Positions 1 through 64,000 of a stretch of DNA of 64,000 bases are shown here, in pieces. The position numbers and the translations under genes were made by a program. The notes under the pieces are model-generated. The model searched no databases. It was not told the origin of the DNA and worked only from the letters and a program-made list of their open reading frames with translations. Origin of the DNA: Sporosarcina sp. ANT_H38 (GTDB lineage Bacteria > Bacillota > Bacilli > Bacillales_A > Planococcaceae). Position 1 is the first letter of the stretch, and every line of letters begins with the position of its first letter. The DNA is taken from NCBI RefSeq assembly GCF_008369195.1, contig NZ_VOBC01000005.1:70658-134657 (forward strand). The letters are read 5' to 3'.

Positions 1-236
1 CGATAATGATTACGCATGCTCCAGGCTGTATGTTCATTAGTGATATAAGGGACGAAAAGTATAGTATTTTATAAACTTTTACAAGGAAAAAAATCTTGAT
101 TACAAGCCTAAAATGAAGATCCTTAGAGCCTTTGGGCTAATGGATGACTATTAATAAAAATATAACGACCCCCTCCTACATTGAGATTATAGGAGGGGGT
201 CGTTGAATTCTAATTAGTTTTTAGATGGAGTGGTGA
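1..236. other. Intergenic left edge, no gene recognised
   Basis: No convincing reading frame or RNA gene is visible here. The only clear structure is the strong hairpin at 164-204. The rest is AT-rich. Confidence 0.5.
164..204. terminator. Strong 15-bp hairpin, probable terminator
   Basis: A perfect 15-bp GC-rich inverted repeat (arms 164-178 and 190-204, loop CATTGAGATTA-like). The minus-strand 3' side is T-rich (TATATTTTT), so it may end a transcript running leftwards. No adjacent gene end is visible. Confidence 0.55.
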
Positions 237-353
237 CAATTCTGTTGAGTAACCATTTATTTGCATGAAATACTGGTGAGAAGGGCTGATAACCTCCATT
301 TTTACTGGACTATTTTCTGACTGCTTTCGGCTAACTATTCATGACAGATCTAA

Positions 354-429
354 GGAGGAATTGCAATTCATTCCTCCCCAGAGGGGGTTCTAGCTACACT
401 TTTAGGGAGGAATTGTAGTTCATTCCTCC
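354..429. repeat. Two tandem GGAGGAAT/ATTCCTCC hairpins in copy A
   Basis: Arms at 354-361/370-377 and 406-413/422-429, separated by about 28 bp. They occupy the slot that in copies B and D holds an unrelated 17-18-bp hairpin. The same palindrome type recurs at 40700, 47271, 57178 and 63920. Confidence 0.6.
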
Positions 430-831
430 TTAGTAATCCTGTTGTGAATAGTTGCCTGTCGCGTTCCTACAATGTTCAAGTGAAAAATACAGTTATGTTT
501 GAAAGAAACGAATAGATGACTTTCTATAGAGAGTGTAAGTGCCCGAAGTTGCAATTTCGGGCACTCTTGTACATTGTAAAATGTGTTCCTTGCTTATTTT
601 TAGCAAAGAGTATGCATCTAATCATGTGATACCTATTAGAAAGTGACACTTCTTTAAAATAAATAAGTATAAACCATAGAGAAAGCATTAGCCGCCAAAA
701 TTGCATCTTTGGCGGCTTTTCTCCCGGTAAGAAGCCAGCTATTCATTCGTCCCAATAAGCTTTAGCACTATGTGTACTTAAGCATTTGGAGAGCGACGGG
801 TGAAGGACTACCATACGATTACAGAAAAAAG

Positions 832-866
832 TGTGTAGGGATGCGACAAAGTCGCATCCCTACACA
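832..866 (-). terminator. 16-bp perfect palindrome, terminator-like (copy A)
   Basis: Arms 832-847 and 851-866 flank a 3-nt loop. On the minus strand the second arm runs into CTTTTTT, so it reads as an intrinsic terminator for leftward transcription. The same hairpin with a T7 tail occurs in copies C (20461) and D (34207). Confidence 0.65.
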
Positions 867-1021
867 TCCAGACATCTCGGTAATCGTACTAGAAGTCATT
901 TAATCCTAAGCGGTCCCAATGCGCAACTATACAAGTGCGGCGGGGGATCAAGTTATTTACTGGTTAATTTTGGTGATCGACAGACGTGTAGTGGTAAGTA
1001 TCTTTTATATATAATAACGCA

Positions 1022-1789
1022 TTATGCTTTTTGAGCTACAAGATGTTCATCGAAAGCATCAATAATTTGCAGGAAGTGATCAGCTTCACGGTAGACGTGG
1101 TCAGCAAGAAGAGCAGGTATATTGCTCTTTATTTTGCATGCTTCAATTAAATCTCTTGCAGTCTTCTTAAAATCGCGTAACGATACAACAGAAACTCTAT
1201 TTTGGTCAAGAAAATGTTCTAAAAGCGGTTGAGTTTCTGACTGAGGACGCATATGATCCAAATCTTGTGCTTGGAAAAGTAGTTGGTCGAAATCATGGCT
1301 AAAATCACGCGCTTGATCGACAAGTTTTCTTTCGGAAGGATCTAATAGATGGCTGATGAATTTTGAGTGATCCGCCATTATTTTTAAGAAAAATACATTC
1401 TCTTTAATGATTGCCTCAGGTAAAGGTATCAACTTACCTTCATTTAATTCCTTCAATCGCTTAGCAAAATAAGCCGCCTCTCGGCTCGTGTGGTCAACTA
1501 ATAATGGAATATTATTGGACACAATTTGACATCGTAATATCAATCCAAGCACTTTTCGTTTATAAGCCCAAATAGAAGCCGTCGCCTGATACACTTGAAT
1601 GTTTAGTTGTCTAATTACATTTGGATCTGTGGTTGCGTTGTAGTTGCTGATTTGTTCTTCAATCCGTTCAAATACTACAATAAATTGCTGTGCTTCTCGA
1701 ATAAGTTCGGTATCATTTGCAGTAAATCCGAGACTTAAAAAGAAAGCGTGTTCCTTCATAATCCGTGCCCAAAATCGGATTTCGTCCAA
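1022..1789 (-). CDS. DUF2935 family protein (two ferritin-like helical repeats)
   Basis: A 255-codon protein that I recognise as DUF2935 (PF11155), a family of unknown biochemical function with two related helical bundles carrying conserved His/Glu residues that could bind metal. The duplication is visible: FWARIMKEHAFFLSLGF near the N-terminus resembles IIKENVFFLKIMADHSKFI in the middle, and PLLVDHTSREAAYF resembles PALLADHVYREADHF near the C-terminus. No membrane segment is seen. The given start is a TTG (1789). A good ribosome site, AAGAGGAG, lies further upstream before an ATG that is out of frame by one base. The frame is open upstream and would read IPTFVTQSLDEI, so the true N-terminus is uncertain. 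It stands alone. Confidence 0.85.
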   Translation of the reverse strand: MDEIRFWARIMKEHAFFLSLGFTANDTELIREAQQFIVVFERIEEQISNYNATTDPNVIRQLNIQVYQATASIWAYKRKVLGLILRCQIVSNNIPLLVDHTSREAAYFAKRLKELNEGKLIPLPEAIIKENVFFLKIMADHSKFISHLLDPSERKLVDQARDFSHDFDQLLFQAQDLDHMRPQSETQPLLEHFLDQNRVSVVSLRDFKKTARDLIEACKIKSNIPALLADHVYREADHFLQIIDAFDEHLVAQKA

Positions 1790-1924
1790 TGATTGAGTTA
1801 CAAATGTCGGAATCGCATATTCACTCCTCTTAAAGTATTGACCTTATCTACTCTATTCGGAGCAGGATGAATCCATGCTGTTTCTACTTTAAATAGTAAT
1901 AGTTTAGGATTAAGACACATGTTA

Positions 1925-2857
1925 TTAGGGGCTAACAACAGGTTCCATCACAGTTAAAGTCCGGTTATATGTGTTCATATTCAAGGTTGCGCCAATAGGT
2001 ATTGTTGCTTTGTATGTACCATGTGCAGTTGCTAGATTGGACATGAGTGGTTTACCCAAAGGAACTAGAAAATCGTTAATAAGATCTTGATAGGATTTTC
2101 CATATGCATCCACACAATTCGTACATTCACCCATTATTATCCCTATACAATCATCGAATTTCTTGGCCATTAAAAGATGATTCAAATACCTGTAAACAGT
2201 GTTAATCGGTTCATGCGTTTCTTCGAGTACGATAATTTTACCCACCGTATTTATTTCAAATGATGTTCCTAATGTACCTATGAAAGATGTAATATTACCT
2301 CCGATAACGGGGCCAGTTACATTTCCGGGAACTATGCTTTCTAGGGACATTCCAGGAGGATTATTAATTTCCCAAGGTGCTGTTAACGTAGTGGCTGCTG
2401 AGAAGAATTGATTGAAGTTATAGGAAGGAGTATTTGGATTGAAATCTATAAGGAGAAGGCTATGAAAAGTAATTAGGTTTGCATATTCGTAAAGTACATT
2501 CAGCAGTACCGTAATGTCACTGTATCCTGAAACTATTTTTGGGTTTTGTCGGATAATTGAAAAGTCGAGAAAGGGAAGAATACTTGCTACGCCAACTCCA
2601 CCTCGCGAAGGTAATATCCATTTCACTTCTTTATTCAAAAACATTTTCATCAAATCCGATGCCATTTGTTGAGGTGTCGCTGCAAGGAACCCATTCGATG
2701 AATAGACATGCTCTCCTACAATCACTTTAAATCCCCTATTTCTTAAAGTGGTTATCCCTTCGTTTATTCTGCTTGCTGCCAACGGACTACCTAATGTAAC
2801 AATTCCAACAGTATCGCCTGGCTGCAATCGAGGTGGCTTTATAGCCATTTTATACAT
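1925..2857 (-). CDS. LD-carboxypeptidase (peptidase S66, MccF-like)
   Basis: A 310-aa serine carboxypeptidase of family S66, which removes the terminal D-residue from muropeptide tetrapeptides or, in MccF members, cleaves microcin-C-type nucleotide peptides. Visible hallmarks are the N-terminal PGDTVGIVTLGSP, the glycine-rich PSRGGVGV, GYSDIT with the presumed nucleophile Ser113, the VLEET acidic segment and a late AHGTY histidine. No signal peptide, so it is cytoplasmic. ATG 2857 is chosen over the upstream ATG at 2896 because AAAGGGAG lies just before it and the protein then begins like its family. Monocistronic. Muropeptide recycling and microcin immunity cannot be separated by sequence alone. 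Confidence 0.88.
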   Translation of the reverse strand: MYKMAIKPPRLQPGDTVGIVTLGSPLAASRINEGITTLRNRGFKVIVGEHVYSSNGFLAATPQQMASDLMKMFLNKEVKWILPSRGGVGVASILPFLDFSIIRQNPKIVSGYSDITVLLNVLYEYANLITFHSLLLIDFNPNTPSYNFNQFFSAATTLTAPWEINNPPGMSLESIVPGNVTGPVIGGNITSFIGTLGTSFEINTVGKIIVLEETHEPINTVYRYLNHLLMAKKFDDCIGIIMGECTNCVDAYGKSYQDLINDFLVPLGKPLMSNLATAHGTYKATIPIGATLNMNTYNRTLTVMEPVVSP

Positions 2858-3167
2858 ACAGCTCCCTTTTATAGTTAATATAATCATGAGAATCATTGAA
2901 TCCTGTACTTACTGCTACCACAATTCAAAGGGATCATATTGTATTAGTAACTGGCACAGGAATACGTAATTAGTTTGCAGTTACAATCTTGAAGTTACAA
3001 ATATAGATGGGCAGTATTGAATGGAATCCTTCATTCATTCAATCAGCCTAGTTGTATCTTTAAGCCTAGTTAGAATTTACAGTTGCAGGACCTTTCGCAT
3101 ATGATATAATAAATAAAAAGAATGATTAGAATAATCTGTATTAATCATTTGGTGTGAGGTTATAATT
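2858..3167. other. Divergent intergenic region
   Basis: This holds the promoters of the divergent LD-carboxypeptidase and phosphodiesterase genes. Only the rightward promoter (3076-3105) is clear. No small gene is seen. Confidence 0.5.
3076..3105 (+). promoter_or_regulatory. Sigma-A promoter of the GDPD gene
   Basis: TTTACA (3076-3081), an 18-bp spacer and TATGAT (3100-3105), with an overlapping TATAAT at 3105-3110. It is about 60 bp upstream of the start codon. Confidence 0.6.
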
Positions 3168-4010
3168 ATGGGGGATTTTCAGAAAAAAAAGCTAGTATTC
3201 GTCTTTGTAAGTATATGTATGCTGCTTCTAGTTGGTTACGAGGCTCGACCTTTTAAAGCTGTGGATATTAATGGGATGATTAGCGTTGCGCACCGCGGCG
3301 CTTCCAATTATGCTCCGGAAAATACACAATCCTCTTTTCGAAAAGCGCTGGAGCTTGGGGCGGATTTCTTAGAATGTGATATTCATCTATCAAAAGATGG
3401 AGAGTTAATCATTATGCATGACGACAAGGTGGATAGGACAACAAATGGTTCTGGCTATGTGAAAAACTTCACGCTTGCCGAATTGAAAGAGCTAGACGCA
3501 GGAGGGGAATTTCATTCGTCTTTTGCAGGTGAAAAAATCATTACTTTAAATGAATTGCTCGATGAGTTTTATGGAGAGACTGGTTTATTAATAGAGATTA
3601 AGAAACCGGCCATGTACCCGGGAATCGAAGAGAAAGTAGCAGTGTTGTTAAATGAATATAAGGATTTGGACAGCATTATTGTTCAATCTTTCGATATCGA
3701 ATCGATGAGGACAATGAACAAATTGCTTCCGGAATTAGAAGTGGCCCTACTCATGAAACCATCCATTCAATCTCTGTCGCTTCAAAAAATAATTGACCTG
3801 ACATCCTTTGCAACATACATTAACTTTAACGTCTCCTATGTCAATCAACGCGTTATCGATCAAATTCATAATCAAGGCGGAAAAGTATTAGTTTGGTCTA
3901 CGAAAGATCAGGGATGGGTGAACAAAGCTTATCAATACGGAGTTGATGGCATTATTACAGATTTTTCAATTTGGCCGGTCGAGAGTCCCATTCAGCTGGT
4001 GCAAGATTAG
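3168..4010 (+). CDS. Glycerophosphodiester phosphodiesterase, membrane-anchored or exported
   Basis: A 280-aa GDPD-family enzyme that hydrolyses glycerophosphodiesters (lipid or teichoic-acid breakdown products) to glycerol-3-phosphate and an alcohol. Residues 8-24 form a hydrophobic signal/anchor, so the TIM-barrel domain probably acts outside the membrane. The catalytic set is visible: His42-Arg43 in AHRGAS, Glu51 in PENT, Glu69 and Asp71 in LECDIH and His84 in IMHDD. Length fits the bacterial family. The gene has its own promoter. Its likely terminator is now separated from it by MITE copy B. Confidence 0.93.
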   Translation: MGDFQKKKLVFVFVSICMLLLVGYEARPFKAVDINGMISVAHRGASNYAPENTQSSFRKALELGADFLECDIHLSKDGELIIMHDDKVDRTTNGSGYVKNFTLAELKELDAGGEFHSSFAGEKIITLNELLDEFYGETGLLIEIKKPAMYPGIEEKVAVLLNEYKDLDSIIVQSFDIESMRTMNKLLPELEVALLMKPSIQSLSLQKIIDLTSFATYINFNVSYVNQRVIDQIHNQGGKVLVWSTKDQGWVNKAYQYGVDGIITDFSIWPVESPIQLVQD

Positions 4011-4020
4011 TCAATAGTAT

Positions 4021-4704
4021 CACGTCTGTTGATTAACCATATAGTTGCATAAAATACTGGTGAGAAGGGTTTGATAAACACCATTTTAACTGGGCTATTT
4101 TCGGACTGCTTTCGGCTAACTATTCATGACAGATTTACTGTGGGTCCGAGTGTGGCTAGAAGTGACTCCGTCACTTCTAGCCACACTCTTTTTCATTAAT
4201 ACTGTTACGAATCGTTGCCTGTTGCGTTCCTACAATGTTCAAGTGAAAAATTCTGTTGCTTTGAAAGAAAAGAATAGATGACATTCTATGGAAAGTGTAA
4301 GTGCCCGAAGATACAATTTCGGGCACTCTTGCAGTATTGTACAATGTGTTCCTTGCTTACTTTTAGCAGAGATTATGCATTTAATCATGTGATGTCTTAT
4401 AGAAAGTGACACATCTTTAAAATAAATAAGAAAAAACCATAGAGAAAGCATCAGCCGCCAAAATTGTATCTTTGGCGGCTTTTCTCCCGGTAAGAAGCCA
4501 GCTATTCTTTCGTCCCAAAAATCTTAAGTACTCTGTGTACTTAATCATTTGAAGCGCGACGGATGGAGGACAAATATATGACACCTCGGTAATCGTACTA
4601 GAAGTCATCCAAATCCAAAGCGTTCCAAAAGCGCAACTATACAAATAGTGGCCGGCGGGGAATTACGTTACTTACTGGTTATTTTTGGTTGATCAACAGA
4701 TGTG
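4021..4704 (+). mobile_element. Hairpin-rich MITE-like element, copy B (8-bp target duplication)
   Basis: The cleanest copy, 684 bp. The left end is CACGTCTGTTGATTAACCA (4021-4039) and the right end is the inverted counterpart TTGGTTGATCAACAGATGTG, ending at 4704. The 8-bp CAATAGTA stands on both sides (4012-4019 and 4705-4712), a classic target-site duplication. It holds a perfect 18-bp hairpin with a T5 tail (4148-4188), the GTGCCCGAA/TTCGGGCAC hairpin near 4300 and the GCCGCCAAA/TTTGGCGGC hairpin near 4453. It lacks the 16-17-bp TGTGTAGGGATGCGAC palindrome found in copies A, C and D. No transposase. Confidence 0.8.
4148..4193 (+). terminator. 18-bp perfect hairpin with T-run (copy B)
   Basis: Arms 4148-4165 and 4171-4188, loop CTCCG, followed by TTTTT. 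It reads as an intrinsic terminator for the upstream GDPD transcript. The same hairpin occurs in copy D at 34623-34661. Confidence 0.7.
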
Positions 4705-4714
4705 CAATAGTACA

Positions 4715-4757
4715 AAAAGAAATCCAGTATCAGCCTAAATGGTGGAGACTGGATTTT
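4715..4757 (+). terminator. Displaced terminator of the GDPD gene
   Basis: AATCCAGT and ACTGGATT arms followed by TTCT. It lies just beyond the MITE copy B target duplication and in front of a promoter, so it was probably the original terminator of the gene ending at 4010. Confidence 0.5.
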
Positions 4758-4785
4758 CTAATTTGGAAACTCATAATTGGCTTTC

Positions 4786-4814
4786 TTGACATTGAAAATC
4801 AAGAGCCATACACT
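4786..4814 (+). promoter_or_regulatory. Sigma-A promoter of the D-Asp-ligase-like gene
   Basis: Consensus TTGACA (4786-4791), a 17-bp spacer and TACACT (4809-4814), 30 bp before the start codon. Confidence 0.6.
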
Positions 4815-4844
4815 TATGAGTAGAAAAGATAGTTGGAGGATAAA

Positions 4845-6059
4845 ATGACAAATAATAATTTCATACCAATCATTATCGGGACAGACATGAATGCATACAA
4901 CATGGCGATTTCATTCCATGAGGAGTATGGCATCAAACCAATTCTAGTAGGAAAAGAACCTTTATCATTTACTAGTTTAAGTTCAATTATAAAGACCATA
5001 GAACTCAATCCTAAACTTCCTGAAAAACAAATATTCGTAAGCTTCTTGAAAGAGGTTGCAGTGAAGTATGCTGAACCGGGGAAAAAAATGTTGCTCATTG
5101 GAACGAATGATCTTTACGTCCGGATGATTATTGAAAATGCGGACGAGCTGAAAAGTCATTTCGTATTTAATTATATTTCAGAACCACTTATGAACGATGT
5201 GCTCGTAAAATCGAATTTCTATAAGTTATGTGCTGAACACGGCATCGAAGCTCCAGCGACATATTACTATTCTTGTCGGGATGAAAATCCTTTCTCAGAA
5301 AAGGTAATGTTCCCAATCATTATCAAGCCAAGCAATGGAGTCGAGTATTATAAGAATCCGTTTACAGGCATGGAAAAAGTGTATAAGGTTGATTCCTACG
5401 ATGAAGTCCAGAAAGTTATTGAAAAAATAAAAGCGAGCGGCTATCAAGAGGACCTCATTATCCAGGATTATATTCCAGGGGACGATACATACATGTGGGA
5501 TTCAGTGTTCTATATGAACAGCCAAGGGAAAGCTGAACTGATTACGTTTGCTCAAGTTGTGCTACAAGAGCATACCGTCACTGCAATAGGTAATTATACA
5601 GCGCTCATTACTCGATATAATGAAGAAATTATGTTGAAACTCAAAGGCTTCCTTGAAGCACTGAACTACGTCGGCTACGCGAACTTTGATTTGAAGTATG
5701 ACGAGCGGGATGGTAAGTTCAAAGTGTTTGAAGTGAATATACGACAAGGACGGTCGAGTTACTATATCACTGCTTGCGGGCATAATATGGCAAAGTACTT
5801 GGTCGATGATGTCATCCATGGTCAACAGAAAGAGCTGACGCTACTAAATGAAAAATTCCTATTCACTGTCGTACCTAAAATCGTACTAAAGAAATTTGTA
5901 TCTAACCAAGAAGTACTTAAAGATGTGAAAGCATTGCTTCGAGCAGGGAAGTATGGCAATCCTTTGTTTTATAAAAAAGATCATAATTTCAAGCGGAAGC
6001 TGTATTTATTCGCTAGACAGATTAATTACTACCGTAAATATAAAAATAGTACATGGTAA
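4845..6059 (+). CDS. ATP-grasp carboxylate-amine ligase, D-aspartate-ligase-like
   Basis: A 404-aa ATP-grasp enzyme. The N-terminus FIPIIIGTDMNAYNMAISF and the later YISEPLMNDVLVKSNFY region resemble the enterococcal D-aspartate ligase (Aslfm), which adds D-Asp through its beta-carboxyl to the lysine side chain of peptidoglycan precursors. The ATP-grasp elements FPIIIKPSNG (nucleotide lysine) and FEVNIRQGRSS (metal-binding Glu/Asn) are present. Cytoplasmic, no membrane segment. ATG 4845 follows TTGGAGGA; an in-frame TTG four codons upstream is part of that ribosome site. A role in making the L-Lys-D-Asp or D-Glu cross-bridge is inferred from the family. No racemase is nearby, and other ATP-grasp substrates are possible. 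Confidence 0.8.
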   Translation: MTNNNFIPIIIGTDMNAYNMAISFHEEYGIKPILVGKEPLSFTSLSSIIKTIELNPKLPEKQIFVSFLKEVAVKYAEPGKKMLLIGTNDLYVRMIIENADELKSHFVFNYISEPLMNDVLVKSNFYKLCAEHGIEAPATYYYSCRDENPFSEKVMFPIIIKPSNGVEYYKNPFTGMEKVYKVDSYDEVQKVIEKIKASGYQEDLIIQDYIPGDDTYMWDSVFYMNSQGKAELITFAQVVLQEHTVTAIGNYTALITRYNEEIMLKLKGFLEALNYVGYANFDLKYDERDGKFKVFEVNIRQGRSSYYITACGHNMAKYLVDDVIHGQQKELTLLNEKFLFTVVPKIVLKKFVSNQEVLKDVKALLRAGKYGNPLFYKKDHNFKRKLYLFARQINYYRKYKNSTW

Positions 6060-6060
6060 A

Positions 6061-6096
6061 ACAATCCCCTATACGAAACGTATAGGGGATTGTTTT
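6061..6096. terminator. Bidirectional terminator
   Basis: A perfect 14-bp inverted repeat (6061-6074/6080-6093) with TTTT after it, between the convergent ligase and chemoreceptor genes. Confidence 0.85.
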
Positions 6097-6110
6097 AGTG
6101 TTGGGGTCTT

Positions 6111-7334
6111 TTAAGATTCCACTATCGAATCTAACTGCATGCTAATTTGGCTTAGACTGCCGGCGGACTCTGCAATCATGGCAATCATATTGTTTTGTTT
6201 TTTTATGGATGAAGTAATATTTTCTACGGATGTTGCGGTTTGCTGAGAAACACGGGATGAGTTTTGTATAGCAATCGTTATCGTCTGATTTTGTTCAGTC
6301 ACTTTTTTTAGTTCATCATTTAAGGTATCGATTGCTTCAATGGTTTGTGTAACGGCTTGGCGAATGGCGATAAATTCTTTTTCCGTTGCTTTTACGGACT
6401 CGTCAAGTTGTTTAGAATGGGCAATGGTTTCGGTCATTGTTAGGACAGTCTTTTCTGTTTCGTGTTCAATGCTAGCAATCATTTTTTGAATTTGTTGTGT
6501 CGAAGTATTCGACTGCTCCGCTAATTTACGTACTTCGCTCGCAACAACAGCAAATCCCTTCCCATGCTCGCCTGCCCTTGCTGCTTCTATGCTTGCGTTT
6601 AGTGCCAATAAATTCGTTTCTGAGGAAATACTTTTGATCGTTTCAGTTATCCGGGAAATATCCAATGTTTTATTATATAATGCTGAAATACTTACACTAA
6701 TTTGATCTGAAGCGTGTAAAGATTCTTCATTGGATTGTTTAAGCTGAGCAACTATCTTTGCTCCTTTTTGTGTTGCTACTTCTGAATTTGTTGTCACTTG
6801 TCTAATGATCTGATTTTGTTGATTCATCATATCAATCGATTCGTTCATCATCTTTACTCGTTCACTGACGATTTCCATATCTGTGACCTGATGCAAGACT
6901 TCGTGGGAGATGCCAAGGATGGCGCTGTTAATATCAACACTACTGGCTGAGGTTTCTTCGGAAATGGCTGTAAGCTCTCCTGCAGACAATATGACATGCA
7001 TACTCGCATCACTCACCTGTCGGAAAAGCACCTCAGTGTTATTTGAAAGGCTATGAATGACTAGATGTAGCTTTTCGATATCATCCGTAGTATTTAAACA
7101 ATCTATCTTGGATAGCGATGATGCCTCTAACGCTGTTTGAGCCAATAAAGTAAATGTTTTCGCGAAAATTAAATAGAATGCCAGTATGCTCAAAATCACA
7201 AGTATGCCAATCGCTAAATAGGTAAGAAGTAAACCTTCCCATTGTGCAAAAAGAGAGGCAGCTCCTCCGACGATTAATAAAAGGACACTATGAACAGTTA
7301 TTAGTTTTATGAATAAAGAATTTTTAATAAGCAT
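6111..7334 (-). CDS. Methyl-accepting chemotaxis protein without extracellular sensor domain
   Basis: A 407-aa chemoreceptor. Two hydrophobic segments near residues 8-26 and 34-55 are separated by only a few residues, so there is no extracellular ligand domain. Signals would have to come from the membrane or the cytoplasm. The rest is a long coiled-coil signalling domain with the conserved hairpin tip [19 protein letters not shown] and [15 protein letters not shown], which contacts CheA/CheW. ATG 7334 is preferred (GGAG eight bases upstream) over a GTG three codons earlier. No sigma-D promoter was recognised upstream. Monocistronic, ligand unknown. Confidence 0.9.
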
Positions 7335-7405
7335 TATTTTCACTCCAGACTTTTTCCCTGTAGGATAAAATAGTTAAATACTATCAGATAGTGCTTGTGA
7401 AAAAA

Positions 7406-7441
7406 CGGTGTCAGACTTGGAGAAATCAGTGCCTGACACCG
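7406..7441 (-). terminator. Terminator of the PTS operon
   Basis: CGGTGTCAG (7406-7414) pairs with CTGACACCG (7433-7441). On the minus strand it is followed by TTTTTT, eight bases beyond the stop of the MupG-like gene. GGTGTCAGGCAC-type hairpins are common in Bacillales. Confidence 0.8.
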
Positions 7442-7448
7442 CTAAAGA

Positions 7449-8528
7449 TTACTTTTCGATTAGCTTAAATTTTTGCCAAGGTTGAATCTGATCTAGTAAA
7501 AACTGTTCCTCTTTGTCAACTGTTGCGATAATGTTTGTGTTTCCACTGTTCTCCATAGGAGAGAGGGCAACATGGAGTTCGCCTTTGTAACGCTCATAAC
7601 CAGAGTTATCGATCGTGACACTTCCACGCGTGATTGCATCTGTATCGTGAGCAGGGAAGTCATGTTGTTGATAGAGAATACGACTTTGCGTAGAACGGAT
7701 AACATATGCGGAAACATCTCCACGGTTGAAGTGTGGATTTTTTAACACAATTTCCTTCTCCATCTGTGTAGTTTGTTCTTTAAAGTCCACCTTTAATTCT
7801 ATTAAATAGCGGTTGAGTACTGATAAACTTTTCAACTCTTCGTCTGAAGCAAAAGCATTACCGATTATCAAATCATCGATTAAATTTGTTTGAAAGAAAT
7901 CCTTAGCTTGAACATCAATTGGTAAATAGCGATGTTCTTCAAGTGTAGGAAGGCCCTCTTGAACTGGCCATGGTCCAAACGCTGCGTCTCTTGAAGAAAT
8001 CATTGCTGCTGTACGTATGCCGTTTTCTTTATATTGGGCAGAGCATTTGAGGAAATGCTCTCTTGAGAGACCTGTATAGCGTCGAGGGTAAAAATTGTGG
8101 CAACCAATTATTTGTTGTTTGTTCGGTTGGTAGGAAAGAATGTTTTCAAGGTATTTCGTTCCTTGACTCATATTCAATTCAATGGAAAGCCCATAGTCAT
8201 TGAAAGACATGACGCTTTCTTCTAATCCTGAAAAACCGAGGTCAAGCCTTAGCCCGGATAGGCCGAGTTCCTTGAAATACGATAAATCTTTATAGGAAAG
8301 ATTTTTATCTTCGAAAACGGATGGACTGACATCCGCAATTACTTCAAATCCGAGTTCATTTGCCTTTTTTAATAGAGTTTGGAGTTGTTGGGTATCTTGT
8401 TCATTTGTTGCAGACATTAAACAGGTGAACATGCGTGTGAAACCATAGAAGCTAGCCTTTTCCATGTAGTTGAGGAGTTCTTTTTCTGTCCCGTATTGTG
8501 GATAAATTGAAATTCCGAGTTTTCTCAT
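7449..8528 (-). CDS. MupG family (DUF871) TIM-barrel protein, likely 6-phospho-glycosidase
   Basis: A 359-aa protein of the DUF871/MupG family: an N-terminal TIM-barrel (begins KLGISIYPQYGT; CHNFYPRRYTGLS in the middle) and a C-terminal beta domain. The characterised staphylococcal MupG hydrolyses MurNAc-6-phosphate-GlcNAc during cell-wall recycling. Last gene of the PTS operon; its ATG directly abuts the stop of the GH4 gene, so translation is probably coupled. The PTS here is of the lactose/cellobiose type rather than MurP, so the true disaccharide is unknown. Confidence 0.85.
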   Translation of the reverse strand: MRKLGISIYPQYGTEKELLNYMEKASFYGFTRMFTCLMSATNEQDTQQLQTLLKKANELGFEVIADVSPSVFEDKNLSYKDLSYFKELGLSGLRLDLGFSGLEESVMSFNDYGLSIELNMSQGTKYLENILSYQPNKQQIIGCHNFYPRRYTGLSREHFLKCSAQYKENGIRTAAMISSRDAAFGPWPVQEGLPTLEEHRYLPIDVQAKDFFQTNLIDDLIIGNAFASDEELKSLSVLNRYLIELKVDFKEQTTQMEKEIVLKNPHFNRGDVSAYVIRSTQSRILYQQHDFPAHDTDAITRGSVTIDNSGYERYKGELHVALSPMENSGNTNIIATVDKEEQFLLDQIQPWQKFKLIEK

Positions 8529-9839
8529 TTACACTGGCTCCTTCATTAAAAACTGTGGTAAATAGGCTTGGTTGACTTCCAGTAACTCATCTAGCAATAA
8601 CTTAGCGACCTTACTGGAGGGGACAAATGGATTAGTTGTTAAGGCAAGCAACGCTTTATGCTTATTTCCTGTCACAGCAGCTTCGATTGTTAATTGTTCA
8701 AATGCTTTTATCTGTTGGATTAAGCCGTTCAATTCAGGAGGTAATTTACCAACTTGAATAGGCTGTGGTCCCTCACTATTGACAACACAAGACACTTCTA
8801 TCACAACATCATCCGGGAGATCTGTAATAGTTCCATTATTGGGGACGTTCACCGTATGAATGGCATGGTCATTGGTAACAATAGATGCAATTAGAGAGAT
8901 GGCAGCTTCTGAATAAAGTGAACCGCCTCGTTCTTCCAATTCTTTCGGTTTGACGTCTAAATTGGGATTCTTATAGGTTTCAAATAATCCCTTTTCTATG
9001 ACCTTCACCTGTTCAGCACGCGTCCCTCTGAGTTCTGCAGCTTCTTTTTCTTCAATCAACATTTCATCCATCATGTAGTAATAACGATGATAGGGGCATG
9101 GCAAAGCGTTTATCGCTTGCAAAAACTCTTTATCCCAAGGTGCATCATGAATGTTGCGCATATTCATATTGCGGCCCTCAGCGATACGCTCGATGAGTGC
9201 ACTCATTTTATCTTCACCGTTGACGAATACCTTTGTTGCATAGACAAGATGGTTTAATCCGGCGAAGGACATGTTTAGGTTATCCCGATCAACTTCTAAA
9301 ATAGTTGCAGTCATTTGTTTCATATTAATGGGCACATTACAGAGACCAATAGCTTTGACAGTTGTGTACTTATGAATTGCTTCTGTTACCATTCCTGCTG
9401 GGTTGGTAAAGTTAATCAACCAGGCATCATTTGAGTATTGTTCAATTTCCTTACAAATCTCTAGGATGACGGGAATCGTACGAAGGGCTTTTGCAAATCC
9501 TCCAGGCCCGACAGTTTCTTGACCAATCACATCGTATTTAAGTGGGATACGTTCATCATTTGCCCTTGCATCAAGACCGCCGACTCGAAATTGTGTTAAT
9601 ACAAAATCTGCATTTGTAATTGCTTTAATACGATCAAAGGTAAGTACAATGGTGATGGGAAGGCCGCTTTTTTTTATCATTCTCTCTGCAAGAGAACCAA
9701 CAATTTCAAGTTTTTCTTTCCCTGCTTCAATATCAACCAAAACGATTTCATCTACTTTTATTTCAGTCGCCCGAAGAATAATACCTTCGATTAGTTCAGG
9801 TGTATAGCTACTGCCACCCCCGATTACAGCGATTTTCAT
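8529..9839 (-). CDS. 6-phospho-beta-glucosidase, glycoside hydrolase family 4
   Basis: A 436-aa NAD+- and Mn2+-dependent GH4 enzyme that cleaves phosphorylated disaccharides delivered by a PTS. The Rossmann start KIAVIGGGSSYTPEL binds NAD. The GH4 signatures NFTNPAGMVTEA, LCNVPINMK (metal-binding Cys) and the FAGLNHL histidine segment are present. Closest in character to CelF/LicH/ChbF enzymes. It sits between the IIA gene and the MupG-like gene, in the same orientation. Substrate choice (cellobiose-P, chitobiose-P or another beta-disaccharide) is not decided by sequence. Confidence 0.92.
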   Translation of the reverse strand: MKIAVIGGGSSYTPELIEGIILRATEIKVDEIVLVDIEAGKEKLEIVGSLAERMIKKSGLPITIVLTFDRIKAITNADFVLTQFRVGGLDARANDERIPLKYDVIGQETVGPGGFAKALRTIPVILEICKEIEQYSNDAWLINFTNPAGMVTEAIHKYTTVKAIGLCNVPINMKQMTATILEVDRDNLNMSFAGLNHLVYATKVFVNGEDKMSALIERIAEGRNMNMRNIHDAPWDKEFLQAINALPCPYHRYYYMMDEMLIEEKEAAELRGTRAEQVKVIEKGLFETYKNPNLDVKPKELEERGGSLYSEAAISLIASIVTNDHAIHTVNVPNNGTITDLPDDVVIEVSCVVNSEGPQPIQVGKLPPELNGLIQQIKAFEQLTIEAAVTGNKHKALLALTTNPFVPSSKVAKLLLDELLEVNQAYLPQFLMKEPV

Positions 9840-9942
9840 AGTTGATCCCTCCGATATCTATAGTATTTGTATGAATTTCATAGTCAAAAAGAAGAGAAGG
9901 GAGCAATCAGTAAAGTAACTGAATTCCTCCCAAAGGGTAATT

Positions 9943-10269
9943 CTATTGTTCAGGTTTTTGGGCAGCACTCATAGTCTCGTATAATGCTATAAATTCACCT
10001 GCAAGATCTTTAAATGTAATAGCATTCATAAGATGATCTTGTGCATGAATTAGCAGTAGGGAAGTTTCCACTTTCTCGCCACGAATTTCTGACTGTATTA
10101 AATATGTTTGGACACGATGCGCACTACTCATTTCTTCATTTGCTCTTTCAATTAGCTCATTAGCTTGTTCGAAATTGTTTGCCTTTGCAGCTTGAATTGC
10201 CTCAAAGGCAGTGCTTTTTGCGTTCCCGCTATAAAGAATGATCTGCATGATTTGCTCTTCTATGCTCAT
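9943..10269 (-). CDS. PTS lactose/cellobiose-type EIIA component
   Basis: A 108-aa all-helical EIIA of the lactose/cellobiose (chitobiose) family. It accepts phosphate from HPr on the histidine in LLLIHAQDHLMNA and passes it to EIIB. Length and the N-terminal EEQIMQIILYSGNAKS match CelC/ChbA/LicA proteins. Cytoplasmic. Start 10269 lies 9 bp after the stop of the IIC gene. Confidence 0.93.
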   Translation of the reverse strand: MSIEEQIMQIILYSGNAKSTAFEAIQAAKANNFEQANELIERANEEMSSAHRVQTYLIQSEIRGEKVETSLLLIHAQDHLMNAITFKDLAGEFIALYETMSAAQKPEQ

Positions 10270-10278
10270 AACTGTTCA

Positions 10279-11652
10279 CTACTTCCTGCTAGAGAATAAT
10301 GGTTTTTCTTCTGGTTGTAATGTTGGTACATCTTGTTGTGACGAAGCTTCAGCTTGTTGATGAGATGCAACCTCCTTTTGTGATGCTAATTCTTCTTGAA
10401 GTTTTTTCACTTCAATTCTTTCTGCAACTTTAACAAATGGTAGATATATCACTATTGAAATGACTAAGTTCACACCGGCCAATACAGCCCCTTTCCAAGA
10501 CCCTGTTGCTAAAAATCCTCCAATAACAGGCGGCGTGGTCCACGGAATCAGGTTAACCGTTTTTGGAACAATTCCAGTTGCAATCATAATATAACTAAAT
10601 ATTACCAGAACAACAGGCGTTAAAATAAAGGGGATGATTAACAATGGATTTAACACAATCGGGAAACCAAATAGAATTGGCTCATTAATATTAAATATAC
10701 TAGGTCCCGCGCTTAATCCAGATATATTGCGATAATGTTTATGGCGACGACCTGCAATGAATATTGCAATAATCAAACCAAGTGTTGCACCTGTACCCCC
10801 TAAATACATAAAGGCGTCAAAGAATGGCTTTGTCACGATATAAGGAATTTCTATTCCTGCTTCAAGTGCTTTTATATTTGCTTCAATTGCAGGTAAATAA
10901 ACAGCTTGCATAACCGGCTCCATTACATTTCCGCCATGAAGTCCGAAGAACCAAAGAACATGGATGATTAATGCAATCACAACGGCCGAGACAGGTGTGT
11001 TCGCCAATTTGGATACTGGCTCCTGTAATGCATTGAAGAACGCTTGATGGATATCAGGCATGCCCGCTACTATAGTGAATACTTTAATAAGGCCAAATAT
11101 ACTTATTGCAATCATTGCTGGAAATAAAGCTGCAAATGATTTTGAAACCGCTGGCGGAACGCTCGGAGGCATCTTCATTACGAGCCTCTTATTGCCAAGT
11201 AATCTAGTGAAAATTTCAGTTGAAACGATTGCTATAATAATAGCAATAAATAAACCTTGTGATCCGGCCCAAACTAATGGCAATCCTGAGCCCTCCGCAA
11301 TGGGTGTTGTAATCGCTATTAAAGAAGCAAAAGAGACAATCCCGGCTGACAGACCATCCTTATCGTATGAACGGGCAAGTTGATAGGAAATTGTGAAGGC
11401 GGTAAGTAACGAAACGATTGCGAATGTCCCTGTCCAAACGGCACCACCGAATTGTTTCCATGTATCACCGCCAAAAATCATTCCCATAAAGTTCTGGTAT
11501 GCCTCAATCGGCAAATTGTTGAAAAGAGTAACCATCGAACCTAAAATCATTAATGGCATGATAACAACGAAGCCATCACGAATAGCAGCTAGGTGACGTT
11601 GAGCTCCAATGCGGCCACCAATTTCCATAAACTTATCCATTTTTCCGTTCAT
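10279..11652 (-). CDS. PTS cellobiose/chitobiose-type EIIC permease
   Basis: A 457-aa integral membrane permease of the lactose/cellobiose EIIC family (CelB/ChbC-like), translocating and presenting a beta-disaccharide for phosphorylation. About ten hydrophobic segments are visible; the family landmark FGLHGGNVMEPV and the NINEPILFGFPIVLNP loop are present. The last 40 residues form a hydrophilic, Gln/Glu-rich tail (SQKEVASHQQAEASSQQ) of low complexity that is unusual for the family. ATG 11652 follows AAAAGGGG. Confidence 0.93.
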   Translation of the reverse strand: MNGKMDKFMEIGGRIGAQRHLAAIRDGFVVIMPLMILGSMVTLFNNLPIEAYQNFMGMIFGGDTWKQFGGAVWTGTFAIVSLLTAFTISYQLARSYDKDGLSAGIVSFASLIAITTPIAEGSGLPLVWAGSQGLFIAIIIAIVSTEIFTRLLGNKRLVMKMPPSVPPAVSKSFAALFPAMIAISIFGLIKVFTIVAGMPDIHQAFFNALQEPVSKLANTPVSAVVIALIIHVLWFFGLHGGNVMEPVMQAVYLPAIEANIKALEAGIEIPYIVTKPFFDAFMYLGGTGATLGLIIAIFIAGRRHKHYRNISGLSAGPSIFNINEPILFGFPIVLNPLLIIPFILTPVVLVIFSYIMIATGIVPKTVNLIPWTTPPVIGGFLATGSWKGAVLAGVNLVISIVIYLPFVKVAERIEVKKLQEELASQKEVASHQQAEASSQQDVPTLQPEEKPLFSSRK

Positions 11653-11805
11653 TGTTTTATCCCCTTTTATTCTCTCTTAGAATTAAGAAAGAACGGATTT
11701 TTATTTAGTATTACGTTAATTTAGACAAAAGATCAGAAATTCGATAGTCCTCTGAATAACTCCCCATACGATCTTTTTACCTTTGGAAAAGCTAGCAGCA
11801 TATGT

Positions 11806-12108
11806 TTATAGCAGTGCGAGCCCCTTTGCAAGAACGGATTCGCCATTCATTGTGCCGTAATCGATACTTTCGATTACTTGAACTGGGATGTTTTTTCCTT
11901 CAACTGCTTTTTCGATTTTCTTTTTCAGATAACGCACTTGCGGTCCTAATAGTAGAACGTCAATTGTATCGAAGTGTCTAGCAGACTCTGCTTCCGAAAC
12001 TGCAAAAATTTTAACATCCAGACCCTGGGCCTTTGCTGCCGCCTCCATTTTTGTCACTAGTAAGCTAGTAGACATTCCTGCTGAACAAACGAGCATGATG
12101 GTTTTCAC
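11806..12108 (-). CDS. PTS lactose/cellobiose-type EIIB component
   Basis: A 100-aa EIIB of the cellobiose/chitobiose family. The phospho-accepting cysteine is Cys8 in IMLVCSAGMSTS, and LLGPQVRYLKKKI is the typical middle helix. It transfers phosphate from EIIA to the sugar held in EIIC. First gene of the operon, about 70 bp downstream of the sigma-54 promoter. A 153-bp gap separates it from the EIIC gene. Confidence 0.93.
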   Translation of the reverse strand: MKTIMLVCSAGMSTSLLVTKMEAAAKAQGLDVKIFAVSEAESARHFDTIDVLLLGPQVRYLKKKIEKAVEGKNIPVQVIESIDYGTMNGESVLAKGLALL

Positions 12109-12189
12109 TGTCTATTTCTCCCCATTTCCTATTTTTATGATTCAAGTAAATATCGATAGCACTATATTTACTTGTACGCCTGTTTAATA

Positions 12190-12206
12190 TGCAAGAAGCG
12201 TGCCAA
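12190..12206 (-). promoter_or_regulatory. Sigma-54 (-24/-12) promoter of the PTS operon
   Basis: On the minus strand TGGCAC-N5-TTGCA, a full match to the sigma-54 consensus. Predicted start near 12179, ahead of the EIIB gene. It fits the LevR-type activator encoded immediately upstream. Confidence 0.88.
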
Positions 12207-12256
12207 CTTATTTTCATGTAAACGCTGTCTTTTTGCGGTTTTTTGATTACACACAT

Positions 12257-12295
12257 AAAAGTGAGGTGTGTAAACTTTCACACACCTCACTTTTT
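12257..12295 (-). terminator. Terminator of the activator gene
   Basis: AAAAGTGAGGTGTG/CACACCTCACTTTT hairpin just after the activator stop codon and upstream of the sigma-54 promoter. T-runs on both sides make it potentially bidirectional. Confidence 0.75.
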
Positions 12296-12302
12296 AGGGT
12301 AC

Positions 12303-14975
12303 TTATGTTGAGATACGATTGTTTTCTATGAACATTTTATAAATATGCATCTGTTCACTTCCCGCAAAGGTGATATCATATTCGGTCTCTAAACTGTGTA
12401 AGGTAGTTTTCACAATTGTGAGCTTATCTACATGTTCTTGATAAAATTTTTCGGGATTCAGAAATGGTCGTGCTGGTTGATTTAATCTCATGTTTTCAAT
12501 AAGAAAAGCTAAATGAAGGATTATGCCAGTATCGACCCCAGTATCTAATGTGACGCCTAATTGTAATTCGAGTTTAATTACAGTTTTTTGCAAAAGTTGT
12601 ATCAAACGAGAGACAGAGGGAATCATTTTAAAGTGATTTTCAAGTGCCTCTACCATCTCGCTATAGGGCTCATGATTACCAATTACATTTTCTAATCTTT
12701 TTAAATGATGATCTTGGAAAATTTCAGTGGGCGAAAAGTAAGGTATATTGAAGTATTCGAATTGTACAGTTCCAGCAATTGCTAATATGTTATATTCCTC
12801 TAGTAATTGTTCGATTTTTTCAGTGAAAGATTGGCGATGGAGAAATTGCAAAGAAATAAGTTCAATATTTTTTCCTTTAACGATTTTTTGTAACTGTTCT
12901 TTAATCTTTTTAGCGACACCATCGCCTGTGAAACAAGCTGTAACGATGGCCTTTTTGGATGGTTTCGGCAGGGATGCCGACGAACTGAACTGATGTTCAA
13001 GTAATTGCTTACTGCTATGAAAGATATCTTCCAAGCTTCTTCCTAATGAAGCTTTGCGAATCGCTTCCATCACTACAGGTGTACTTGCCATTGATACAGT
13101 TTTTGTTTTAATGCCCATCTCTTCAAAAATCATATGGCCAAAGGAAGAAAGCGAGCCCATATCTACAAGGAATAAGACTCCTTTTGTGGGTTTCAGATCA
13201 TGAATTGCACTTTTGACAAGTTCATACATATCCCTTGCATCCATTGAAAGTGGCATATCAAAAGCCTTTCCGAGACGAACGCCTAATAAATCTTGAACAG
13301 TCGTCAACATACTGGATGCAGTCGAGTTTCCGTGCATCACGACGATAATGACGACTTTGTGTTCTTGTGTGTACATGTTTTCCTCGATTTCTGGCACTAA
13401 AAACATAGTAATAAACCCGATTTCGTCTAGTGGAATTTCTACTCCTACTTCATTACCTATCATTTGTGCGATTTCAATAGCGACTTTGAATTCTTTTGGA
13501 TATTTTTTATGGATCTTATTTAAATTGGGATGAGAGATCGAGTTGTTCTGTTCGATTCGCTCAATCGTTCTTTGTAGATGAAGTGCAAAAGCAAATTTCA
13601 TTTTTTTCTTAAAGGAACGATTTAATTCTAGTTCTGCAAAGTTGTAAACTTTATCAGTGATTTCTAAAATTTGGTTAATGACCATTTCTTTTAAACCGAC
13701 TTGTGGTAAATGATCAATGTACTCATTAAAATATTCATTGAAATCAACAAGTAGCTCTGTTTGAATCTCTTTATCGTTCTTTCCCTCTTCATGGAGCTGT
13801 TTTAACTTATTCTCCATGTTTTGATAAAGACTTTCCTCGTGTTGTTGGTCAACATGGTCATTACTTTCAGCTTTATGGGAAAAAGTGAAAACTTTCTTTT
13901 CCGTATCAATGAGTCTATCCATTTTTTCTCGATATTGTTTAACGTCGAGTAACCCTTTTTGAACATGGATTGATAGATCGTTCTGCCGAATTAGGATGTT
14001 TGATGTTTGATTTGATATATAATGTAAAAAAGATTTTGCACAAGCAAGTTTTAAATCACGCTGTAATTGACCGATATTAGCAGTCGTATGATAAAGCAAA
14101 AATGCGGTTAGTGCATGCCTTTCGACGTAGATGGTTTCGTTCAAAGATCCTGATTCCTGGATAAGAAAGTGTTCGATTAGATGATAACGCTCCTCAAATT
14201 GCCGTTCCTCTAGGGAGGGCAATGTTATCGTCATTGGAATCCTTCTTGTGAAAGTTTCAAGCAAAAAAGATTCCGGAGATTCCGTCGTAGCCCCGATGAT
14301 TTGGACAGAAGCGGTCTTCGTTACTTCACTATCTCCTAAGCTTCGAAATTCCCCTTTATCGATGAATGTAAATAGCATTTCTTGCCCTTCAGGAGACAAC
14401 CGATGGATTTCGTCCAAAAATAAGACACCTTTGTCAGCTTTTTCTATTAATCCTATCCGGTTTTCCGTGGCCCCAGTAAAAGCACCTTTTTTAACTCCAA
14501 AAATATGTCCGAACAACAGCTGGGGATTTTGAGCATAATCCGCACAATTGAATTGAACGAAAGGGGCCTTCTCTTCAATGCTTTGCGATTCAACTGAATA
14601 GTTATACATGATTTTTGCGAAAAAGGACTTTCCCGTGCCCGTTTTACCTAGAATTAAAGTGTGCAACCCCCTAGGTGGGTAATGGATCGCGGCTTTTGCT
14701 TGTTGCACGGAAATTCTCAAGCTTCCTTCCGCACCGATTAATTGATAAAAAGCATCATGATTTGGCTCTGCCTGTTTAGGGGTTGGTGATAACTCCTTAT
14801 AAAAATAGAGTGTTGGTTTCCCGCTTGTTTTTTCGATTAAACCATCTCTGTGAAGTTCATTTAAATATCTACTGACATTTGAACGATCAAGTTGAAGATG
14901 TTCTGCTACTTCGTTAGCAGAAACGGTACTCTTTACTTTTTCAATATAATAAAAAATATCATTTTTACGGCTCAT
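12303..14975 (-). CDS. LevR/ManR-family sigma-54-dependent PTS operon activator
   Basis: An 890-aa multidomain activator. In order: an N-terminal winged-helix DNA-binding domain (residues about 1-65), a sigma-54 AAA+ ATPase with Walker A GKTGTGKS, the GAFTGA loop that contacts sigma-54 and Walker B LFLDEI (about 85-330), a first PRD with the LHLQRTIERI and HKKYPKEF histidine regions, an EIIA-Man-like domain starting KVVIIVVMHGNS (about 555-690), an EIIB-like stretch and a C-terminal PRD (DTGIILHLAFLIE). PTS phosphorylation of the histidines should tune activity with sugar supply. ATG 14975 follows GAGGAGGGA; an upstream in-frame TTG is inside that site. It presumably drives the adjacent sigma-54 promoter. 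Confidence 0.93.
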   Translation of the reverse strand: MSRKNDIFYYIEKVKSTVSANEVAEHLQLDRSNVSRYLNELHRDGLIEKTSGKPTLYFYKELSPTPKQAEPNHDAFYQLIGAEGSLRISVQQAKAAIHYPPRGLHTLILGKTGTGKSFFAKIMYNYSVESQSIEEKAPFVQFNCADYAQNPQLLFGHIFGVKKGAFTGATENRIGLIEKADKGVLFLDEIHRLSPEGQEMLFTFIDKGEFRSLGDSEVTKTASVQIIGATTESPESFLLETFTRRIPMTITLPSLEERQFEERYHLIEHFLIQESGSLNETIYVERHALTAFLLYHTTANIGQLQRDLKLACAKSFLHYISNQTSNILIRQNDLSIHVQKGLLDVKQYREKMDRLIDTEKKVFTFSHKAESNDHVDQQHEESLYQNMENKLKQLHEEGKNDKEIQTELLVDFNEYFNEYIDHLPQVGLKEMVINQILEITDKVYNFAELELNRSFKKKMKFAFALHLQRTIERIEQNNSISHPNLNKIHKKYPKEFKVAIEIAQMIGNEVGVEIPLDEIGFITMFLVPEIEENMYTQEHKVVIIVVMHGNSTASSMLTTVQDLLGVRLGKAFDMPLSMDARDMYELVKSAIHDLKPTKGVLFLVDMGSLSSFGHMIFEEMGIKTKTVSMASTPVVMEAIRKASLGRSLEDIFHSSKQLLEHQFSSSASLPKPSKKAIVTACFTGDGVAKKIKEQLQKIVKGKNIELISLQFLHRQSFTEKIEQLLEEYNILAIAGTVQFEYFNIPYFSPTEIFQDHHLKRLENVIGNHEPYSEMVEALENHFKMIPSVSRLIQLLQKTVIKLELQLGVTLDTGVDTGIILHLAFLIENMRLNQPARPFLNPEKFYQEHVDKLTIVKTTLHSLETEYDITFAGSEQMHIYKMFIENNRIST

Positions 14976-15292
14976 ATAATCCCTCCTCAACCGACTTGAT
15001 TATTTAGATTAATACGAACAGTTAGGTAGTTACAGCATTTCTATCATGGTATCACAAACAAGTTAAATCAGATAGAAGACTTAGACAAAGTTTCATTCTG
15101 CTGGAATTTTTAACTCATAGGAAAACTGCAATAATGTACATATGACCAATAATGGAAGTCTAGGATTAAAATGATAAAAATTACTATCGATTTAAAAAAT
15201 TATGGGATAATTATTTTGAAACTGAATGATGTTTATACTGTTGAGTTATCGGAATTATCGATATATAATTACGAGAAAGGGGGATGATTGTA
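14976..15292. other. Divergent intergenic region, no gene seen
   Basis: AT-rich spacer of about 317 bp between the PTS activator and the fatty acid hydroxylase gene. I see no clear promoter consensus, small gene or structured RNA. Confidence 0.4.
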
Positions 15293-15904
15293 ATGAAGAA
15301 ATATCTAAAGGAATTTGGAACTTTCCCTGACATCACTGTTATGATACTTATTTTGGTAATTTGTGTTTCTTTAACCGTGCCACATATATTCCATCTTTGG
15401 ACGTGGGTTGCTTTAGGTGCGGGAATGCTGACGTATGCAACCAGTGAATATATGGTGCACCGGTTTTTATTTCACATTAAAACTCCGGAAAATCCGTTCA
15501 TGCTGAAGATGATAAAACGATTACACTATGATCATCATATTGATCCGGATGATTTAAAATTATTATTTTTACCGATATGGTTCAGCATTCCGGGATTTAT
15601 CATTTATGGGCTTATTGTTTTCTCAATAACGGGGAGCGTGAGTATGACAGCAGCATACGCGACGGGCTTGGTGGCTTACTTCCTCTTTTATGAATGGAAA
15701 CATTACATCGCTCATAAGCCGATACAACCTCGTACGAAAATGGGGAAAAATATTAAGAAGCATCATCTTTTGCATCACTTTAAAAACGAGAATTACTGGT
15801 TCGGCGTCACACATACTTCATTCGACAAATCGTTAGGAACCTTTAAAGAAAATAAGGATGTTGAAAAGAGTCCGACTGCACGTAATTTGGAAAATAGAAT
15901 CTGA
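15293..15904 (+). CDS. Fatty acid hydroxylase / sterol desaturase superfamily membrane protein
   Basis: A 203-aa di-iron membrane oxygenase-like protein with four hydrophobic segments and the family's spaced histidine clusters: HRFLFH, HYDHH, HYIAH, HHLLHHF and a final GVTH. Family members hydroxylate or desaturate lipids, sterols or carotenoids at the membrane. The native substrate cannot be told. ATG 15293 is preferred because GAAAGGGGG lies nine bases before it, whereas ATG 15284 touches that site. It stands alone. A short GAACA tandem (x4) directly follows the stop codon. Confidence 0.87.
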   Translation: MKKYLKEFGTFPDITVMILILVICVSLTVPHIFHLWTWVALGAGMLTYATSEYMVHRFLFHIKTPENPFMLKMIKRLHYDHHIDPDDLKLLFLPIWFSIPGFIIYGLIVFSITGSVSMTAAYATGLVAYFLFYEWKHYIAHKPIQPRTKMGKNIKKHHLLHHFKNENYWFGVTHTSFDKSLGTFKENKDVEKSPTARNLENRI

Positions 15905-16088
15905 ACAGAACAGAACAGAACACTAATTTTCCTAGTTATTTCAGCTATTAAAACTAAATTTAAGTACTTGTCCTTAGATTCAAGGCATAACATAATCGCA
16001 CATTATTTTGTCGAATCATTTACATTGAAAATACAGACACCACGAGTATGGAGAGTGAAACTTTTTATTAGAGATTCTTTGCATATAA

Positions 16089-16122
16089 AAAGGGACGAAA
16101 CCATAACGGTATTCGTCCCTTT
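16089..16122 (-). terminator. Terminator of the SDR gene
   Basis: AAAGGGACGAA/TTCGTCCCTTT hairpin with T-rich flank on the minus strand, 23 bp beyond the stop codon. Confidence 0.8.
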
Positions 16123-16144
16123 CATATTTTAGTGAAATGAATTT

Positions 16145-17197
16145 CTAAACAGCAAAGTAAGCTTCAATGATTAACTTTGTAGTTTGTTCGTCCATATCCA
16201 AATGCCTAACTTCAGTTCCTTCAATAAGTTGCTGTGTGTTGCTATCATCGAAATCGAATGAACGGGATAAGTAGGCGTAGAATACGCTAATCATGCCGTT
16301 CAGCCTTTCTTCGTCAGGTGTCAGCATTCCTGGTTCTGCGCTCTCGATGATTTCTAATTGATGGAAATCAAGTGCGTTTTTGATGAGCGATAAAAGATCG
16401 TAATTCGTCGCTGGCGAGGGGTTCGTGATGTTGTAAACCTTGCCGGCTTCTGCTTTACTTGCAGCCAACGCCAAAATGTCAGCGACGTAATTTACAGGAA
16501 CAAGGTTCGATGTTGCACTTTTACTCCCGACGACACGATAAATAGTATTAGCCTTGTCAGGAGATCTAGCGATACGACGCTTGAACACATCAAGTGCTCT
16601 CATAAAACCGTAAAGCGTGAACTCGGAATCAGCTTCGCCTGTTTCTGAGTCACCAACAATAATTGAAGGTCGGAATATGGATACATCCATATAATCGGAA
16701 TAGGAAAGGGCAAGATGTTCTGATTTCACTTTGCTCTCCTCGTATGGGTTATGAATGTTCGCATCTATTGGATAAAGCGATTCTATACCGTGCGTGCGTT
16801 TCCCGACTGTATAAGCCGTGCTGATATAAATAAATTGATTTACTTCAAATAGCTTTGCAAGTTCGAGTGCGTTTTTTGTACCACCGTAATTGACTGCAAA
16901 GAGCTCTTCACGTAATTCCTCATCGAATTTTACGAGAGCTGCGATGTGATAAAAAAGATCTACTTTGCCTTTCAGTTCTTGAATAACATCGTCAGAGAGT
17001 CCGAATAGCGGTTGTGTAATATCGCCATTTAAAAGCTGGATTCTACTAGCGGCATTTCCTGAAAGTCCCGCAATAAGTCGTTCAGCTTTTTCCATATCCC
17101 GTACAAGTACAAATAATGTATGATCAGTCGTCTCGAGTAAGTTATTTAGTAATTTACCTCCAAGAAAACCAGTAGAACCTGTTAAGAAAATTGTCAA
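16145..17197 (-). CDS. SDR family oxidoreductase, thioester-reductase/male-sterility-like
   Basis: A 350-aa extended short-chain dehydrogenase. The NAD(P)-binding motif GSTGFLGG opens the protein, with FIYISTAYTVGKR and a Tyr-x3-Lys in NPYEESKVKSE supplying the catalytic residues. It resembles thioester reductase or fatty acyl-CoA reductase domains (NAD_binding_4) that reduce an activated acyl group. It stands alone, without a carrier protein or adenylation domain nearby. A TTG start at 17197 is chosen because GGAGGG lies seven bases before it and the protein then begins TIFLTGSTG; the longer frame to 17236 would begin upstream of that site. Confidence 0.8.
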   Translation of the reverse strand: MTIFLTGSTGFLGGKLLNNLLETTDHTLFVLVRDMEKAERLIAGLSGNAASRIQLLNGDITQPLFGLSDDVIQELKGKVDLFYHIAALVKFDEELREELFAVNYGGTKNALELAKLFEVNQFIYISTAYTVGKRTHGIESLYPIDANIHNPYEESKVKSEHLALSYSDYMDVSIFRPSIIVGDSETGEADSEFTLYGFMRALDVFKRRIARSPDKANTIYRVVGSKSATSNLVPVNYVADILALAASKAEAGKVYNITNPSPATNYDLLSLIKNALDFHQLEIIESAEPGMLTPDEERLNGMISVFYAYLSRSFDFDDSNTQQLIEGTEVRHLDMDEQTTKLIIEAYFAV

Positions 17198-17322
17198 TCT
17201 AAATCCCTCCATGAGTAGGACAGAAATTATCTCCATCCAATTGCTATTCTAATTATCACATATATGCTGGCTGATGTGAAAAATTAGCGGTTTTTATGTT
17301 TGAAATAAGGTCATTAGGGGAA

Positions 17323-17351
17323 TTGAAGTTGTTGATTCAACTTCAAGGAGG
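17323..17351 (+). promoter_or_regulatory. Hairpin abutting the ribosome site of the FbpA-like gene
   Basis: A perfect 9-bp inverted repeat TTGAAGTTG (17323-17331) / CAACTTCAA (17338-17346). Its 3' arm overlaps the start of the Shine-Dalgarno AAGGAGG (17345-17351). It could limit ribosome access; no T-run follows. Confidence 0.45.
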
Positions 17352-17361
17352 AACAAACAGC

Positions 17362-17508
17362 ATGAGAAAGACAGAAGAAACACAGATGGATGTAAAGAAA
17401 GAGAAAATCATTCAGAGACTAGTGAAAAGTGGAGTTTTTAAACTACATGGAAAACAACTATACGAACTCTCACTCTATGCACTTATGAAAGCATATAATA
17501 GGTACTGA
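17362..17508 (+). CDS. Small FbpA-like (Fur-regulated basic protein family) protein
   Basis: A 48-aa basic protein. The C-terminal part KIIQRLVKSGVFKLHGKQ followed by LYELSLYALMKAYNRY resembles the FbpA family (PF13076), small proteins made under iron limitation in Bacillus that are thought to assist a Fur-controlled small-RNA response. The start at 17362 follows AAGGAGG with a 10-base spacer; the longer frame from 17296 has no ribosome site. I see no convincing Fur box upstream, so iron control here is only a family-based guess. Confidence 0.6.
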   Translation: MRKTEETQMDVKKEKIIQRLVKSGVFKLHGKQLYELSLYALMKAYNRY

Positions 17509-17624
17509 ATAATATCGTACCGGCTCGAACAAGTCCATAAGCAGGCTATTTTTTGGGATAATGTCTTATCTTAATCCAGTTGAGGTAAACTAGTGTTACA
17601 AGATATGGATTGGAGGAGGATAAG

Positions 17625-19076
17625 ATGTTAGATGACAAGTTGAAAAAACTTCAAAGCAAGTGGCTAGATGAAGCAACAATTTCTGCTATGCAGGCGAAGA
17701 TGAGCAGCGGAGAGTTATCAGCTGAAGAGCTTACTTTTATGTATATTGACATAATTTCATATAGGAATAAAAATATAAATGCAGTCCTCGAATTGAATCC
17801 GCAAGCTGTACAGATTGCCAGAGAACTTGACTTAGAGCGATTGGAAAAAGGGGCACGTTCGCTTCTTCATGGAATTCCGATATTATTGAAAGACAATATG
17901 GGGACTAATGACATGATGCACACGAGCTGCGGGTCACTTGCGCTAAAGGATTTTTATGCTGCTGAAGATGCTTTTCTTGTTAAGAAATTACGTGATGCGG
18001 GAGCCGTTATTCTCGGTAAGACAAATATGACAGAGTGGGCGAATTTCATGTCCGACCGGATGACGAACGGTTGGAGCTCGCGCGGAGGACAAGTAAATAA
18101 TCCCTATGGAATATTCTGTGTCGGAGGATCGAGCTCGGGAGCTTGTGCAGGAATTGCTACAAATATGGCAGTTGTGGCTATTGGTACGGAGACATCGGGA
18201 TCAATCATTAATCCATCAGCGCAGAACTCGCTCGTTGGCATTAAACCGACTGTAGGAACAATCAGCCGTACAGGGGTGATACCTTTGTCGTGTACACAAG
18301 ACACTCCAGGACCAATGGCGAGGACTGTGCAAGATGCAGCAATTACGTTTAGTCTGCTAATTGGCTCAGACCCAGAAGACCCCGTTACAGCAGGGGCATC
18401 TCGTTTAGAAGGGGTAGACTGGATAGCTACTCTCAATACAAGAGCGCTTGAAGGTGTTCGTCTAGGCGTGGCACGTACTATTTTTGAACGAGAGGCATCG
18501 ACTGAACGTTTAATCCTTTTTAATGCTGCTCTCAAAGAACTTGAAGCTGCAGGTGCCGTAATCATAGATGATATGGATCTGGGTACAATGGAAAATGATC
18601 TTGGTTATAATGTGCTACTCTATGAATTCAAAGCGACCTTGAATTCGTATCTTGGGAAAACTCCTGTTACAAATTCGATTCGTACATTGTCCGATATTAT
18701 CGACTTCAACAATGAACATGCAGAAGAAACGTTAAAATTTGGTCAAGTGATGCTGGAAAAAGTGGAGCGAACAAGCGGAACACTGACAGAACGAGCTTAT
18801 ATAGAGGCGCTACTGAGAAATCGTCATCTTGCAGGTGACATTGCACTTGGAAAAGCGTTGGATGAACACAACGTTCAAGCACTGGTATTTCCCCAAAATC
18901 ACGGATGCAGTTTTGGCGCAGCTGCGGGATATCCTTCAGTTACTGTACCGGCTGCCTATTCCGAAGCAGGTGAACCATTCGGAATCACTTTTTCTGGGAA
19001 AGCATTTACTGAACCTAAACTAATTGGCTATGCCTATGCATTCGAACAGCGTGTCAACGCAAGGCGAAAACCTTAA
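17625..19076 (+). CDS. Amidase signature family enzyme
   Basis: A 483-aa hydrolase of the amidase-signature family (same fold as GatA and fatty acid amide hydrolase). The Ser-cisSer-Lys triad is visible: Lys89 in ILLKDN, Ser169 in VGGSSSGACAG and Ser193 in TETSGSI. It is not GatA, because gatC and gatB are absent and the C-terminal half differs. The natural amide is unknown. ATG 17625 follows GGAGGAGG; the in-frame TTG five codons upstream lies in that site. Cytoplasmic, monocistronic. Confidence 0.88.
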   Translation: MLDDKLKKLQSKWLDEATISAMQAKMSSGELSAEELTFMYIDIISYRNKNINAVLELNPQAVQIARELDLERLEKGARSLLHGIPILLKDNMGTNDMMHTSCGSLALKDFYAAEDAFLVKKLRDAGAVILGKTNMTEWANFMSDRMTNGWSSRGGQVNNPYGIFCVGGSSSGACAGIATNMAVVAIGTETSGSIINPSAQNSLVGIKPTVGTISRTGVIPLSCTQDTPGPMARTVQDAAITFSLLIGSDPEDPVTAGASRLEGVDWIATLNTRALEGVRLGVARTIFEREASTERLILFNAALKELEAAGAVIIDDMDLGTMENDLGYNVLLYEFKATLNSYLGKTPVTNSIRTLSDIIDFNNEHAEETLKFGQVMLEKVERTSGTLTERAYIEALLRNRHLAGDIALGKALDEHNVQALVFPQNHGCSFGAAAGYPSVTVPAAYSEAGEPFGITFSGKAFTEPKLIGYAYAFEQRVNARRKP

Positions 19077-19135
19077 TCAGTTTTGTCAGAAATAGAGTGT
19101 ACAAGAGCCACTTATGATAAACTGAAAGGAATAGA

Positions 19136-20296
19136 GTGAAAGTAGGGATAATGATGTCCTTCTTAGAAAATATGGACGAAATGTTTAAAGAAAAATGGAA
19201 GTTTGAGTACGAGATGCCAATCCAGGAGAAAATGATTCCAGAAATGTTGGCAGGACAAGATATCGTAGCAGAGTCACCGACTGGGTCAGGTAAGACACTT
19301 GCATTTGTATTACCACTTCTGCAACTGGTTGATGGTGATAAAAAACAAACGCAGGCGCTTATTATCACGCCATCACAGGAACTGTCGATGCAAATTGTTA
19401 ACGTTATTAGAGAATGGGTAACAGGAACAGGTATCACGGTTACACAATTAATTGGCGGAGCAAATATGCAACGTCAAATTGAGCAATTGAAGAAAAAACC
19501 AACGATTGTTGTTGGAACACCTGGCCGCTTGGCTGAACTTGTCAAGGTTAGAAAGTTAAAAATGCACGATATTCGTCATATAGTTCTTGACGAAGGTGAT
19601 CAGCTCCTTACTCGCGATCATCGCGTCACTGTGAAGAATATGATTGAAGCGGCAAATCCAGAGAGACAAGTTGTTGTCGTCTCCGCAACAATAACAGATG
19701 AAATTGAAATTGTTGCAAGTAAGTTTATGACTGATCCAATCCGCATCCAAGTTGGCGCTGAAGAAATGCCGAAATCCGGTGAGGTCGTCCATTCATTTGC
19801 GAAGACTGATGCGCGGGACAAAACGGATGTATTGCGTGGGATTTCTTATTTAAAGGAAATTCGTGCTCTTGCATTTATTAATAATGTGGATCAGCTTCGT
19901 ATGAAAGAAATGAAGCTTAAGTATAATGAAGCACCGATTGCAGTTCTTCATTCAGAAATGACGAAATTTGAGAGGCAAAAAACATTAGAAAGTTTCCGTA
20001 AAGGCGAGTTGAAAATTTTGATAGCAACTGATCTTGCTGCACGGGGCCTTGACATTGATGGCTTAACACATGTTATCCACATCGACGTGCCACATACCGT
20101 TGAACAATATTTACACCGTTCAGGCAGAACCGGACGGGCAGGCGGAGACGGAGAAGTGTTGACACTGTTGTCATACCCAGAAGAACGGGATTACCGTAAG
20201 TTGACTAAGGGAATTAAAACCGTCCAAAAAGTGTGGTATAAAGGTCATCTTGCAGAAGGAAATTCAAAAACGATTGCAGCTCCTAAAAAGAAATAA
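19136..20296 (+). CDS. DEAD-box-type RNA helicase with DEGD motif (YfmL-like)
   Basis: A 386-aa minimal superfamily-2 RNA helicase with only the two RecA domains and a short basic tail. Motifs in order: I SPTGSGKT, Ia TPSQELSMQ, Ib VGTPGRL, II DEGD (instead of DEAD), III SAT, V ARGLDIDG and VI HRSGRTGR. Small size and lack of an RNA-binding C-terminal domain recall B. subtilis YfmL, linked there to ribosome assembly and cold growth; orthology is a guess. A GTG start at 19136 has AAAGGA five bases upstream. ATG codons at 19151 and 19154 are alternatives with a poorer ribosome site. Confidence 0.88.
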   Translation: MKVGIMMSFLENMDEMFKEKWKFEYEMPIQEKMIPEMLAGQDIVAESPTGSGKTLAFVLPLLQLVDGDKKQTQALIITPSQELSMQIVNVIREWVTGTGITVTQLIGGANMQRQIEQLKKKPTIVVGTPGRLAELVKVRKLKMHDIRHIVLDEGDQLLTRDHRVTVKNMIEAANPERQVVVVSATITDEIEIVASKFMTDPIRIQVGAEEMPKSGEVVHSFAKTDARDKTDVLRGISYLKEIRALAFINNVDQLRMKEMKLKYNEAPIAVLHSEMTKFERQKTLESFRKGELKILIATDLAARGLDIDGLTHVIHIDVPHTVEQYLHRSGRTGRAGGDGEVLTLLSYPEERDYRKLTKGIKTVQKVWYKGHLAEGNSKTIAAPKKK

Positions 20297-20333
20297 GACA
20301 AGCGCAAGAAGTCTATATATGTTAAATAAATAA

Positions 20334-20763
20334 CACGTCTGTTAATTAACTGAAAATAACCAGTAAATAACTTAATTACGACCCCGGCCGCACTTGTATA
20401 GTCGCGCTTTGGGGTCGCTTTGGATTGAATGACTTCTAGTACGATAACCGATAGATCTGGATGTGTAGGGATGCGACTTTGTCGCATCCCTACACATTTT
20501 TTTCGGTAATCGAATGGTTGTCCTTCATACGTCGGGCACTTACACTCTCCATAGAATGTCATCTATTCTTTTCTTCCAAAACAACCGCATTTTTCACTTG
20601 AACATTGGAGGAACGCGACAGGCAACTATTCACATCAGGAGTCCTAGTAAATCTGTCACGAATAGGTAACCGAAAGCAGTCCGAAAAAATTTCAGTGAAA
20701 ATGGAGGTTATTAAGCACTTCTCGCCAGTATTTTTTGCGAATATATGGTTAATTAACAGACGG
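20334..20763 (-). mobile_element. Hairpin-rich MITE-like element, copy C (internally deleted, inverted)
   Basis: A 430-bp copy in the opposite orientation to A and B. The ends are CACGTCTGTTAATTAAC at 20334 and GGTTAATTAACAGACGG, ending at 20763. Compared with copies A and B, it joins the region around 20530 directly to the GGGCACTTACACTCTCC segment, losing about 250 bp including the GCCGCCAAA hairpin. It keeps the 17-bp ATGTGTAGGGATGCGAC palindrome (20461-20497) with a T7 tail. No clear target duplication is left. Confidence 0.7.
20461..20504 (+). terminator. 17-bp perfect hairpin with T7 (copy C)
   Basis: Arms 20461-20477 and 20481-20497 around a TTT loop, then seven T residues: a textbook intrinsic terminator. 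It lies downstream of the helicase gene and could end its transcript. Confidence 0.75.
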
Positions 20764-20926
20764 GAATTCATAAGTACTTATGTATCGAGCGAAAGCGCCG
20801 TAGAAGGTGTAACCGAAGCCCTAAGACTTGTTGGCTTAGCTGCTTGGCTTAAAGGTGGAAGGCATCCCTCTAGCGCTGTAGTAATTTGAATAGAGATCTT
20901 TATTGCAACCTGTATAGAAAATAATT
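20764..20926. other. Non-coding stretch after MITE copy C
   Basis: An open frame of about 40 codons runs from inside copy C to 20889 but has no ribosome site and no recognisable family. It contains the small inverted repeat CTAAGACTTGTTGGCTTAG. No gene is called. Confidence 0.4.
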
Positions 20927-20985
20927 AAAAGAGCTGCCCTGGAATCCAAGTAGATCGGATTTCCAGGGACAGCCCTTTTTTAAAA
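20927..20985. terminator. Bidirectional terminator
   Basis: GCTGCCCTGGAAATCC-type arms (20933-20945 and 20957-20973) with A-run before and TTTTTT after. It is placed at the 3' end of the minus-strand methionine aminopeptidase gene. Confidence 0.75.
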
Positions 20986-21017
20986 GAAAAAAGGTATGAT
21001 TTTTTCAGCATGGAACA

Positions 21018-21050
21018 ATGTCTAGCTCCCGGCGCATTGCGCTTTTCTCA
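21018..21050. repeat. Fragment of gene-end repeat family
   Basis: GTCTAGCTCC followed by GGCGCATTGCGCTTTTCT, immediately beyond the stop of the methionine aminopeptidase gene. The 18-base block from 21031 is identical at 40741-40758. Confidence 0.55.
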
Positions 21051-21053
21051 TTA

Positions 21054-21827
<774 letters not shown>

Positions 21828-21907
21828 TCATTTCCATACCATACTATATCATAATGAGCTGAACAAAAAAGCCTGCAAACTTAAAAAAACGTTGGCAGAC
21901 TGTCAAG

Positions 21908-22024
21908 TTATTTTCTTGAGATTGTTGAGCTGGTTGTTTTTTTTTCTTTCATTACTTTGCGAACAATCGGATAGACGATAGGCGCAAATTTAATAGCGGT
22001 TTTTAATAACTTTCCAATATTCAT
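21908..22024 (-). CDS. Small basic hypothetical protein (38 aa)
   Basis: A short frame with a good ribosome site (TAGGAGTG, six bases before the ATG) between the map and DUF4870 genes, all on the minus strand. It reads MNIGKLLKTAIKFAPIVYP and continues into a Lys/Arg-rich, then Ser/Thr-rich tail. One amphipathic or short hydrophobic helix (residues 4-21) and a strongly basic C-terminus suggest membrane association. I do not recognise the family with certainty. Confidence 0.6.
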   Translation of the reverse strand: MNIGKLLKTAIKFAPIVYPIVRKVMKEKKTTSSTISRK

Positions 22025-22087
22025 TAAGTTTCACTCCTAAACAATTCATTTATTACTTATTTCCCGAAATGTGGATTTTATAAACAT

Positions 22088-22429
22088 TCATCTCAATACT
22101 TTGATACCTTGAAACACATTCCAAATAAGAATGGCCAAAAGAAGTAGTCCATAGATAAGCATGAATAAGAAAGGTGTTAGTTGCCAAAAACCAAAGTTGC
22201 CACCCATCATTCCATTCATGTTGTTGGTATAGGAAAACATTGAAAAAGAAAAAATGATTAATCCTGCAATAAGAAGTATAACAGGAACAAGATGTGAAAC
22301 GAAAGAACGTTTGGCATGATGTTTTACTTCACGGTCACCCGAAACAAAATAAACGATGACGGGTACCAGCAAAGGTGAGAAGAAGACGCTAAAATAGCAC
22401 AGGGCAGCTAGTAATTTACTGTTCGACAT
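22088..22429 (-). CDS. DUF4870 domain-containing membrane protein
   Basis: A 113-aa protein with three hydrophobic segments (about residues 7-27, 47-64 and 82-107) and the DUF4870 pattern: LAALCYFSVFFSPLLVP, then a charged SGDREVKHHAKRSF loop. Function unknown. Same orientation as the neighbouring small basic protein gene, 63 bp upstream of it. ATG 22429 follows GGAGGAATCCAA-type ribosome site. Confidence 0.8.
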   Translation of the reverse strand: MSNSKLLAALCYFSVFFSPLLVPVIVYFVSGDREVKHHAKRSFVSHLVPVILLIAGLIIFSFSMFSYTNNMNGMMGGNFGFWQLTPFLFMLIYGLLLLAILIWNVFQGIKVLR

Positions 22430-22540
22430 TTGGATTCCTCCATTTTACTTAACTATATAGGAAAATTACCATCCTTGTTAATCATCTTGCTTAAAGAATG
22501 GCCATCTTATACAATGTACTAGACAACTAAATAACTGGAA

Positions 22541-22625
22541 CCACAGGGGGAGCCTATTTTGGCTGAGATTGGACAAGTCGTCCTGACCCTTAGAACCTGT
22601 AAGATTATTCTTGCGTAGGAATGTG
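22541..22625 (+). ncRNA. TPP (THI-box) riboswitch
   Basis: The THI-box signatures are present in order: GGGGGAGCC, GGCTGAGA, GACCCTTAGAACCTG and the closing TTCTTGCGTAGGAA. It binds thiamine pyrophosphate in the nascent RNA. It is followed at once by an intrinsic terminator (22645-22677) and then by thiT, so it should shut off thiamine uptake by premature termination when TPP is plentiful. Confidence 0.96.
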
Positions 22626-22644
22626 GATGGAAACTGACATATTC

Positions 22645-22677
22645 GATGTCCCATCTATATTAGGGATGTCTTTTTTT
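22645..22677 (+). terminator. Riboswitch-controlled terminator
   Basis: GATGTCCC (22645-22652) pairs with GGGATGTC (22663-22670), including two G-U pairs, then seven T residues. It lies between the TPP aptamer and the thiT ribosome site. Confidence 0.88.
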
Positions 22678-22719
22678 GTGCCCACATCCTTCGCTAAACT
22701 AGTAGGGGGAGGAATTAGT

Positions 22720-23277
22720 ATGAATCGGAAAAGACTTCAATTTTTACTTGAAGTGGCTATTTTAGGTGCGATTTCATTTATGCTTGATCAGATTGGTTTT
22801 AAAATGCCACAAGGCGGGTCTGTTACACTTTCGATGTTGCCAATTGTTATCATGGCATTCCGCAGGGGAGTTATTGGGGGAATGCTAACTGGCTTTGTTA
22901 GTGGGTTATTGCAACTGATGATGGGTGGGTATGTCTTAAATGTGATACAAGCAGCGCTCGATTACTTCGTGGCTTACACGCTCGTAGGGGTGGCAGGCGT
23001 CACGCTTGCATGGCTGTTAAGCGGTAGAGCGAAAGGTGATAAAGGCTCAATGGTAAGGGCTATCGTAGTAGGTACAGTTATCGGGGGCCTTCTTCGATAC
23101 CTAATCCACTTCATCGGTGGAATCGTTTTCTTTGCATCCTCAGCACCAGAGGGACAACCTGTATGGCTTTATTCACTCGTATACAATGGAAGTTACATGA
23201 TTCCTTCAGTACTATTATCAGCAATTGTTGCATCATTAATATTCACTACAGCACCGCGTCTCCTAGAACGCAAATGA
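22720..23277 (+). CDS. thiT: Energy-coupled thiamine transporter ThiT
   Basis: A 185-aa substrate-binding membrane subunit (S component) of an ECF transporter. Six hydrophobic segments; the ThiT features LLEVAILGAISFMLD, GGSVTLSMLPI and a Trp/Tyr-rich C-terminal region are visible. It captures thiamine and relies on ECF ATPase/EcfT subunits encoded elsewhere. ATG 22720 (MNRKRLQ) follows GGGGGAGG. The frame is open back to 22621, but that part contains the riboswitch terminator and is not translated. Confidence 0.95.
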   Translation: MNRKRLQFLLEVAILGAISFMLDQIGFKMPQGGSVTLSMLPIVIMAFRRGVIGGMLTGFVSGLLQLMMGGYVLNVIQAALDYFVAYTLVGVAGVTLAWLLSGRAKGDKGSMVRAIVVGTVIGGLLRYLIHFIGGIVFFASSAPEGQPVWLYSLVYNGSYMIPSVLLSAIVASLIFTTAPRLLERK

Positions 23278-23319
23278 AAAATCGCTGTCCTGCCCAATTT
23301 GGGAGGACGGCGATTTTTA
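23277..23319. terminator. Bidirectional terminator
   Basis: AAAATCGCTGTCCT/AGGACGGCGATTTT hairpin with A and T runs, overlapping the convergent ends of thiT and the TspO-like gene. Confidence 0.88.
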
Positions 23320-24048
23320 TTTGAATGTGAGTAATTTTCTTCTGAAGAATATGAATCCTGCTATTGTAGCTGCAAGAAATAGGGCTGCGGCAGAAACGAA
23401 TAATTCATCTGCACCGTTTTTTACAGTGATACCAATAAATGCCCATATGAAGACCGCGCTAAACGCTATATCCGCATAATGGTATAAAAAATGAAGTGCG
23501 ATAGCGGTCGCTATAGTTAAGTAGATAACAGTCCATAAAGGATCACTTAGCCCCCAGCCAGACCACTCATGCAACGTAAGGACGTAGCTGATGTTCGCAA
23601 TGGTCGCCACAAAAGTCCATCCTAGATAGACAGCAATAGGAATTCTACCATAAAATTGATTTTCCAGATTAGGATAGGTGAAATAAAGGGTCAATAATGT
23701 TATAAGAAGCGCTAGAATAACAATAATTGTCCATCCGAAAAAGCCAAAATGCCAGAGCAGAATCCAAGCGATATTAAATAGGCAGCTGAACACAAACAAA
23801 ACTACCCTCCGATTGAACAAAGCATGTTTAACCTTTCCTTTGTTGCGCATAAAGCTGTAAAGCCAGATAGAGACAAGCAGATAAATAACTGCCCAAATTG
23901 AAAAAACATAATCTGCAGGTGTAAATAGCACCGGTAAACTATTTGAGATTTCTCCGGTCGTTTTTCCATTGATAGGTATAATATTTGCAGCTGCATTGAC
24001 AAGAACGACCACAATGAGCGAAAAAGTCATAATCATAAGTTTAAACAT
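23317..24048 (-). CDS. TspO/MBR-like tryptophan-rich membrane protein
   Basis: A 243-aa integral membrane protein with about seven hydrophobic segments. The central part (FTPADYVFSIWAVIYLL, FNIAWILLWHFGFFGW) resembles the tryptophan-rich TspO/MBR fold, but the protein is longer than the usual 150-160 aa, as in several Bacillus relatives. TspO proteins bind tetrapyrroles and other hydrophobic ligands. The role here is unknown. ATG 24048 follows TAGGAGG. Confidence 0.75.
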   Translation of the reverse strand: MFKLMIMTFSLIVVVLVNAAANIIPINGKTTGEISNSLPVLFTPADYVFSIWAVIYLLVSIWLYSFMRNKGKVKHALFNRRVVLFVFSCLFNIAWILLWHFGFFGWTIIVILALLITLLTLYFTYPNLENQFYGRIPIAVYLGWTFVATIANISYVLTLHEWSGWGLSDPLWTVIYLTIATAIALHFLYHYADIAFSAVFIWAFIGITVKNGADELFVSAAALFLAATIAGFIFFRRKLLTFK

Positions 24049-24208
24049 ATTTAAATCCTCCTACTCAATAGTATACATATGAAAGGTGGAGCCTGCGAAC
24101 GAAAGTATGAACCTTCCGTCACAATTGCTGTATTTCGCATACCGAATATTCATGTTATAATCAAGAAGTGTTTTTAGAAAATTTTGAATGAATTGAGGGG
24201 GAATTATA

Positions 24209-26011
24209 GTGACGCAAAAAACGTATTCAGAAACATGGGATCTAGATGTATTTTTTAAAGGAGGAAGTGGTTCAATTGAACTGCGGACTCATTTAGATGG
24301 TGTAATAGAAAAGCTTGGCTCATTAGAAGAAACGGCTTCTGCATTTGAAGTTCCTCAATCAGCTGGTATGTCAAAAGAAGTTTTGGACCTTATTGAATCA
24401 CTAAAAGATGTTGCACTTAACATGTCACAGGCGGGTGCCGTTATCGGTTGTTTCCTGGCGGCTGACACAACAGATAAAAAAGCACTGCAACTGCAAGGGG
24501 AAATTGGTTCAGTTGTTGCACGTTTCTCGACAGTCGGTCTTAAAATCCAGCAGACGCTAGCGAAAGCAGATGAAGATACATGGAATGGACTAATGGAATC
24601 AGGTGAATTGAAGGAATTTTCATTTGTTCTGAACGAGTGGCGTGAAGAGGTCAGCTTGAAACTGTCCGAAGAAGAAGAGAGTTTGATCACGTCACTAAGC
24701 GTAGACGGCTATCATGGTTGGGGACAGTTATACGACATGCTCGTTAATGATATTAAAATCAAAATCGAACTGGACGGAGAGGAAAAGGAACTTTCCGTTG
24801 GACAGGCAAATAACCTAAGTTCGCATGAGAATGCAGATGTGCGAAAGCGTTCATTCGAAGCATTGGAAGAAGCTTGGGAAGGGAAAGAAGACTTTTTCGC
24901 ATCTGCATTAAATCATATTGCCGGCTTTAGGCTAGAAGTATACAAAAAACGTGGATGGGATTCTGTATTGAAAGAGCCGCTTCTCCGAAATAGAATGAGC
25001 CAAGAGACGCTCGATGCAATGTGGGGAGCAATTGGTGTAAATAAAGCACCATTTGTAGAATACTTGAACGTCAAGGCGAGAATGCTAGGTACTGACAAGC
25101 TGAACTGGTATGACACGGATGCACCAGTTACAGCATCGACCAAAAAGATGTCGTATCAAGAAGGGGCAGAATTCATCCTGAAACATTTTGGAGAATTTGG
25201 CCCGGAACTAGAAGAATTTTCTCGTCAGGCGTTTGAAGAGGGCTGGATTGAGGCGGAAGATCGTCCGAACAAACGTCCAGGCGGTTTCTGTACAGGTATG
25301 CCTGTATCCGAGCAATCCCGTATATTCATGACTTACAGCGGAACAATGTCGAATGTTGCAACACTTGCCCATGAACTTGGTCACGCGTTCCATTCTTATG
25401 CACTGCGTCCAGTCCATTGGATGAACCGTCAATACGCAATGGGAGTAGCTGAAACGGCATCAACATTCGCAGAGATGATTGTCGCGGATGCTGCGGTTAA
25501 AGCAGCTGAAACAAAGGATGAGAAAATTGCCCTGCTAGAAGATAAAATTCAGCGCAGTGTTGCATTTTTTATGAATATCCATTCTAGATTCCTTTTTGAA
25601 ACAAGGTTCTATGAAGAACGTAAAAGTGGAATCGTGCCCGCTGCAAGATTGAATGAGTTAATGGCAGAAGCGCAGAAAGAAGCTTATGGGGATGCTCTTG
25701 ATACGGTCCATCCGCACTTCTGGGCGTCGAAACTCCATTTCTACATTACAGGCGTGCAATTCTACAACTTCCCGTACACGTTCGGATATTTGTTCTCCCT
25801 TAGTATTTATGCAAAAGCATTGGAAGATGGCGAAGGATTTGAACAGAAATATATGGCGCTTTTACGGGACACTGCGGTTATGAGTGTCGAAGACCTTGCG
25901 ATGAAGCATCTAGGTGAGGATATTACGAAACAAGATTTTTGGGCAAAAGGCGTAGCACTATGCGTAAAAGATGTTGAGGAGTTCTTGGAACTTACTTTGG
26001 TAAAAGGGTGA
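24209..26011 (+). CDS. Oligoendopeptidase F family M3 metallopeptidase
   Basis: A 600-aa zinc endopeptidase of family M3B that degrades cytoplasmic oligopeptides. The zinc motif is HELGHAFHSY in the last third, with the second-ligand region VAETASTFAEM about 30 residues on. An N-terminal PepF-type helical domain begins SETWDLDVFFKGG. The start codon is GTG 24209 after GAGGGGGA. The acetyltransferase gene follows after seven bases, so the two are probably co-transcribed. Confidence 0.93.
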   Translation: MTQKTYSETWDLDVFFKGGSGSIELRTHLDGVIEKLGSLEETASAFEVPQSAGMSKEVLDLIESLKDVALNMSQAGAVIGCFLAADTTDKKALQLQGEIGSVVARFSTVGLKIQQTLAKADEDTWNGLMESGELKEFSFVLNEWREEVSLKLSEEEESLITSLSVDGYHGWGQLYDMLVNDIKIKIELDGEEKELSVGQANNLSSHENADVRKRSFEALEEAWEGKEDFFASALNHIAGFRLEVYKKRGWDSVLKEPLLRNRMSQETLDAMWGAIGVNKAPFVEYLNVKARMLGTDKLNWYDTDAPVTASTKKMSYQEGAEFILKHFGEFGPELEEFSRQAFEEGWIEAEDRPNKRPGGFCTGMPVSEQSRIFMTYSGTMSNVATLAHELGHAFHSYALRPVHWMNRQYAMGVAETASTFAEMIVADAAVKAAETKDEKIALLEDKIQRSVAFFMNIHSRFLFETRFYEERKSGIVPAARLNELMAEAQKEAYGDALDTVHPHFWASKLHFYITGVQFYNFPYTFGYLFSLSIYAKALEDGEGFEQKYMALLRDTAVMSVEDLAMKHLGEDITKQDFWAKGVALCVKDVEEFLELTLVKG

Positions 26012-26018
26012 ATATAAA

Positions 26019-26564
26019 TTGATTTTGCTTGAAGGGCAAACTTGTTATTTGCGAATATTGATAGAGGATGATGCTTTTAGCTTCACGGAATTGCTAACTG
26101 CAAATAAAGAATACTGGTCTATTTTCGAACCGCGGCATGAGAGTAGCTATTTTGCTGTTGCTGTACAGAGGGAGAAAATAAGGGAGTCGAACTATCAGAT
26201 GAGGGACCGAAGGGAATACAACTTCGGTATCTTCGAAACTGCTACAAGTAGGCTAATTGGGCATATCTCGCTTTACAGCATTAAACGATTGCCATTTTCC
26301 AGCGGTTTCGTCGGCTATTCAATCGATAAGCATGAAACTGGTAAGGGGATAGGCACGGAAGCAGTTCGTCTTGTTACCCAGTTTGCTTTCGAGAAAGTTG
26401 CCTTACATCGGGTAGAGGCCTATGTTTCTCCCCGTAATGGCGGATCGTTAAGATTACTGGAGAAGGCAGGGTATTTCCAAGAGGGATTGTTACGGAAACT
26501 CCTTTATATTAATGGTGTCTGGGAAGACCATTATATCTACGCTATCGTGGAAGGCGATTTTTGA
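26019..26564 (+). CDS. GNAT acetyltransferase, RimJ/RimL type
   Basis: A 181-aa N-acetyltransferase of the RimJ/RimL subgroup, which acetylates protein N-termini or small amines with acetyl-CoA. The acetyl-CoA loop is in GYSIDKHETGKGIGTEAV, and RVEAYVSPRNGGSLRLLEKA is the typical C-terminal motif. A TTG start at 26019, preceded by AAAGGGTGA within the end of the peptidase gene, suggests translational coupling. Substrate unknown. Confidence 0.88.
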   Translation: MILLEGQTCYLRILIEDDAFSFTELLTANKEYWSIFEPRHESSYFAVAVQREKIRESNYQMRDRREYNFGIFETATSRLIGHISLYSIKRLPFSSGFVGYSIDKHETGKGIGTEAVRLVTQFAFEKVALHRVEAYVSPRNGGSLRLLEKAGYFQEGLLRKLLYINGVWEDHYIYAIVEGDF

Positions 26565-26604
26565 AAGGGCAAGATTTTCTTGAAAAGAATAGTAGCTAAA
26601 ATAA

Positions 26605-26640
26605 AAAACCGGTTCCTGTAAAAAGGAATCGGCTTTTGTT
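26605..26640. terminator. Terminator after the acetyltransferase gene
   Basis: AACCGGTTCC/GGAATCGGCTT arms with an A-run before and TTTTGTTT after. It lies between convergent genes. Confidence 0.8.
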
Positions 26641-26664
26641 TATTTCCCAGGAAATAAGTCGAAT

Positions 26665-27240
26665 TTATTTTGTGGAATTATATTTGTATCCATCTACGAT
26701 GATATCGAGCTTCCCAGTATCAGGATGGACGACAAGTCCGTGGACGGAAACTTTTTTATCCATAAGGGGATGATTACGAACAGCATCAACACTCATCTTG
26801 ACGCTTTCAGTCACATCACCAAAACCATGGAGCCAATCTTCCATATCGACACCGGAGTATTTTAGCGTTTTGAGAATGTTTTCATCAATCCCACGATCAA
26901 CCATCTTTTCTATGATTCGACCGGTATCGACTGAACTCATTCCACAATCATGATGGCCAACTACATAAATTTCATCAGCCTGTAATTCATAAACTGCTAC
27001 TAGTAGGCTTCTCATAATACCGCCAAATGGGTGTGAGACTAGTGCACCGGCACTTTTAATAATCTTCGCATCGCCATTCTTTAAGTTCATCGCCTTAGGT
27101 AATAATTCAGTCAGTCTTGTATCCATACATGTCAAAATTACAATTCGCTTGTCGGGAAACTTTGTTGTTGCGTACTGTTCATATTGTTTTTCACCCACAA
27201 ATGTATCATTAAAATCAAGGATCTCTGAAAGAATTGTCAT
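26665..27240 (-). CDS. Beta-class carbonic anhydrase (YtiB-like)
   Basis: A 191-aa enzyme interconverting CO2 and bicarbonate. The beta-class zinc set is visible: Cys38 with the Asp40-Arg42 dyad in TCMDTRL, and His96 and Cys99 in GHHDCGM. Length and the N-terminal LSEILDFNDTFV resemble Bacillus YtiB. Cytoplasmic. It provides bicarbonate for carboxylations or CO2/pH balance. Monocistronic. Confidence 0.93.
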   Translation of the reverse strand: MTILSEILDFNDTFVGEKQYEQYATTKFPDKRIVILTCMDTRLTELLPKAMNLKNGDAKIIKSAGALVSHPFGGIMRSLLVAVYELQADEIYVVGHHDCGMSSVDTGRIIEKMVDRGIDENILKTLKYSGVDMEDWLHGFGDVTESVKMSVDAVRNHPLMDKKVSVHGLVVHPDTGKLDIIVDGYKYNSTK

Positions 27241-27298
27241 CGTATACTCCTATTCTGCAAGCTTTTATTTATCATGCCAGATGATATGTAAAGAGAAA

Positions 27299-27320
27299 AG
27301 AGTTGCCTGTAGGCAACTCT
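27299..27320 (-). terminator. Terminator of the 46-aa membrane protein gene
   Basis: A perfect 9-bp hairpin AGAGTTGCC/GGCAACTCT directly at the stop codon. The minus strand continues TTTTCTCTTT. Confidence 0.75.
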
Positions 27321-27460
27321 TAGAATTTTATTTCTGGTTTTGGATCGATTGTTGTAGAATCAGCAGTGATCATGGCTGAAGAAAGAAAGTGCATTGTGAA
27401 TGTTGCTGCTATACCTAAGCAAACCGTAAAACCTATAACTGTAGCGAACATTAAGCCCAT
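27320..27460 (-). CDS. Small single-pass membrane protein (46 aa)
   Basis: A short frame with ribosome site GAGAGGGG, about seven bases before the ATG, and a terminator right behind the stop codon. It reads MGLMFATVIGFTVCLGIAA, one hydrophobic helix, then a short polar tail ending PKPEIKF. No family recognised; orientation is N-terminal membrane segment, soluble C-terminus. The tight start and terminator signals make it more credible than a random frame. Confidence 0.6.
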   Translation of the reverse strand: MGLMFATVIGFTVCLGIAATFTMHFLSSAMITADSTTIDPKPEIKF

Positions 27461-27513
27461 ATATATGACCCCTCTCTACATTGTGATTTCAGAACTATCT
27501 TTAGTATACAGTA

Positions 27514-27537
27514 AAAACCCAAATTGTTTAAGGGTTT
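27514..27537 (-). terminator. Terminator of the M29 aminopeptidase gene
   Basis: AAACCC/GGGTTT arms with TTTT on the minus strand, about 32 bp beyond the stop codon. Short stem, moderate strength. Confidence 0.55.
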
Positions 27538-27568
27538 CATGAAATGTTTTAAGTAATTGTGACGAATA

Positions 27569-28801
27569 TTAGAAAGTCCAGTTGCCCCCACGGAACACAG
27601 GTTCAGAAGAGCCATCGTCTTTGATGCCATCAATATCCATTTCCTCAGAGCCAACCATGAAGTCTACATGAGTGATGCTTTGGTTCAAACCGTGTTTTTC
27701 TAAATCCTCTCGTGCCATCGTTTTGCCACCTTCTAAACAAAATGAATATGCGCTTCCGAGAGCAAAGTGATTAGAGGCATTTTCATCGAACAATGTATTA
27801 TAGAAGAGTAGACCCGATTGTGAAATCGGGGAATCGTGTGGGACGAGTGCGACTTCACCGAGATGTTTTGCACCTTCATCTGTATCTATTAGACGTTGTA
27901 AAACTTCTCCGCCTTGTTCAGCTGAAACTTCAGTTACACGTCCATCTTTAAATGTTATTTTGAAGTTATCGATAATGTTTCCGCCGTAGCTTAACGGTTT
28001 TGTGCTTGATACATAGCCGTTGACACCGGTTTTCAAAGGAACAGTGAATACTTCTTCAGTCGGCATATTCGCCATAAAAGTGTGACCTTTCTCATTGATG
28101 CTGCCGGCTCCGCACCACAAGTGACCTTCAGGTAATTCAACGATTAGGTCAGTACCGGGCGCTGTGTAGTGAAGTTTGCGGTACCTTTTGTTATTCAGGT
28201 AATCGACTTTGGCATGCAAATTTTTGTCATGATTAACCCATTCTTGTATAGGATGTTGTTTGTCTGTACGTACTGCTTTAAAAATGGCTGTCCAAAGTGC
28301 TGATACTTGCTCTTCTTCCGTAAGTTCAGGGAACACTTTTGCTGCCCACGCTTTAGAAGGGACTGCGATTACAGTCCAGCTAATTTTATCAGACTGTACA
28401 TACTGACGATATTTGTCGAGTGCCTGTCCAGCAGCTTTTTGAGTATCAGCAATACGAGACTGCTCGATCCCTTTTAACAAGTCTGGACTTTGGGAAACGA
28501 TGCTCATGAATGCAGCACCTTTTTCTGCAAGCTGTTCACGCTCCATTACTTTCCACTCAGGAAATTCAGCAAAAGAATCAGTCGGTGCTTTTTCATAACG
28601 TAGTCTGGAAACAATATCGTCGGACCAATCGACAAACACTTGACGTGCACCTGCATCATAAGCTTTTTCGGTTATAAGACGAACAAATTCCATTGCTTCT
28701 GTTGAAGCATTGATATATAGATATTGGTTAGGTTGAATATTGACACCTACCTGTACTGCGAGTTCAGCATAGCGGGATAGTTGTTTTTCGAAAGTAGACA
28801 T
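27569..28801 (-). CDS. Aminopeptidase of family M29 (AmpS-like)
   Basis: A 410-aa metal-dependent aminopeptidase related to AmpS and aminopeptidase T, releasing N-terminal residues from peptides in the cytoplasm. The N-terminal LSRYAELAVQVGVNIQPNQ and the C-terminal LVPHDSPISQSGLLFYNTL and ENASNHFALGSAY segments, which carry metal-binding Glu and His residues, are characteristic. Length matches the family. Monocistronic with its own terminator. Confidence 0.92.
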   Translation of the reverse strand: MSTFEKQLSRYAELAVQVGVNIQPNQYLYINASTEAMEFVRLITEKAYDAGARQVFVDWSDDIVSRLRYEKAPTDSFAEFPEWKVMEREQLAEKGAAFMSIVSQSPDLLKGIEQSRIADTQKAAGQALDKYRQYVQSDKISWTVIAVPSKAWAAKVFPELTEEEQVSALWTAIFKAVRTDKQHPIQEWVNHDKNLHAKVDYLNNKRYRKLHYTAPGTDLIVELPEGHLWCGAGSINEKGHTFMANMPTEEVFTVPLKTGVNGYVSSTKPLSYGGNIIDNFKITFKDGRVTEVSAEQGGEVLQRLIDTDEGAKHLGEVALVPHDSPISQSGLLFYNTLFDENASNHFALGSAYSFCLEGGKTMAREDLEKHGLNQSITHVDFMVGSEEMDIDGIKDDGSSEPVFRGGNWTF

Positions 28802-28926
28802 GAATAATTACTCCTTCCTTTATCTTCTATTAATAGTACCAATTTATTGTCCTGACCTGCAACGTTGAATTTATGATAAATTGTGACAGAATGAATTGTA
28901 TCGAATATTTTTTACTTCTGTTCACC

Positions 28927-28953
28927 TAAAGAATAGGCTGAAGATGCCGAAAT
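28927..28953 (+). promoter_or_regulatory. Sigma-D (flagellar) promoter of motAB
   Basis: TAAA (28927-28930), a 15-bp spacer and GCCGAAAT (28946-28953), one mismatch from the Bacillus sigma-D consensus TAAA-N15-GCCGATAT, 34 bp before motA. Confidence 0.85.
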
Positions 28954-28986
28954 AAGAAGAAGAATGGAATATTTGGAGGGTCACCT

Positions 28987-29802
28987 ATGGATTTATCAAC
29001 AGTAATTGGTCTAGTACTAGGTTTTGTCGCACTTCTTGTCGGTATGACGATGAAAGGCGTCCCAGTGGATAGCCTATTTAATGTCGCAGCTATACTAATA
29101 ATAATTGTAGGAACGGTTGCAGCTGTCGTCATTGCATTTCCGATGAATGAGTTAAAACGTGTACCTAAACTATTTGGTGTGCTTTTTAAAGAACAGAAAC
29201 TTGCTTCCGATGCCGATATTATCCGTATGTTTTCAAGTTGGGCTGATATTGCACGACGTGAAGGATTATTATCGCTTGAGGCAAAAACTGACGAAATTAA
29301 TGATCCGTTTTTGAAAAATGGTTTGGGTCTCGCAATTGATGGACAAAATGCCGATTATATTCGTGATGTGTTAAGTGAAGAAGTGGAAGCTATGGAAGAT
29401 AGGCATTCTGCGGGAGCACAAATATTCTCACAAGCGGGGACTTACGCACCGACACTGGGCGTACTGGGAGCAGTGGTAGGTCTTATCGCAGCACTTGGAA
29501 ATTTGAATGATATCGATGCACTTGGTCATGCGATTTCAGCAGCTTTTATTGCGACATTGCTTGGTATTTTTACTGGATATGTGCTTTGGCATCCATTTGC
29601 GAATAAATTAAAACGTAAATCGCACGAAGAGGTAAGGCAAAAGAAAATGATGATTGAAGGGGTCCTTTCGGTTCTTGAAGGGGAGGCACCACGCGTTATT
29701 GAGCAGAAACTTTCTTCATATCTGTCTGCGGAAGAACGCCGAAAGCTAGCCGTAATAAACAATGGCGATAAGGGGGCGGGAGAGTTTGTCGAAGAGACGT
29801 AA
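28987..29802 (+). CDS. motA: Flagellar motor stator protein MotA
   Basis: A 271-aa stator subunit with four membrane segments (about residues 2-21, 34-52, 150-170 and 180-202) and a cytoplasmic loop carrying charged residues that contact FliG. AGTYAPTLGVLGAVVGLIAAL and LLGIFTGYVLWHPFANKLKRKS are nearly as in B. subtilis MotA. Its stop lies within the start of motB. Preceded by a sigma-D promoter and ribosome site TTGGAGGG. Confidence 0.95.
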   Translation: MDLSTVIGLVLGFVALLVGMTMKGVPVDSLFNVAAILIIIVGTVAAVVIAFPMNELKRVPKLFGVLFKEQKLASDADIIRMFSSWADIARREGLLSLEAKTDEINDPFLKNGLGLAIDGQNADYIRDVLSEEVEAMEDRHSAGAQIFSQAGTYAPTLGVLGAVVGLIAALGNLNDIDALGHAISAAFIATLLGIFTGYVLWHPFANKLKRKSHEEVRQKKMMIEGVLSVLEGEAPRVIEQKLSSYLSAEERRKLAVINNGDKGAGEFVEET

Positions 29803-30544
29803 GAGAAAAAAGGATAATAACCATATAGATGAGTCCTGGCTATTGCCATACTCCGACCTTATGACTCTTCTTCTCGCCTTATTTATCGTCCTGTTTGCCT
29901 CAAGTTCAGTAGATGAAGCTAAACTTAAACAGATGTCAGCAGTATTCGGTGAAATATTTGATAGTGGGCAGGGCGTGATGGATAATGCAGGACCTTCAGT
30001 TGTGCCTATACCGAAAGACTCCATTGGGACTAATGAGGAAAACTCATCCTACTTGGAAGATCAGAAATCCCTTAGTGAGATTCAGGAGCGGGTAGATGAA
30101 TATATTGCTGTAAATGAATTGGAAAATCAATTCGAAACGAAAATGACGGACGAAGGTTTGATGGTTACGATTAGGGATAGTATCCTATTTAGTCCAGGTA
30201 TGGCGGATATCAAGCCTGAGTATAAAGGGATTGCAGATGATATTGCAGAACTTCTTGTTTTTGACCCACCCCGTCATATCGTTGTCACTGGTCACACGGA
30301 TAATATTCCTATTAAAAATGCTCAGTTCCAATCTAACTGGGAACTTAGTGTGATGAGAGCTGTGAATTTCTTGAAAAGTATTGTGAAAAATGAAGAAATC
30401 AATCCACTTTTATTCAGTGCAAAAGGGTACGGTGAGTTCCAACCACTCGAATCAAATGCAACAGCTGAGGGACGAAGTAAGAACCGTCGGGTAGAAGTAC
30501 TTATCCAACCACTCGTACTAAAAGATGGAACTGCATTTGAATGA
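29786..30544 (+). CDS. motB: Flagellar motor stator protein MotB
   Basis: A 252-aa stator subunit. A basic N-terminus, one membrane helix with the proton-binding Asp in LLPYSDLMTLLLALFIVLF, a linker and a C-terminal OmpA-like peptidoglycan-binding domain (VVTGHTDNIPIKNA, FSAKGYGEF, NRRVEVLI). The sequence resembles the proton-type MotB more than sodium-type MotS. The frame is open from ATG 29762. A TTG at 29786 (MSKRRKRKK) fits the homologue length and has AAGGGGG eight bases ahead, so I prefer it. It overlaps motA by 17 bp. Confidence 0.93.
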   Translation: MSKRRKRKKDNNHIDESWLLPYSDLMTLLLALFIVLFASSSVDEAKLKQMSAVFGEIFDSGQGVMDNAGPSVVPIPKDSIGTNEENSSYLEDQKSLSEIQERVDEYIAVNELENQFETKMTDEGLMVTIRDSILFSPGMADIKPEYKGIADDIAELLVFDPPRHIVVTGHTDNIPIKNAQFQSNWELSVMRAVNFLKSIVKNEEINPLLFSAKGYGEFQPLESNATAEGRSKNRRVEVLIQPLVLKDGTAFE

Positions 30545-30551
30545 AATTCAA

Positions 30552-30593
30552 AAAAAGATTCACCGGTAAACTCATACCGGTGAATCTCTTTTT
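30552..30593. terminator. Bidirectional terminator
   Basis: AGATTCACCGGT/ACCGGTGAATCT hairpin between poly-A and TTTTT, separating convergent motB and yfkK. Confidence 0.88.
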
Positions 30594-30600
30594 AGATTAC

Positions 30601-30822
30601 TTAACTTCTTAGCGTACCGAGTTCAGCTGCAATTGCCTGCATTTCATTCGGTGTAATAGTAGTACGTTTCATGACCATTTTGTACATGTAGTGCAAGTCA
30701 TCATATTTAGTGGTACTAAAATTCTCCGGGTTCATAGCGGCTGAATTAACCATACGAAGTTTTTCTGTGATTTTGTCAATCATATAAGAAATATTTTCTG
30801 GTGTCGGGTTAGATAAATCCAT
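30601..30822 (-). CDS. yfkK: UPF0435 family protein YfkK (DUF1128)
   Basis: A 73-aa cytoplasmic protein of unknown function. MDLSNPTPENISYMIDKI and FSTTKYDDLHYMYKMVM match the UPF0435/YfkK family. ATG 30822 follows AAAGGTGG; a GTG four codons upstream sits in that site. In B. subtilis, yfkK lies near yfkH and yfkF, and relatives of both are close by here. Confidence 0.88.
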   Translation of the reverse strand: MDLSNPTPENISYMIDKITEKLRMVNSAAMNPENFSTTKYDDLHYMYKMVMKRTTITPNEMQAIAAELGTLRS

Positions 30823-30897
30823 AGTATTGTCCACCTTTCGATAAGCTTTGGACCTATCATTTCATTATTCTCCCGGACTGTCAAATCGAATAGGAGA

Positions 30898-32256
30898 TCA
30901 GCCTCGTTTAGCGGCTTCTCTTTCCTCTTTAAGTTTTGCATTGAACCGTTTTGTTTCAAAGACGATGACCCCAGATAACCCAAGCAGCCCAATTAAGTTC
31001 GGTATTGCCATGAGTCCGTTCATCACGTCAGCGAATAACCAAACAGCATCAAGAGTCGCTGTAGCACCTACAAAGATGACTGCGATAAATACGACACGGT
31101 AGTAGATTAGAACTTTAGGATTTGGGAATAGGTATTGGAAACACTTCTCTCCATAATAAGCCCAACCGAAAATTGTTGATGTAGCAAAGAATATCAATCC
31201 AATTGCAACAACAATTGGTCCCGCACCACCAAGGAACTCACCGAACGCGGCAGCTGTGAGCGAGCCGGCTTCAATGCTCTTGTCTTTCCACATGCCAGAC
31301 ATGACGATTGTCACACCGGTGATTGAACAGATAACTAGAGTGTCGAATAATACTTGTGTCATAGAAACGAGTGCTTGACGACCTGGTAAGTCAGTTCTGG
31401 CCGCAGCAGCAGCAATCGGAGCAGATCCAAGACCTGCTTCATTAGAAAAGAGACCACGTGCTACCCCGAAACGGATCGCCGCACCGATTGCTCCCCCAAC
31501 AGCCGCTTCACCGGTAAATGCAAATTTGAATATAGTTGCAAAAGCCTCTGGAATAAGGTTGATGTTCATAATCATTACTATTAAACCGGCGATTAAATAA
31601 AAACCCGCCATTACAGGAACGAAAAATGATGTAACTTTACCAATCGTTTTTATCCCGCCAATAATAACCATTCCGCCTAGAACAACAAGAACGATTCCTG
31701 TAATCCAATGTGGGACACTAAACGTTGAGTTCAAGACATCGGCAACTGCTTTCGATTGTGTTCCGTTACCAATACCAAACGCTGCGATTGCACCGAAGAT
31801 GGCGAACAAAACGCCGAGCCATTTCATTTTTAGACCGTGTTCAAGATAGTACATTGGCCCTCCAGCCATTTGTCCATTAGCATCCTTGACGCGATATTTA
31901 ACTGCGAGAATTGCTTCTCCATATTTTGTAGCCATCCCGAAGAATCCGGCCATCCACATCCAGAACACTGCTCCTGGTCCGCCGAAATAAATGGCTGTCG
32001 CAACTCCGACTATATTCCCTACACCGACTGTGGCGGCCATTGCTGTCATCAGTGCCTGGAAGTGGGAAATATCGCCTTCTGATGTTTTATCCTGATTTTT
32101 AGAGAAAACGAGTTTTAATGCATAAGGTAACATACGTACTTGAATAAGTCCTAGTCTTACTGTTAAAAAGATACCCGTTCCGACAAGAAGGATAAGCAAA
32201 GGCGGTCCCCAAATAAATCCGCTAGCCTTATCTAAAAAAGCTGTTAATCCATCCAT
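30898..32256 (-). CDS. Sodium:alanine symporter family (AGCS) transporter
   Basis: A 452-aa membrane protein with about 10-11 segments that takes up alanine, glycine or glutamine with sodium. Family landmarks are visible: GVGNIVGVATAIYFGGPGAV, the AGLGSAPIAAAAARTD loop and YGEKCFQYLFP. It resembles AlsT/GlnT of Bacillus; the exact substrate is not decidable. Start 32256 (MDGLTAFLDKASGF) follows GGGGGTAATGGT-type ribosome site. Monocistronic. Confidence 0.92.
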   Translation of the reverse strand: MDGLTAFLDKASGFIWGPPLLILLVGTGIFLTVRLGLIQVRMLPYALKLVFSKNQDKTSEGDISHFQALMTAMAATVGVGNIVGVATAIYFGGPGAVFWMWMAGFFGMATKYGEAILAVKYRVKDANGQMAGGPMYYLEHGLKMKWLGVLFAIFGAIAAFGIGNGTQSKAVADVLNSTFSVPHWITGIVLVVLGGMVIIGGIKTIGKVTSFFVPVMAGFYLIAGLIVMIMNINLIPEAFATIFKFAFTGEAAVGGAIGAAIRFGVARGLFSNEAGLGSAPIAAAAARTDLPGRQALVSMTQVLFDTLVICSITGVTIVMSGMWKDKSIEAGSLTAAAFGEFLGGAGPIVVAIGLIFFATSTIFGWAYYGEKCFQYLFPNPKVLIYYRVVFIAVIFVGATATLDAVWLFADVMNGLMAIPNLIGLLGLSGVIVFETKRFNAKLKEEREAAKRG

Positions 32257-32415
32257 ACCATTACCCCCAATTATGTTGTTATACGTGCAACCTTAAACAC
32301 CCCTAATTTGAATAAACCTCACATCCTCTCAGTCTCTCTATTTCGCCATCCTTATTGTTAATATTCCGAAATTTCACAGCTTTCGTCAAGCTTTATTTTA
32401 AAAGTCTGACATATA

Positions 32416-32441
32416 GTTTGACTTTCCTACTTCTGGGGTAT
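32416..32441 (+). promoter_or_regulatory. Sigma-B-like promoter of ytxH-type/yfkH pair
   Basis: GTTTGA (32416-32421), a 14-bp spacer and GGGTAT (32436-32441), close to the Bacillus sigma-B consensus GTTTAA-N12/14-GGGTAT. It overlaps a possible sigma-A pair TTGACT/TATAAT with a short 15-bp spacer. Confidence 0.6.
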
Positions 32442-32480
32442 AATTCTCTATACGAAAGAGATTGAATTGGAGGGCTTTTT

Positions 32481-32861
32481 ATGAGTAATAGCAAATTTGG
32501 TACATTTATTATTGTGGGTGCACTTACAGGTGCGGTTGTAAGTATGTTTGATCGGAGTACTCGAAAACATATAGTAAGGAAATCAACTACTTGTATAAGG
32601 GAAACGAAGTATTATGTGAAAAATCCCGATGTGCTCAAATGGAAATTAGATGAAAAGAAAGAAAAGTATAAGTCTGTCTTCGAGCAGCTATCAGGTGATG
32701 TATCATACATTAAAGCTCAGGTAGAGGAGTTAAAAACACTCACGCCGCAAGTGAAAGGTCTAGTCATGGATACGAAGGATACATTTGTTGAGTCAAAAGA
32801 TGAATACAAGTCAATTGTAAGTGAAACGCCTTTACAGGTGAAAACTGACTTGGAAAAGTAA
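32481..32861 (+). CDS. YtxH-like general stress protein
   Basis: A 126-aa protein with a glycine-rich N-terminal membrane segment (FGTFIIVGALTGAVVSMF) and a long charged helical tail, the layout of the YtxH family. Function unknown; relatives are often under sigma-B control and a sigma-B-like promoter lies 40 bp upstream. The yfkH-like gene follows 26 bp downstream in the same direction. Confidence 0.78.
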   Translation: MSNSKFGTFIIVGALTGAVVSMFDRSTRKHIVRKSTTCIRETKYYVKNPDVLKWKLDEKKEKYKSVFEQLSGDVSYIKAQVEELKTLTPQVKGLVMDTKDTFVESKDEYKSIVSETPLQVKTDLEK

Positions 32862-32887
32862 ACAGTATTGAAAGGGGTGACGAAAGT

Positions 32888-33877
32888 TTGAAGAATAATG
32901 AACGATCAGCACCTATGCCAATTCAAGAAGACAAATCTAAGAAGAAAGTAGATGGCTTTATGGCAGATTCTGCAGCCATGAAGTTTTTCGATGATGTAAA
33001 AGAAGGCGGGCTTGAGGAATTTGACGTCACGACAACAAACGGTTTTTTGAAAGAACTTCTTGTCCGGATAAAGAAAGTCGATATAACGGGTCTTGGCTCG
33101 CAACTCGCCTTCTTTTTCCTTTTGTCTCTTTTTCCTCTATTAATCTTTATAATGACGTTGCTACCTTACTTAAACTTTAACCAAGCTGAAGTATTCTTAT
33201 TGATACGAGATTATGCACCTGAGAGCGTTGCTATGCTAATCGAGGACACATTAAACGAAATCTTGAAAAACCGTAATGGTGGCTTACTATCAATTGGTGC
33301 ACTTGCAACGGTGTGGTCAGCATCTAAAGGCATGAATGCACTTACGAAAGCTTTGAATCGATCTTATTTTACGGAAGAATCACGTTCGTTCATCATAGCC
33401 CGCGGTATGTCGGTTGTCTTTACTGTCATGCTAATTGCTGTACTGGTAGTGGCATTAGTATTACCGGTGTTCGGACAACAAATTGGAGTTCTTGCATTCT
33501 CTTACATGGGGTTGGAGGAAGGTTTCCTTACTTTATGGAATGGTTTACGTTGGATAGTACCGCCCGTACTTATTTTCTTTGTATTTTCACTTATCTATTG
33601 GCTAGTACCTAATTTGAAAATCCGATTTAAAAGTGTATTACCTGGGGCACTATTTGCGACAGTTGGTTGGATTATAACATCTCTTGGATTCTCCTTCTAT
33701 GTTGGTAGCTATGGTAATTATTCGAGTACTTATGGAAGTATTGGAGCAATTATTGTATTAATGATGTGGCTATACTTCTCTGCGATTATTCTGATGCTTG
33801 GTGGTCAGCTTAATGCCGTCACGTTGGAGAGAACTCAGTTGATGAAAGCTAAAGCAAAAAGCAATGCAGTCATGTAA
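32888..33877 (+). CDS. yfkH: YihY/BrkB family membrane protein (YfkH-like)
   Basis: A 329-aa inner-membrane protein of the YihY/virulence factor BrkB family, six hydrophobic segments after a 70-residue cytoplasmic N-terminus. LGSQLAFFFLLSLFPLLIF and the GSYGNYSSTYGSIGAIIVL stretch are family landmarks. It is not an RNase despite the old RbnB/RNase BN name. The molecular role is unknown. A TTG start at 32888 has AAAGGGG eight to nine bases ahead. Second gene of the pair with the YtxH-like gene. Confidence 0.88.
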   Translation: MKNNERSAPMPIQEDKSKKKVDGFMADSAAMKFFDDVKEGGLEEFDVTTTNGFLKELLVRIKKVDITGLGSQLAFFFLLSLFPLLIFIMTLLPYLNFNQAEVFLLIRDYAPESVAMLIEDTLNEILKNRNGGLLSIGALATVWSASKGMNALTKALNRSYFTEESRSFIIARGMSVVFTVMLIAVLVVALVLPVFGQQIGVLAFSYMGLEEGFLTLWNGLRWIVPPVLIFFVFSLIYWLVPNLKIRFKSVLPGALFATVGWIITSLGFSFYVGSYGNYSSTYGSIGAIIVLMMWLYFSAIILMLGGQLNAVTLERTQLMKAKAKSNAVM

Positions 33878-33897
33878 CATGATGCATTGCTTTTGTT
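33857..33897 (+). terminator. Terminator of yfkH
   Basis: AAAAGCAATGCA/TGCATTGCTTTT hairpin overlapping the yfkH stop codon, followed by TTTTGTTCT. Confidence 0.8.
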
Positions 33898-34119
33898 CTA
33901 TAAAAAGGCGCCTTTGCTGGTTATTACTGGGCGTCTATTTCATCAATACAGTTTGTAAGGAAGTTATTGACGATTATACCGAACAGCTTCAAATTTCAAC
34001 TGATTTAGGTTTGCGAGTAGGTCATAAAACCGAAGAGTCTTTTTTCTTTGGCTATAATACGTATATTGCGATGTATGATTAATTATAGCGCATGGAGACT
34101 GAAACAGTGCTCGGGGATA
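33898..34119. other. Intergenic, nothing recognised
   Basis: Between the yfkH terminator and the readable part of MITE copy D. A small open frame crosses it but has no ribosome site or family. The degenerate left end of copy D may begin inside. Confidence 0.4.
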
Positions 34120-34206
34120 CAGATTACTCCACTACCCCCTTGTATAGTTGCGCTTTTGGATTACTTTGGATTGAATGACTTCTATTACGATTACCGAGAT
34201 GGCTGG

Positions 34207-34250
34207 ATGTGTAGGGATGCGACTTTGTCGCATCCCTACACATTTTTTTC
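34207..34250 (+). terminator. 17-bp perfect hairpin with T7 (copy D)
   Basis: Arms 34207-34223 and 34227-34243, loop TTT, then TTTTTTT. Same sequence as in copy C. Confidence 0.72.
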
Positions 34251-34616
34251 GTTAATCGTATGGTTGTCCTTCATCCGTCGTGCTCCAAAAGCATAAGTAC
34301 ACAGAGTGCTGAAGCTTTTTGAGACGAAAGAATAGCTGGCTTCTTACCTAGAGAAAAGCCGCCAAAGATGCAATTTTGGCGGCTGATACTTTCTCTATGG
34401 TTTTTCTTATTTATATTAAAGAAGTGTCAATATCTATATGGCATCACATGATTAGATGCATAATCTTTGCTAAAAGAAAGCAAGGAACACATTGTACAAC
34501 GTACAAGAGTGCCCGAAATTGCATCTTCGGGCACTTACACTCTTCATAGAATGTCATCTATTTTTCACTTGAACATTGTAGGAACCCGACAGGCAACTAT
34601 TCACAACAGGAATGCT

Positions 34617-34661
34617 GAAAAAAGTGTGGCTAGAAGTGACTCCGTCACTTCTAGCCACACT
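34617..34661 (-). terminator. 17-bp perfect hairpin, minus-strand T-run (copy D)
   Basis: Arms 34623-34639 and 34645-34661, loop CTCCG. On the minus strand it is followed by TTTTTTC. It lies downstream of the metal ATPase gene and may end that transcript. Confidence 0.65.
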
Positions 34662-34812
34662 AGGCCCCCCTCAGAAAATCTGTCATGAATAGTTAGCTGA
34701 AAGCGGTCCGAAAATAGTCCAGTAAAAATGGAGGTTATTAAGCCCTACTCACTAGATTTTCATGTGAATAAATGATTATTTAACAGACGTGATAGTTAAT
34801 AATATTAATGGC

Positions 34813-36717
34813 TTATTCAATGCGATTAAGCATCCTGAGACCGTTTAAAATGACAAGGATAGTGCTACCTTCGTGGCCAATAACGCCAAGTGGCAGATCA
34901 ACGACTTGCAGGAAGTTTGAAACAATCAAAACCATGATGACTGAAATGGAGAAGAAGACATTTTGTTTTACAATTCGTTGCATTTTACGAGATAGCTTGA
35001 TGGCGTAAGAGATACGTCTCAAGTCATTTTGCATTAGAACGATATCTGCGGTTTCAAGTGCAACATCGGTACCTTCGCCCATTGCGATACCTGATGTTGC
35101 AGTAGCAAGTGCAGGTGCATCGTTGATCCCATCTCCGACCATTCCTACATTTTTGTACTCAACAAGGAGATGTTTCAAGTGATTAACTTTCATTTCAGGC
35201 AGACATTCTGCAACGAATGAATCGAGCCCGGCTTCTTTTGCTATAGCTGCAGCCGTTTTTTCATTATCACCTGTTAGCATGATTGTTAAAATACCTGCTT
35301 GCTTTAACTGACTTATTGCCTCGACAGCTTCAGAGCGCAATGTATCTCTTAGTGCCGCGGCAGCAATAATTCCCTTATCGTCTTTCATGAAGATTATTGT
35401 TTTACCTTCATCAGCTAGGGATAGGGCGATGCCTTGCTGAAACGCTTCTGCCAATTCTTTTCCGACAAAACGGGGGTTTCCTACGAGTAGTTCTCGTTTA
35501 TTTACTAATGCTCGGATACCGTGCCCGGGTACATCTTCAATCTGAAGATTGCGTTCTAAAGTGATACCTTTTTCGAGCGCGTAATTAGTAATCGCAATAG
35601 CAAGCGGGTGATTCGATTCAGACTCGATACTTGCAAGTACCGCTAGCGTTTCAGTTGGGTCTGTGTCTTCTCGTACATAGAAGTCTGTCACAACGGGTTT
35701 ACCATTCGTTAGTGTACCAGTTTTATCAAATGCAATTGCTTTGAGTGAACCCAAATGTTCTAGATGAACACCGCCTTTGAATAAAACACCTTTTCTTGCT
35801 CCGTTAGAGGCTGCGGCGAGTGTCGCTGGCATAATAGATGCGACTAATGCGCATGGGGAGGCAACGACGAGCAGGACAATAGCACGATAGATTGTAGTCG
35901 TCCAATCCCAACCGAAAAAATAATGAGGTAGAACCATCATAATAAGCACCATGATGATAACGGCTTTTACATAAGTTCCTTCAAAACGTTCGATAAATTG
36001 CTGTGAAGGTGATTTCTCACTCTGTGCACTTTGAACAAGTGTAATAATTTTTTGGAAAAGTGTTTCAGAACTAGGCTTTGTCATTCTTATTTTGATAGAA
36101 CCGCTCAAATTGACTGTCCCGGCGAATAGTTCGTCACCAATTGCTTTTGTGACAGGAAGTGATTCGCCATTAATGGCAGACATATCGATGGAGGTAGTAC
36201 CAAAAGTGATACTTCCGTCGACAGGGACCCTTTCGCCTGGTTTGACGAGTAGAATGGATCCAATCCTTAGGGAAGTAGTTGACACTTTGATAGTAGTCCC
36301 ATCAGCTTGAATAAGCCACGCCTCTTCAGGCTGTAATTCCATAAGTGCTGAAATTTCCTTATGGCTTTTATTTAATGTATAGGTTTCAAGCGCACCACTG
36401 AGTGCAAAGATGAAAATTAGGACTGACCCTTCCGCCCAGTACCCTATTAATGCTGAGCCGATTGCCGCGAAAACCATTAGCATTTCAACATTCAGTTCTT
36501 TGTTATTAATTGTTTCTTCAATACCTTCCTTCGCTTTAGCGAACCCACCTATTAAAAAGGCGCTGATATAAAGGGGAGCAGAAAGGGTATCCAATCCGTT
36601 CTTACCAGCCATCCAAGCTGTAAGAATTAGTGTGCCTGACAGAATCACAGCAATCAATTCAAGATATACTGGCCAATCTATAGACGTTTTAGGCTGTTGT
36701 TCAGTGAGAGTAGTCAT
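34813..36717 (-). CDS. pfeT: P1B-4-type metal-transporting ATPase (PfeT/ZosA-like, Fe(II) efflux)
   Basis: A 634-aa heavy-metal P-type ATPase without an N-terminal metal-binding domain. Group P1B-4 markers are present: SPC in VASPCALVA and HEGST in the last helix, both typical of Fe/Co exporters. Others are the TGES-like NGESLPVTK, the phosphorylated Asp in DKTGTLTNGK and VGDGINDAPAL. B. subtilis PfeT exports ferrous iron and is induced through PerR. Here Fur/PerR-like boxes lie upstream, supporting the same assignment. ATG 36717 follows TAGGAGG. Cobalt or zinc transport remains possible. Confidence 0.87.
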   Translation of the reverse strand: MTTLTEQQPKTSIDWPVYLELIAVILSGTLILTAWMAGKNGLDTLSAPLYISAFLIGGFAKAKEGIEETINNKELNVEMLMVFAAIGSALIGYWAEGSVLIFIFALSGALETYTLNKSHKEISALMELQPEEAWLIQADGTTIKVSTTSLRIGSILLVKPGERVPVDGSITFGTTSIDMSAINGESLPVTKAIGDELFAGTVNLSGSIKIRMTKPSSETLFQKIITLVQSAQSEKSPSQQFIERFEGTYVKAVIIMVLIMMVLPHYFFGWDWTTTIYRAIVLLVVASPCALVASIMPATLAAASNGARKGVLFKGGVHLEHLGSLKAIAFDKTGTLTNGKPVVTDFYVREDTDPTETLAVLASIESESNHPLAIAITNYALEKGITLERNLQIEDVPGHGIRALVNKRELLVGNPRFVGKELAEAFQQGIALSLADEGKTIIFMKDDKGIIAAAALRDTLRSEAVEAISQLKQAGILTIMLTGDNEKTAAAIAKEAGLDSFVAECLPEMKVNHLKHLLVEYKNVGMVGDGINDAPALATATSGIAMGEGTDVALETADIVLMQNDLRRISYAIKLSRKMQRIVKQNVFFSISVIMVLIVSNFLQVVDLPLGVIGHEGSTILVILNGLRMLNRIE

Positions 36718-36734
36718 AGTTTTTTCCTCCTAAT

Positions 36735-36749
36735 TGATAATGATAGTCA
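36735..36749 (-). promoter_or_regulatory. Fur-like box ahead of pfeT
   Basis: TGATAATGATAGTCA, 12 of 14 matches to the 7-1-7 Fur motif TGATAATNATTATCA. It lies directly upstream of the ribosome site. Confidence 0.5.
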
Positions 36750-36776
36750 ATTTCAAATGGTTCGTTAAAGTATGAA

Positions 36777-36804
36777 AGTCGGTTCCCATTGTTGGGAACC
36801 GACT
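36777..36804 (-). promoter_or_regulatory. Perfect 11-bp hairpin in the pfeT leader
   Basis: AGTCGGTTCCC (36777-36787) and GGGAACCGACT (36794-36804), six-base loop, no T-run. It lies between the two Fur/PerR-like boxes, about 60 bp upstream of the pfeT start. Function unknown. Confidence 0.5.
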
Positions 36805-36833
36805 AAATTCAATAGATGATAATTTATATCAGT

Positions 36834-36848
36834 TAATAATAATTATCG
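36834..36848 (-). promoter_or_regulatory. PerR-like box upstream of pfeT
   Basis: TAATAATAATTATCG. Its central 11 bases ATAATAATTAT are identical to the core of the PerR box in front of perR (61630-61644) in this window. Confidence 0.55.
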
Positions 36849-37000
36849 TTAATAATTTATAGTATATCCAAACGGAAAAGAAATAGATACTACTTTGTAT
36901 TGAAGGTTGGGGGTTGAGGGAGTTAGAAGTGAGTGAGGTTTGTCGTAGAGTGCCCACTAGTTCACTTTACTTCACAAAATATGGATCTACTGATTATAAA

Positions 37001-37042
37001 AAAGCAGCTTATGCCGGGAATTAACCCGACATAAGCTGCTTT
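37001..37042. terminator. Terminator of the fumarase gene
   Basis: AAAGCAGCTTATG/CATAAGCTGCTTT long hairpin, just beyond the fumarase stop codon on the minus strand. Confidence 0.82.
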
Positions 37043-37048
37043 AATCAA

Positions 37049-38590
37049 TTAGCTAAATACTTTCTCTTTAAACTGTCCGAGTTTTTCAAGAGAAGACTTG
37101 TCGACATCGGCGTGCAAGCTGTTACCATGCGAGTCCATCGTAACAACTGCGGTAAAATCTTTAACGCGCAGATGCCACATTGCTTCAGGTATACCGAATT
37201 GAAGAAGGTCAACACCTTCGACTTTTTTAATGCAATCGGCATAATACTGTGCTGCGCCACCGATTGCGTTCAAGTAGACGCCACCGTGTTCTTCGAGAGC
37301 GGCAAGAGTTTTCGGACCCATTCCACCTTTGCCTATGACAGCGCGAACCCCGAACTTTTTCATAATGTCGCCTTGATACGGTTCTTCACGGGCCGATGTT
37401 GTAGGTCCTGCAGCTTTGATTTCATAACTGCCATCTTCATTTTTCATGACTACGGGGCCACAATGATAAATGATTTGTCCATTAAGGTCGATAGGTGAGT
37501 CATTTTCTGATAAATATTTATGGATTGCATCACGCCCTGTATACATCATTCCGCTGATTTTGACGACATCGCCGACATTTAAATCACGAATCTGTTCTTC
37601 GGAAATCGGAGCTGTGAGCTCGACAGTGCGTGCAGATTGTTTTACTTCATCTTTCTTTGCATCATCTTCGGTGAAAGCAATTTTTTCACCGTCATTGTAA
37701 TGCCAGTTCGTTATTTCACCAGAACTAGCATCGATATCGACAGCCATTCGGCGGTATGCCCAACAGTTATAAGCTACAGAAACATAGAAGCTTGCGGGGA
37801 TCCGATGCATGACACCGATTTTGCAACCAAGTAAAGTAACTTCGCCTCCGAAGCCCATTGTCCCTATGCCGAGTTTGTTTGCTGATTCCAGGATATACTC
37901 TTCAAGTTCTGAAAGTTTTGGATTTGGATTCAAATCATCGACGTTACGGAAAAGCTGGTCTTTCGCAAGTTCATAACCTGAAGCGCGGTCTCCGCCGATT
38001 CCAACGCCGATGAAGCCTGCTGAACAACCTTGTCCTTGAGCTTGATAAACGGAGTGTAAAATACATTTACGGATACCATCAAGATCACGTCCTGCACGGC
38101 CAAGCCCATCGAGCTCTGCTGGCAGGCTATATTGAATGTTTTTATTTTCACAGCCGCCGCCTTTTAAAATAAGTTTCACTTCAATATGATCTTGTTCCCA
38201 TTGTTCAAATTTTACGACTGGGACACCTGTACCGAGGTTGTCTCCACTATTATCACCTGTTAGCGAGTCGACAGAGTTCGGACGAAGTTTAGTGTCTTTT
38301 GTAGCTTGAACAATCGCGCGCTTAATCGCCGCTTTGATTTCAATCTGATTTACTCCGACTGGTGTTTTTATCTTGAACGTTGGCATGCCGGTATCCTGGC
38401 AGATGGGTGACATTTTCTCGTCAGCCATATTGATGTTTTTGGCAATTGTATCAAGACTCATCGCAGCTCGTGTGCCAGCGTCTTCAGACTCTCTGGCCGC
38501 CAGGATTTTTCGTCTCACGTCTTTAGGTAGGTTCGTCGATGTTTCACAAATGAGATCATACATGCTTTTTTCAATTTGTTCTATGTACAT
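37049..38590 (-). CDS. Class I (iron-sulfur) fumarate hydratase
   Basis: A 513-aa single-chain fumarase interconverting fumarate and malate in the TCA cycle, with alpha and beta domains fused as in E. coli FumA/FumB. Cluster-binding cysteines are plausible in SPICQDTGMP, GQGCSAGF and TLLGCKIGVMHR. The C-terminal beta domain carries KISGMMYTGRDAIHKYL and GPTTSAREEPYQ. Oxygen- and iron-sensitive [4Fe-4S] enzyme; B. subtilis relies instead on class II FumC. ATG 38590, monocistronic. Confidence 0.93.
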   Translation of the reverse strand: MYIEQIEKSMYDLICETSTNLPKDVRRKILAARESEDAGTRAAMSLDTIAKNINMADEKMSPICQDTGMPTFKIKTPVGVNQIEIKAAIKRAIVQATKDTKLRPNSVDSLTGDNSGDNLGTGVPVVKFEQWEQDHIEVKLILKGGGCENKNIQYSLPAELDGLGRAGRDLDGIRKCILHSVYQAQGQGCSAGFIGVGIGGDRASGYELAKDQLFRNVDDLNPNPKLSELEEYILESANKLGIGTMGFGGEVTLLGCKIGVMHRIPASFYVSVAYNCWAYRRMAVDIDASSGEITNWHYNDGEKIAFTEDDAKKDEVKQSARTVELTAPISEEQIRDLNVGDVVKISGMMYTGRDAIHKYLSENDSPIDLNGQIIYHCGPVVMKNEDGSYEIKAAGPTTSAREEPYQGDIMKKFGVRAVIGKGGMGPKTLAALEEHGGVYLNAIGGAAQYYADCIKKVEGVDLLQFGIPEAMWHLRVKDFTAVVTMDSHGNSLHADVDKSSLEKLGQFKEKVFS

Positions 38591-38618
38591 TCTCGATTTC
38601 CCCCAGTGGCATAGACTA

Positions 38619-38798
38619 TTATTTATCTGATTTTATTTTTCCCATCTGTTCTTCAAGGTCGTCTAACAAGCTTATTAGCTGGTCAATTTCCTGTAGGTCT
38701 GCAGTTTCGGGTTCAATTGTTTCAAGTGTTTCGAGAAATTGATGAAGCCGTGTTTTTAATCCCTCAACATGTCCGTTATTTTGTGTAGTATTGTCCAA
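38619..38798 (-). CDS. SE1561 family small protein
   Basis: A 59-aa acidic protein resembling the SE1561 family (KTRLHQFLETLETIEPET, IDQLISLLDDLEEQM), predicted to form a helical pair. Function unknown. A TTG start at 38798 has AAGAGGT seven bases ahead; a GTG three codons earlier overlaps that site. It lies upstream of the fumarase gene in the same direction, 28 bp away. Confidence 0.72.
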   Translation of the reverse strand: MDNTTQNNGHVEGLKTRLHQFLETLETIEPETADLQEIDQLISLLDDLEEQMGKIKSDK

Positions 38799-38904
38799 TC
38801 CGTACACCTCTTTTCATTAGTATAATCGTAAACGAAAAAACGAAATTTATCAATGAAGGGGAATAGAACTTCTTATTAAATTGAATATTCTCGTTAACAT
38901 AATC

Positions 38905-38933
38905 TTTACAATATAAAATCTATATGTTATGAT
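38905..38933 (+). promoter_or_regulatory. Sigma-A promoter of the candidate RNA / yfkF leader
   Basis: TTTACA (38905-38910), a 17-bp spacer and TATGAT (38928-38933). Predicted start near 38940. Confidence 0.65.
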
Positions 38934-38939
38934 TCATTT

Positions 38940-39310
38940 AATTAAACGAAAGGGAGGATGGCAGAAGGGCAATCAAAACGAAAACTAAGGAGGTTGAGAA
39001 CTTTAATAGTAAAAAGTTAAGCTCAACTATGTAGGGGTCGTTGTACCAAAAGTTAGTGATTTGCAATTGAAGTTTCAAATCAAATGGAGACAGCATCAGT
39101 GATAGCTGAACAAAATTTTTAGAAGGGTAGCGAGAATAGGGTAAAGTCGAAGTGAAGAAAATTAAGAAGGAGGGGATTCGTAAGTGTCCGCTGGCAATAT
39201 GCCAAGAGACGAATACGACTTATGCAGATAGAAAGTGAAGGTTCAATTCATACGTAAAGGCTCAGCCGTAATCTGACAATCAGATATGGACTGGGCCTTT
39301 ATATTTTTTT
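38940..39310 (+). ncRNA. Candidate structured RNA or long leader upstream of yfkF
   Basis: About 370 nt bounded by a good promoter and a strong terminator, without a credible protein frame. Local hairpins are visible: GTTGAG/CTCAAC with inner ACTTT/AAAGT near 38990-39030, and ATTCGT/ACGAAT enclosing TGGCA/TGCCA near 39176-39218. A 20-codon frame from 38959 has GGAGG touching its ATG and is doubtful. I compared it by memory with TPP, SAM, M-box, ydaO, yybP, T-box, 6S, tmRNA and RNase P patterns and it fits none. It could be a regulatory leader whose terminator controls the following MFS gene, or a free small RNA. Confidence 0.5.
39256..39310 (+). terminator. Terminator ahead of yfkF
   Basis: AAAGGCTCAG/CTGGGCCTTT arms (39256-39265/39291-39300) with an inner ATCTG/CAGAT hairpin, then ATATTTTTTT. 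It lies 65 bp upstream of the MFS start. Confidence 0.85.
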
Positions 39311-39375
39311 GCGTTATCACCGTTTACTTGTGCTAAAATCATGCAATGATCTACAAGGCGGGGAGTGGAAGGAAT

Positions 39376-40554
39376 ATGGACACTTTTTCACAAATAGAGA
39401 AGAGACGGTTTTGGATACTTGTTATTATTGTATCTATTTCTGGATTTTCACAAGGAATGCTGTTGCCACTTATTTCGGCTATCTTCGAAAGAGATGGTGT
39501 TACGAGTTCGATGAATGGTTTGAATGCCACGGCTTTATACATAGGAACATTACTTGTTTCACCGTTCATGGAGGCACCACTTCGTCGTTTTGGTTATAAG
39601 CCGATTATTATTTTGGGGGGCATGCTTGTTTTTATATCATTGATGCTGTTCCCATTATGGAAAAGTGTTGTATTTTGGTACGTGCTGAGGTTATTAATTG
39701 GTATCGGGGATCACGCACTTCATTTTTCAACTCAAACATGGATTACAAGTTTCTCACCGCAACAAAGGTTAGGACGCAATATTGCGATTTACGGATTGTC
39801 ATTCGGAGTTGGATTTGCGGCAGGTCCATTGTTTGCTCCACTTGTTAATGTATTCGAAGGCTTACCGTTTATTGTATCGGGGATGCTGTGCATGCTTGCA
39901 TGGTCACTTGTCTTCATGTTGAAAAATGATTTCCCGGATATTATTAAAGGGAAGTCTGGTAATGAACGATTTTTCGCTCGATTCAAAAGAACAATGGCCG
40001 TTGCTTGGCTTGCTTTCCTCGGACCATTTGGATACGGTTTTCTTGAGTCAACGCTTAATGCGATGTATCCAGTGTATGCACTCAGAAGCGGAGTCGAATT
40101 TACGTCTGTAACGATTATTCTCGCCTCGTTTTCTATTGGGGGTATTATTTCACAGTTACCTTTAGGGATGTTATCAGACAAGATAGGAAGAAGCCCGGTC
40201 TTTCTCGTAGCACTGGGAGGCGGATCCATCTCATTTTTCATTGCAAGCACTGTTGAAACATCTATACCTGCTGTTATGACTATGTTTTTCATTGCGGGAC
40301 TTTTTTCTGGATCGATTTTTTCACTCGGTATATCGTATATGTCCGATTTGACACCGAAGCATCTGTTGCCGACCGGGAACCTGCTATGTGGAATTTTCTT
40401 TAGCCTAGGCAGTTTGACGGGACCCTTTCTAGGTGGTCTTTTTCTTGAGCTTGATGCAGGCTTCAGTTTTCTTGTTTTGATTTCACTGTTTTTGGCTGTA
40501 TTGTTCATCATATCAATTATTGGCAAGATGAAACAGAGCCAGGCTTTAGCATAA
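39376..40554 (+). CDS. yfkF: MFS transporter (YfkF-like)
   Basis: A 392-aa major facilitator with 12 hydrophobic segments. GMLSDKIGRSPVF is the conserved loop between segments 8 and 9, and a drug-exporter-like N-terminus has SGFSQGMLLPLISAIFE. It resembles B. subtilis YfkF, a putative efflux pump; the substrate is unknown. ATG 39376 follows GGAAGGA; the longer frame to 39346 lacks a ribosome site. The candidate RNA and its terminator sit immediately upstream. Confidence 0.85.
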   Translation: MDTFSQIEKRRFWILVIIVSISGFSQGMLLPLISAIFERDGVTSSMNGLNATALYIGTLLVSPFMEAPLRRFGYKPIIILGGMLVFISLMLFPLWKSVVFWYVLRLLIGIGDHALHFSTQTWITSFSPQQRLGRNIAIYGLSFGVGFAAGPLFAPLVNVFEGLPFIVSGMLCMLAWSLVFMLKNDFPDIIKGKSGNERFFARFKRTMAVAWLAFLGPFGYGFLESTLNAMYPVYALRSGVEFTSVTIILASFSIGGIISQLPLGMLSDKIGRSPVFLVALGGGSISFFIASTVETSIPAVMTMFFIAGLFSGSIFSLGISYMSDLTPKHLLPTGNLLCGIFFSLGSLTGPFLGGLFLELDAGFSFLVLISLFLAVLFIISIIGKMKQSQALA

Positions 40555-40555
40555 T

Positions 40556-40590
40556 AAAAAGCGTCCATTCAGCGGACGCTTTTGTTCTTT
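40556..40590. terminator. Terminator of yfkF
   Basis: AAAAAGCGTCC/GGACGCTTTTG hairpin followed by TTCTTTT, directly after the stop codon. Confidence 0.85.
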
Positions 40591-40604
40591 TCAAGGAAAT
40601 TACT

Positions 40605-40760
40605 AAGTCTCGTACTGTGGATAAGTTGTAAACTAGAGATTTTACCTCTAGACTCCAACGCCTAGTCACTGGGCCAACGGGATGTAGGTCATGCAGCTGG
40701 GAGGGATTGAACTACATCCCTCCTTGTTGCCACGGGAAGAGGCGCATTGCGCTTTTCTTA
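40605..40760. repeat. Gene-end repeat unit with GGAGGGAT palindrome
   Basis: Contains TCTAGA-flanked hairpin material, a GGAGGGAT/ATCCCTCC palindrome (40700-40723) followed by TTGTTGC, and ends with GGCGCATTGCGCTTTTCT (40741-40758), three bases from the pdaA stop codon. Similar units lie at 43830, 47170, 57125 and 21018. A tRNA was considered and rejected. Confidence 0.55.
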
Positions 40761-41564
40761 TTACCTCAAAATCGAGTTAACATTTTCATATTCCAAAACA
40801 AGATCATCAAGCGTTTGGAAAGTGTAACCCGCTTTCTTGGCGTCTTGGATAAAGGATGGTAAAGCTTGTGCATTATCAGGTGAAACCGTGTGCATTAAAA
40901 TAACAGCACCGGGATGAAGTTGGTTCATCAGTTCATTGTAAGCAAAGTCACGGCCTTTAGGTTTATCGGCGTACCAGTCGATGAATGCGACTGACCAAAA
41001 TATATGCCTGTATCCGAGTTCGTTACCTTTGGCGAGGACTTTATCATTGAATACGCCTTCAGGAGGCCTTGTGTAGTATGTTCGTTTGAGTCCAGTTACT
41101 TCATTCAACAGCGTGTCAAATTTGGTCCATTCTTCTTCCATTCTCTGTTCAGATACATTGGCCAGATTCGGGTGTCCATACGTGTGGTTGCCGATTCCAT
41201 GACCTTCCGCAATCATTCTTTTTACGAGTGGCAAGGCACTTTTTAAATAATGTCCCGTGAGAAAGAAAGTTGCTGGAGCATCTTCTTTTTTCAATGTATC
41301 CAAAATACTTTCGGTATAACCGTTTTCATAGCCGTTATCAAACGTCAAATAGACAATCTTTTCGTCTGGCTTTCCTTTATAAATGGCTCCATGTTTATCA
41401 AGCATTGAGTCGAGTGCATCACCAGCATTAGGCTGGTTTCCCCCTGTAGCTTTCTTGAAGCCCCAATGAAATTCATCCGCTTTGGCGGAAAATGGATTAA
41501 AAACAAATCCAATCATTACGATAAAAGTCGCCAATAAAATACCTGGACCATGTTTTTTTATCAT
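40761..41564 (-). CDS. pdaA: Delta-lactam-biosynthetic de-N-acetylase PdaA
   Basis: A 267-aa polysaccharide deacetylase needed to form muramic-delta-lactam in spore cortex. A signal sequence (residues about 9-29) exports it. The PdaA landmarks FHWGFKKATGGNQP and LTFDNGYENGYT (Asp-Asn instead of the usual Asp-Asp) are present, with the zinc His pair in HTYGHPNL, TRPPEGVFN and LMHTVS. ATG 41564 follows AAAGGTG. A sigma-G-type promoter lies just upstream, fitting forespore expression. Strong evidence that the organism sporulates. Confidence 0.94.
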   Translation of the reverse strand: MIKKHGPGILLATFIVMIGFVFNPFSAKADEFHWGFKKATGGNQPNAGDALDSMLDKHGAIYKGKPDEKIVYLTFDNGYENGYTESILDTLKKEDAPATFFLTGHYLKSALPLVKRMIAEGHGIGNHTYGHPNLANVSEQRMEEEWTKFDTLLNEVTGLKRTYYTRPPEGVFNDKVLAKGNELGYRHIFWSVAFIDWYADKPKGRDFAYNELMNQLHPGAVILMHTVSPDNAQALPSFIQDAKKAGYTFQTLDDLVLEYENVNSILR

Positions 41565-41589
41565 CAAAAACGCACCTTTCCTTTTAGGG

Positions 41590-41619
41590 TAGGATGCGCA
41601 GATGAAGTCGAACTATACG
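41590..41619 (-). promoter_or_regulatory. Sigma-G-like promoter of pdaA
   Basis: Minus strand: GTATA, a 17-bp spacer and CATCCTA, close to the sigma-G pattern GnATR-N17/18-CATnnTA. It overlaps the stop codon of the upstream yfhF-like gene. Confidence 0.55.
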
Positions 41620-42521
41620 TCTTTATTATACAAATCATTCAGTGCTGACTCTAGTGTCGGATAATGAAATTTAAAGCCGTTGTCTAGTAATTTTTCTGGT
41701 AAGACATGTTGACCTTCTAAAACGAGCGCGCTTTTTTTACCAAGTACTATTTTCATTGCGAATGAAGGTACTGGAATCCAGTGTGGTCTATTTAACACTG
41801 AACCGATTGTTTTACCAAAGTATTTCATTCGTTTTGGAAATGGTGATGTGACGTTTACAGGTCCGTATAAACTTGTATTGTCGAGTGCAAATGCGATTCC
41901 ACGCGTGACATCTTTTATATGCACCCAAGACACCCGCTGATTGCCTGTTCCAACAGTTCCGCCTGCAAATAATTTGTACGGTAACACCATAAGTGGCAAC
42001 GCACCTCCGTCAAGTCCGAGTATGACTCCGAACCTCATGAAAACGACACGTATGCCTTCAGATTCTACTGATGCCGCCTTCTTCTCCCAGTCCATTACAG
42101 TCCGACCAAGAAAGTCGTCCGCATAGTCTTGGGATTCTTCTGTATAGACATTGTCTTCTGATGCGCGGTAGATACCAATTGCACTGGCGTTGATAAGTAC
42201 AGCTGGCTTTGTTTGTAAAGCAGAGATGATTCGCAGCAATTCATCGGTCGCTTCCATTCGGCTAGCATAAATTTGATTACGATGCTTAGTGGTCCAACGC
42301 CCTTTATTGATGGACACGCCGGCAAGGTTGATAAAGGCATCAGCGGAATTAATCTCATTTTCCGGAAAAATGCCTTTCTGAAGCCATTTGACGTATTTTA
42401 TATTGCCATCAATCTTACTTTCTTTCCTAGATAAAATTATAATTTCATGTCCTTCATTCAATAAAGTATCCGTTAATTTCTGTCCGACGAAACCTGACCC
42501 ACCTGCAATGACGATTTTCAT
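41613..42521 (-). CDS. yfhF: TIGR01777 family NAD-dependent epimerase/dehydratase-like protein (YfhF)
   Basis: A 302-aa extended SDR of the TIGR01777 subgroup. N-terminal NAD(P) motif IAGGSGFVGQKL, AFINLAGVSI, and a C-terminal DUF1731 region (PHWIPVPSFAMKIVLG, KSALVLEGQHVLPEKLL). No reaction is firmly assigned to the family. Plant and bacterial members have been linked to cell division in some studies. It directly precedes pdaA in the same orientation and follows the B. subtilis yfhF-recX divergent order. Confidence 0.9.
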   Translation of the reverse strand: MKIVIAGGSGFVGQKLTDTLLNEGHEIIILSRKESKIDGNIKYVKWLQKGIFPENEINSADAFINLAGVSINKGRWTTKHRNQIYASRMEATDELLRIISALQTKPAVLINASAIGIYRASEDNVYTEESQDYADDFLGRTVMDWEKKAASVESEGIRVVFMRFGVILGLDGGALPLMVLPYKLFAGGTVGTGNQRVSWVHIKDVTRGIAFALDNTSLYGPVNVTSPFPKRMKYFGKTIGSVLNRPHWIPVPSFAMKIVLGKKSALVLEGQHVLPEKLLDNGFKFHYPTLESALNDLYNKDV

Positions 42522-42629
42522 TTTCAGACACCCCCATTAGGATTCTATACCCTATAATGAAACCAATTAAGCTGAAGCACAAGGACGGAACATGTATACT
42601 AAATAGAAAGCAGAGGAGGCGTGTTAAAA

Positions 42630-43442
42630 GTGCCTGTTATTACTAAAATATCACAACAGAAAAAAGATCTAGAACGATACAATATTTTCCTAGAAGAAAA
42701 GTATGCATTCAGTGTCCATGAATCGGTCCTTGTTAAATTCGGTTTAACGAAAGGGATGTCCCTTGAAGACTGGTCTATTGACGAGATGGTCTATGAGGAT
42801 GAGATACGAAAAGCGTTCAACCGGGCACTCCATTATCTTGGTTTCAGAATGCGCAGTGAGTTTGAAGTGAAGAAAAAACTTTTGGAATTGGGATATGGGG
42901 AAGCAATTGTATTAGAAGCACTCGTGAAGTTGAAAAGTCTTGGATTTCTAAATGATGAAACCTATTCAGAAGCACTTCTTCAAACACAGAAAAATTCATC
43001 CAGTAAAGGTCCAAAAGCAATTCAGCAAGAGATGCATAAAAAAGGGATAGGGAAGGAATTACAGATCAAAGTGCTTGAATCTTATTCGGAAGATGACCAG
43101 CTTAAAATCGCAACGAAACTTGCAGAGAAGACGGCAAATTCAAATCGTTCTGTAGCCCCGGCCCAATTAAAACAAAAAATCCAAAATACATTGCTTCGAA
43201 AAGGGTATTCATTCGAGCTTATTAAACAAGCACTTGCGAATATTAACTTTGATCGCGAAGAAGATGAATGGACATCCATTGCTGATTCAATCGGAGAGAA
43301 AGCATGGCGACGCTATAGTTCGAAGTTTAGTGGACGAGACTTGAATGATAAAGTGAAACAGGCGATGTATCAAAAAGGCATCCCGTTTGAGCGCATCGAT
43401 CATTTCATTGATAAAAAGGAGAATGAAGAAGATGGAGATTGA
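42630..43442 (+). CDS. recX: Recombination regulator RecX
   Basis: A 270-aa all-helical protein with three repeats, binding RecA filaments and limiting or remodelling them. It begins PVITKISQQKKDLERYNIF as in Bacillus RecX; RKAFNRALHYLGFRMRSEFEV and LRKGYSFELIKQAL are typical repeat segments. GTG 42630 follows GAGGAGG at nine bases; the upstream GTG at 42621 is too close to it. Overlaps yfhH by 11 bp. Divergent from yfhF. Confidence 0.93.
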   Translation: MPVITKISQQKKDLERYNIFLEEKYAFSVHESVLVKFGLTKGMSLEDWSIDEMVYEDEIRKAFNRALHYLGFRMRSEFEVKKKLLELGYGEAIVLEALVKLKSLGFLNDETYSEALLQTQKNSSSKGPKAIQQEMHKKGIGKELQIKVLESYSEDDQLKIATKLAEKTANSNRSVAPAQLKQKIQNTLLRKGYSFELIKQALANINFDREEDEWTSIADSIGEKAWRRYSSKFSGRDLNDKVKQAMYQKGIPFERIDHFIDKKENEEDGD

Positions 43443-43764
43443 AAAAAAATATAGTGCAATGACAGAGCATGAATTACGCACAGAAATCGGAAGACTGCGG
43501 GAAAAAGCACGCAAAGCCGAGCAATTGGGTATCCTTAATGAGTATGCAGTTTACCAAAGGAAAATGGTTATGGCACAATCATATTTAATTGATCCAAGTA
43601 CAATAGTGCCTGGTGAGATGTACCGAATTGATGGAGACGAAGGTATGTTTTTTCAAGTCGACTACTTAAAAGGCCGTTTTGCCTGGGGTTACAGACTAGG
43701 TGGCGAACGTGCGGATGAAGCGTTGCCGATAGCCATGCTAAAGTCAGTAAAAGAAGGAAAGTAA
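43432..43764 (+). CDS. yfhH: YfhH family protein (DUF1811)
   Basis: A 110-aa protein matching the YfhH/DUF1811 family: an N-terminal helical hairpin (YSAMTEHELRTEIGRLREKA) and a small beta domain (IVPGEMYRIDGDEGMFFQVD). Function unknown. ATG 43432 lies inside the end of recX after AAAAGGAG, so translation is coupled. Same recX-yfhH order as in B. subtilis. Confidence 0.9.
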   Translation: MEIEKKYSAMTEHELRTEIGRLREKARKAEQLGILNEYAVYQRKMVMAQSYLIDPSTIVPGEMYRIDGDEGMFFQVDYLKGRFAWGYRLGGERADEALPIAMLKSVKEGK

Positions 43765-43765
43765 A

Positions 43766-43800
43766 AAGGCTATAGGCAGTAATTCCTGTCCATAGCCTTC
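43766..43800. terminator. Terminator after yfhH
   Basis: AAGGCTAT/ATAGCCTT arms with inner GGCAG/CCTG pairing, directly after the yfhH stop codon. Weak T-tract. Confidence 0.55.
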
Positions 43801-43829
43801 GTATCAATTCTTTCTAAGATTCTTATTTC

Positions 43830-43906
43830 TTTTGATTGTCGAGCTTTAGGCATTAGCTCCTCGGGTGAGGCAGAGCATACGGGTTATGCAATGCCTTCCG
43901 TTGTTC
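43830..43906. repeat. Gene-end repeat unit at the yfhP 3' end
   Basis: GTCGAGC, AGCTCCTCGGG and the inverted repeat GCATACGGGTTATGC lie immediately beyond the yfhP stop codon, related in layout to the units at 21018 and 40605. Confidence 0.4.
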
Positions 43907-44890
43907 TTAAGAATTAGATGCTAAGTTAAGTTTTTTTCGTAACTTGTCCTCGGAAAAAATCCAACCTGTAAATGAATTAATGACGTTCAGCTCCTTGTCG
44001 ATATGTGCAACCGCCACAAATGTGTAATAGCCTTTGCTCCGGTAACGAAGATCGATTAGGCGTACTTCGCAGATGTCCCCGATGTATGTGACAGACCATC
44101 TATAGATGGGGGAGAAAGATGTGAACGCTTTGATGTTTTTATCGTTCATGGCCACATCAATCTCTGGGGACTTTTGCATAGGTTCCCGTTCAAAGCGGTC
44201 ATAAATAGTAACGGACCTTCCATAAGCTCGCCCAACGTAATGGCACTCCTTTGAAGATGCAGCTACCCTCCATTGGAGGAAGCGCATTGTTGGTGCAATA
44301 ATAACTTCCGTTGCATTTGGGATGGTATTGTAGACGGCTTTTTTTACGGCTGATTTGATCGCGAAGCGCAATAAATAGTAAAAGAAGATTATCACGTATG
44401 TTGTCAAAATCGTATAGACCGGATTTGCGCCCATTGCCCAAATAATTATCGCTATGGCATGCAAAATGAAAATAATTGGATCGAACGTGTTAATGACACC
44501 GATAGCAACCCACTTGTTAGAAAACGGCCGCAATGCCTGCGTTCCATAAGAATTGAAAATATCGACAAATACATGTAGAAAGACGGCTAAAAAGGTCCAA
44601 GCCCAAACATGTATGAAACTTGCTTCTGGGATTAAAAATGACATGAGTATTGTTATGATTAGCGGCCATAATAATACCGCAGGAATCGAATGTGTAATCC
44701 CTCTATGGTGCCGTATATAGACAGCGTTATTTCTTAATTTTAATATGGTATCGACATCCGGGATAATTGAGCCGACAATGACACTTGCAACCACGGCACT
44801 CATTGTCGAACTATCTGTTAAAACGACAGGATCCGCCAATGCGAGGCCACCAAGTGCGACTCCCATAACAATATGTGTTCCAGTATCCAA
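43907..44890 (-). CDS. yfhP: Membrane-bound metal-dependent hydrolase YfhP
   Basis: A 327-aa YdjM/DUF457-type membrane protein. About five hydrophobic segments; predicted metal ligands in DTGTHIVMG, GSIIPDVDT, RHHRGITHSIP and HVFVDIFNSYGT. The soluble C-terminal third is of unknown role. A TTG start at 44890 has AAAGGAG seven bases ahead and gives the 327-aa length known for B. subtilis YfhP, described as a repressor-like influence on secretion genes. Divergent from mutY as in B. subtilis. Confidence 0.88.
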   Translation of the reverse strand: MDTGTHIVMGVALGGLALADPVVLTDSSTMSAVVASVIVGSIIPDVDTILKLRNNAVYIRHHRGITHSIPAVLLWPLIITILMSFLIPEASFIHVWAWTFLAVFLHVFVDIFNSYGTQALRPFSNKWVAIGVINTFDPIIFILHAIAIIIWAMGANPVYTILTTYVIIFFYYLLRFAIKSAVKKAVYNTIPNATEVIIAPTMRFLQWRVAASSKECHYVGRAYGRSVTIYDRFEREPMQKSPEIDVAMNDKNIKAFTSFSPIYRWSVTYIGDICEVRLIDLRYRSKGYYTFVAVAHIDKELNVINSFTGWIFSEDKLRKKLNLASNS

Positions 44891-45008
44891 ATGATCACTC
44901 CTTTTGCCTGAACCGTCGTACCAAGCATTGGACAGACTTTTTAAAAATCGTATACATATCAATACCCTTTTATGCTCAATGATAAGCATATGCGATAAGG
45001 AGGAAATG

Positions 45009-46819
<1,811 letters not shown>

Positions 46820-46830
46820 AAATTTCCATG

Positions 46831-46860
46831 TGAATAAAAAATGTCTCTTTGCACATGATA
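46831..46860 (+). promoter_or_regulatory. Sigma-G-type promoter of the SASP gene
   Basis: TGAATA (46831-46836), a 17-bp spacer and CATGATA (46854-46860), one mismatch from the sigma-G -10 CATACTA. The leader would be very short, starting at the ribosome site. Confidence 0.6.
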
Positions 46861-46882
46861 GGTGTACGGAGGTGAAAATCCA

Positions 46883-47104
46883 TTGCCAAAAAACAACCCG
46901 AATCAAACTGATACAAATCAAGTAAGAAAACAGAACAAACAATCACAACAACAAATGCAAAATCAAAATCCAAATGCGATGACTGAGGAGTTTGGTTCCG
47001 AAACTGATGTTAATCAAGTTAGGAAACAAAACCAGCAATCCGAAGCAAACAAAAGAAATGCTTCTGGACAGCGCGCGAATCAGTTCGAGAACGGTTCTAA
47101 ATAA
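46883..47104 (+). CDS. sspE: Gamma-type small acid-soluble spore protein
   Basis: A 73-aa gamma-SASP, the spore's amino-acid reserve. Glutamine- and asparagine-rich, no hydrophobic core, with two copies of a repeat: TDTNQVRKQNKQSQ and TDVNQVRKQNQQSEANK. The germination-protease cleavage motif (TEEFGSETD) lies between the repeats. A TTG start at 46883 has GGAGGTG eight bases before it. Position after fabL matches B. subtilis sspE. Followed by a strong terminator. Confidence 0.9.
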   Translation: MPKNNPNQTDTNQVRKQNKQSQQQMQNQNPNAMTEEFGSETDVNQVRKQNQQSEANKRNASGQRANQFENGSK

Positions 47105-47122
47105 GTAAATGGATACCGCCGG

Positions 47123-47157
47123 CTGGCAGGAGCGTTACGCTCCTGCCAGTTTTTTTA
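47123..47157 (+). terminator. Terminator of the SASP gene
   Basis: Perfect 12-bp CTGGCAGGAGCG/CGCTCCTGCCAG hairpin, loop TTA, then seven T residues. Confidence 0.9.
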
Positions 47158-47169
47158 TTTCTTGGAAAC

Positions 47170-47400
47170 TATAGAGTACTCGCCCTTTGGATATACTACA
47201 AAAGGCGATATTTTACGTTTAAATCTTAGTGACTTAAGGCTTTGAGGCACACAGGATGTGGGTTATACAACAGGAAGGAATTGAACTTCATTCTTCCTGG
47301 GCAAGAAACGCCGCTTCGCCAAGCTGTCTAATGCCTGTAAGGGCTGGACGGCGCCTTACGCTGTTCTTTTACCCACAAATTACGTTGCGAACGAAAAAAA
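47170..47400. repeat. Gene-end repeat unit with CAGGAAGGAAT palindrome
   Basis: CAGGAAGGAAT/ATTCTTCCTG palindrome (47271-47299) followed by a GTCTAATGCC and GGCGCCTTACGCTGTTCTTT stretch like the other gene-end repeats. A long open frame running through into ntdP is not supported by a ribosome site. Confidence 0.45.
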
Positions 47401-47495
47401 GAGTTGAAAGGTTTCAAATAATACCGTTCTGTTGGTATAATGATGAAATATATATGGGCTTCGAAATTTTCCGGCAACCAAAAGGTGGGTTAATC

Positions 47496-48041
47496 ATGAC
47501 GATTGCTACAGAAGGAGAAACGATACAAGTACATAGTTATAAACATAATGGTAAAATCCATCGGGTTTGGCAGGAAACCGTAGTGTTGAAAGGAACGCGT
47601 AATATTGTCATCGGTGCGAATGAAAGGACGCTTGTTACAGAGTCGGACGGACGCACATGGCTGACACGTGAACCATCCATTTGCTATTTCCATGCTGAGC
47701 ATTGGTTCAATATTATCTGTATGCTAAGGGAAGATGGCGTGTATTATTACATTAACATGAGCTCACCTTTCGTCTATGATAACAAATCATTAAAGTACAT
47801 TGATTATGATCTGGATGTGAAAGTGTTTCCAGATATGACTTATATGATTCTTGATGAGGATGAATATGCTGAACACAGGAAAGAGATGGGCTATCCTGAT
47901 GTCATCGATCAGATATTACAGAAGAATTTGGAAACCTTGTTAAGCTGGATTAAGCAGCGCAGGGGGCCGTTTGCTTCTGACTTCATTGAAGTATGGACTT
48001 CCAGATATGAGTTTTACAAGCAGGTCAAGAAAAGTAAGTGA
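47496..48041 (+). CDS. ntdP: Nucleoside tri/diphosphate phosphatase NtdP (YgaC, DUF402)
   Basis: A 181-aa DUF402 protein matching YgaC/NtdP of Bacillus and Staphylococcus, a metal-dependent nucleoside tri- and diphosphatase. [34 protein letters not shown] and [16 protein letters not shown] carry conserved Asp, Glu and Lys residues. ATG 47496 has AAAGGTGGG six bases ahead; the frame is open to 47256 but that part lies in repeat DNA. Located before the ABC exporter gene as in B. subtilis ygaC-ygaD. Confidence 0.93.
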
Positions 48042-48096
48042 ACAGCCTGACCGCAAATGTTATGCGGTGGGCTTTTTCCTATAGGAGGCACGCTTG

Positions 48097-49848
48097 ATGG
48101 GGGACAGTATTAAACGCTATATGAAGTTTGTGAAGCCGTATAATTGGCTAATCATACTTACAATACTCATCGGTATCGTGAAATTTGCGATTCCGTTATT
48201 CATTCCGCTACTGATGAAAATCGTAATCGATGACATAATCGGATCGGATACACTTACGAAGGTAGAGATGACGCGGCAATTGTTTTATTGGCTTGGCGGA
48301 ACAGTACTTGTGTTCTTCATCGTCCGGCCGCCAGTTGAATATTATCGTCAATATTATGCCCAGTATGTGAGCAATAAGATTTTGTATGATATCCGGAAGG
48401 AACTATATTCGCATCTGCAAAAATTAAGTCTCAGCTATTATTCCAACACACGAGCTGGAGAAATTATTTCACGCGTTATAAATGACGTGGAGCAAACGAA
48501 AAACTTTGTCATGATTGGGCTCATGAATGTTTGGCTTGACCTCGCGACCATTATCATAGCCGTTATTATTATGCTGACAATGGATGTTCCGCTTACGCTT
48601 GTCACGCTTCTCGCATTCCCTTTTTATGCTTACAGCGTCAAGCATTTTTTCGGGAAGCTGAGAGAATTGACTGGCAAACGATCTCAAGCACTTGCGGATG
48701 TGCAAAGCTACTTGCATGAACGCGTTGCAGGTGTAAGTGTCATAAAAAGCTTTGCACTTGAAGAAGAGGAACAACAGCGTTTCGATAAAACGAATGGCAA
48801 CTTCCTCGATAAAGCACTTGATCATACAAAGTGGAATGCGAAAGCCTTTGCTGTGGTAAATACAATTACCGATGTTGCACCCCTTCTTGTTCTTGCATAC
48901 GCAGGTTATCAAGTCATCAATAATGATTTGTCTGTTGGGACGATGGTTGCGTTCATTGCATACATCGACAGGGTTTATAATCCGCTTCGAAGACTGGTCA
49001 ATGCATCTACATCCCTTACGCAATCTTTCGCGTCTATGGACCGGGTCTTTGATTTGATGGAACAGGAGTATGATATTACAAACAAACCTGGTGCAAAAGA
49101 ATTACCTCCTATTGATGGGGAAATCGAGTTCGATAATGTGAGCTTTACGTATGAAGAGGATGGGGATGCAGTCTTAAGTGGTATTAATTTCACTGTGAAA
49201 CCAGGTGAAACAGTTGCATTTGTCGGTATGAGCGGCGGAGGGAAGTCGACAATTGTGGGTCTGATACCGAGGTTCCATGATGTAACGGGTGGTGCTGTGC
49301 GTATCGATGGACATGACTTGCGTGACGTCAATATTAAATCGCTACGCGACCAAATTGGAATTGTTTTACAAGACACAATATTGTTCAGTGATTCCGTAAA
49401 AAGTAATATACTGATGGGGAAATCAGATGCAACAGATGAAGAAGTGATTGCTGCTGCAAAAGCGGCGAACGCGCATGATTTCATTGAAACACTGCCCCTT
49501 GGGTACGATACAAAAGTAGGAGAGCGGGGAGTTAAGCTGTCGGGTGGTCAAAAGCAACGCATTGCAATCGCTCGTGTCTTCTTGAAAAACCCACCACTCC
49601 TTATTTTGGATGAAGCGACATCAGCGCTTGACCTTGAAAGTGAAGCGCTCATTCAGGAATCGCTTGAAAGACTTGCGAATGAAAGAACAACACTTATCGT
49701 TGCGCACCGTTTATCGACGATAACACATGCAGATAAGATTTTCGTTATAGATTCAGGGAAGTTAAAAGAAATGGGTACGCACGATCAATTAATGAAGTTA
49801 CAAGGAATTTACTATGGTTTGTTTCAGGTGCAAATACTTGGTAATTAA
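48097..49848 (+). CDS. ygaD: ABC multidrug-type exporter YgaD
   Basis: A 583-aa half-transporter: six membrane segments in residues 1-310, then a nucleotide-binding domain with Walker A FVGMSGGGKST, signature LSGGQKQRIAIA, Walker B LLILDEATSALD and H-loop IVAHRLST. Likely forms a homodimeric exporter of lipids or drugs; the substrate is unknown. ATG 48097 follows AGGAGG. Preceded by a small GACCGCA/TGCGGT hairpin after ntdP. Confidence 0.92.
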   Translation: MGDSIKRYMKFVKPYNWLIILTILIGIVKFAIPLFIPLLMKIVIDDIIGSDTLTKVEMTRQLFYWLGGTVLVFFIVRPPVEYYRQYYAQYVSNKILYDIRKELYSHLQKLSLSYYSNTRAGEIISRVINDVEQTKNFVMIGLMNVWLDLATIIIAVIIMLTMDVPLTLVTLLAFPFYAYSVKHFFGKLRELTGKRSQALADVQSYLHERVAGVSVIKSFALEEEEQQRFDKTNGNFLDKALDHTKWNAKAFAVVNTITDVAPLLVLAYAGYQVINNDLSVGTMVAFIAYIDRVYNPLRRLVNASTSLTQSFASMDRVFDLMEQEYDITNKPGAKELPPIDGEIEFDNVSFTYEEDGDAVLSGINFTVKPGETVAFVGMSGGGKSTIVGLIPRFHDVTGGAVRIDGHDLRDVNIKSLRDQIGIVLQDTILFSDSVKSNILMGKSDATDEEVIAAAKAANAHDFIETLPLGYDTKVGERGVKLSGGQKQRIAIARVFLKNPPLLILDEATSALDLESEALIQESLERLANERTTLIVAHRLSTITHADKIFVIDSGKLKEMGTHDQLMKLQGIYYGLFQVQILGN

Positions 49849-50128
49849 GAAATGAGATATGGTCAGATTTATAAAGAGTAGAGTGGCGAAGTTTTAACTT
49901 CGCTCAGTGGAAGTCTCCCACTTCTATAAGTGGTGAGGCCAAACCCCTGCTCAATAAAAGAAGGTAACCTAAGTACGCCGCAGGACCTGCACCCTGTAGG
50001 TCCGTTAATGTCACAGATTTTGAAGGAAGTTAATTGTCGCAAGGATGCGACGCTTTTAGGCTAACTTCCTTACTTGATCTGGACGCAAATATGCCGTGGC
50101 GCATTTGAAAATAGATGGAGGGGTTTTT
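49849..50128. repeat. Intergenic hairpin cluster
   Basis: Three closely spaced hairpins: GCGAAGTT/AACTTCGC (49887-49904), CCACTT/AAGTGG (49918-49933) and GGACCT/AGGTCC (49983-50003). Then GGAAGTTA/TAACTTCC (about 50021-50070) encloses GTCGCA/TGCGAC. 50076-50107 is an inverted relative of the repeat at 58410-58440. No gene. Confidence 0.5.
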
Positions 50129-51145
50129 ATGAAAAGAATAAAGTTTGGACCATTAGCCTTGATAGTGATTGTTGCTCTTTCTACCATGCTTGGAGCATGT
50201 GCTTCAGATGAATCGGAAGATGAGAGTTTACAAGAAAGTGGAAAGAAAATATTAGTTTACGGACATAGCGGGAATTCCTCGTCACTAGACCCAGCGCATA
50301 TGAAGGAAGAGGATTCCTTCCAGATTGCTGTAAATATGTATGAGACACTAGTGAATCTCGATGAGAAAGGTGCTACTGTGGTTCCTGGCTTAGCAGAAAA
50401 ATGGGAGGCTAGTGAGGACGGTTTGACGTATAAATTCCAGTTGCGCAAGGATATCAAATTCCACGATGATACAGAATTCAATGCAAATTCTGTCGTGAAT
50501 AACTTTAAGCGCTGGGCCGAAGGGAAAGAAGAAGAGTTTCCTTACTATGGTTCGGTATTCAATGGATTCAAAGAGGATGACAGCCGTATTATTAAATCGG
50601 TGACAGCTGACAGCGATGAAAAAATAACAATAAAGTTGAATCATCCTCAAGCATCATTCTTGAAAAATCTAACGATGAGCCCGTTCTCGATGGTTAGCCA
50701 GACGGTATCAGAACTTGGTGATGATCAATTGGAAAGCAAGCCTGTTGGTACGGGACCGTTCCAATACGTCGAAGGGGAACTGAATGAAACAATCGTGGTT
50801 GTGAAATTCGAAGATTATTGGCAAGAAGGATTGCCGAAGCTTGAAAAAATCATCTTCAAGTCGATCCCTAATAATACTGCACGCTTAAATGCATTGATCG
50901 CCGGGGATATCGATTTAGCTGATAGTCTTAATCCGGCAGATAGAGTGGAAGTTAACGATGATGCCGAATTACAATTTATTGATCGTCCATTTGTGGAAAA
51001 TATTTATCTAGATGCTCCTTCGATACCCAATGCCGAGTCAACGTCACTTTACGGGGCGACAAAGTACATGCTGAATTTCATTCCGCAACCAACAGGTTTT
51101 GATGTACTGTCGAAAGTGGAATTTGAATTACCAATAGAAGAGTGA
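50129..51145 (+). CDS. Internally deleted peptide-binding lipoprotein (DppA/OppA paralogue)
   Basis: A 338-aa lipoprotein of the SBP_bac_5 family. Lipobox MLGAC near residue 24, then residues 1-295 follow the intact binding protein at 53378-55012 closely (SLDP, YETLVN, FHDDTEFNA, GTGPFQYVEG). After about residue 295 the sequence jumps to the C-terminal 43 residues (APSIP to LSKVEF), matching the end of the intact protein, so about 200 residues of lobe II are missing in frame. Ligand binding is doubtful. A good ribosome site (GGAGGGG) and its own terminator suggest it is still expressed. Confidence 0.8.
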   Translation: MKRIKFGPLALIVIVALSTMLGACASDESEDESLQESGKKILVYGHSGNSSSLDPAHMKEEDSFQIAVNMYETLVNLDEKGATVVPGLAEKWEASEDGLTYKFQLRKDIKFHDDTEFNANSVVNNFKRWAEGKEEEFPYYGSVFNGFKEDDSRIIKSVTADSDEKITIKLNHPQASFLKNLTMSPFSMVSQTVSELGDDQLESKPVGTGPFQYVEGELNETIVVVKFEDYWQEGLPKLEKIIFKSIPNNTARLNALIAGDIDLADSLNPADRVEVNDDAELQFIDRPFVENIYLDAPSIPNAESTSLYGATKYMLNFIPQPTGFDVLSKVEFELPIEE

Positions 51146-51196
51146 AAAAGCTATCCGATTGATCAGGGTTTCCCTGGTTAGCGGATAGCTTTTTTT
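51145..51196 (+). terminator. Terminator after the truncated binding-protein gene
   Basis: AAAAAGCTATCCG/CGGATAGCTTTTT hairpin with TTTTTTT tail. It separates this gene from the ABC operon downstream. Confidence 0.88.
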
Positions 51197-51284
51197 CTAC
51201 GGAGAAATATAGACTTTTGTTCTGTTAATAGGTTATATGACTATTTAGTAGGCCTTTGTCATTACAAGAATATATTAAAAAGTA

Positions 51285-51312
51285 TTGCATTTATTAAGTA
51301 TAATCGTATAAT
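51285..51312 (+). promoter_or_regulatory. Sigma-A promoter of the peptide ABC operon
   Basis: TTGCAT (51285-51290), a 16-bp spacer and TATAAT (51307-51312), about 59 bp before the first ATPase gene. Confidence 0.55.
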
Positions 51313-51370
51313 AATGAATATGAAGATAATTATGAATAAATATTAATTGATTAAGAAAAAGGGTGATCTG

Positions 51371-52393
51371 ATGGAAGAGAGGAAGACTGTCCTCCAAGTA
51401 AAAGATTTACAGACGACCTTTTTTACTGATTCGGGGGAAATACCGGCTGTTGATCATATTGACTTTCACTTGAATGAAGGAGAAATCCTTGGAATTGTCG
51501 GAGAATCAGGTTGCGGAAAAAGTGTAACTTCCTTATCGATAATGGGGCTAGTTCCAAAGCCTCCCGGAAAAGTTGTCGGGGGCAAAATATTATTTGAAGA
51601 CAAAGATTTGCTAACCATGAATGAAAAGCAAATGCGGCGTATTCGGGGAAATGACATTGCAATGATTTTCCAAGAACCGATGACATCGCTGAATCCATTG
51701 TTCTCGATTGGCAATCAAATGACGGAAGCTGTTCGGATCCACGAAAAAGGTTGGTCTAAGAAAAAGGCTGAGGGAAAAGCAGTTGAAATGTTGAAACTTG
51801 TTGGTTTGCCTCGTGCAGAGGAAATGATGAGAGACTACCCACACCAATTATCAGGTGGAATGCGACAACGTGTAATGATTGCGATGGCACTGGTATGTGA
51901 TCCTAAAGTACTCATTGCTGACGAACCAACCACTGCTCTCGATGTGACAATTCAGGCGCAAATTTTGAAGCTAATGCGAGAATTAAATACCAGATTGAAT
52001 ACTGCCGTTCTCCTTATTACTCATGACTTGGGTGTCGTTGCAGAAACATGCGAACGTGTCATTGTTATGTATGCTGGCCAAATCATTGAGGAAGCATCCG
52101 TTAAGATGATCTTCGAAGATCCACAGCATCCCTATACAAAAGGACTGATACAATCAGTTCCCGATATGCGCTATAAAAAGGATAGGCTCTATTCTATCCC
52201 GGGCAGCGTGCCGAAACCTGGTTCAATTAAGCATGGGTGCAGATTTGCAGCGAGATGTGAATTTGCATTTGATCGTTGTCTAAAAGAAAACCCAGAACTA
52301 TATGAAACATCGGATGTTCACCAGACTCGATGCTTCCTATACGACAAAGAAGGGGTGAAACAGCATGACAACAAAGCCCTTATTGAAAGTTGA
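51371..52393 (+). CDS. Peptide ABC transporter ATPase (DppD/OppD-like)
   Basis: A 340-aa ATPase subunit of a dipeptide/oligopeptide/nickel importer. Walker A GESGCGKS, signature [12 protein letters not shown], Walker [13 protein letters not shown], and the oligopeptide-type C-terminal cysteine motif ([16 protein letters not shown]) that may bind an iron-sulfur cluster. ATG 51371 follows AAAAAGGGTG. It overlaps the next ATPase gene by 29 bp. First gene of a D-F-A-B-C operon. Confidence 0.92.
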
Positions 52394-53381
52394 AGGTTTG
52401 AAAAAGTATTTCCCCGTTAAAAAAGGGATTCTTGGTAGAACAGTTGGGCATGTCAAAGCGGTGGACGACGTATCATTTTACGTTAATGAAGGAGAAACGC
52501 TCGGCATAGTTGGTGAATCAGGATGTGGTAAGTCGACAACGGGCAGAATGCTGATGCGTCTTCTTGAGCCTACTGAAGGAACAGTTGAATTTGACGGCAA
52601 AGATTTGACTTCCTTATCTACTGAGGAAATGCGGAAAACGAGACGTGATATCCAAATGGTATTCCAAGATCCATACGCTTCATTAAATCCGCGTCATACG
52701 ATTGAAAAAATACTGGAAGAGCCTCTCATTGTACATGGTATTGATAATTCAAAAGAGCGGAAAAAGAAAGTGCGTGAATTTCTTGAAATAGTAGGACTAA
52801 GCGCATATCACGCAAAACGCTATCCGCACCAATTTAGTGGAGGACAGCGTCAGCGTATTGGAATTGCTCGGGCGCTAATGACAAATCCGAAACTGATAAT
52901 TGCTGATGAGCCTGTTTCGGCTCTCGATGTGTCAATTCAGTCTCAAGTGTTAAACCTAATGCAAGACTTGCAGAAGGAATTTAATCTCACTTATATCTTC
53001 ATTGCCCATGATCTTGGGGTCGTCCGTCACATAAGTGATCGTGTCGGAGTTATGTATCTTGGAAAGATGGTAGAAATGGCAGATAGCGAGCAGCTCTATG
53101 CGAAGCCACTACATCCCTATACGCAGGCATTATTGTCGGCGGTTCCAGTACCAGATCCAGCTTTCAAGAAAGAGCAAATTCTTCTTGAAGGGGATATTCC
53201 AAATCCTGCAAATCCTCCTAGCGGCTGCACATTTCATACGCGCTGTCCGCATAAGATGGCAATTTGCACGAAAGTTACACCAAAACTTGTTGAACATGAT
53301 TCGGGTCATTCTGTCGCCTGTCACCTTTATAGTGGTGAACAGGTAGACAATGATATAAAACAGTTGGAGGGGTCAATATGA
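52365..53381 (+). CDS. Peptide ABC transporter ATPase (DppF/OppF-like)
   Basis: A 338-aa second ATPase. FPVKKGILGRTVGHVKAVD is the OppF-type N-terminus; Walker [10 protein letters not shown], signature FSGGQRQRIGIA, Walker B LIIADEPVSALD, and a C-terminal CTFHTRCPHKMAIC cysteine motif. It pairs with the preceding ATPase. Its stop overlaps the binding-protein start by four bases. Confidence 0.93.
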   Translation: MTTKPLLKVEGLKKYFPVKKGILGRTVGHVKAVDDVSFYVNEGETLGIVGESGCGKSTTGRMLMRLLEPTEGTVEFDGKDLTSLSTEEMRKTRRDIQMVFQDPYASLNPRHTIEKILEEPLIVHGIDNSKERKKKVREFLEIVGLSAYHAKRYPHQFSGGQRQRIGIARALMTNPKLIIADEPVSALDVSIQSQVLNLMQDLQKEFNLTYIFIAHDLGVVRHISDRVGVMYLGKMVEMADSEQLYAKPLHPYTQALLSAVPVPDPAFKKEQILLEGDIPNPANPPSGCTFHTRCPHKMAICTKVTPKLVEHDSGHSVACHLYSGEQVDNDIKQLEGSI

Positions 53382-55012
53382 GGAAAAGAAAGTTAGGGTT
53401 GCTAGCACTAATGTTGCTTCTCGTTCTTTCGGCAGCGCTTGCCGCTTGCTCGTCAGATGCTGGCGAAGGCAAGAAGGAAGAAGGCAAAAAGGAAGAGGCC
53501 AATACTGAAGAAGCTAAAAACGTGAAAGATACATTGGTCTTCGGACGTGGTGGGGATTCAACTTCTCTTGATCCATCAAGGGTAACGGAAGGGGAATCCT
53601 TCAAAGTAACGGTTAATATTTACGAAACGCTTCTGAATTTCGGGGAGAGTGATACAGAAATTAATCCAGGACTTGCAACTGAATGGGAGCCAAGTGAAGA
53701 TGGTTTAACGTATACGTTCAAACTACGTGAAGGCGTTAAGTTCCATGATGGAACTGACTTCAATGCTGACGCGGTCGTAAAAAACTTCGAGCGTTGGGCA
53801 GGTGGGGATGCAGAAAAATTCCCATATTATAACACGACGTTCGGTGGTTTTAAAGGTGATGAAGGTCATGTTATTGAGTCGGTTACAGCAGACGGCGAAA
53901 ATACAGTCCTAATTAAATTAACACGCCCGCAAGCACCATTCCTTAAAAATATAGCAATGAGTATGTTTGCAATTGCAAGCCCAACTGCATTTGAATTAGG
54001 TGACGATCAATTAGAAAGAAACCCAGTAGGTACAGGCCCATTCAAGTTCGTAGAATGGAAACCAAATGAAACAATCACAATTGACAAATTTGATGACTAT
54101 TGGGATGCAGAACTACCAAAACTTAAAAGGATTATCTTCCGTTCAATTCCTGACAACTCTGCACGGTTGAATGAATTGATGTCTGGAAATATCGAACTTG
54201 CAGATGGCATTAATCCATCAGATGGCAAATCGATTGAGGATAATGATGAGCTTCAGTTATTTGAACGTCCATCTATGAACGTAGGCTATTTAGGTCTTAC
54301 AGTAACACGCCCTCCTTTCGATAAAAAAGAAGTGCGCCAAGCTTTTAACTATGCAATTGACAAACAATCAATTATTGATTCGTTCTTCGAAGGACGTGCG
54401 GATGTCGCGAAAAATCCGATGCCGCCATCTATTTCAGGCTATAACGATGATATCGAAGGATATGAATACAATCCTGAAAAAGCGAAAGAACTACTAAAAT
54501 CGGTAGGACTTGAAGACGGTTTTGAGATGGATCTATGGGCAATGCCGGTACCACGTCCATACATGCCAGATGGTAAAAAAGTTGCTGAAGTCATTCAGAA
54601 AAACCTTGCAGACATAGGCATTACTGCAAATATTGTTTCGCATGAATGGGCAACTTATCTTGACCTTGCAAGTAAAGGGGATGCAGATGCGTTTATGCTC
54701 GGCTGGACTGGGGATAACGGAGATGCAGATAACTTCCTATACGCTTTGCTAGATGAAGATAATATCGGTAGCAATAACTATACGTACTATAAAAATGACA
54801 AACTCCACGACATTCTTATCGCAGCACAAACTGAAATAAATGAAGATAAACGTATTGAATTGTACAAAGAAGCACAGGTCATCCTTCATGATGAAGCACC
54901 GTGGGTACCACTTGCTCACTCAACTCCGCTTCTTGGAGGATCTAAAGATTTAACAGGTTTCGTTCCAGGCCCAATTGCCTCGGATTTATTGTCGAAAGTA
55001 GAATTCAAGTAA
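53378..55012 (+). CDS. Peptide-binding lipoprotein (DppA/OppA, SBP_bac_5)
   Basis: A 544-aa solute-binding lipoprotein. Signal peptide with lipobox LAAC near residue 23, a short Lys/Glu/Gly-rich linker, then the SBP_bac_5 fold (SLDPSRVTEGESFKVTVNIYE, VGTGPFKFVEWKPNE, AFNYAIDKQSIIDSFF, GWTGDNGDADNFLYALL). Sequence suggests a dipeptide- or glutathione-type binder rather than long oligopeptides; specificity is not settled. The nearby gene at 50129 is a shortened paralogue. Confidence 0.93.
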   Translation: MRKRKLGLLALMLLLVLSAALAACSSDAGEGKKEEGKKEEANTEEAKNVKDTLVFGRGGDSTSLDPSRVTEGESFKVTVNIYETLLNFGESDTEINPGLATEWEPSEDGLTYTFKLREGVKFHDGTDFNADAVVKNFERWAGGDAEKFPYYNTTFGGFKGDEGHVIESVTADGENTVLIKLTRPQAPFLKNIAMSMFAIASPTAFELGDDQLERNPVGTGPFKFVEWKPNETITIDKFDDYWDAELPKLKRIIFRSIPDNSARLNELMSGNIELADGINPSDGKSIEDNDELQLFERPSMNVGYLGLTVTRPPFDKKEVRQAFNYAIDKQSIIDSFFEGRADVAKNPMPPSISGYNDDIEGYEYNPEKAKELLKSVGLEDGFEMDLWAMPVPRPYMPDGKKVAEVIQKNLADIGITANIVSHEWATYLDLASKGDADAFMLGWTGDNGDADNFLYALLDEDNIGSNNYTYYKNDKLHDILIAAQTEINEDKRIELYKEAQVILHDEAPWVPLAHSTPLLGGSKDLTGFVPGPIASDLLSKVEFK

Positions 55013-55014
55013 AA

Positions 55015-55080
55015 GTTTGTAAGAAATGGACGGAAAGGGAGAGGTCTTTCGGATTTCTTCCTTTTCTCTTTCATTTGATG
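55015..55080 (+). other. Intercistronic hairpin in the peptide ABC operon
   Basis: AAAGGGAGAGG pairs, with three G-U pairs, with a later CCTTTTCTCTTT stretch. It lies between the abundant binding protein and the permeases, where stabilising or partially terminating hairpins are common. No T-run. Confidence 0.4.
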
Positions 55081-55122
55081 GATACATATAAGTTGATAGA
55101 AGAGTTGGAGAGGTGAAAGATT

Positions 55123-56127
55123 ATGCTCAGCTACATTGGAAAAAGAATGCTGCAGCTCATTCCTGTCCTGCTTGGGATGACGTTTGTCGTATTTATGATT
55201 ATTCGTGCAATCCCGGGCAACCCTGCCCAAATTATTCTTGGACAGCAGGCGACTAAAGAGTCAGTCGAAGCGCTGACGATAAAGCTTGGTTTGGATAACC
55301 CTTGGTATGTTCAGTATTTCAAATACCTGGGTGATCTTTTTAAAGGGGATTTGGGTGAGTCGATGAGAACCCGAGCTCCTGTATCAGATGAAATATGGCC
55401 TTATTTAGCAGCAACGTTTGAATTGGCACTATTTGCTATCGTAATTGCAGTTATTATCGGTATCAATGCAGGGATTATCTCGGCATGGTTCCAAAACTCA
55501 TGGTTTGACTATACGGCGATGATTTTGGCGCTTGTTGGCGTGTCAATGCCTATTTTTTGGCTGGGTCTCATGGGGCAATGGGTTTTTTCTGTAGAAAATC
55601 CATGGTTACCGACTGGAGGGCGAGAGGAAGTACGAGATCCTATCAATGCCATAACGAATCTCTATGTGATCGACACGATTATTCAAGGGCGTTTTGATCA
55701 GTTATGGCAGGTTATCCGTCATCTTATTTTGCCGGGACTGGCACTGGCGACAATTCCGATGGCAATTATCGCACGGATGACCCGTTCAAGTATGCTAGAA
55801 GTAATGCGCTCAGATTATATTCGTACCGCACGGGCGAAAGGTCAAAAAATGTTTTGGGTCGTTTATAAGCATGCACTTAAAAATGCAATCATTCCGGTAT
55901 TAACAATTATTGGTCTGCAAATGGGGATGTTGCTTGGTGGTGCGATTTTAACAGAGACAATTTTTGCTTGGCCAGGCGTTGGGCGTTATATTTACGACGC
56001 AATTGGATTCCGAGATTATCCCGTCATTCAGTCATCGATTCTAATTGTGGCGCTCTTCTTTGTTATGATTAATCTACTTGTTGACTTGCTCTACAGTCTG
56101 ATTGATCCGAGGATTAAATATGATTGA
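55123..56127 (+). CDS. Peptide ABC transporter permease (DppB/OppB-like)
   Basis: A 334-aa permease with six hydrophobic segments. It starts LSYIGKRMLQLIPVLLGMTFVVF like DppB proteins and has the EAA coupling loop around MRSDYIRTARAKGQ. It forms the membrane channel with the next gene product. Ribosome site GGAGAGGTG. Overlaps the next open frame by four bases. Confidence 0.93.
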   Translation: MLSYIGKRMLQLIPVLLGMTFVVFMIIRAIPGNPAQIILGQQATKESVEALTIKLGLDNPWYVQYFKYLGDLFKGDLGESMRTRAPVSDEIWPYLAATFELALFAIVIAVIIGINAGIISAWFQNSWFDYTAMILALVGVSMPIFWLGLMGQWVFSVENPWLPTGGREEVRDPINAITNLYVIDTIIQGRFDQLWQVIRHLILPGLALATIPMAIIARMTRSSMLEVMRSDYIRTARAKGQKMFWVVYKHALKNAIIPVLTIIGLQMGMLLGGAILTETIFAWPGVGRYIYDAIGFRDYPVIQSSILIVALFFVMINLLVDLLYSLIDPRIKYD

Positions 56128-56144
56128 GGGAGGGGGAAGCGCTT

Positions 56145-57041
56145 ATGACTGAATTTGTACCTAAAGCCGACGGGATCGTGAAAGTTGAAATTGACAAAAC
56201 CGCAGGACCTTGGCGTGAAGCTTGGAATGGCTTTAAAAAGAGTAAAGTGGCAGTTGTCGGTATGGGTATCGTATTTTTCTTTATCTTGCTAGCTGTAATT
56301 GGTCCATTTATTGCTTTAGAGGGCATTAACGATCAAAAATTACCGGACCGACTTCTCCCTCCTTCCAGTGAATATTGGCTTGGTACAGATGATCTTGGAA
56401 GGGATATTCTTTCTCGAATTATCCATGGTGCGCGGATATCATTATGGGTTGGATTCTTTTCTGTTATCGGATCGGTAGTTGTAGGAAGTGCATTAGGTAT
56501 CATAGCGGGTTATTACGGTAGATGGGTTGATACGATTATTTCACGTGTATTCGACATCATGCTTGCATTTCCTTCTATCTTATTGGCCATTGCGATTGTT
56601 TCCGTACTTGGTCCGAGTCTGCGAAATGCGCTTATCGCAATCGCAATAATTAATATACCGAACTTTGGAAGGCTCATTCGTTCAAAAGTATTAAGTATTA
56701 AAGAAGATGAATATATTACTGCTGCAAAGGGAATTGGTATGAAAGATGCAAGGATTCTATTTTCCCACATATTACCGAACTCTATGGCGCCGGTAATTGT
56801 TCAAGGAACACTAGCAATTGCAACGGCAATCCTTGAAGCAGCTGCACTAGGGTTTTTGGGACTTGGTGCAGAAGCGCCGATGCCCGAGTGGGGGAAAATG
56901 TTAGCAGATTCAAAAAGCTATCTCCATTCAGCCCCATGGACGATGATTTTCCCAGGTATGGCAATTATGCTTACCGTGCTGGGCTTTAACTTAATGGGTG
57001 ATGGTTTACGTGATGCACTCGATCCTAAGATGAAGAGTTAA
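56145..57041 (+). CDS. Peptide ABC transporter permease (DppC/OppC-like)
   Basis: A 298-aa permease with six hydrophobic segments and the EAA loop SIKEDEYITAAKGIGMKDAR. GTDDLGRDILSRIIHGARISL is characteristic of DppC proteins. ATG 56145 follows GAGGGAGGGGG; the frame is open to 56124. Last gene of the operon, followed by a terminator. Confidence 0.93.
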   Translation: MTEFVPKADGIVKVEIDKTAGPWREAWNGFKKSKVAVVGMGIVFFFILLAVIGPFIALEGINDQKLPDRLLPPSSEYWLGTDDLGRDILSRIIHGARISLWVGFFSVIGSVVVGSALGIIAGYYGRWVDTIISRVFDIMLAFPSILLAIAIVSVLGPSLRNALIAIAIINIPNFGRLIRSKVLSIKEDEYITAAKGIGMKDARILFSHILPNSMAPVIVQGTLAIATAILEAAALGFLGLGAEAPMPEWGKMLADSKSYLHSAPWTMIFPGMAIMLTVLGFNLMGDGLRDALDPKMKS

Positions 57042-57048
57042 GATAAAG

Positions 57049-57096
57049 AAAATGTCCCGTAAGCCGACGATTTCACCGGTTTACGGGACATTTTTA
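57049..57096 (+). terminator. Terminator of the peptide ABC operon
   Basis: AAATGTCCCGTAAGCCG/CCGGTTTACGGGACATTT long hairpin followed by TTTTT, eight bases after the stop codon. Confidence 0.9.
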
Positions 57097-57124
57097 TAGT
57101 TTGTTGTCTTTATAGATTGAAAGA

Positions 57125-57307
57125 GTGATTCCATTTAATACCGCTTAGGGCTGCACTCTGTTGGCCTAAGCAATCGAGAGGGATTGAAAACTGTATCCCT
57201 CCTTGTTGCGACAAGAAGTCACGAACTTAAACTGCCTTCCTGTAAGGTGGCAATACTGTGTTCAATTACGTACCCCGATTCCTGCGACTGGATAAACTGC
57301 GCTATTC
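57125..57307. repeat. Gene-end repeat unit with GAGGGAT palindrome
   Basis: CTTAGG/CCTAAG hairpin (57144-57170), GAGGGAT/ATCCCTC palindrome (57178-57201) followed by CTTGTTGC as at 40721, and a final CTGCGCTATTCTTA just before the ygaE stop codon. Confidence 0.5.
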
Positions 57308-58390
57308 TTAATAAATTTCTTCACTCAGTTTCGAATTCACTTTATTGTTATGATACTTCTGAAATAGAACAATCAGCTTGTCAAAGTGTTCAAGTTGCTC
57401 TTCGTAATTAAAGATAGATGACAGGATATGAAGGAGATGATAGGCGGAAAATTCTTCTTCCTCTTTCGCAAGTGCAATCTCCATTGCAAATATCTCCATT
57501 ACTTCATGGCGTTGAATATATTCGTCATTTGGACTCATGCTTACTATGTCAGGCTTAAGCTTCCCGACGAACTTCAAATGGAGCTGTTCGTGGTAAGTAA
57601 GCAAGGAATCCAAACGTTCCTGTACCATCATCCGGAAATGCTCCGGCAAATCGATCAGCTCATTTTCGAACTGATGAAGCCTTTTTAATACATCGTAACT
57701 GCTCTTAGAAGTTGCAACCATCTGTCTGTAAACGACAAGCTTTCTCGCTTTCGATCTTGTACTCTTTTTAAAGTAGTTTTGTTCCTCTTTAAATAGGATA
57801 TAAAGTTGGTCTACTTGAGAGAGTCGTTCCTTCAATTTGTTCAGTGATTTCTTTGTTGCTAAATGATCGGAAGCCTGTCGTCCAGCTAGGCGGGTCCAAC
57901 GAATGATTTCGTCTTGTGCCTGGTGGATAGACTCAAATAATTTCGTTTCATACTTCGGTGGCATGAAAAGTAAGTTAACAACAAAAGCTGCAAGAATCCC
58001 AATAATCAGCGTCAAAAAACGCAACAGTGCGAATGACAAAAAATCTTCGCCTTTGATTTCCATAATAGAGATCATCACAACAAGAGCCATGGAAATCGAT
58101 TTTTCAAGCCCAAATTTAATCATAATCAAAATGATAATAACTGTTGCAAGTCCAATGAAGGCTAGCTGATTTCCAAACAGGAGAACGAATAAGACCGCAA
58201 CTACTGCGCCTATGACATTGCCTTGTATCTGTTCGATAATTGTTAAATACGATCTATAGATAGAAGGTTGGATGGCAAAGATGGCCGCGATTCCTGCGAA
58301 TAATGGATGTGGCATTTGTAAAACCTCTGCAAGGAACAATGCGAACACAATCGCAATGCCCGTTTTCAAAATGCGGGCACCAAGTATCAT
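57308..58390 (-). CDS. ygaE: Aromatic acid exporter family (UPF0421) membrane protein YgaE
   Basis: A 360-aa protein with four to five N-terminal hydrophobic segments (residues 1-150) and a long helical cytoplasmic C-terminus, the layout of the aromatic acid exporter/UPF0421 family. LGARILKTGIAIVFALFLAE and GIAAIFAIQPSIYRS are family landmarks. Substrate unproven. ATG 58390 follows AAAGGAT. Position next to the aminomutase gene matches B. subtilis ygaE-gsaB. Confidence 0.87.
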   Translation of the reverse strand: MILGARILKTGIAIVFALFLAEVLQMPHPLFAGIAAIFAIQPSIYRSYLTIIEQIQGNVIGAVVAVLFVLLFGNQLAFIGLATVIIILIMIKFGLEKSISMALVVMISIMEIKGEDFLSFALLRFLTLIIGILAAFVVNLLFMPPKYETKLFESIHQAQDEIIRWTRLAGRQASDHLATKKSLNKLKERLSQVDQLYILFKEEQNYFKKSTRSKARKLVVYRQMVATSKSSYDVLKRLHQFENELIDLPEHFRMMVQERLDSLLTYHEQLHLKFVGKLKPDIVSMSPNDEYIQRHEVMEIFAMEIALAKEEEEFSAYHLLHILSSIFNYEEQLEHFDKLIVLFQKYHNNKVNSKLSEEIY

Positions 58391-58637
58391 AGGGGTTATC
58401 CTTTCTAATCAAATACGCCTTGGCGTATTTGCGCCCAGACTTTTATCGAGCGTGCTCGATAAATACCACTTAAAAGTCTTTGGCATCCGTCGGGGACTGT
58501 AACTTCATTTAGCTAGAGTTTTCCTCTACCAAGTTGTATGGCTTTTTTGCAAATTCATATCACTTTATAAAAGGGGATACTTCGTTAAATGAAGTTAAAG
58601 CTGTTTTTCGCTACTGTACCTTAACTATACGGTGCGG
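58391..58637. repeat. Intergenic palindromic repeats
   Basis: CAAATACGCC/GGCGTATTTG palindrome (58410-58431), then AGACTTTT/AAAAGTCT enclosing ATCGAGC/GCTCGAT (about 58437-58482). The first unit recurs inverted at 50076-50107. AACTTCATTTAGC/GTTAAATGAAGTT is a further inverted pair (58502-58594). No gene. Confidence 0.55.
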
Positions 58638-59942
58638 TCAACCGTTTATTGAATCTGCAAGTTCTTTGAATGAATGATCAACTGCAACCAGTGTATCCAT
58701 AATGTCTTTTTCAGTATGTGCAGTTGTTAAGAACCATGCTTCATACTTCGATGGCGCAAGATTGATACCGTTTTTTAACATCAATTTGAAGAACTTGGCG
58801 AATACGTTGCCGTCAGTTGCTTCAGCCTGTTCGTAGTTTTCTACTTTTACGTCCGTAAAGAACAACGTAAGAGCTCCTCCAAGACGGTTTGTCGTTAATG
58901 TAATTCCGTGCTCTTTTGCAGATGTTAAAATGCCCTCTTCAAGAATAGCACCTAGACGATCCATTTCTTCATAGATACCAGGCGTTTGAAGAACTTCAAG
59001 AAGCGCGATTCCCGCTAACATGGAAGCTGGATTCCCGGCCATTGTACCCGCTTGATAAGCAGGACCTAGTGGAGCGACTTGTTCCATGATCTCTTTTTTT
59101 CCACCGTAACCGCCAATTGGTAAGCCGCCGCCAATAATTTTTCCGAATGCAGTAAGATCGGGTGTTAAACCGAGCAAATCTTGTGCGCCGCCGTAGTGGA
59201 AACGGAATGCAGTAATTACTTCATCATAAACGATCAAAGCGCCTTTTTCGGCTGCGATATCGTGGACGAGTGGTAAGAACCCTTCTTTTGGTTCAACAAT
59301 GCCGAAGTTCCCAACGATTGGCTCGACTAGGATACACGCAATCTGGTCGCCCCATTTTTCCATAGCTTCTATATAAGCATCAGGATTGTTAAATGGAATT
59401 GTAATCACTTCTTTAGCAATCGACTCTGGTACACCTGCAGAATCTGGCGTGCCGAGCGTTGCGGGGCCGGAACCTGCTGCAACAAGAACAAGATCTGAAT
59501 GGCCATGGTAGCAGCCTGCGAATTTCATGATTTTTGTTCGGCCTGTATAAGCGCGAGAAACTCGAATTGTCGTCATTACAGCTTCTGTCCCAGAGTTTAC
59601 AAAGCGTACTTTATCCATTCTTGGCATTGCTTCCTTCAACATTTTTGCAAACTTCACTTCGTGTCGAGTAGGCGTTCCGTATAACAGACCTGTTTGCGCA
59701 GCTTTAACGATTGCTTCAGTAATATGTGGATGGGCATGACCCGTAATAATTGGTCCATATGCAGCAAGATAGTCGATGTATTTATTGCCGTCGACATCCC
59801 AGAAGTAAGCGCCTTCTGCACGTTCCATTACTGTAGGAGCTCCGCCACCAACTGCATGGTATCCGCGTGATGGGCTATTTACCCCTCCTACGATATGTTC
59901 GCAAGCTTCATTATAGATTTCCTCTGAATTCGTTCTGATCAT
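58638..59942 (-). CDS. gsaB: Glutamate-1-semialdehyde 2,1-aminomutase (GsaB/HemL2)
   Basis: A 434-aa PLP enzyme converting glutamate-1-semialdehyde to 5-aminolevulinate for haem synthesis. PLP lysine in [20 protein letters not shown]-type start replaced by [20 protein letters not shown], and [10 protein letters not shown]. This is the second aminomutase paralogue of Bacillales, outside the hem operon; position between ygaE and ygaF matches B. subtilis gsaB. ATG 59942 follows CGGAGGA. Confidence 0.92.
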
Positions 59943-60068
59943 TTCAATTCCTCCGTTCAATTCATTACCCTCTCTATTCTAAACATAATGGTGCAGATAG
60001 CCAAAGAATTTGAAACTAGAGGGCGCGTTCTGTACGATTAAGGAAAGAATATATTGGAGGAATGGATA

Positions 60069-60545
60069 ATGACGACACTTGAAGGTATGCATGCACCGGA
60101 ATTTACATTGCCAAAAGAGAATGGGGAAATGATTTCACTAAAAGACTTTGCAGGTGAAAAGTATGTCGTCCTCTATTTTTATCCGAAAGATTCAACGCCT
60201 GGCTGTACAACGCAAGCATGTGACTTCCGCGATTCGTATGAAGATTTTAGTAAGTTGAATGCTGTTGTACTTGGCGTGAGTCCGGATAGCGAAGCAACAC
60301 ATAAGAAATTTATTGGAAAGCACGGCTTGCCGTTCTCTTTGTTGGTGGATGAAGAGCATATAGTTGCTGAAAAATACGATGTCTGGAAACTGAAAAAGAT
60401 GTTCGGTAAAGAGTATATGGGTATTGAGCGTTCTACATTCTTGATTGATCCGACAGGGACGGTCGTAAAAGAGTGGCGAAAAGTGAAGGTAGAAGGGCAT
60501 ATAAATGAAGCACTTGCGACACTAGAACAACTAACGCAATCTTGA
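60069..60545 (+). CDS. ygaF: Thiol peroxiredoxin BCP/PrxQ type (YgaF)
   Basis: A 158-aa thioredoxin-dependent peroxidase. Peroxidatic Cys in PKDSTPGCTTQACDFRD, with the resolving Cys five residues on, the alpha2-type of PrxQ. Reduces hydroperoxides in the cytoplasm. ATG 60069 follows TTGGAGGA. Twelve bases separate it from the dehydrogenase gene, suggesting an operon. Oxidative stress theme with perR nearby; no PerR box was recognised upstream. Confidence 0.93.
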   Translation: MTTLEGMHAPEFTLPKENGEMISLKDFAGEKYVVLYFYPKDSTPGCTTQACDFRDSYEDFSKLNAVVLGVSPDSEATHKKFIGKHGLPFSLLVDEEHIVAEKYDVWKLKKMFGKEYMGIERSTFLIDPTGTVVKEWRKVKVEGHINEALATLEQLTQS

Positions 60546-60557
60546 GGGGGAAGAGTA

Positions 60558-61502
60558 ATGGAGGTGTTATTTACATTTGATATGAAGAAACATCAGGAAG
60601 AGGGGCTTATCACTAGGTTTCCTGAAGTAAGATTTCATTTCAATAAAAAACCAGAGGATAAGGAAATTCAGACGGCAACTATTATCGTAACGTATGGTGT
60701 TGATATAGACACTACTTTGCTTGATCGTGCAAAGTCACTACAATGGATTATGGTTGCGTCGGCGGGCGTTGAAAAAATGCCACTCGCTGAAATAGCTGAA
60801 CGGAATATCATGATGACGAACGTACGGGGCATTCATAAAACACCGATGGCGGAATCAGTACTTGCGCATATACTATCACTACAACGGTCGTTACCGCTCA
60901 TGTACGAACGACAACGGTCGAAAGAGTGGAATCGGAAAGTCGGTTCTACTGAATTGAAAGGATCGACCGCACTTATCCTTGGACCTGGTGCCATTGGTTC
61001 TGAAATAGGACGCTTACTTCAAGCATTTGGTGTGTCTACAATTGGGTGTAACAGATCCGGTAGGGTAAGCGAATCTATGGATGAAACGATAAAGTTTGAA
61101 GCTTTAATGGATAGATTGGGAGAAGCAGATTTTGTTATTACTGTTTTACCGAGTACGTTGGAAACAGAGGGGCTACTAACCGCAGCGCATTTTAAAGCTA
61201 TGAAGGACAATGCAGTTTTCATGAACTTTGGCCGAGGAGACCTTTTCGGGGAAACGACCCTAGTGGCGGCATTGAAAAATAACGAAATTAGGCATGCTGT
61301 GCTCGATGTATTCGAAACGGAACCACTATCTGTTGATAATGAATTATGGAGTATGTCGAATTGCACGGTGTCCCCACATGTTTCAAGTCTTTCTGGAAAA
61401 TATGTTGAAAGAGCTCTCGTTATATTTGAAGAAAACTTGGACAAGTGGCAACAGGGGGATATGGATCTTGTTAACTTGATTGACATGAAACTGGGCTACT
61501 GA
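60558..61502 (+). CDS. D-2-hydroxyacid dehydrogenase family protein
   Basis: A 314-aa NAD-binding dehydrogenase of the D-isomer-specific 2-hydroxyacid family. Substrate-domain VASAGVEKMPL, the cofactor motif LGPGAIGSEIGRLL, the catalytic Arg in NFGRGDLFG, Glu in FETEPL and His in VSPHVSSLSG. The native 2-oxoacid is unknown. It lies between ygaF and perR, where B. subtilis has no gene as I recall. Ribosome site GAGGGGGA. Confidence 0.88.
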   Translation: MEVLFTFDMKKHQEEGLITRFPEVRFHFNKKPEDKEIQTATIIVTYGVDIDTTLLDRAKSLQWIMVASAGVEKMPLAEIAERNIMMTNVRGIHKTPMAESVLAHILSLQRSLPLMYERQRSKEWNRKVGSTELKGSTALILGPGAIGSEIGRLLQAFGVSTIGCNRSGRVSESMDETIKFEALMDRLGEADFVITVLPSTLETEGLLTAAHFKAMKDNAVFMNFGRGDLFGETTLVAALKNNEIRHAVLDVFETEPLSVDNELWSMSNCTVSPHVSSLSGKYVERALVIFEENLDKWQQGDMDLVNLIDMKLGY

Positions 61503-61597
61503 AAAGGAATTATATATGTTTAAGTATTGAATGCACCATATTAATTAGGTGTATGGGATGAATAGACATAAATGAAGTTGTTTGTACAGCGCTTTAG

Positions 61598-61627
61598 TTG
61601 ACATATGGATCCTACTTTAAGTAAACT
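61598..61627 (+). promoter_or_regulatory. perR promoter
   Basis: TTGACA (61598-61603), 18-bp spacer, TAAACT (61622-61627). The PerR box follows within three bases. Confidence 0.55.
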
Positions 61628-61629
61628 AA

Positions 61630-61644
61630 TGATAATAATTATAA
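61630..61644 (+). promoter_or_regulatory. PerR box (autoregulation)
   Basis: TGATAATAATTATAA, 13 of 14 matches to the 7-1-7 PerR consensus TTATAATNATTATAA. It overlaps the predicted transcription start of perR. Confidence 0.8.
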
Positions 61645-61677
61645 AGTAAGAATCCTTATGGATAGAGGTGCATAGCG

Positions 61678-62121
61678 ATGTCAGAAGTTAGATTGAAAGA
61701 CGCGCTGGACACATTGAAAAAAAGTGGCGTCAGAATTACGCCGCAGAGGCATGCGATTTTAGAGTATCTTATCTCAACTGAGTCACATCCGACGGCTGAT
61801 GATATATATAAAGCGCTTGAAAGTGATTTTCCTAACATGAGCGTTGCAACGGTCTACAATAACCTTCGTGTATTCCTAAATGCGAGACTTATTAAGGAAC
61901 TAACCTATGGAGATGCTTCGAGCCGTTTTGACTTTGTAACTCATGATCACTATCATATCATCTGTAACGAATGCGGAACGATTGTTGATTTTCATCATCC
62001 TGGACTTCAAGAGGTAGAACGTTTAGCTTCTCATGTAACAGGATTCAATGTGAATTCCCATCGTCTAGAAGTATATGGTACATGTCCCTCATGTGCTTCA
62101 CACGTAGTAAGTGCCAATTAA
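61678..62121 (+). CDS. perR: Peroxide-responsive repressor PerR
   Basis: A 147-aa Fur-family repressor. With Fe2+ bound, H2O2 oxidises His37 or His91 and releases DNA. All regulatory metal ligands fall at the B. subtilis positions: His37, Asp85, His91, His93 and Asp104. The structural zinc has Cys96, Cys99, Cys136 and Cys139. The winged-helix domain carries [13 protein letters not shown] PerR box upstream indicates autoregulation. Ribosome site AGAGGTG. Confidence 0.96.
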
Positions 62122-62172
62122 AAAAAGCGTCCTATACTCCTTCCGTGAAGGTTGTATCGGACGCTTTCTTTT
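62120..62172. terminator. Bidirectional terminator
   Basis: AAAAAAGCGTCC/GGACGCTTTCTTTT hairpin overlapping the convergent ends of perR and ygzB. Confidence 0.85.
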
Positions 62173-62551
62173 ATTCCTTGGGATTTTCTTTTTCAGCAAC
62201 AGTTGTGCTCTTCGTTCTATTATATGATACGTCGAACTCTTTACCTTCTAATGTAGGGTCAAGTGTAAGGGGCTCTCGGCAATGCCCGCACATATCAACG
62301 CGCCCAAGCATTTTTGTGTGCTTACCACAACTTGGACAGACGATTTGAACGGCTCGCGTAGACAATGATCCAATCCATGCATAAACAACCGTACTGCCAA
62401 GAATGGCAAGGACTCCAAGAAACATGAAGATTAGCATAACGATTTCATATTTTCTGAAGAAAATTCCGATATACATAATGACGACCCCGGCAAATATTAA
62501 AGCAAGGGCGAATGATCGTATCCTATTTATCTTATTTTTATAGGGTTTCAT
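62171..62551 (-). CDS. ygzB: UPF0295 family membrane protein YgzB
   Basis: A 126-aa protein with two hydrophobic segments (about residues 11-32 and 38-60) and a cytoplasmic zinc ribbon, CPSC and CGHC. Matches YgzB of Bacillus; function unknown. Convergent with perR, as in B. subtilis. A ribosome site AAGGAGGTACG precedes ATG 62551. Confidence 0.92.
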
Positions 62552-62678
62552 CCAACGTACCTCCTTGATATATCCTCAACAACTATATCATATATTTTGT
62601 TTTCTACGTTATTTTACCTTCTTGAATAAAGGATATCCTTGCCACTTCGTCGAAAGGAAATGACAGGGAGGTGTGTTA

Positions 62679-63542
62679 GTGGAACAAGTATTAAGACCAA
62701 TTTATCAGGAGCGGGCAAGTTTTCCGGAGACACTGGGTGTCATTCTTGTAGAAAAGAGAGGGAAAGAGGATCCAATTACAGATACATTCGATTCGATCCT
62801 CCTTATCATTACCGCCGACAATGAAATCCCTGTCTTTACGAAGCATTACACAGACGGAAACGAAAAAGCAGCGATGCATATAATTAGTGAAAAGCAATTG
62901 CGAAAATGGTTAGTTCTCGGTTCAAAGCGAAAAGTCGTAGATTGGCTGCATTATGGTAAGGTTTACTTTGATCGAAATGAGTTCGTTGAAAAATTGAGAA
63001 TGGAATTGCGGGAGTATCCTTTTTACGGTGGAGATATAAAAATGGGACTAGAGTTCTCAAAGCTTGTAAGAGGATATATGGAAGGGAAAACTTTTTTCGA
63101 AGAAGGAAACTACATGGATGCTTATCATCACGTAGTGAAATCTCTTCATCATCTTGCAAGACTTGCAGTTATTGAAAATGGATTAATTCCAGAAGTGACG
63201 GTATGGTCCCAAGTGAAAAAGATTGATCCGGCGATTTACAAATTATATGTGGAACTGATTATGAGTGACGAACCTTTAGAAAAACGATTAGAGTTATTGT
63301 TTCTAGCGAGTGAGTTTTTCATCCATAATCGGACTGTTGATGGTGCCCGTCATATTCGGGGGGTCATGGCGACTCAAGAACTATGGACAATACAGGAACT
63401 ACATGAACACGAAGAGGTGCGGATGTATTCAATCGACCTTGAAGTATTTATTGAATTTCTAATTGATAAAGGATTTATTCTTGTGGTTCAGAGCGATTCG
63501 AAAAATGAATTGATTTTCCACAGGGACTATAGAGTAGTGTGA
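62679..63542 (+). CDS. ygxA: Nucleotidyltransferase-like protein YgxA
   Basis: A 287-aa protein matching YgxA: N-terminal nucleotidyltransferase-like fold (ILVEKRGKEDPITDTFDSIL, with a short acidic pair) and a helical C-terminal domain (MDAYHHVVKSLHHLARLAVIE). Biochemical role unknown. GTG 62679 has GGGAGGT six bases ahead; an earlier GTG at 62673 touches that site. It directly precedes the rRNA operon, as in B. subtilis ygxA-rrnD. Confidence 0.9.
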   Translation: MEQVLRPIYQERASFPETLGVILVEKRGKEDPITDTFDSILLIITADNEIPVFTKHYTDGNEKAAMHIISEKQLRKWLVLGSKRKVVDWLHYGKVYFDRNEFVEKLRMELREYPFYGGDIKMGLEFSKLVRGYMEGKTFFEEGNYMDAYHHVVKSLHHLARLAVIENGLIPEVTVWSQVKKIDPAIYKLYVELIMSDEPLEKRLELLFLASEFFIHNRTVDGARHIRGVMATQELWTIQELHEHEEVRMYSIDLEVFIEFLIDKGFILVVQSDSKNELIFHRDYRVV

Positions 63543-63555
63543 TTGGAAACAGGGT

Positions 63556-63582
63556 AATAGGACGATTTAAATTCGTCCTATT
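63556..63582 (+). terminator. Hairpin between ygxA and the rRNA promoters
   Basis: AATAGGACGA/TCGTCCTATT perfect 10-bp stem just after ygxA. No T-run on the plus strand, so termination efficiency is uncertain. Confidence 0.55.
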
Positions 63583-63589
63583 AAACTAG

Positions 63590-63622
63590 TTGACAAGAGA
63601 TTGTTGGGCATGTTATTATAAT
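63590..63622 (+). promoter_or_regulatory. rRNA operon promoter P1
   Basis: TTGACA (63590-63595), 18-bp spacer to TATTAT (63614-63619), with an overlapping TATAAT at 63617-63622. Confidence 0.65.
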
Positions 63623-63692
63623 TCTTGTCGCTCGGGAGGCAAAGTAAATAGTCGCTTGAGAGATGATGTAAAAAAGAAATTAAAATTAGTTG

Positions 63693-63721
63693 TTGACACA
63701 AACGACGTAACTTGATATGAT
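63693..63721 (+). promoter_or_regulatory. rRNA operon promoter P2
   Basis: TTGACA (63693-63698), a 17-bp spacer and TATGAT (63716-63721), about 250 bp before the 16S gene and about 100 bp after P1, the tandem arrangement of Bacillus rRNA operons. Confidence 0.8.
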
Positions 63722-63729
63722 ATAAAAGT

Positions 63730-63973
63730 TGTCACCGAAACTACGGCAACTACTAAATCGAGGAACGCGATTCAACTCCTCTTCAAATGAACCTTGAAAA
63801 CTGAACAGCAAAACATCAATGAAATACAGCGAAAGTGCTAACGCACTTAAGCAAAACGTTTCTATTAAGTCGACTTCGGTCGGACGAAAAAAACACACAC
63901 TAGAATCTTCGGATTCGGGGGAGGAATTTGATTCCTCCTTAGTCAGCAAGAAATGAGCTATTCATTTTCTTCT
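63730..63973 (+). other. 16S rRNA leader
   Basis: Transcribed leader with several small hairpins (AGTGC/GCACT, GTCGACTTCGGTCGGAC, GAATCTTCGGATTC, GGAGGAAT/ATTCCTCC at 63920-63938) and the segment ACCTTGAAAACTGAACAGC, typical of Bacillota rRNA leaders and spacers, where it takes part in processing/antitermination structures. Confidence 0.7.
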
Positions 63974-64000
63974 ATTATGGAGAGTTTGATCCTGGCTCAG
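63974..64000 (+). rRNA. 16S ribosomal RNA, 5' end (partial)
   Basis: GGAGAGTTTGATCCTGGCTC at 63979-63998 is the universal 16S start. The mature 5' end is placed about seven bases before AGAGTTTGAT by analogy with E. coli numbering. Truncated by the window edge. Confidence 0.97.

Follow-up and report, generated by a model that had tools for sequence, protein, structure and literature searches.

The ERIC/IRU, Correia and REPIN repeats of bacteria are palindromic, intergenic and non-autonomous, and can fold when transcribed; mobile insertion cassettes (MIC) are non-autonomous elements with IS4-family ends. Paired changes in a stem are commonly taken as proof of functional RNA. MIC231 is named as one of the mobile insertion cassettes in PMC6542083, which also gives the bcr elements a length of 100-400 bp and ties them to a TTTAT motif. 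Template switching, according to PMC8604942, produces arm homogenization and spacer inversion.

The window, by which we mean the whole 64,000-nucleotide stretch of Sporosarcina sp. ANT_H38 DNA analyzed here, carries four copies of a repeat (Table 1). An earlier note, made from the letters alone, had described them as homologous and present in both orientations. Our repeat search found all four again in the same places, with homology common to them all and with C and D opposite in orientation to A and B. The inverted ends of CACGTCTGTTGATTAACCA type that the note had assigned to them are exact at the left end of B, decayed in A and recognizable on one side only in D. The description as a four-copy family holds within the window and not genome-wide: at least 89 distinct segments of the family were found in the same genome, 77 of them at least 250 bp long (the copy search scored the best 40 of 145 candidates, and the per-genome search at most nine each). 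Further copies, whose absence the note had named as evidence against it, are therefore many. The terminal repeat CACGTCTGTTNATTAAC, with up to two mismatches allowed, gave 132 matches as opposed to 5 for the reversed control. The family also occurs in relatives, where the named matches (8/8) are all Sporosarcina; plasmid and phage records searched for it gave no match.

TABLE 1 Coordinates of the element copies, hairpins and empty site in the window
Feature	Position	Strand	Description
Copy A (L017)	237..988	+	Full length, 752 bp; flanking duplication gagtggtga/tagtggtaa, 7/9
Copy B (L001)	4021..4704	+	684 bp, reference orientation; flanking duplication caatagtat/caatagtac, 8/9; HP2 region deleted
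Copy C	20334..20764	-	431 bp, internal deletion; flanks aataaataa/aattcataa, 7/9 by eye
Copy D (L013)	about 34111..34791	-	Terminal repeat recognizable at 34791 only; other end eroded
HP1, copy B	4148..4188	+	Perfect 19-bp stem, loop TCC, T-run on element + strand, terminator-like
HP1, copy D	34623..34661	-	Perfect 18-bp stem, inverted loop GGA, T-run
HP2, copy A	832..866	-	Perfect 16-bp stem, T-run on element - strand
HP2, copy C	20459..20499	+	Element reversed, T-run on window + strand
HP2, copy D	34205..34245	+	Element reversed
hp3, copy A	538..565	.	AGTGCCCGAA...TTCGGGCACT
hp3, copy B	4300..4327	.	
hp3, copy D	34508..34535	.	
hp4, copy A	690..717	.	AGCCGCC...GGCGGCT; internal hairpin with highest conservation
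hp4, copy B	4453..4480	.	
hp4, copy D	34357..34384	.	
Empty site	30547..30550	.	Full element (L194) here in G009, duplication ATCTTGGAA; absent in own genome; 3' of MotB-like ORF

Comparison of the copies defined the ends and target duplications that the note had asked for, namely 19-bp terminal repeats inside 9-bp duplications, with a consensus of 736 bp and an intact element of about that length. In 37 copies with both ends (33 from this genome, 4 from relatives) the duplication falls at exactly 9 bp: flank identity at that length averages 0.81, shuffled flanks giving 0.37 (sd 0.026), and is perfect in 10 of the 37, and the next best length, 8 bp, reaches 0.39 against 0.31. Relatives gave a mean 9-bp identity of 0.86 over 34 rows, in which one insertion is entered twice and four rows overlap the 37-copy set. 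The longest ATG-initiated ORF per copy has a median of 56 and a maximum of 124 aa (56 copies). A 96-aa frame of the consensus is absent from the consensus of the G014 subfamily (built from 28 rows, 26 distinct), and no ORF is kept between the subfamilies. With its terminal repeats, fixed 9-bp duplication, many dispersed copies and lack of a transposase ORF, the family is a MITE, in agreement with the note's description of MITE-like elements devoid of transposase; the duplications, an empty site and an insertion sequence (IS) with matching ends in a relative all bear this out. Segmental duplication, or an array of REP/BIME-type palindromes mobilized by a Y1 (RAYT) transposase, would likewise give palindromic, intergenic sequences in many copies, and we attach almost no probability to either. 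Copies are bounded by their terminal repeats, with 9-bp duplications around them; this argues against segmental duplication, and exact duplications beside 19-bp ends point to cut-and-paste insertion. Moreover, the matching IS is of the DDE type, and the expectation of copies lacking duplications fails when tested. At one locus, L038, an EamA transporter gene sits between two element halves; the outer 9-mers there, compared by eye, gave no matching duplication.

An empty site, also called for in the note, came from the comparison with relatives: the full element of G009 (L194) is absent from the ANT_H38 genome, where an alignment of the flanks shows a gap of 8 bases at the duplication, a near-clean empty site. 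G002 keeps an element remnant at this position. At L185 the empty interval is less exact, with 68 bp left. Copy C was considered for an exact empty site and rejected; the element is absent in the six relatives examined (L157-L162), but the interval has diverged and is not base-precise. For L026, the right flank was in none of the relatives among the matches listed.

A search of the ANT_H38 genome, an assembly of 19 contigs, for a transposase of this kind found none. An IS with the same terminal repeats is present instead in the relative G006, as three intact copies of 1301 bp with proteins 97-100% identical. Its right end matches the MITE end at 19/19 positions and its left end with 2-3 mismatches; the end sequence is CACGTCTGT in two of the three copies and CACATCTGT in the third, and 9-bp duplications flank two of the three. 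The 382-aa transposase, in which the Y(2)R(3)E(6)K motif YKARWAIESFFHWIK was read by eye, is 47% identical to the L037 protein of G022, and it is the latter that gave the profile hits (Pfam DDE_Tnp_1, E 6e-30; NCBIfam IS4 family, E 1.7e-59). In G002, G018 and G014, related IS copies have 9-bp duplications too. The subgroup table in PMC2266710 lists IS4Sa with ends CA------T, a size of 1150-1750 bp and a duplication of 8-10 bp; the G006 IS resembles this subgroup in its ends, length, duplication and YREK motif, and probably belongs there. Beyond the end sequence, comparison by eye shows little in common between the MITE and this IS, so the MITE seems not to have arisen from it by internal deletion. 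The mobilizer of the MITE is likely an IS4-family element with matching ends, as in G006, and an IS of that type would act on the MITE in trans, its transposase cutting at the 19-bp ends and leaving the 9-bp duplications.

The 736-bp consensus folds as a three-armed cloverleaf of -310 kcal/mol, and that of the G014 subfamily gives a comparable fold (-298 kcal/mol). Copy B gives a fold of -230.4 kcal/mol where 20 dinucleotide shuffles give -160.8 (sd 6.0), and its opposite strand one of -206.5 where shuffles give -151.1, so that the hairpins on which the note had remarked exceed chance on both strands. The note had offered structured RNA as one role for the element, and the cloverleaf might accordingly be read as the functional fold of a large non-coding RNA carried by a transposon. 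Besides the stability of both consensuses, an excess of double changes over independence speaks for this reading (2.1% against 0.5% expected over all tested pairs, Watson-Crick in 95 of 178; the lower left arm, 94-199, has 21 of the Watson-Crick type). We nevertheless judge it very improbable. Both consensus strands fold equally well; single changes to G-U are as frequent as those to A-C (312 versus 301), with no strand bias; and in genomic copies most long-range helices decay as neutral DNA would, perfect stems being about as frequent as expected if the two sides decayed independently. Between the ANT_H38 and G014 consensuses there are 41 single versus 5 paired Watson-Crick changes, three of the five lying in HP1 and HP2 (38 versus 9 in the opposite reading direction). 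No Rfam family was hit at gathering score, the only match being a sub-threshold microRNA on copy B. Complementarity between the hp3 and hp4 loops (GATGCAAT/ATTGCATC) suggested kissing loops, and the two loops seemed to covary between window copies B and D; over 46 copies, 118 of 2000 shuffles did as well, which is not significant. A structured-RNA function of the element is thus disfavored and not supported.

Two hairpins, HP1 and HP2, behave differently from the long helices. We compared their arms in 116 distinct copies of at least 250 bp (77 from this genome) with 1000 arm shuffles, each hairpin test using the copies with all arm letters, so that compensated indels drop out. HP1 (n=57) has 32 symmetric pair changes where 2.1 are expected (shuffle maximum 9) and 37 perfect stems where 12.9 are expected; HP2 (n=65) has 46 against 6.4 (shuffle maximum 14) and 20 perfect stems against 3.7. 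Distinct perfect paired variants number 12 in HP1, nine of them single-copy, and 11 in HP2, all single-copy. Symmetric changes are not raised in a control stem, 556-567/619-630 (5 versus 2.2), or in the terminal repeats (2 versus 1.5, with 6 perfect pairs versus 1.8); hp3 and hp4 have 6 each against 0.6. Arm shuffling ignores the kinship of copies, and shared variants therefore inflate the excess of paired changes. Inverted loops occur in both hairpins (GGA in 5/57 for HP1, TTT in 5/65 for HP2), and an insertion in L044 is compensated in the other arm. The deletion ATTACC|TAGGG is one-sided in L019, L021, L030 and L115, with two-sided perfect forms in L083 and L047. Together, the concerted arms, flipped loops, compensated insertion and one- or two-arm deletion are most likely the signature of DNA template switching, as judged from the pattern and not from an observed event. 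Arm correction would be incomplete, since one-sided changes are still common (36 in HP1, 82 in HP2). At the sole same-orientation orthologous pair found, L180/L209, correction was looked for and rejected: the HP2 differences are one-sided, and HP1 is lost in one member. The earlier note contained nothing on concerted evolution of the hairpin arms.

Both HP1 and HP2 have the form of intrinsic terminators, a G+C-rich hairpin followed by a T-run, on the + strand after HP1 and on the - strand after HP2, so that both point inward (the T-run survey chose hairpins by stem quality, which favors good stems). A terminator scan gave 2 terminator-like sites in A (0.7 in shuffles), 2 in B (0.3), 1 in C (0.5) and 4 in D (0.4); by this measure B and D are distinct, A is weakly so, and C is not. 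A terminator function of HP1 and HP2 is plausible as a prediction, and their inward T-runs make the element a candidate two-way terminator. Placement is intergenic, and among 76 sites 33 lie between convergent genes, 11 between divergent and 32 between tandem ones (convergent versus divergent, p = 0.0013; segments under 250 bp and relatives' copies are omitted, and element halves are counted apart where listed). The candidate two-way role fits this excess between convergent genes.

These same features allow another account of the matched arms, in which selection keeps the hairpins as intrinsic terminators of adjacent genes and the paired changes are classical compensatory RNA evolution. Because the T-runs follow HP1 and HP2, such selection would pick out the very two hairpins that stand apart; the convergent placement favors it as well, and the hairpin arms diverge less than most of the element. 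We consider this account unlikely, if deserving of serious weight. Wobble changes are not favored on the terminator strand, with 45 there versus 68 on the other strand (a count that includes one insertion twice, L033 = L179). Loop inversions and the compensated insertion are left unexplained by selection on single changes, and 20 of the 23 distinct perfect paired variants are single-copy. Upkeep driven by neighboring genes was not significant and was dropped: hairpins are intact in 35/67 cases with a gene reading in and 14/33 without (p = 0.40), a weak test on 50 copies with neighbor data transferred by hand.

The explanation that we prefer, and hold to be probable, is a Sporosarcina MITE family moved in trans by an IS4Sa-type transposase, with arms matched mainly by template switching and a two-way terminator. 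It builds on what was observed: the anatomy, the duplications, the empty site, the intergenic placement and a relative's IS whose ends match. The ancestor would have been one nested inverted repeat, the cloverleaf, carrying a long triloop hairpin toward each end. During replication, a polymerase that switched template and copied one arm from the other would match the arms, and one that crossed to the opposite strand would flip the loop; RNA-level selection would then not be the main keeper of the match. Transcription arriving from either end would be stopped at HP1 or HP2, as predicted from their T-runs, and insertion behind genes would be harmless or useful. A bolder proposal, which we think doubtful, is that of a portable insulator that blocks transcription both ways and repairs its own terminators. 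Its hairpins would be so long and tight that replication errors copy one arm onto the other, every inserted copy would thereby retain working terminators with no site-wise selection, and the cloverleaf DNA may in addition join the ends for transposition.

If template switching is indeed responsible, paired changes resembling RNA evolution can arise with no RNA function. The copies that carry the 23 distinct perfect paired variants are paralogs in apparent decay, where changes prefer neither strand and loops are flipped. Such a family could provide a natural record from which template switching in a bacterial chromosome might be measured, and a warning control for RNA discovery by covariation; the Sporosarcina mobilome also gains a many-copy element. 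Literature searches pairing "Sporosarcina" with "miniature inverted-repeat transposable" found nothing, Sporosarcina was in none of the wider MITE literature among the matches listed, and no title on MITEs, template switching and bacteria was on point.

The element is like bacterial MITEs in being short and non-coding, in its terminal inverted repeats, target duplications and many copies, and in having an IS partner in a relative. It is unlike other bacterial MITEs in that the consensus as a whole takes the fold of a nested inverted repeat with three arms and contains a pair of long, inward, terminator-like hairpins whose arms evolve together. The ERIC/IRU, Correia and REPIN repeats share its palindromic, intergenic and non-autonomous character, but are shorter and of other origin. 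It is MIC-like, as MICs are generally understood, in its IS4-family ends and in the EamA gene between the halves of L038, but most copies are gene-less and L038 has no matching outer duplication. To judge from PMC6542083, it resembles bcr1 and related Bacillus cereus repeats as a many-copy Bacillales sequence with mobile-element features, and differs from bcr in its IS4-type ends and 9-bp duplications. Finally, it shares with the template-switch mutations at inverted repeats described in PMC8604942 and PMC8794818 the arm homogenization, spacer inversion, short spacers and paired changes in one event; those studies concern yeast coding genes and RNA genes, whereas here the record comes from paralogs within a bacterial mobile-element family.

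The earlier note spoke of a four-copy family resembling MITEs. All four copies were found at their places in the window; the count holds for the window and fails for the family, further copies of which lie across the ANT_H38 genome. With copy B as the query, 145 candidates were obtained from this genome (4.63 Mb, 19 contigs), 40 of which were scored, and a terminal-repeat pattern allowing up to two mismatches gave 132 matches, against 5 for the reversed control. The genome has at least 89 distinct segments (77 reach 250 bp and 53 reach 500 bp; summed length, 45,169 bp), a lower bound that omits copy C and some hairpin sites. Among 61 genomes searched, this one included and with up to nine candidates scored in each, nine have a match, all in one genus; of the other eight, G022 and G029 match at the terminal repeat only and G007 in one 69% stretch. 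An exact 30-base end pattern gave eight named matches, every one Sporosarcina.

The element is mobile. Duplication lengths of 5 to 12 bp were tried at the 37 copies with both ends recognizable (33 from ANT_H38 and 4 from relatives), and 9 bp alone stands out, with a mean identity of 0.81 against 0.37 (sd 0.026) for shuffled flanks; the runner-up, 8 bp, reaches 0.39 against 0.31. The 9-bp duplication is perfect in 10 of the 37 copies, and because duplications are imperfect, many insertions appear to be old. In the relatives' set its mean identity is 0.86 (34 rows, with one insertion present twice and four rows also in the 37-copy test). An empty site exists in the window itself: a G009 insertion with a perfect duplication (L194) is missing at 30547-30550, 3' of a MotB-like ORF. 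An alignment of the flanks spans this site, its 8-base gap falling exactly on the duplication. Genome G002 has an element remnant at this site. Reading frames in the consensus are not conserved in the G014 subfamily. Elsewhere, one intergenic site shared by two species holds L015 (1501-2164) in one and L198 (1459-2174) in the other, in opposite orientation and with an identical left border, which suggests in-place inversion or a second insertion at one spot. In L038 (1296-2982; G000 C1:302800-307000), two partial copies in opposite orientation, with terminal repeats at their ends, flank an EamA-type transporter gene; this layout resembles that of a mobile insertion cassette, although the outer 9-mers differ from each other.

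One IS, from G022, combines ends similar to those of the MITE with a 378-aa IS4-family transposase; no duplication was found at its flanks. Its relative in G006 (transposases 47% identical), the likely mobilizer of the MITE, supplies the IS with matching terminal repeats that had been sought: compared with the MITE end, its right end is identical over all 19 bases and its left end agrees in 16 or 17 of them. Three intact copies, each of 1301 bp, encode proteins that are 97-100% identical, and Y(2)R(3)E(6)K can be read in the G006 protein. Two of the three have 9-bp duplications, as do related IS copies of G002, G018 and G014. A published table for the IS4Sa subgroup gives ends, size and duplication length, and the G006 IS agrees with its entries in each (PMC2266710). 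Apart from a weak fragment, the 19-contig ANT_H38 assembly yielded no transposase of this kind; therefore, either the copies are stranded there or the assembly lacks the IS.

The 736-bp consensus (from 56 copies), folded alone, is predicted to adopt largely the same structure from either strand, with 190 pairs common to both folds, out of 270 and 266. Its energies are -309.8 and -311.4 kcal/mol for the two strands with RNA parameters; DNA parameters give -171.6 and -169.5, compared with roughly -69 in 20 mononucleotide shuffles. The separate 702-bp consensus of the G014 subfamily folds comparably. The main consensus folds more strongly than every one of the 56 copies, which is what a paired ancestor with decaying copies would predict. 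The hp3 and hp4 loops (consensus 290-297 and 442-449) hold 8 complementary, highly conserved bases, for which covariation is not significant.

Positions of the element copies, a riboswitch and the parts of the predicted consensus fold
Feature	Position	Strand or orientation	Remark
Copy A	window 237-988	not reversed	present
Copy B	window 4021-4704	not reversed	present
Copy C	window 20334-20764	reversed	internally deleted
TPP riboswitch aptamer	window 22536-22638	+	at gathering score
Copy D	window about 34111-34791	reversed	one end eroded
Trunk			terminal repeats and adjacent helices; predicted
Left arm, tip HP1	consensus 130-168		predicted
Central arm, hp3 and hp4	consensus 280-307, 432-459		predicted
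Right arm, tip HP2	consensus 573-609		predicted

The earlier note had offered a structured RNA as one reading, but the tests argue against this. Single changes at paired positions give G-U 312 times and A-C 301 times, where an RNA made from one strand would favor one type; the substitution spectrum is strand-symmetric; and at gathering score the elements have no hit to any Rfam family, the sole match in a permissive scan of copy B being a sub-threshold microRNA on HP1. In most long-range helices the numbers of perfect copies are near those predicted by independent decay. They are somewhat higher in helices 391-476, 415-470 and 540-648 and far lower in 201-539 (0 of 50 against 10 predicted), probably because the consensus there is not fully Watson-Crick. 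Double changes do exceed independence over all tested pairs (2.1% against 0.5%), and 95 of 178 are Watson-Crick; counted by helix, Watson-Crick doubles number 36 in HP1 and HP2 jointly, with another 21 below HP1 in its arm. The G014 and main consensuses differ by 41 single changes and 5 paired Watson-Crick ones, of which 3 lie inside HP1 and HP2.

HP1 and HP2 evolve unlike the remainder of the element. A set of 116 distinct copies, 77 of them ANT_H38's own and 39 from relatives, was aligned irrespective of stem quality; 57 copies were scorable for HP1 and 65 for HP2, and the expectation came from 1000 shuffles of right arms among copies. Symmetric changes, in which both arms are altered together, number 32 in HP1 against 2.1 shuffled (maximum 9) and 46 in HP2 against 6.4 (maximum 14). 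Perfect stems number 37 against 12.9 and 20 against 3.7; there are 12 distinct perfect variants for HP1 (9 single-copy) and 11 for HP2 (all single-copy). No comparable excess of symmetric changes is seen in the stem directly below HP2 (5 against 2.2) or in the terminal repeats (2 against 1.5), although perfect terminal pairs number 6 against 1.8, and hp3 and hp4 have a slight one (6 against 0.6 in each). Since the shuffles ignore the relatedness of copies, common ancestry can account for some of any excess. Loops are flipped as well: 5 of the 57 HP1 hairpins, with arms of several backgrounds, have GGA in place of TCC, and 5 of the 65 HP2 hairpins have TTT in place of AAA. A one-arm insertion in L044 is mirrored in the opposite arm, and a one-arm deletion in L019, L021, L030 and L115 has its both-arm form in L083 and L047 (perfect 19-22 bp stem). 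Beside HP1, a further hairpin of type GGAGGAATTGNARTTCATTCCTCC (window 351-430 in copy A, and others) is gained or lost between copies; hairpins thus turn over as modules. L024, L040 (8458), L055, L112 and L043 share a near-identical deletion in which the HP1 arm is lost and GTGTGGCTAG comes to abut TTGCC, either a recurrent event or a derived subfamily.

Selection for terminators could also keep arms matched; it is the chief rival to template switching and quite possibly a contributor. Most copies listed have a T-run after HP1 on the + strand and after HP2 on the - strand, so that the hairpins are predicted to stop transcription entering the element. Moreover, sites between genes are convergent in 33 cases, divergent in 11 and tandem in 32 (n = 76; convergent versus divergent, p = 0.0013), which together with the T-runs makes a terminator role plausible. 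Nevertheless, preservation is not clearly higher for hairpins that a gene reads into (35 of 67) than for the others (14 of 33; p = 0.40), and wobble pairs are not favored on the terminator strand (45 against 68). Overall, we take template switching to be the main cause of arm matching. The sole same-orientation orthologous pair found, L180 (1570-2292) and L209 (1558-2196), is the same insertion with the same duplication in two species; HP1 is lost from one, and the HP2 differences are one-sided. Just outside copy A, a perfect hairpin read by eye, AACGACCCCCTCCTA...TAGGAGGGGGTCGTT (window 164-204), is perhaps a native terminator.

The element is thus of an already known kind, a MITE, and forms a new family with IS4Sa-like ends, an unusual nested-inverted-repeat cloverleaf and a pair of terminator-like hairpins whose arms evolve in concert. 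Neither this architecture nor such a record of arm rewriting was encountered in the literature searched. Template switching, in which one arm is copied from the other in replication, has been argued to create and maintain hairpins (PMC8794818). The effects reported for polymerase template switching include homogenized arms and inverted spacers (PMC8604942), and HP1 and HP2 likewise have matched arms and flipped loops.
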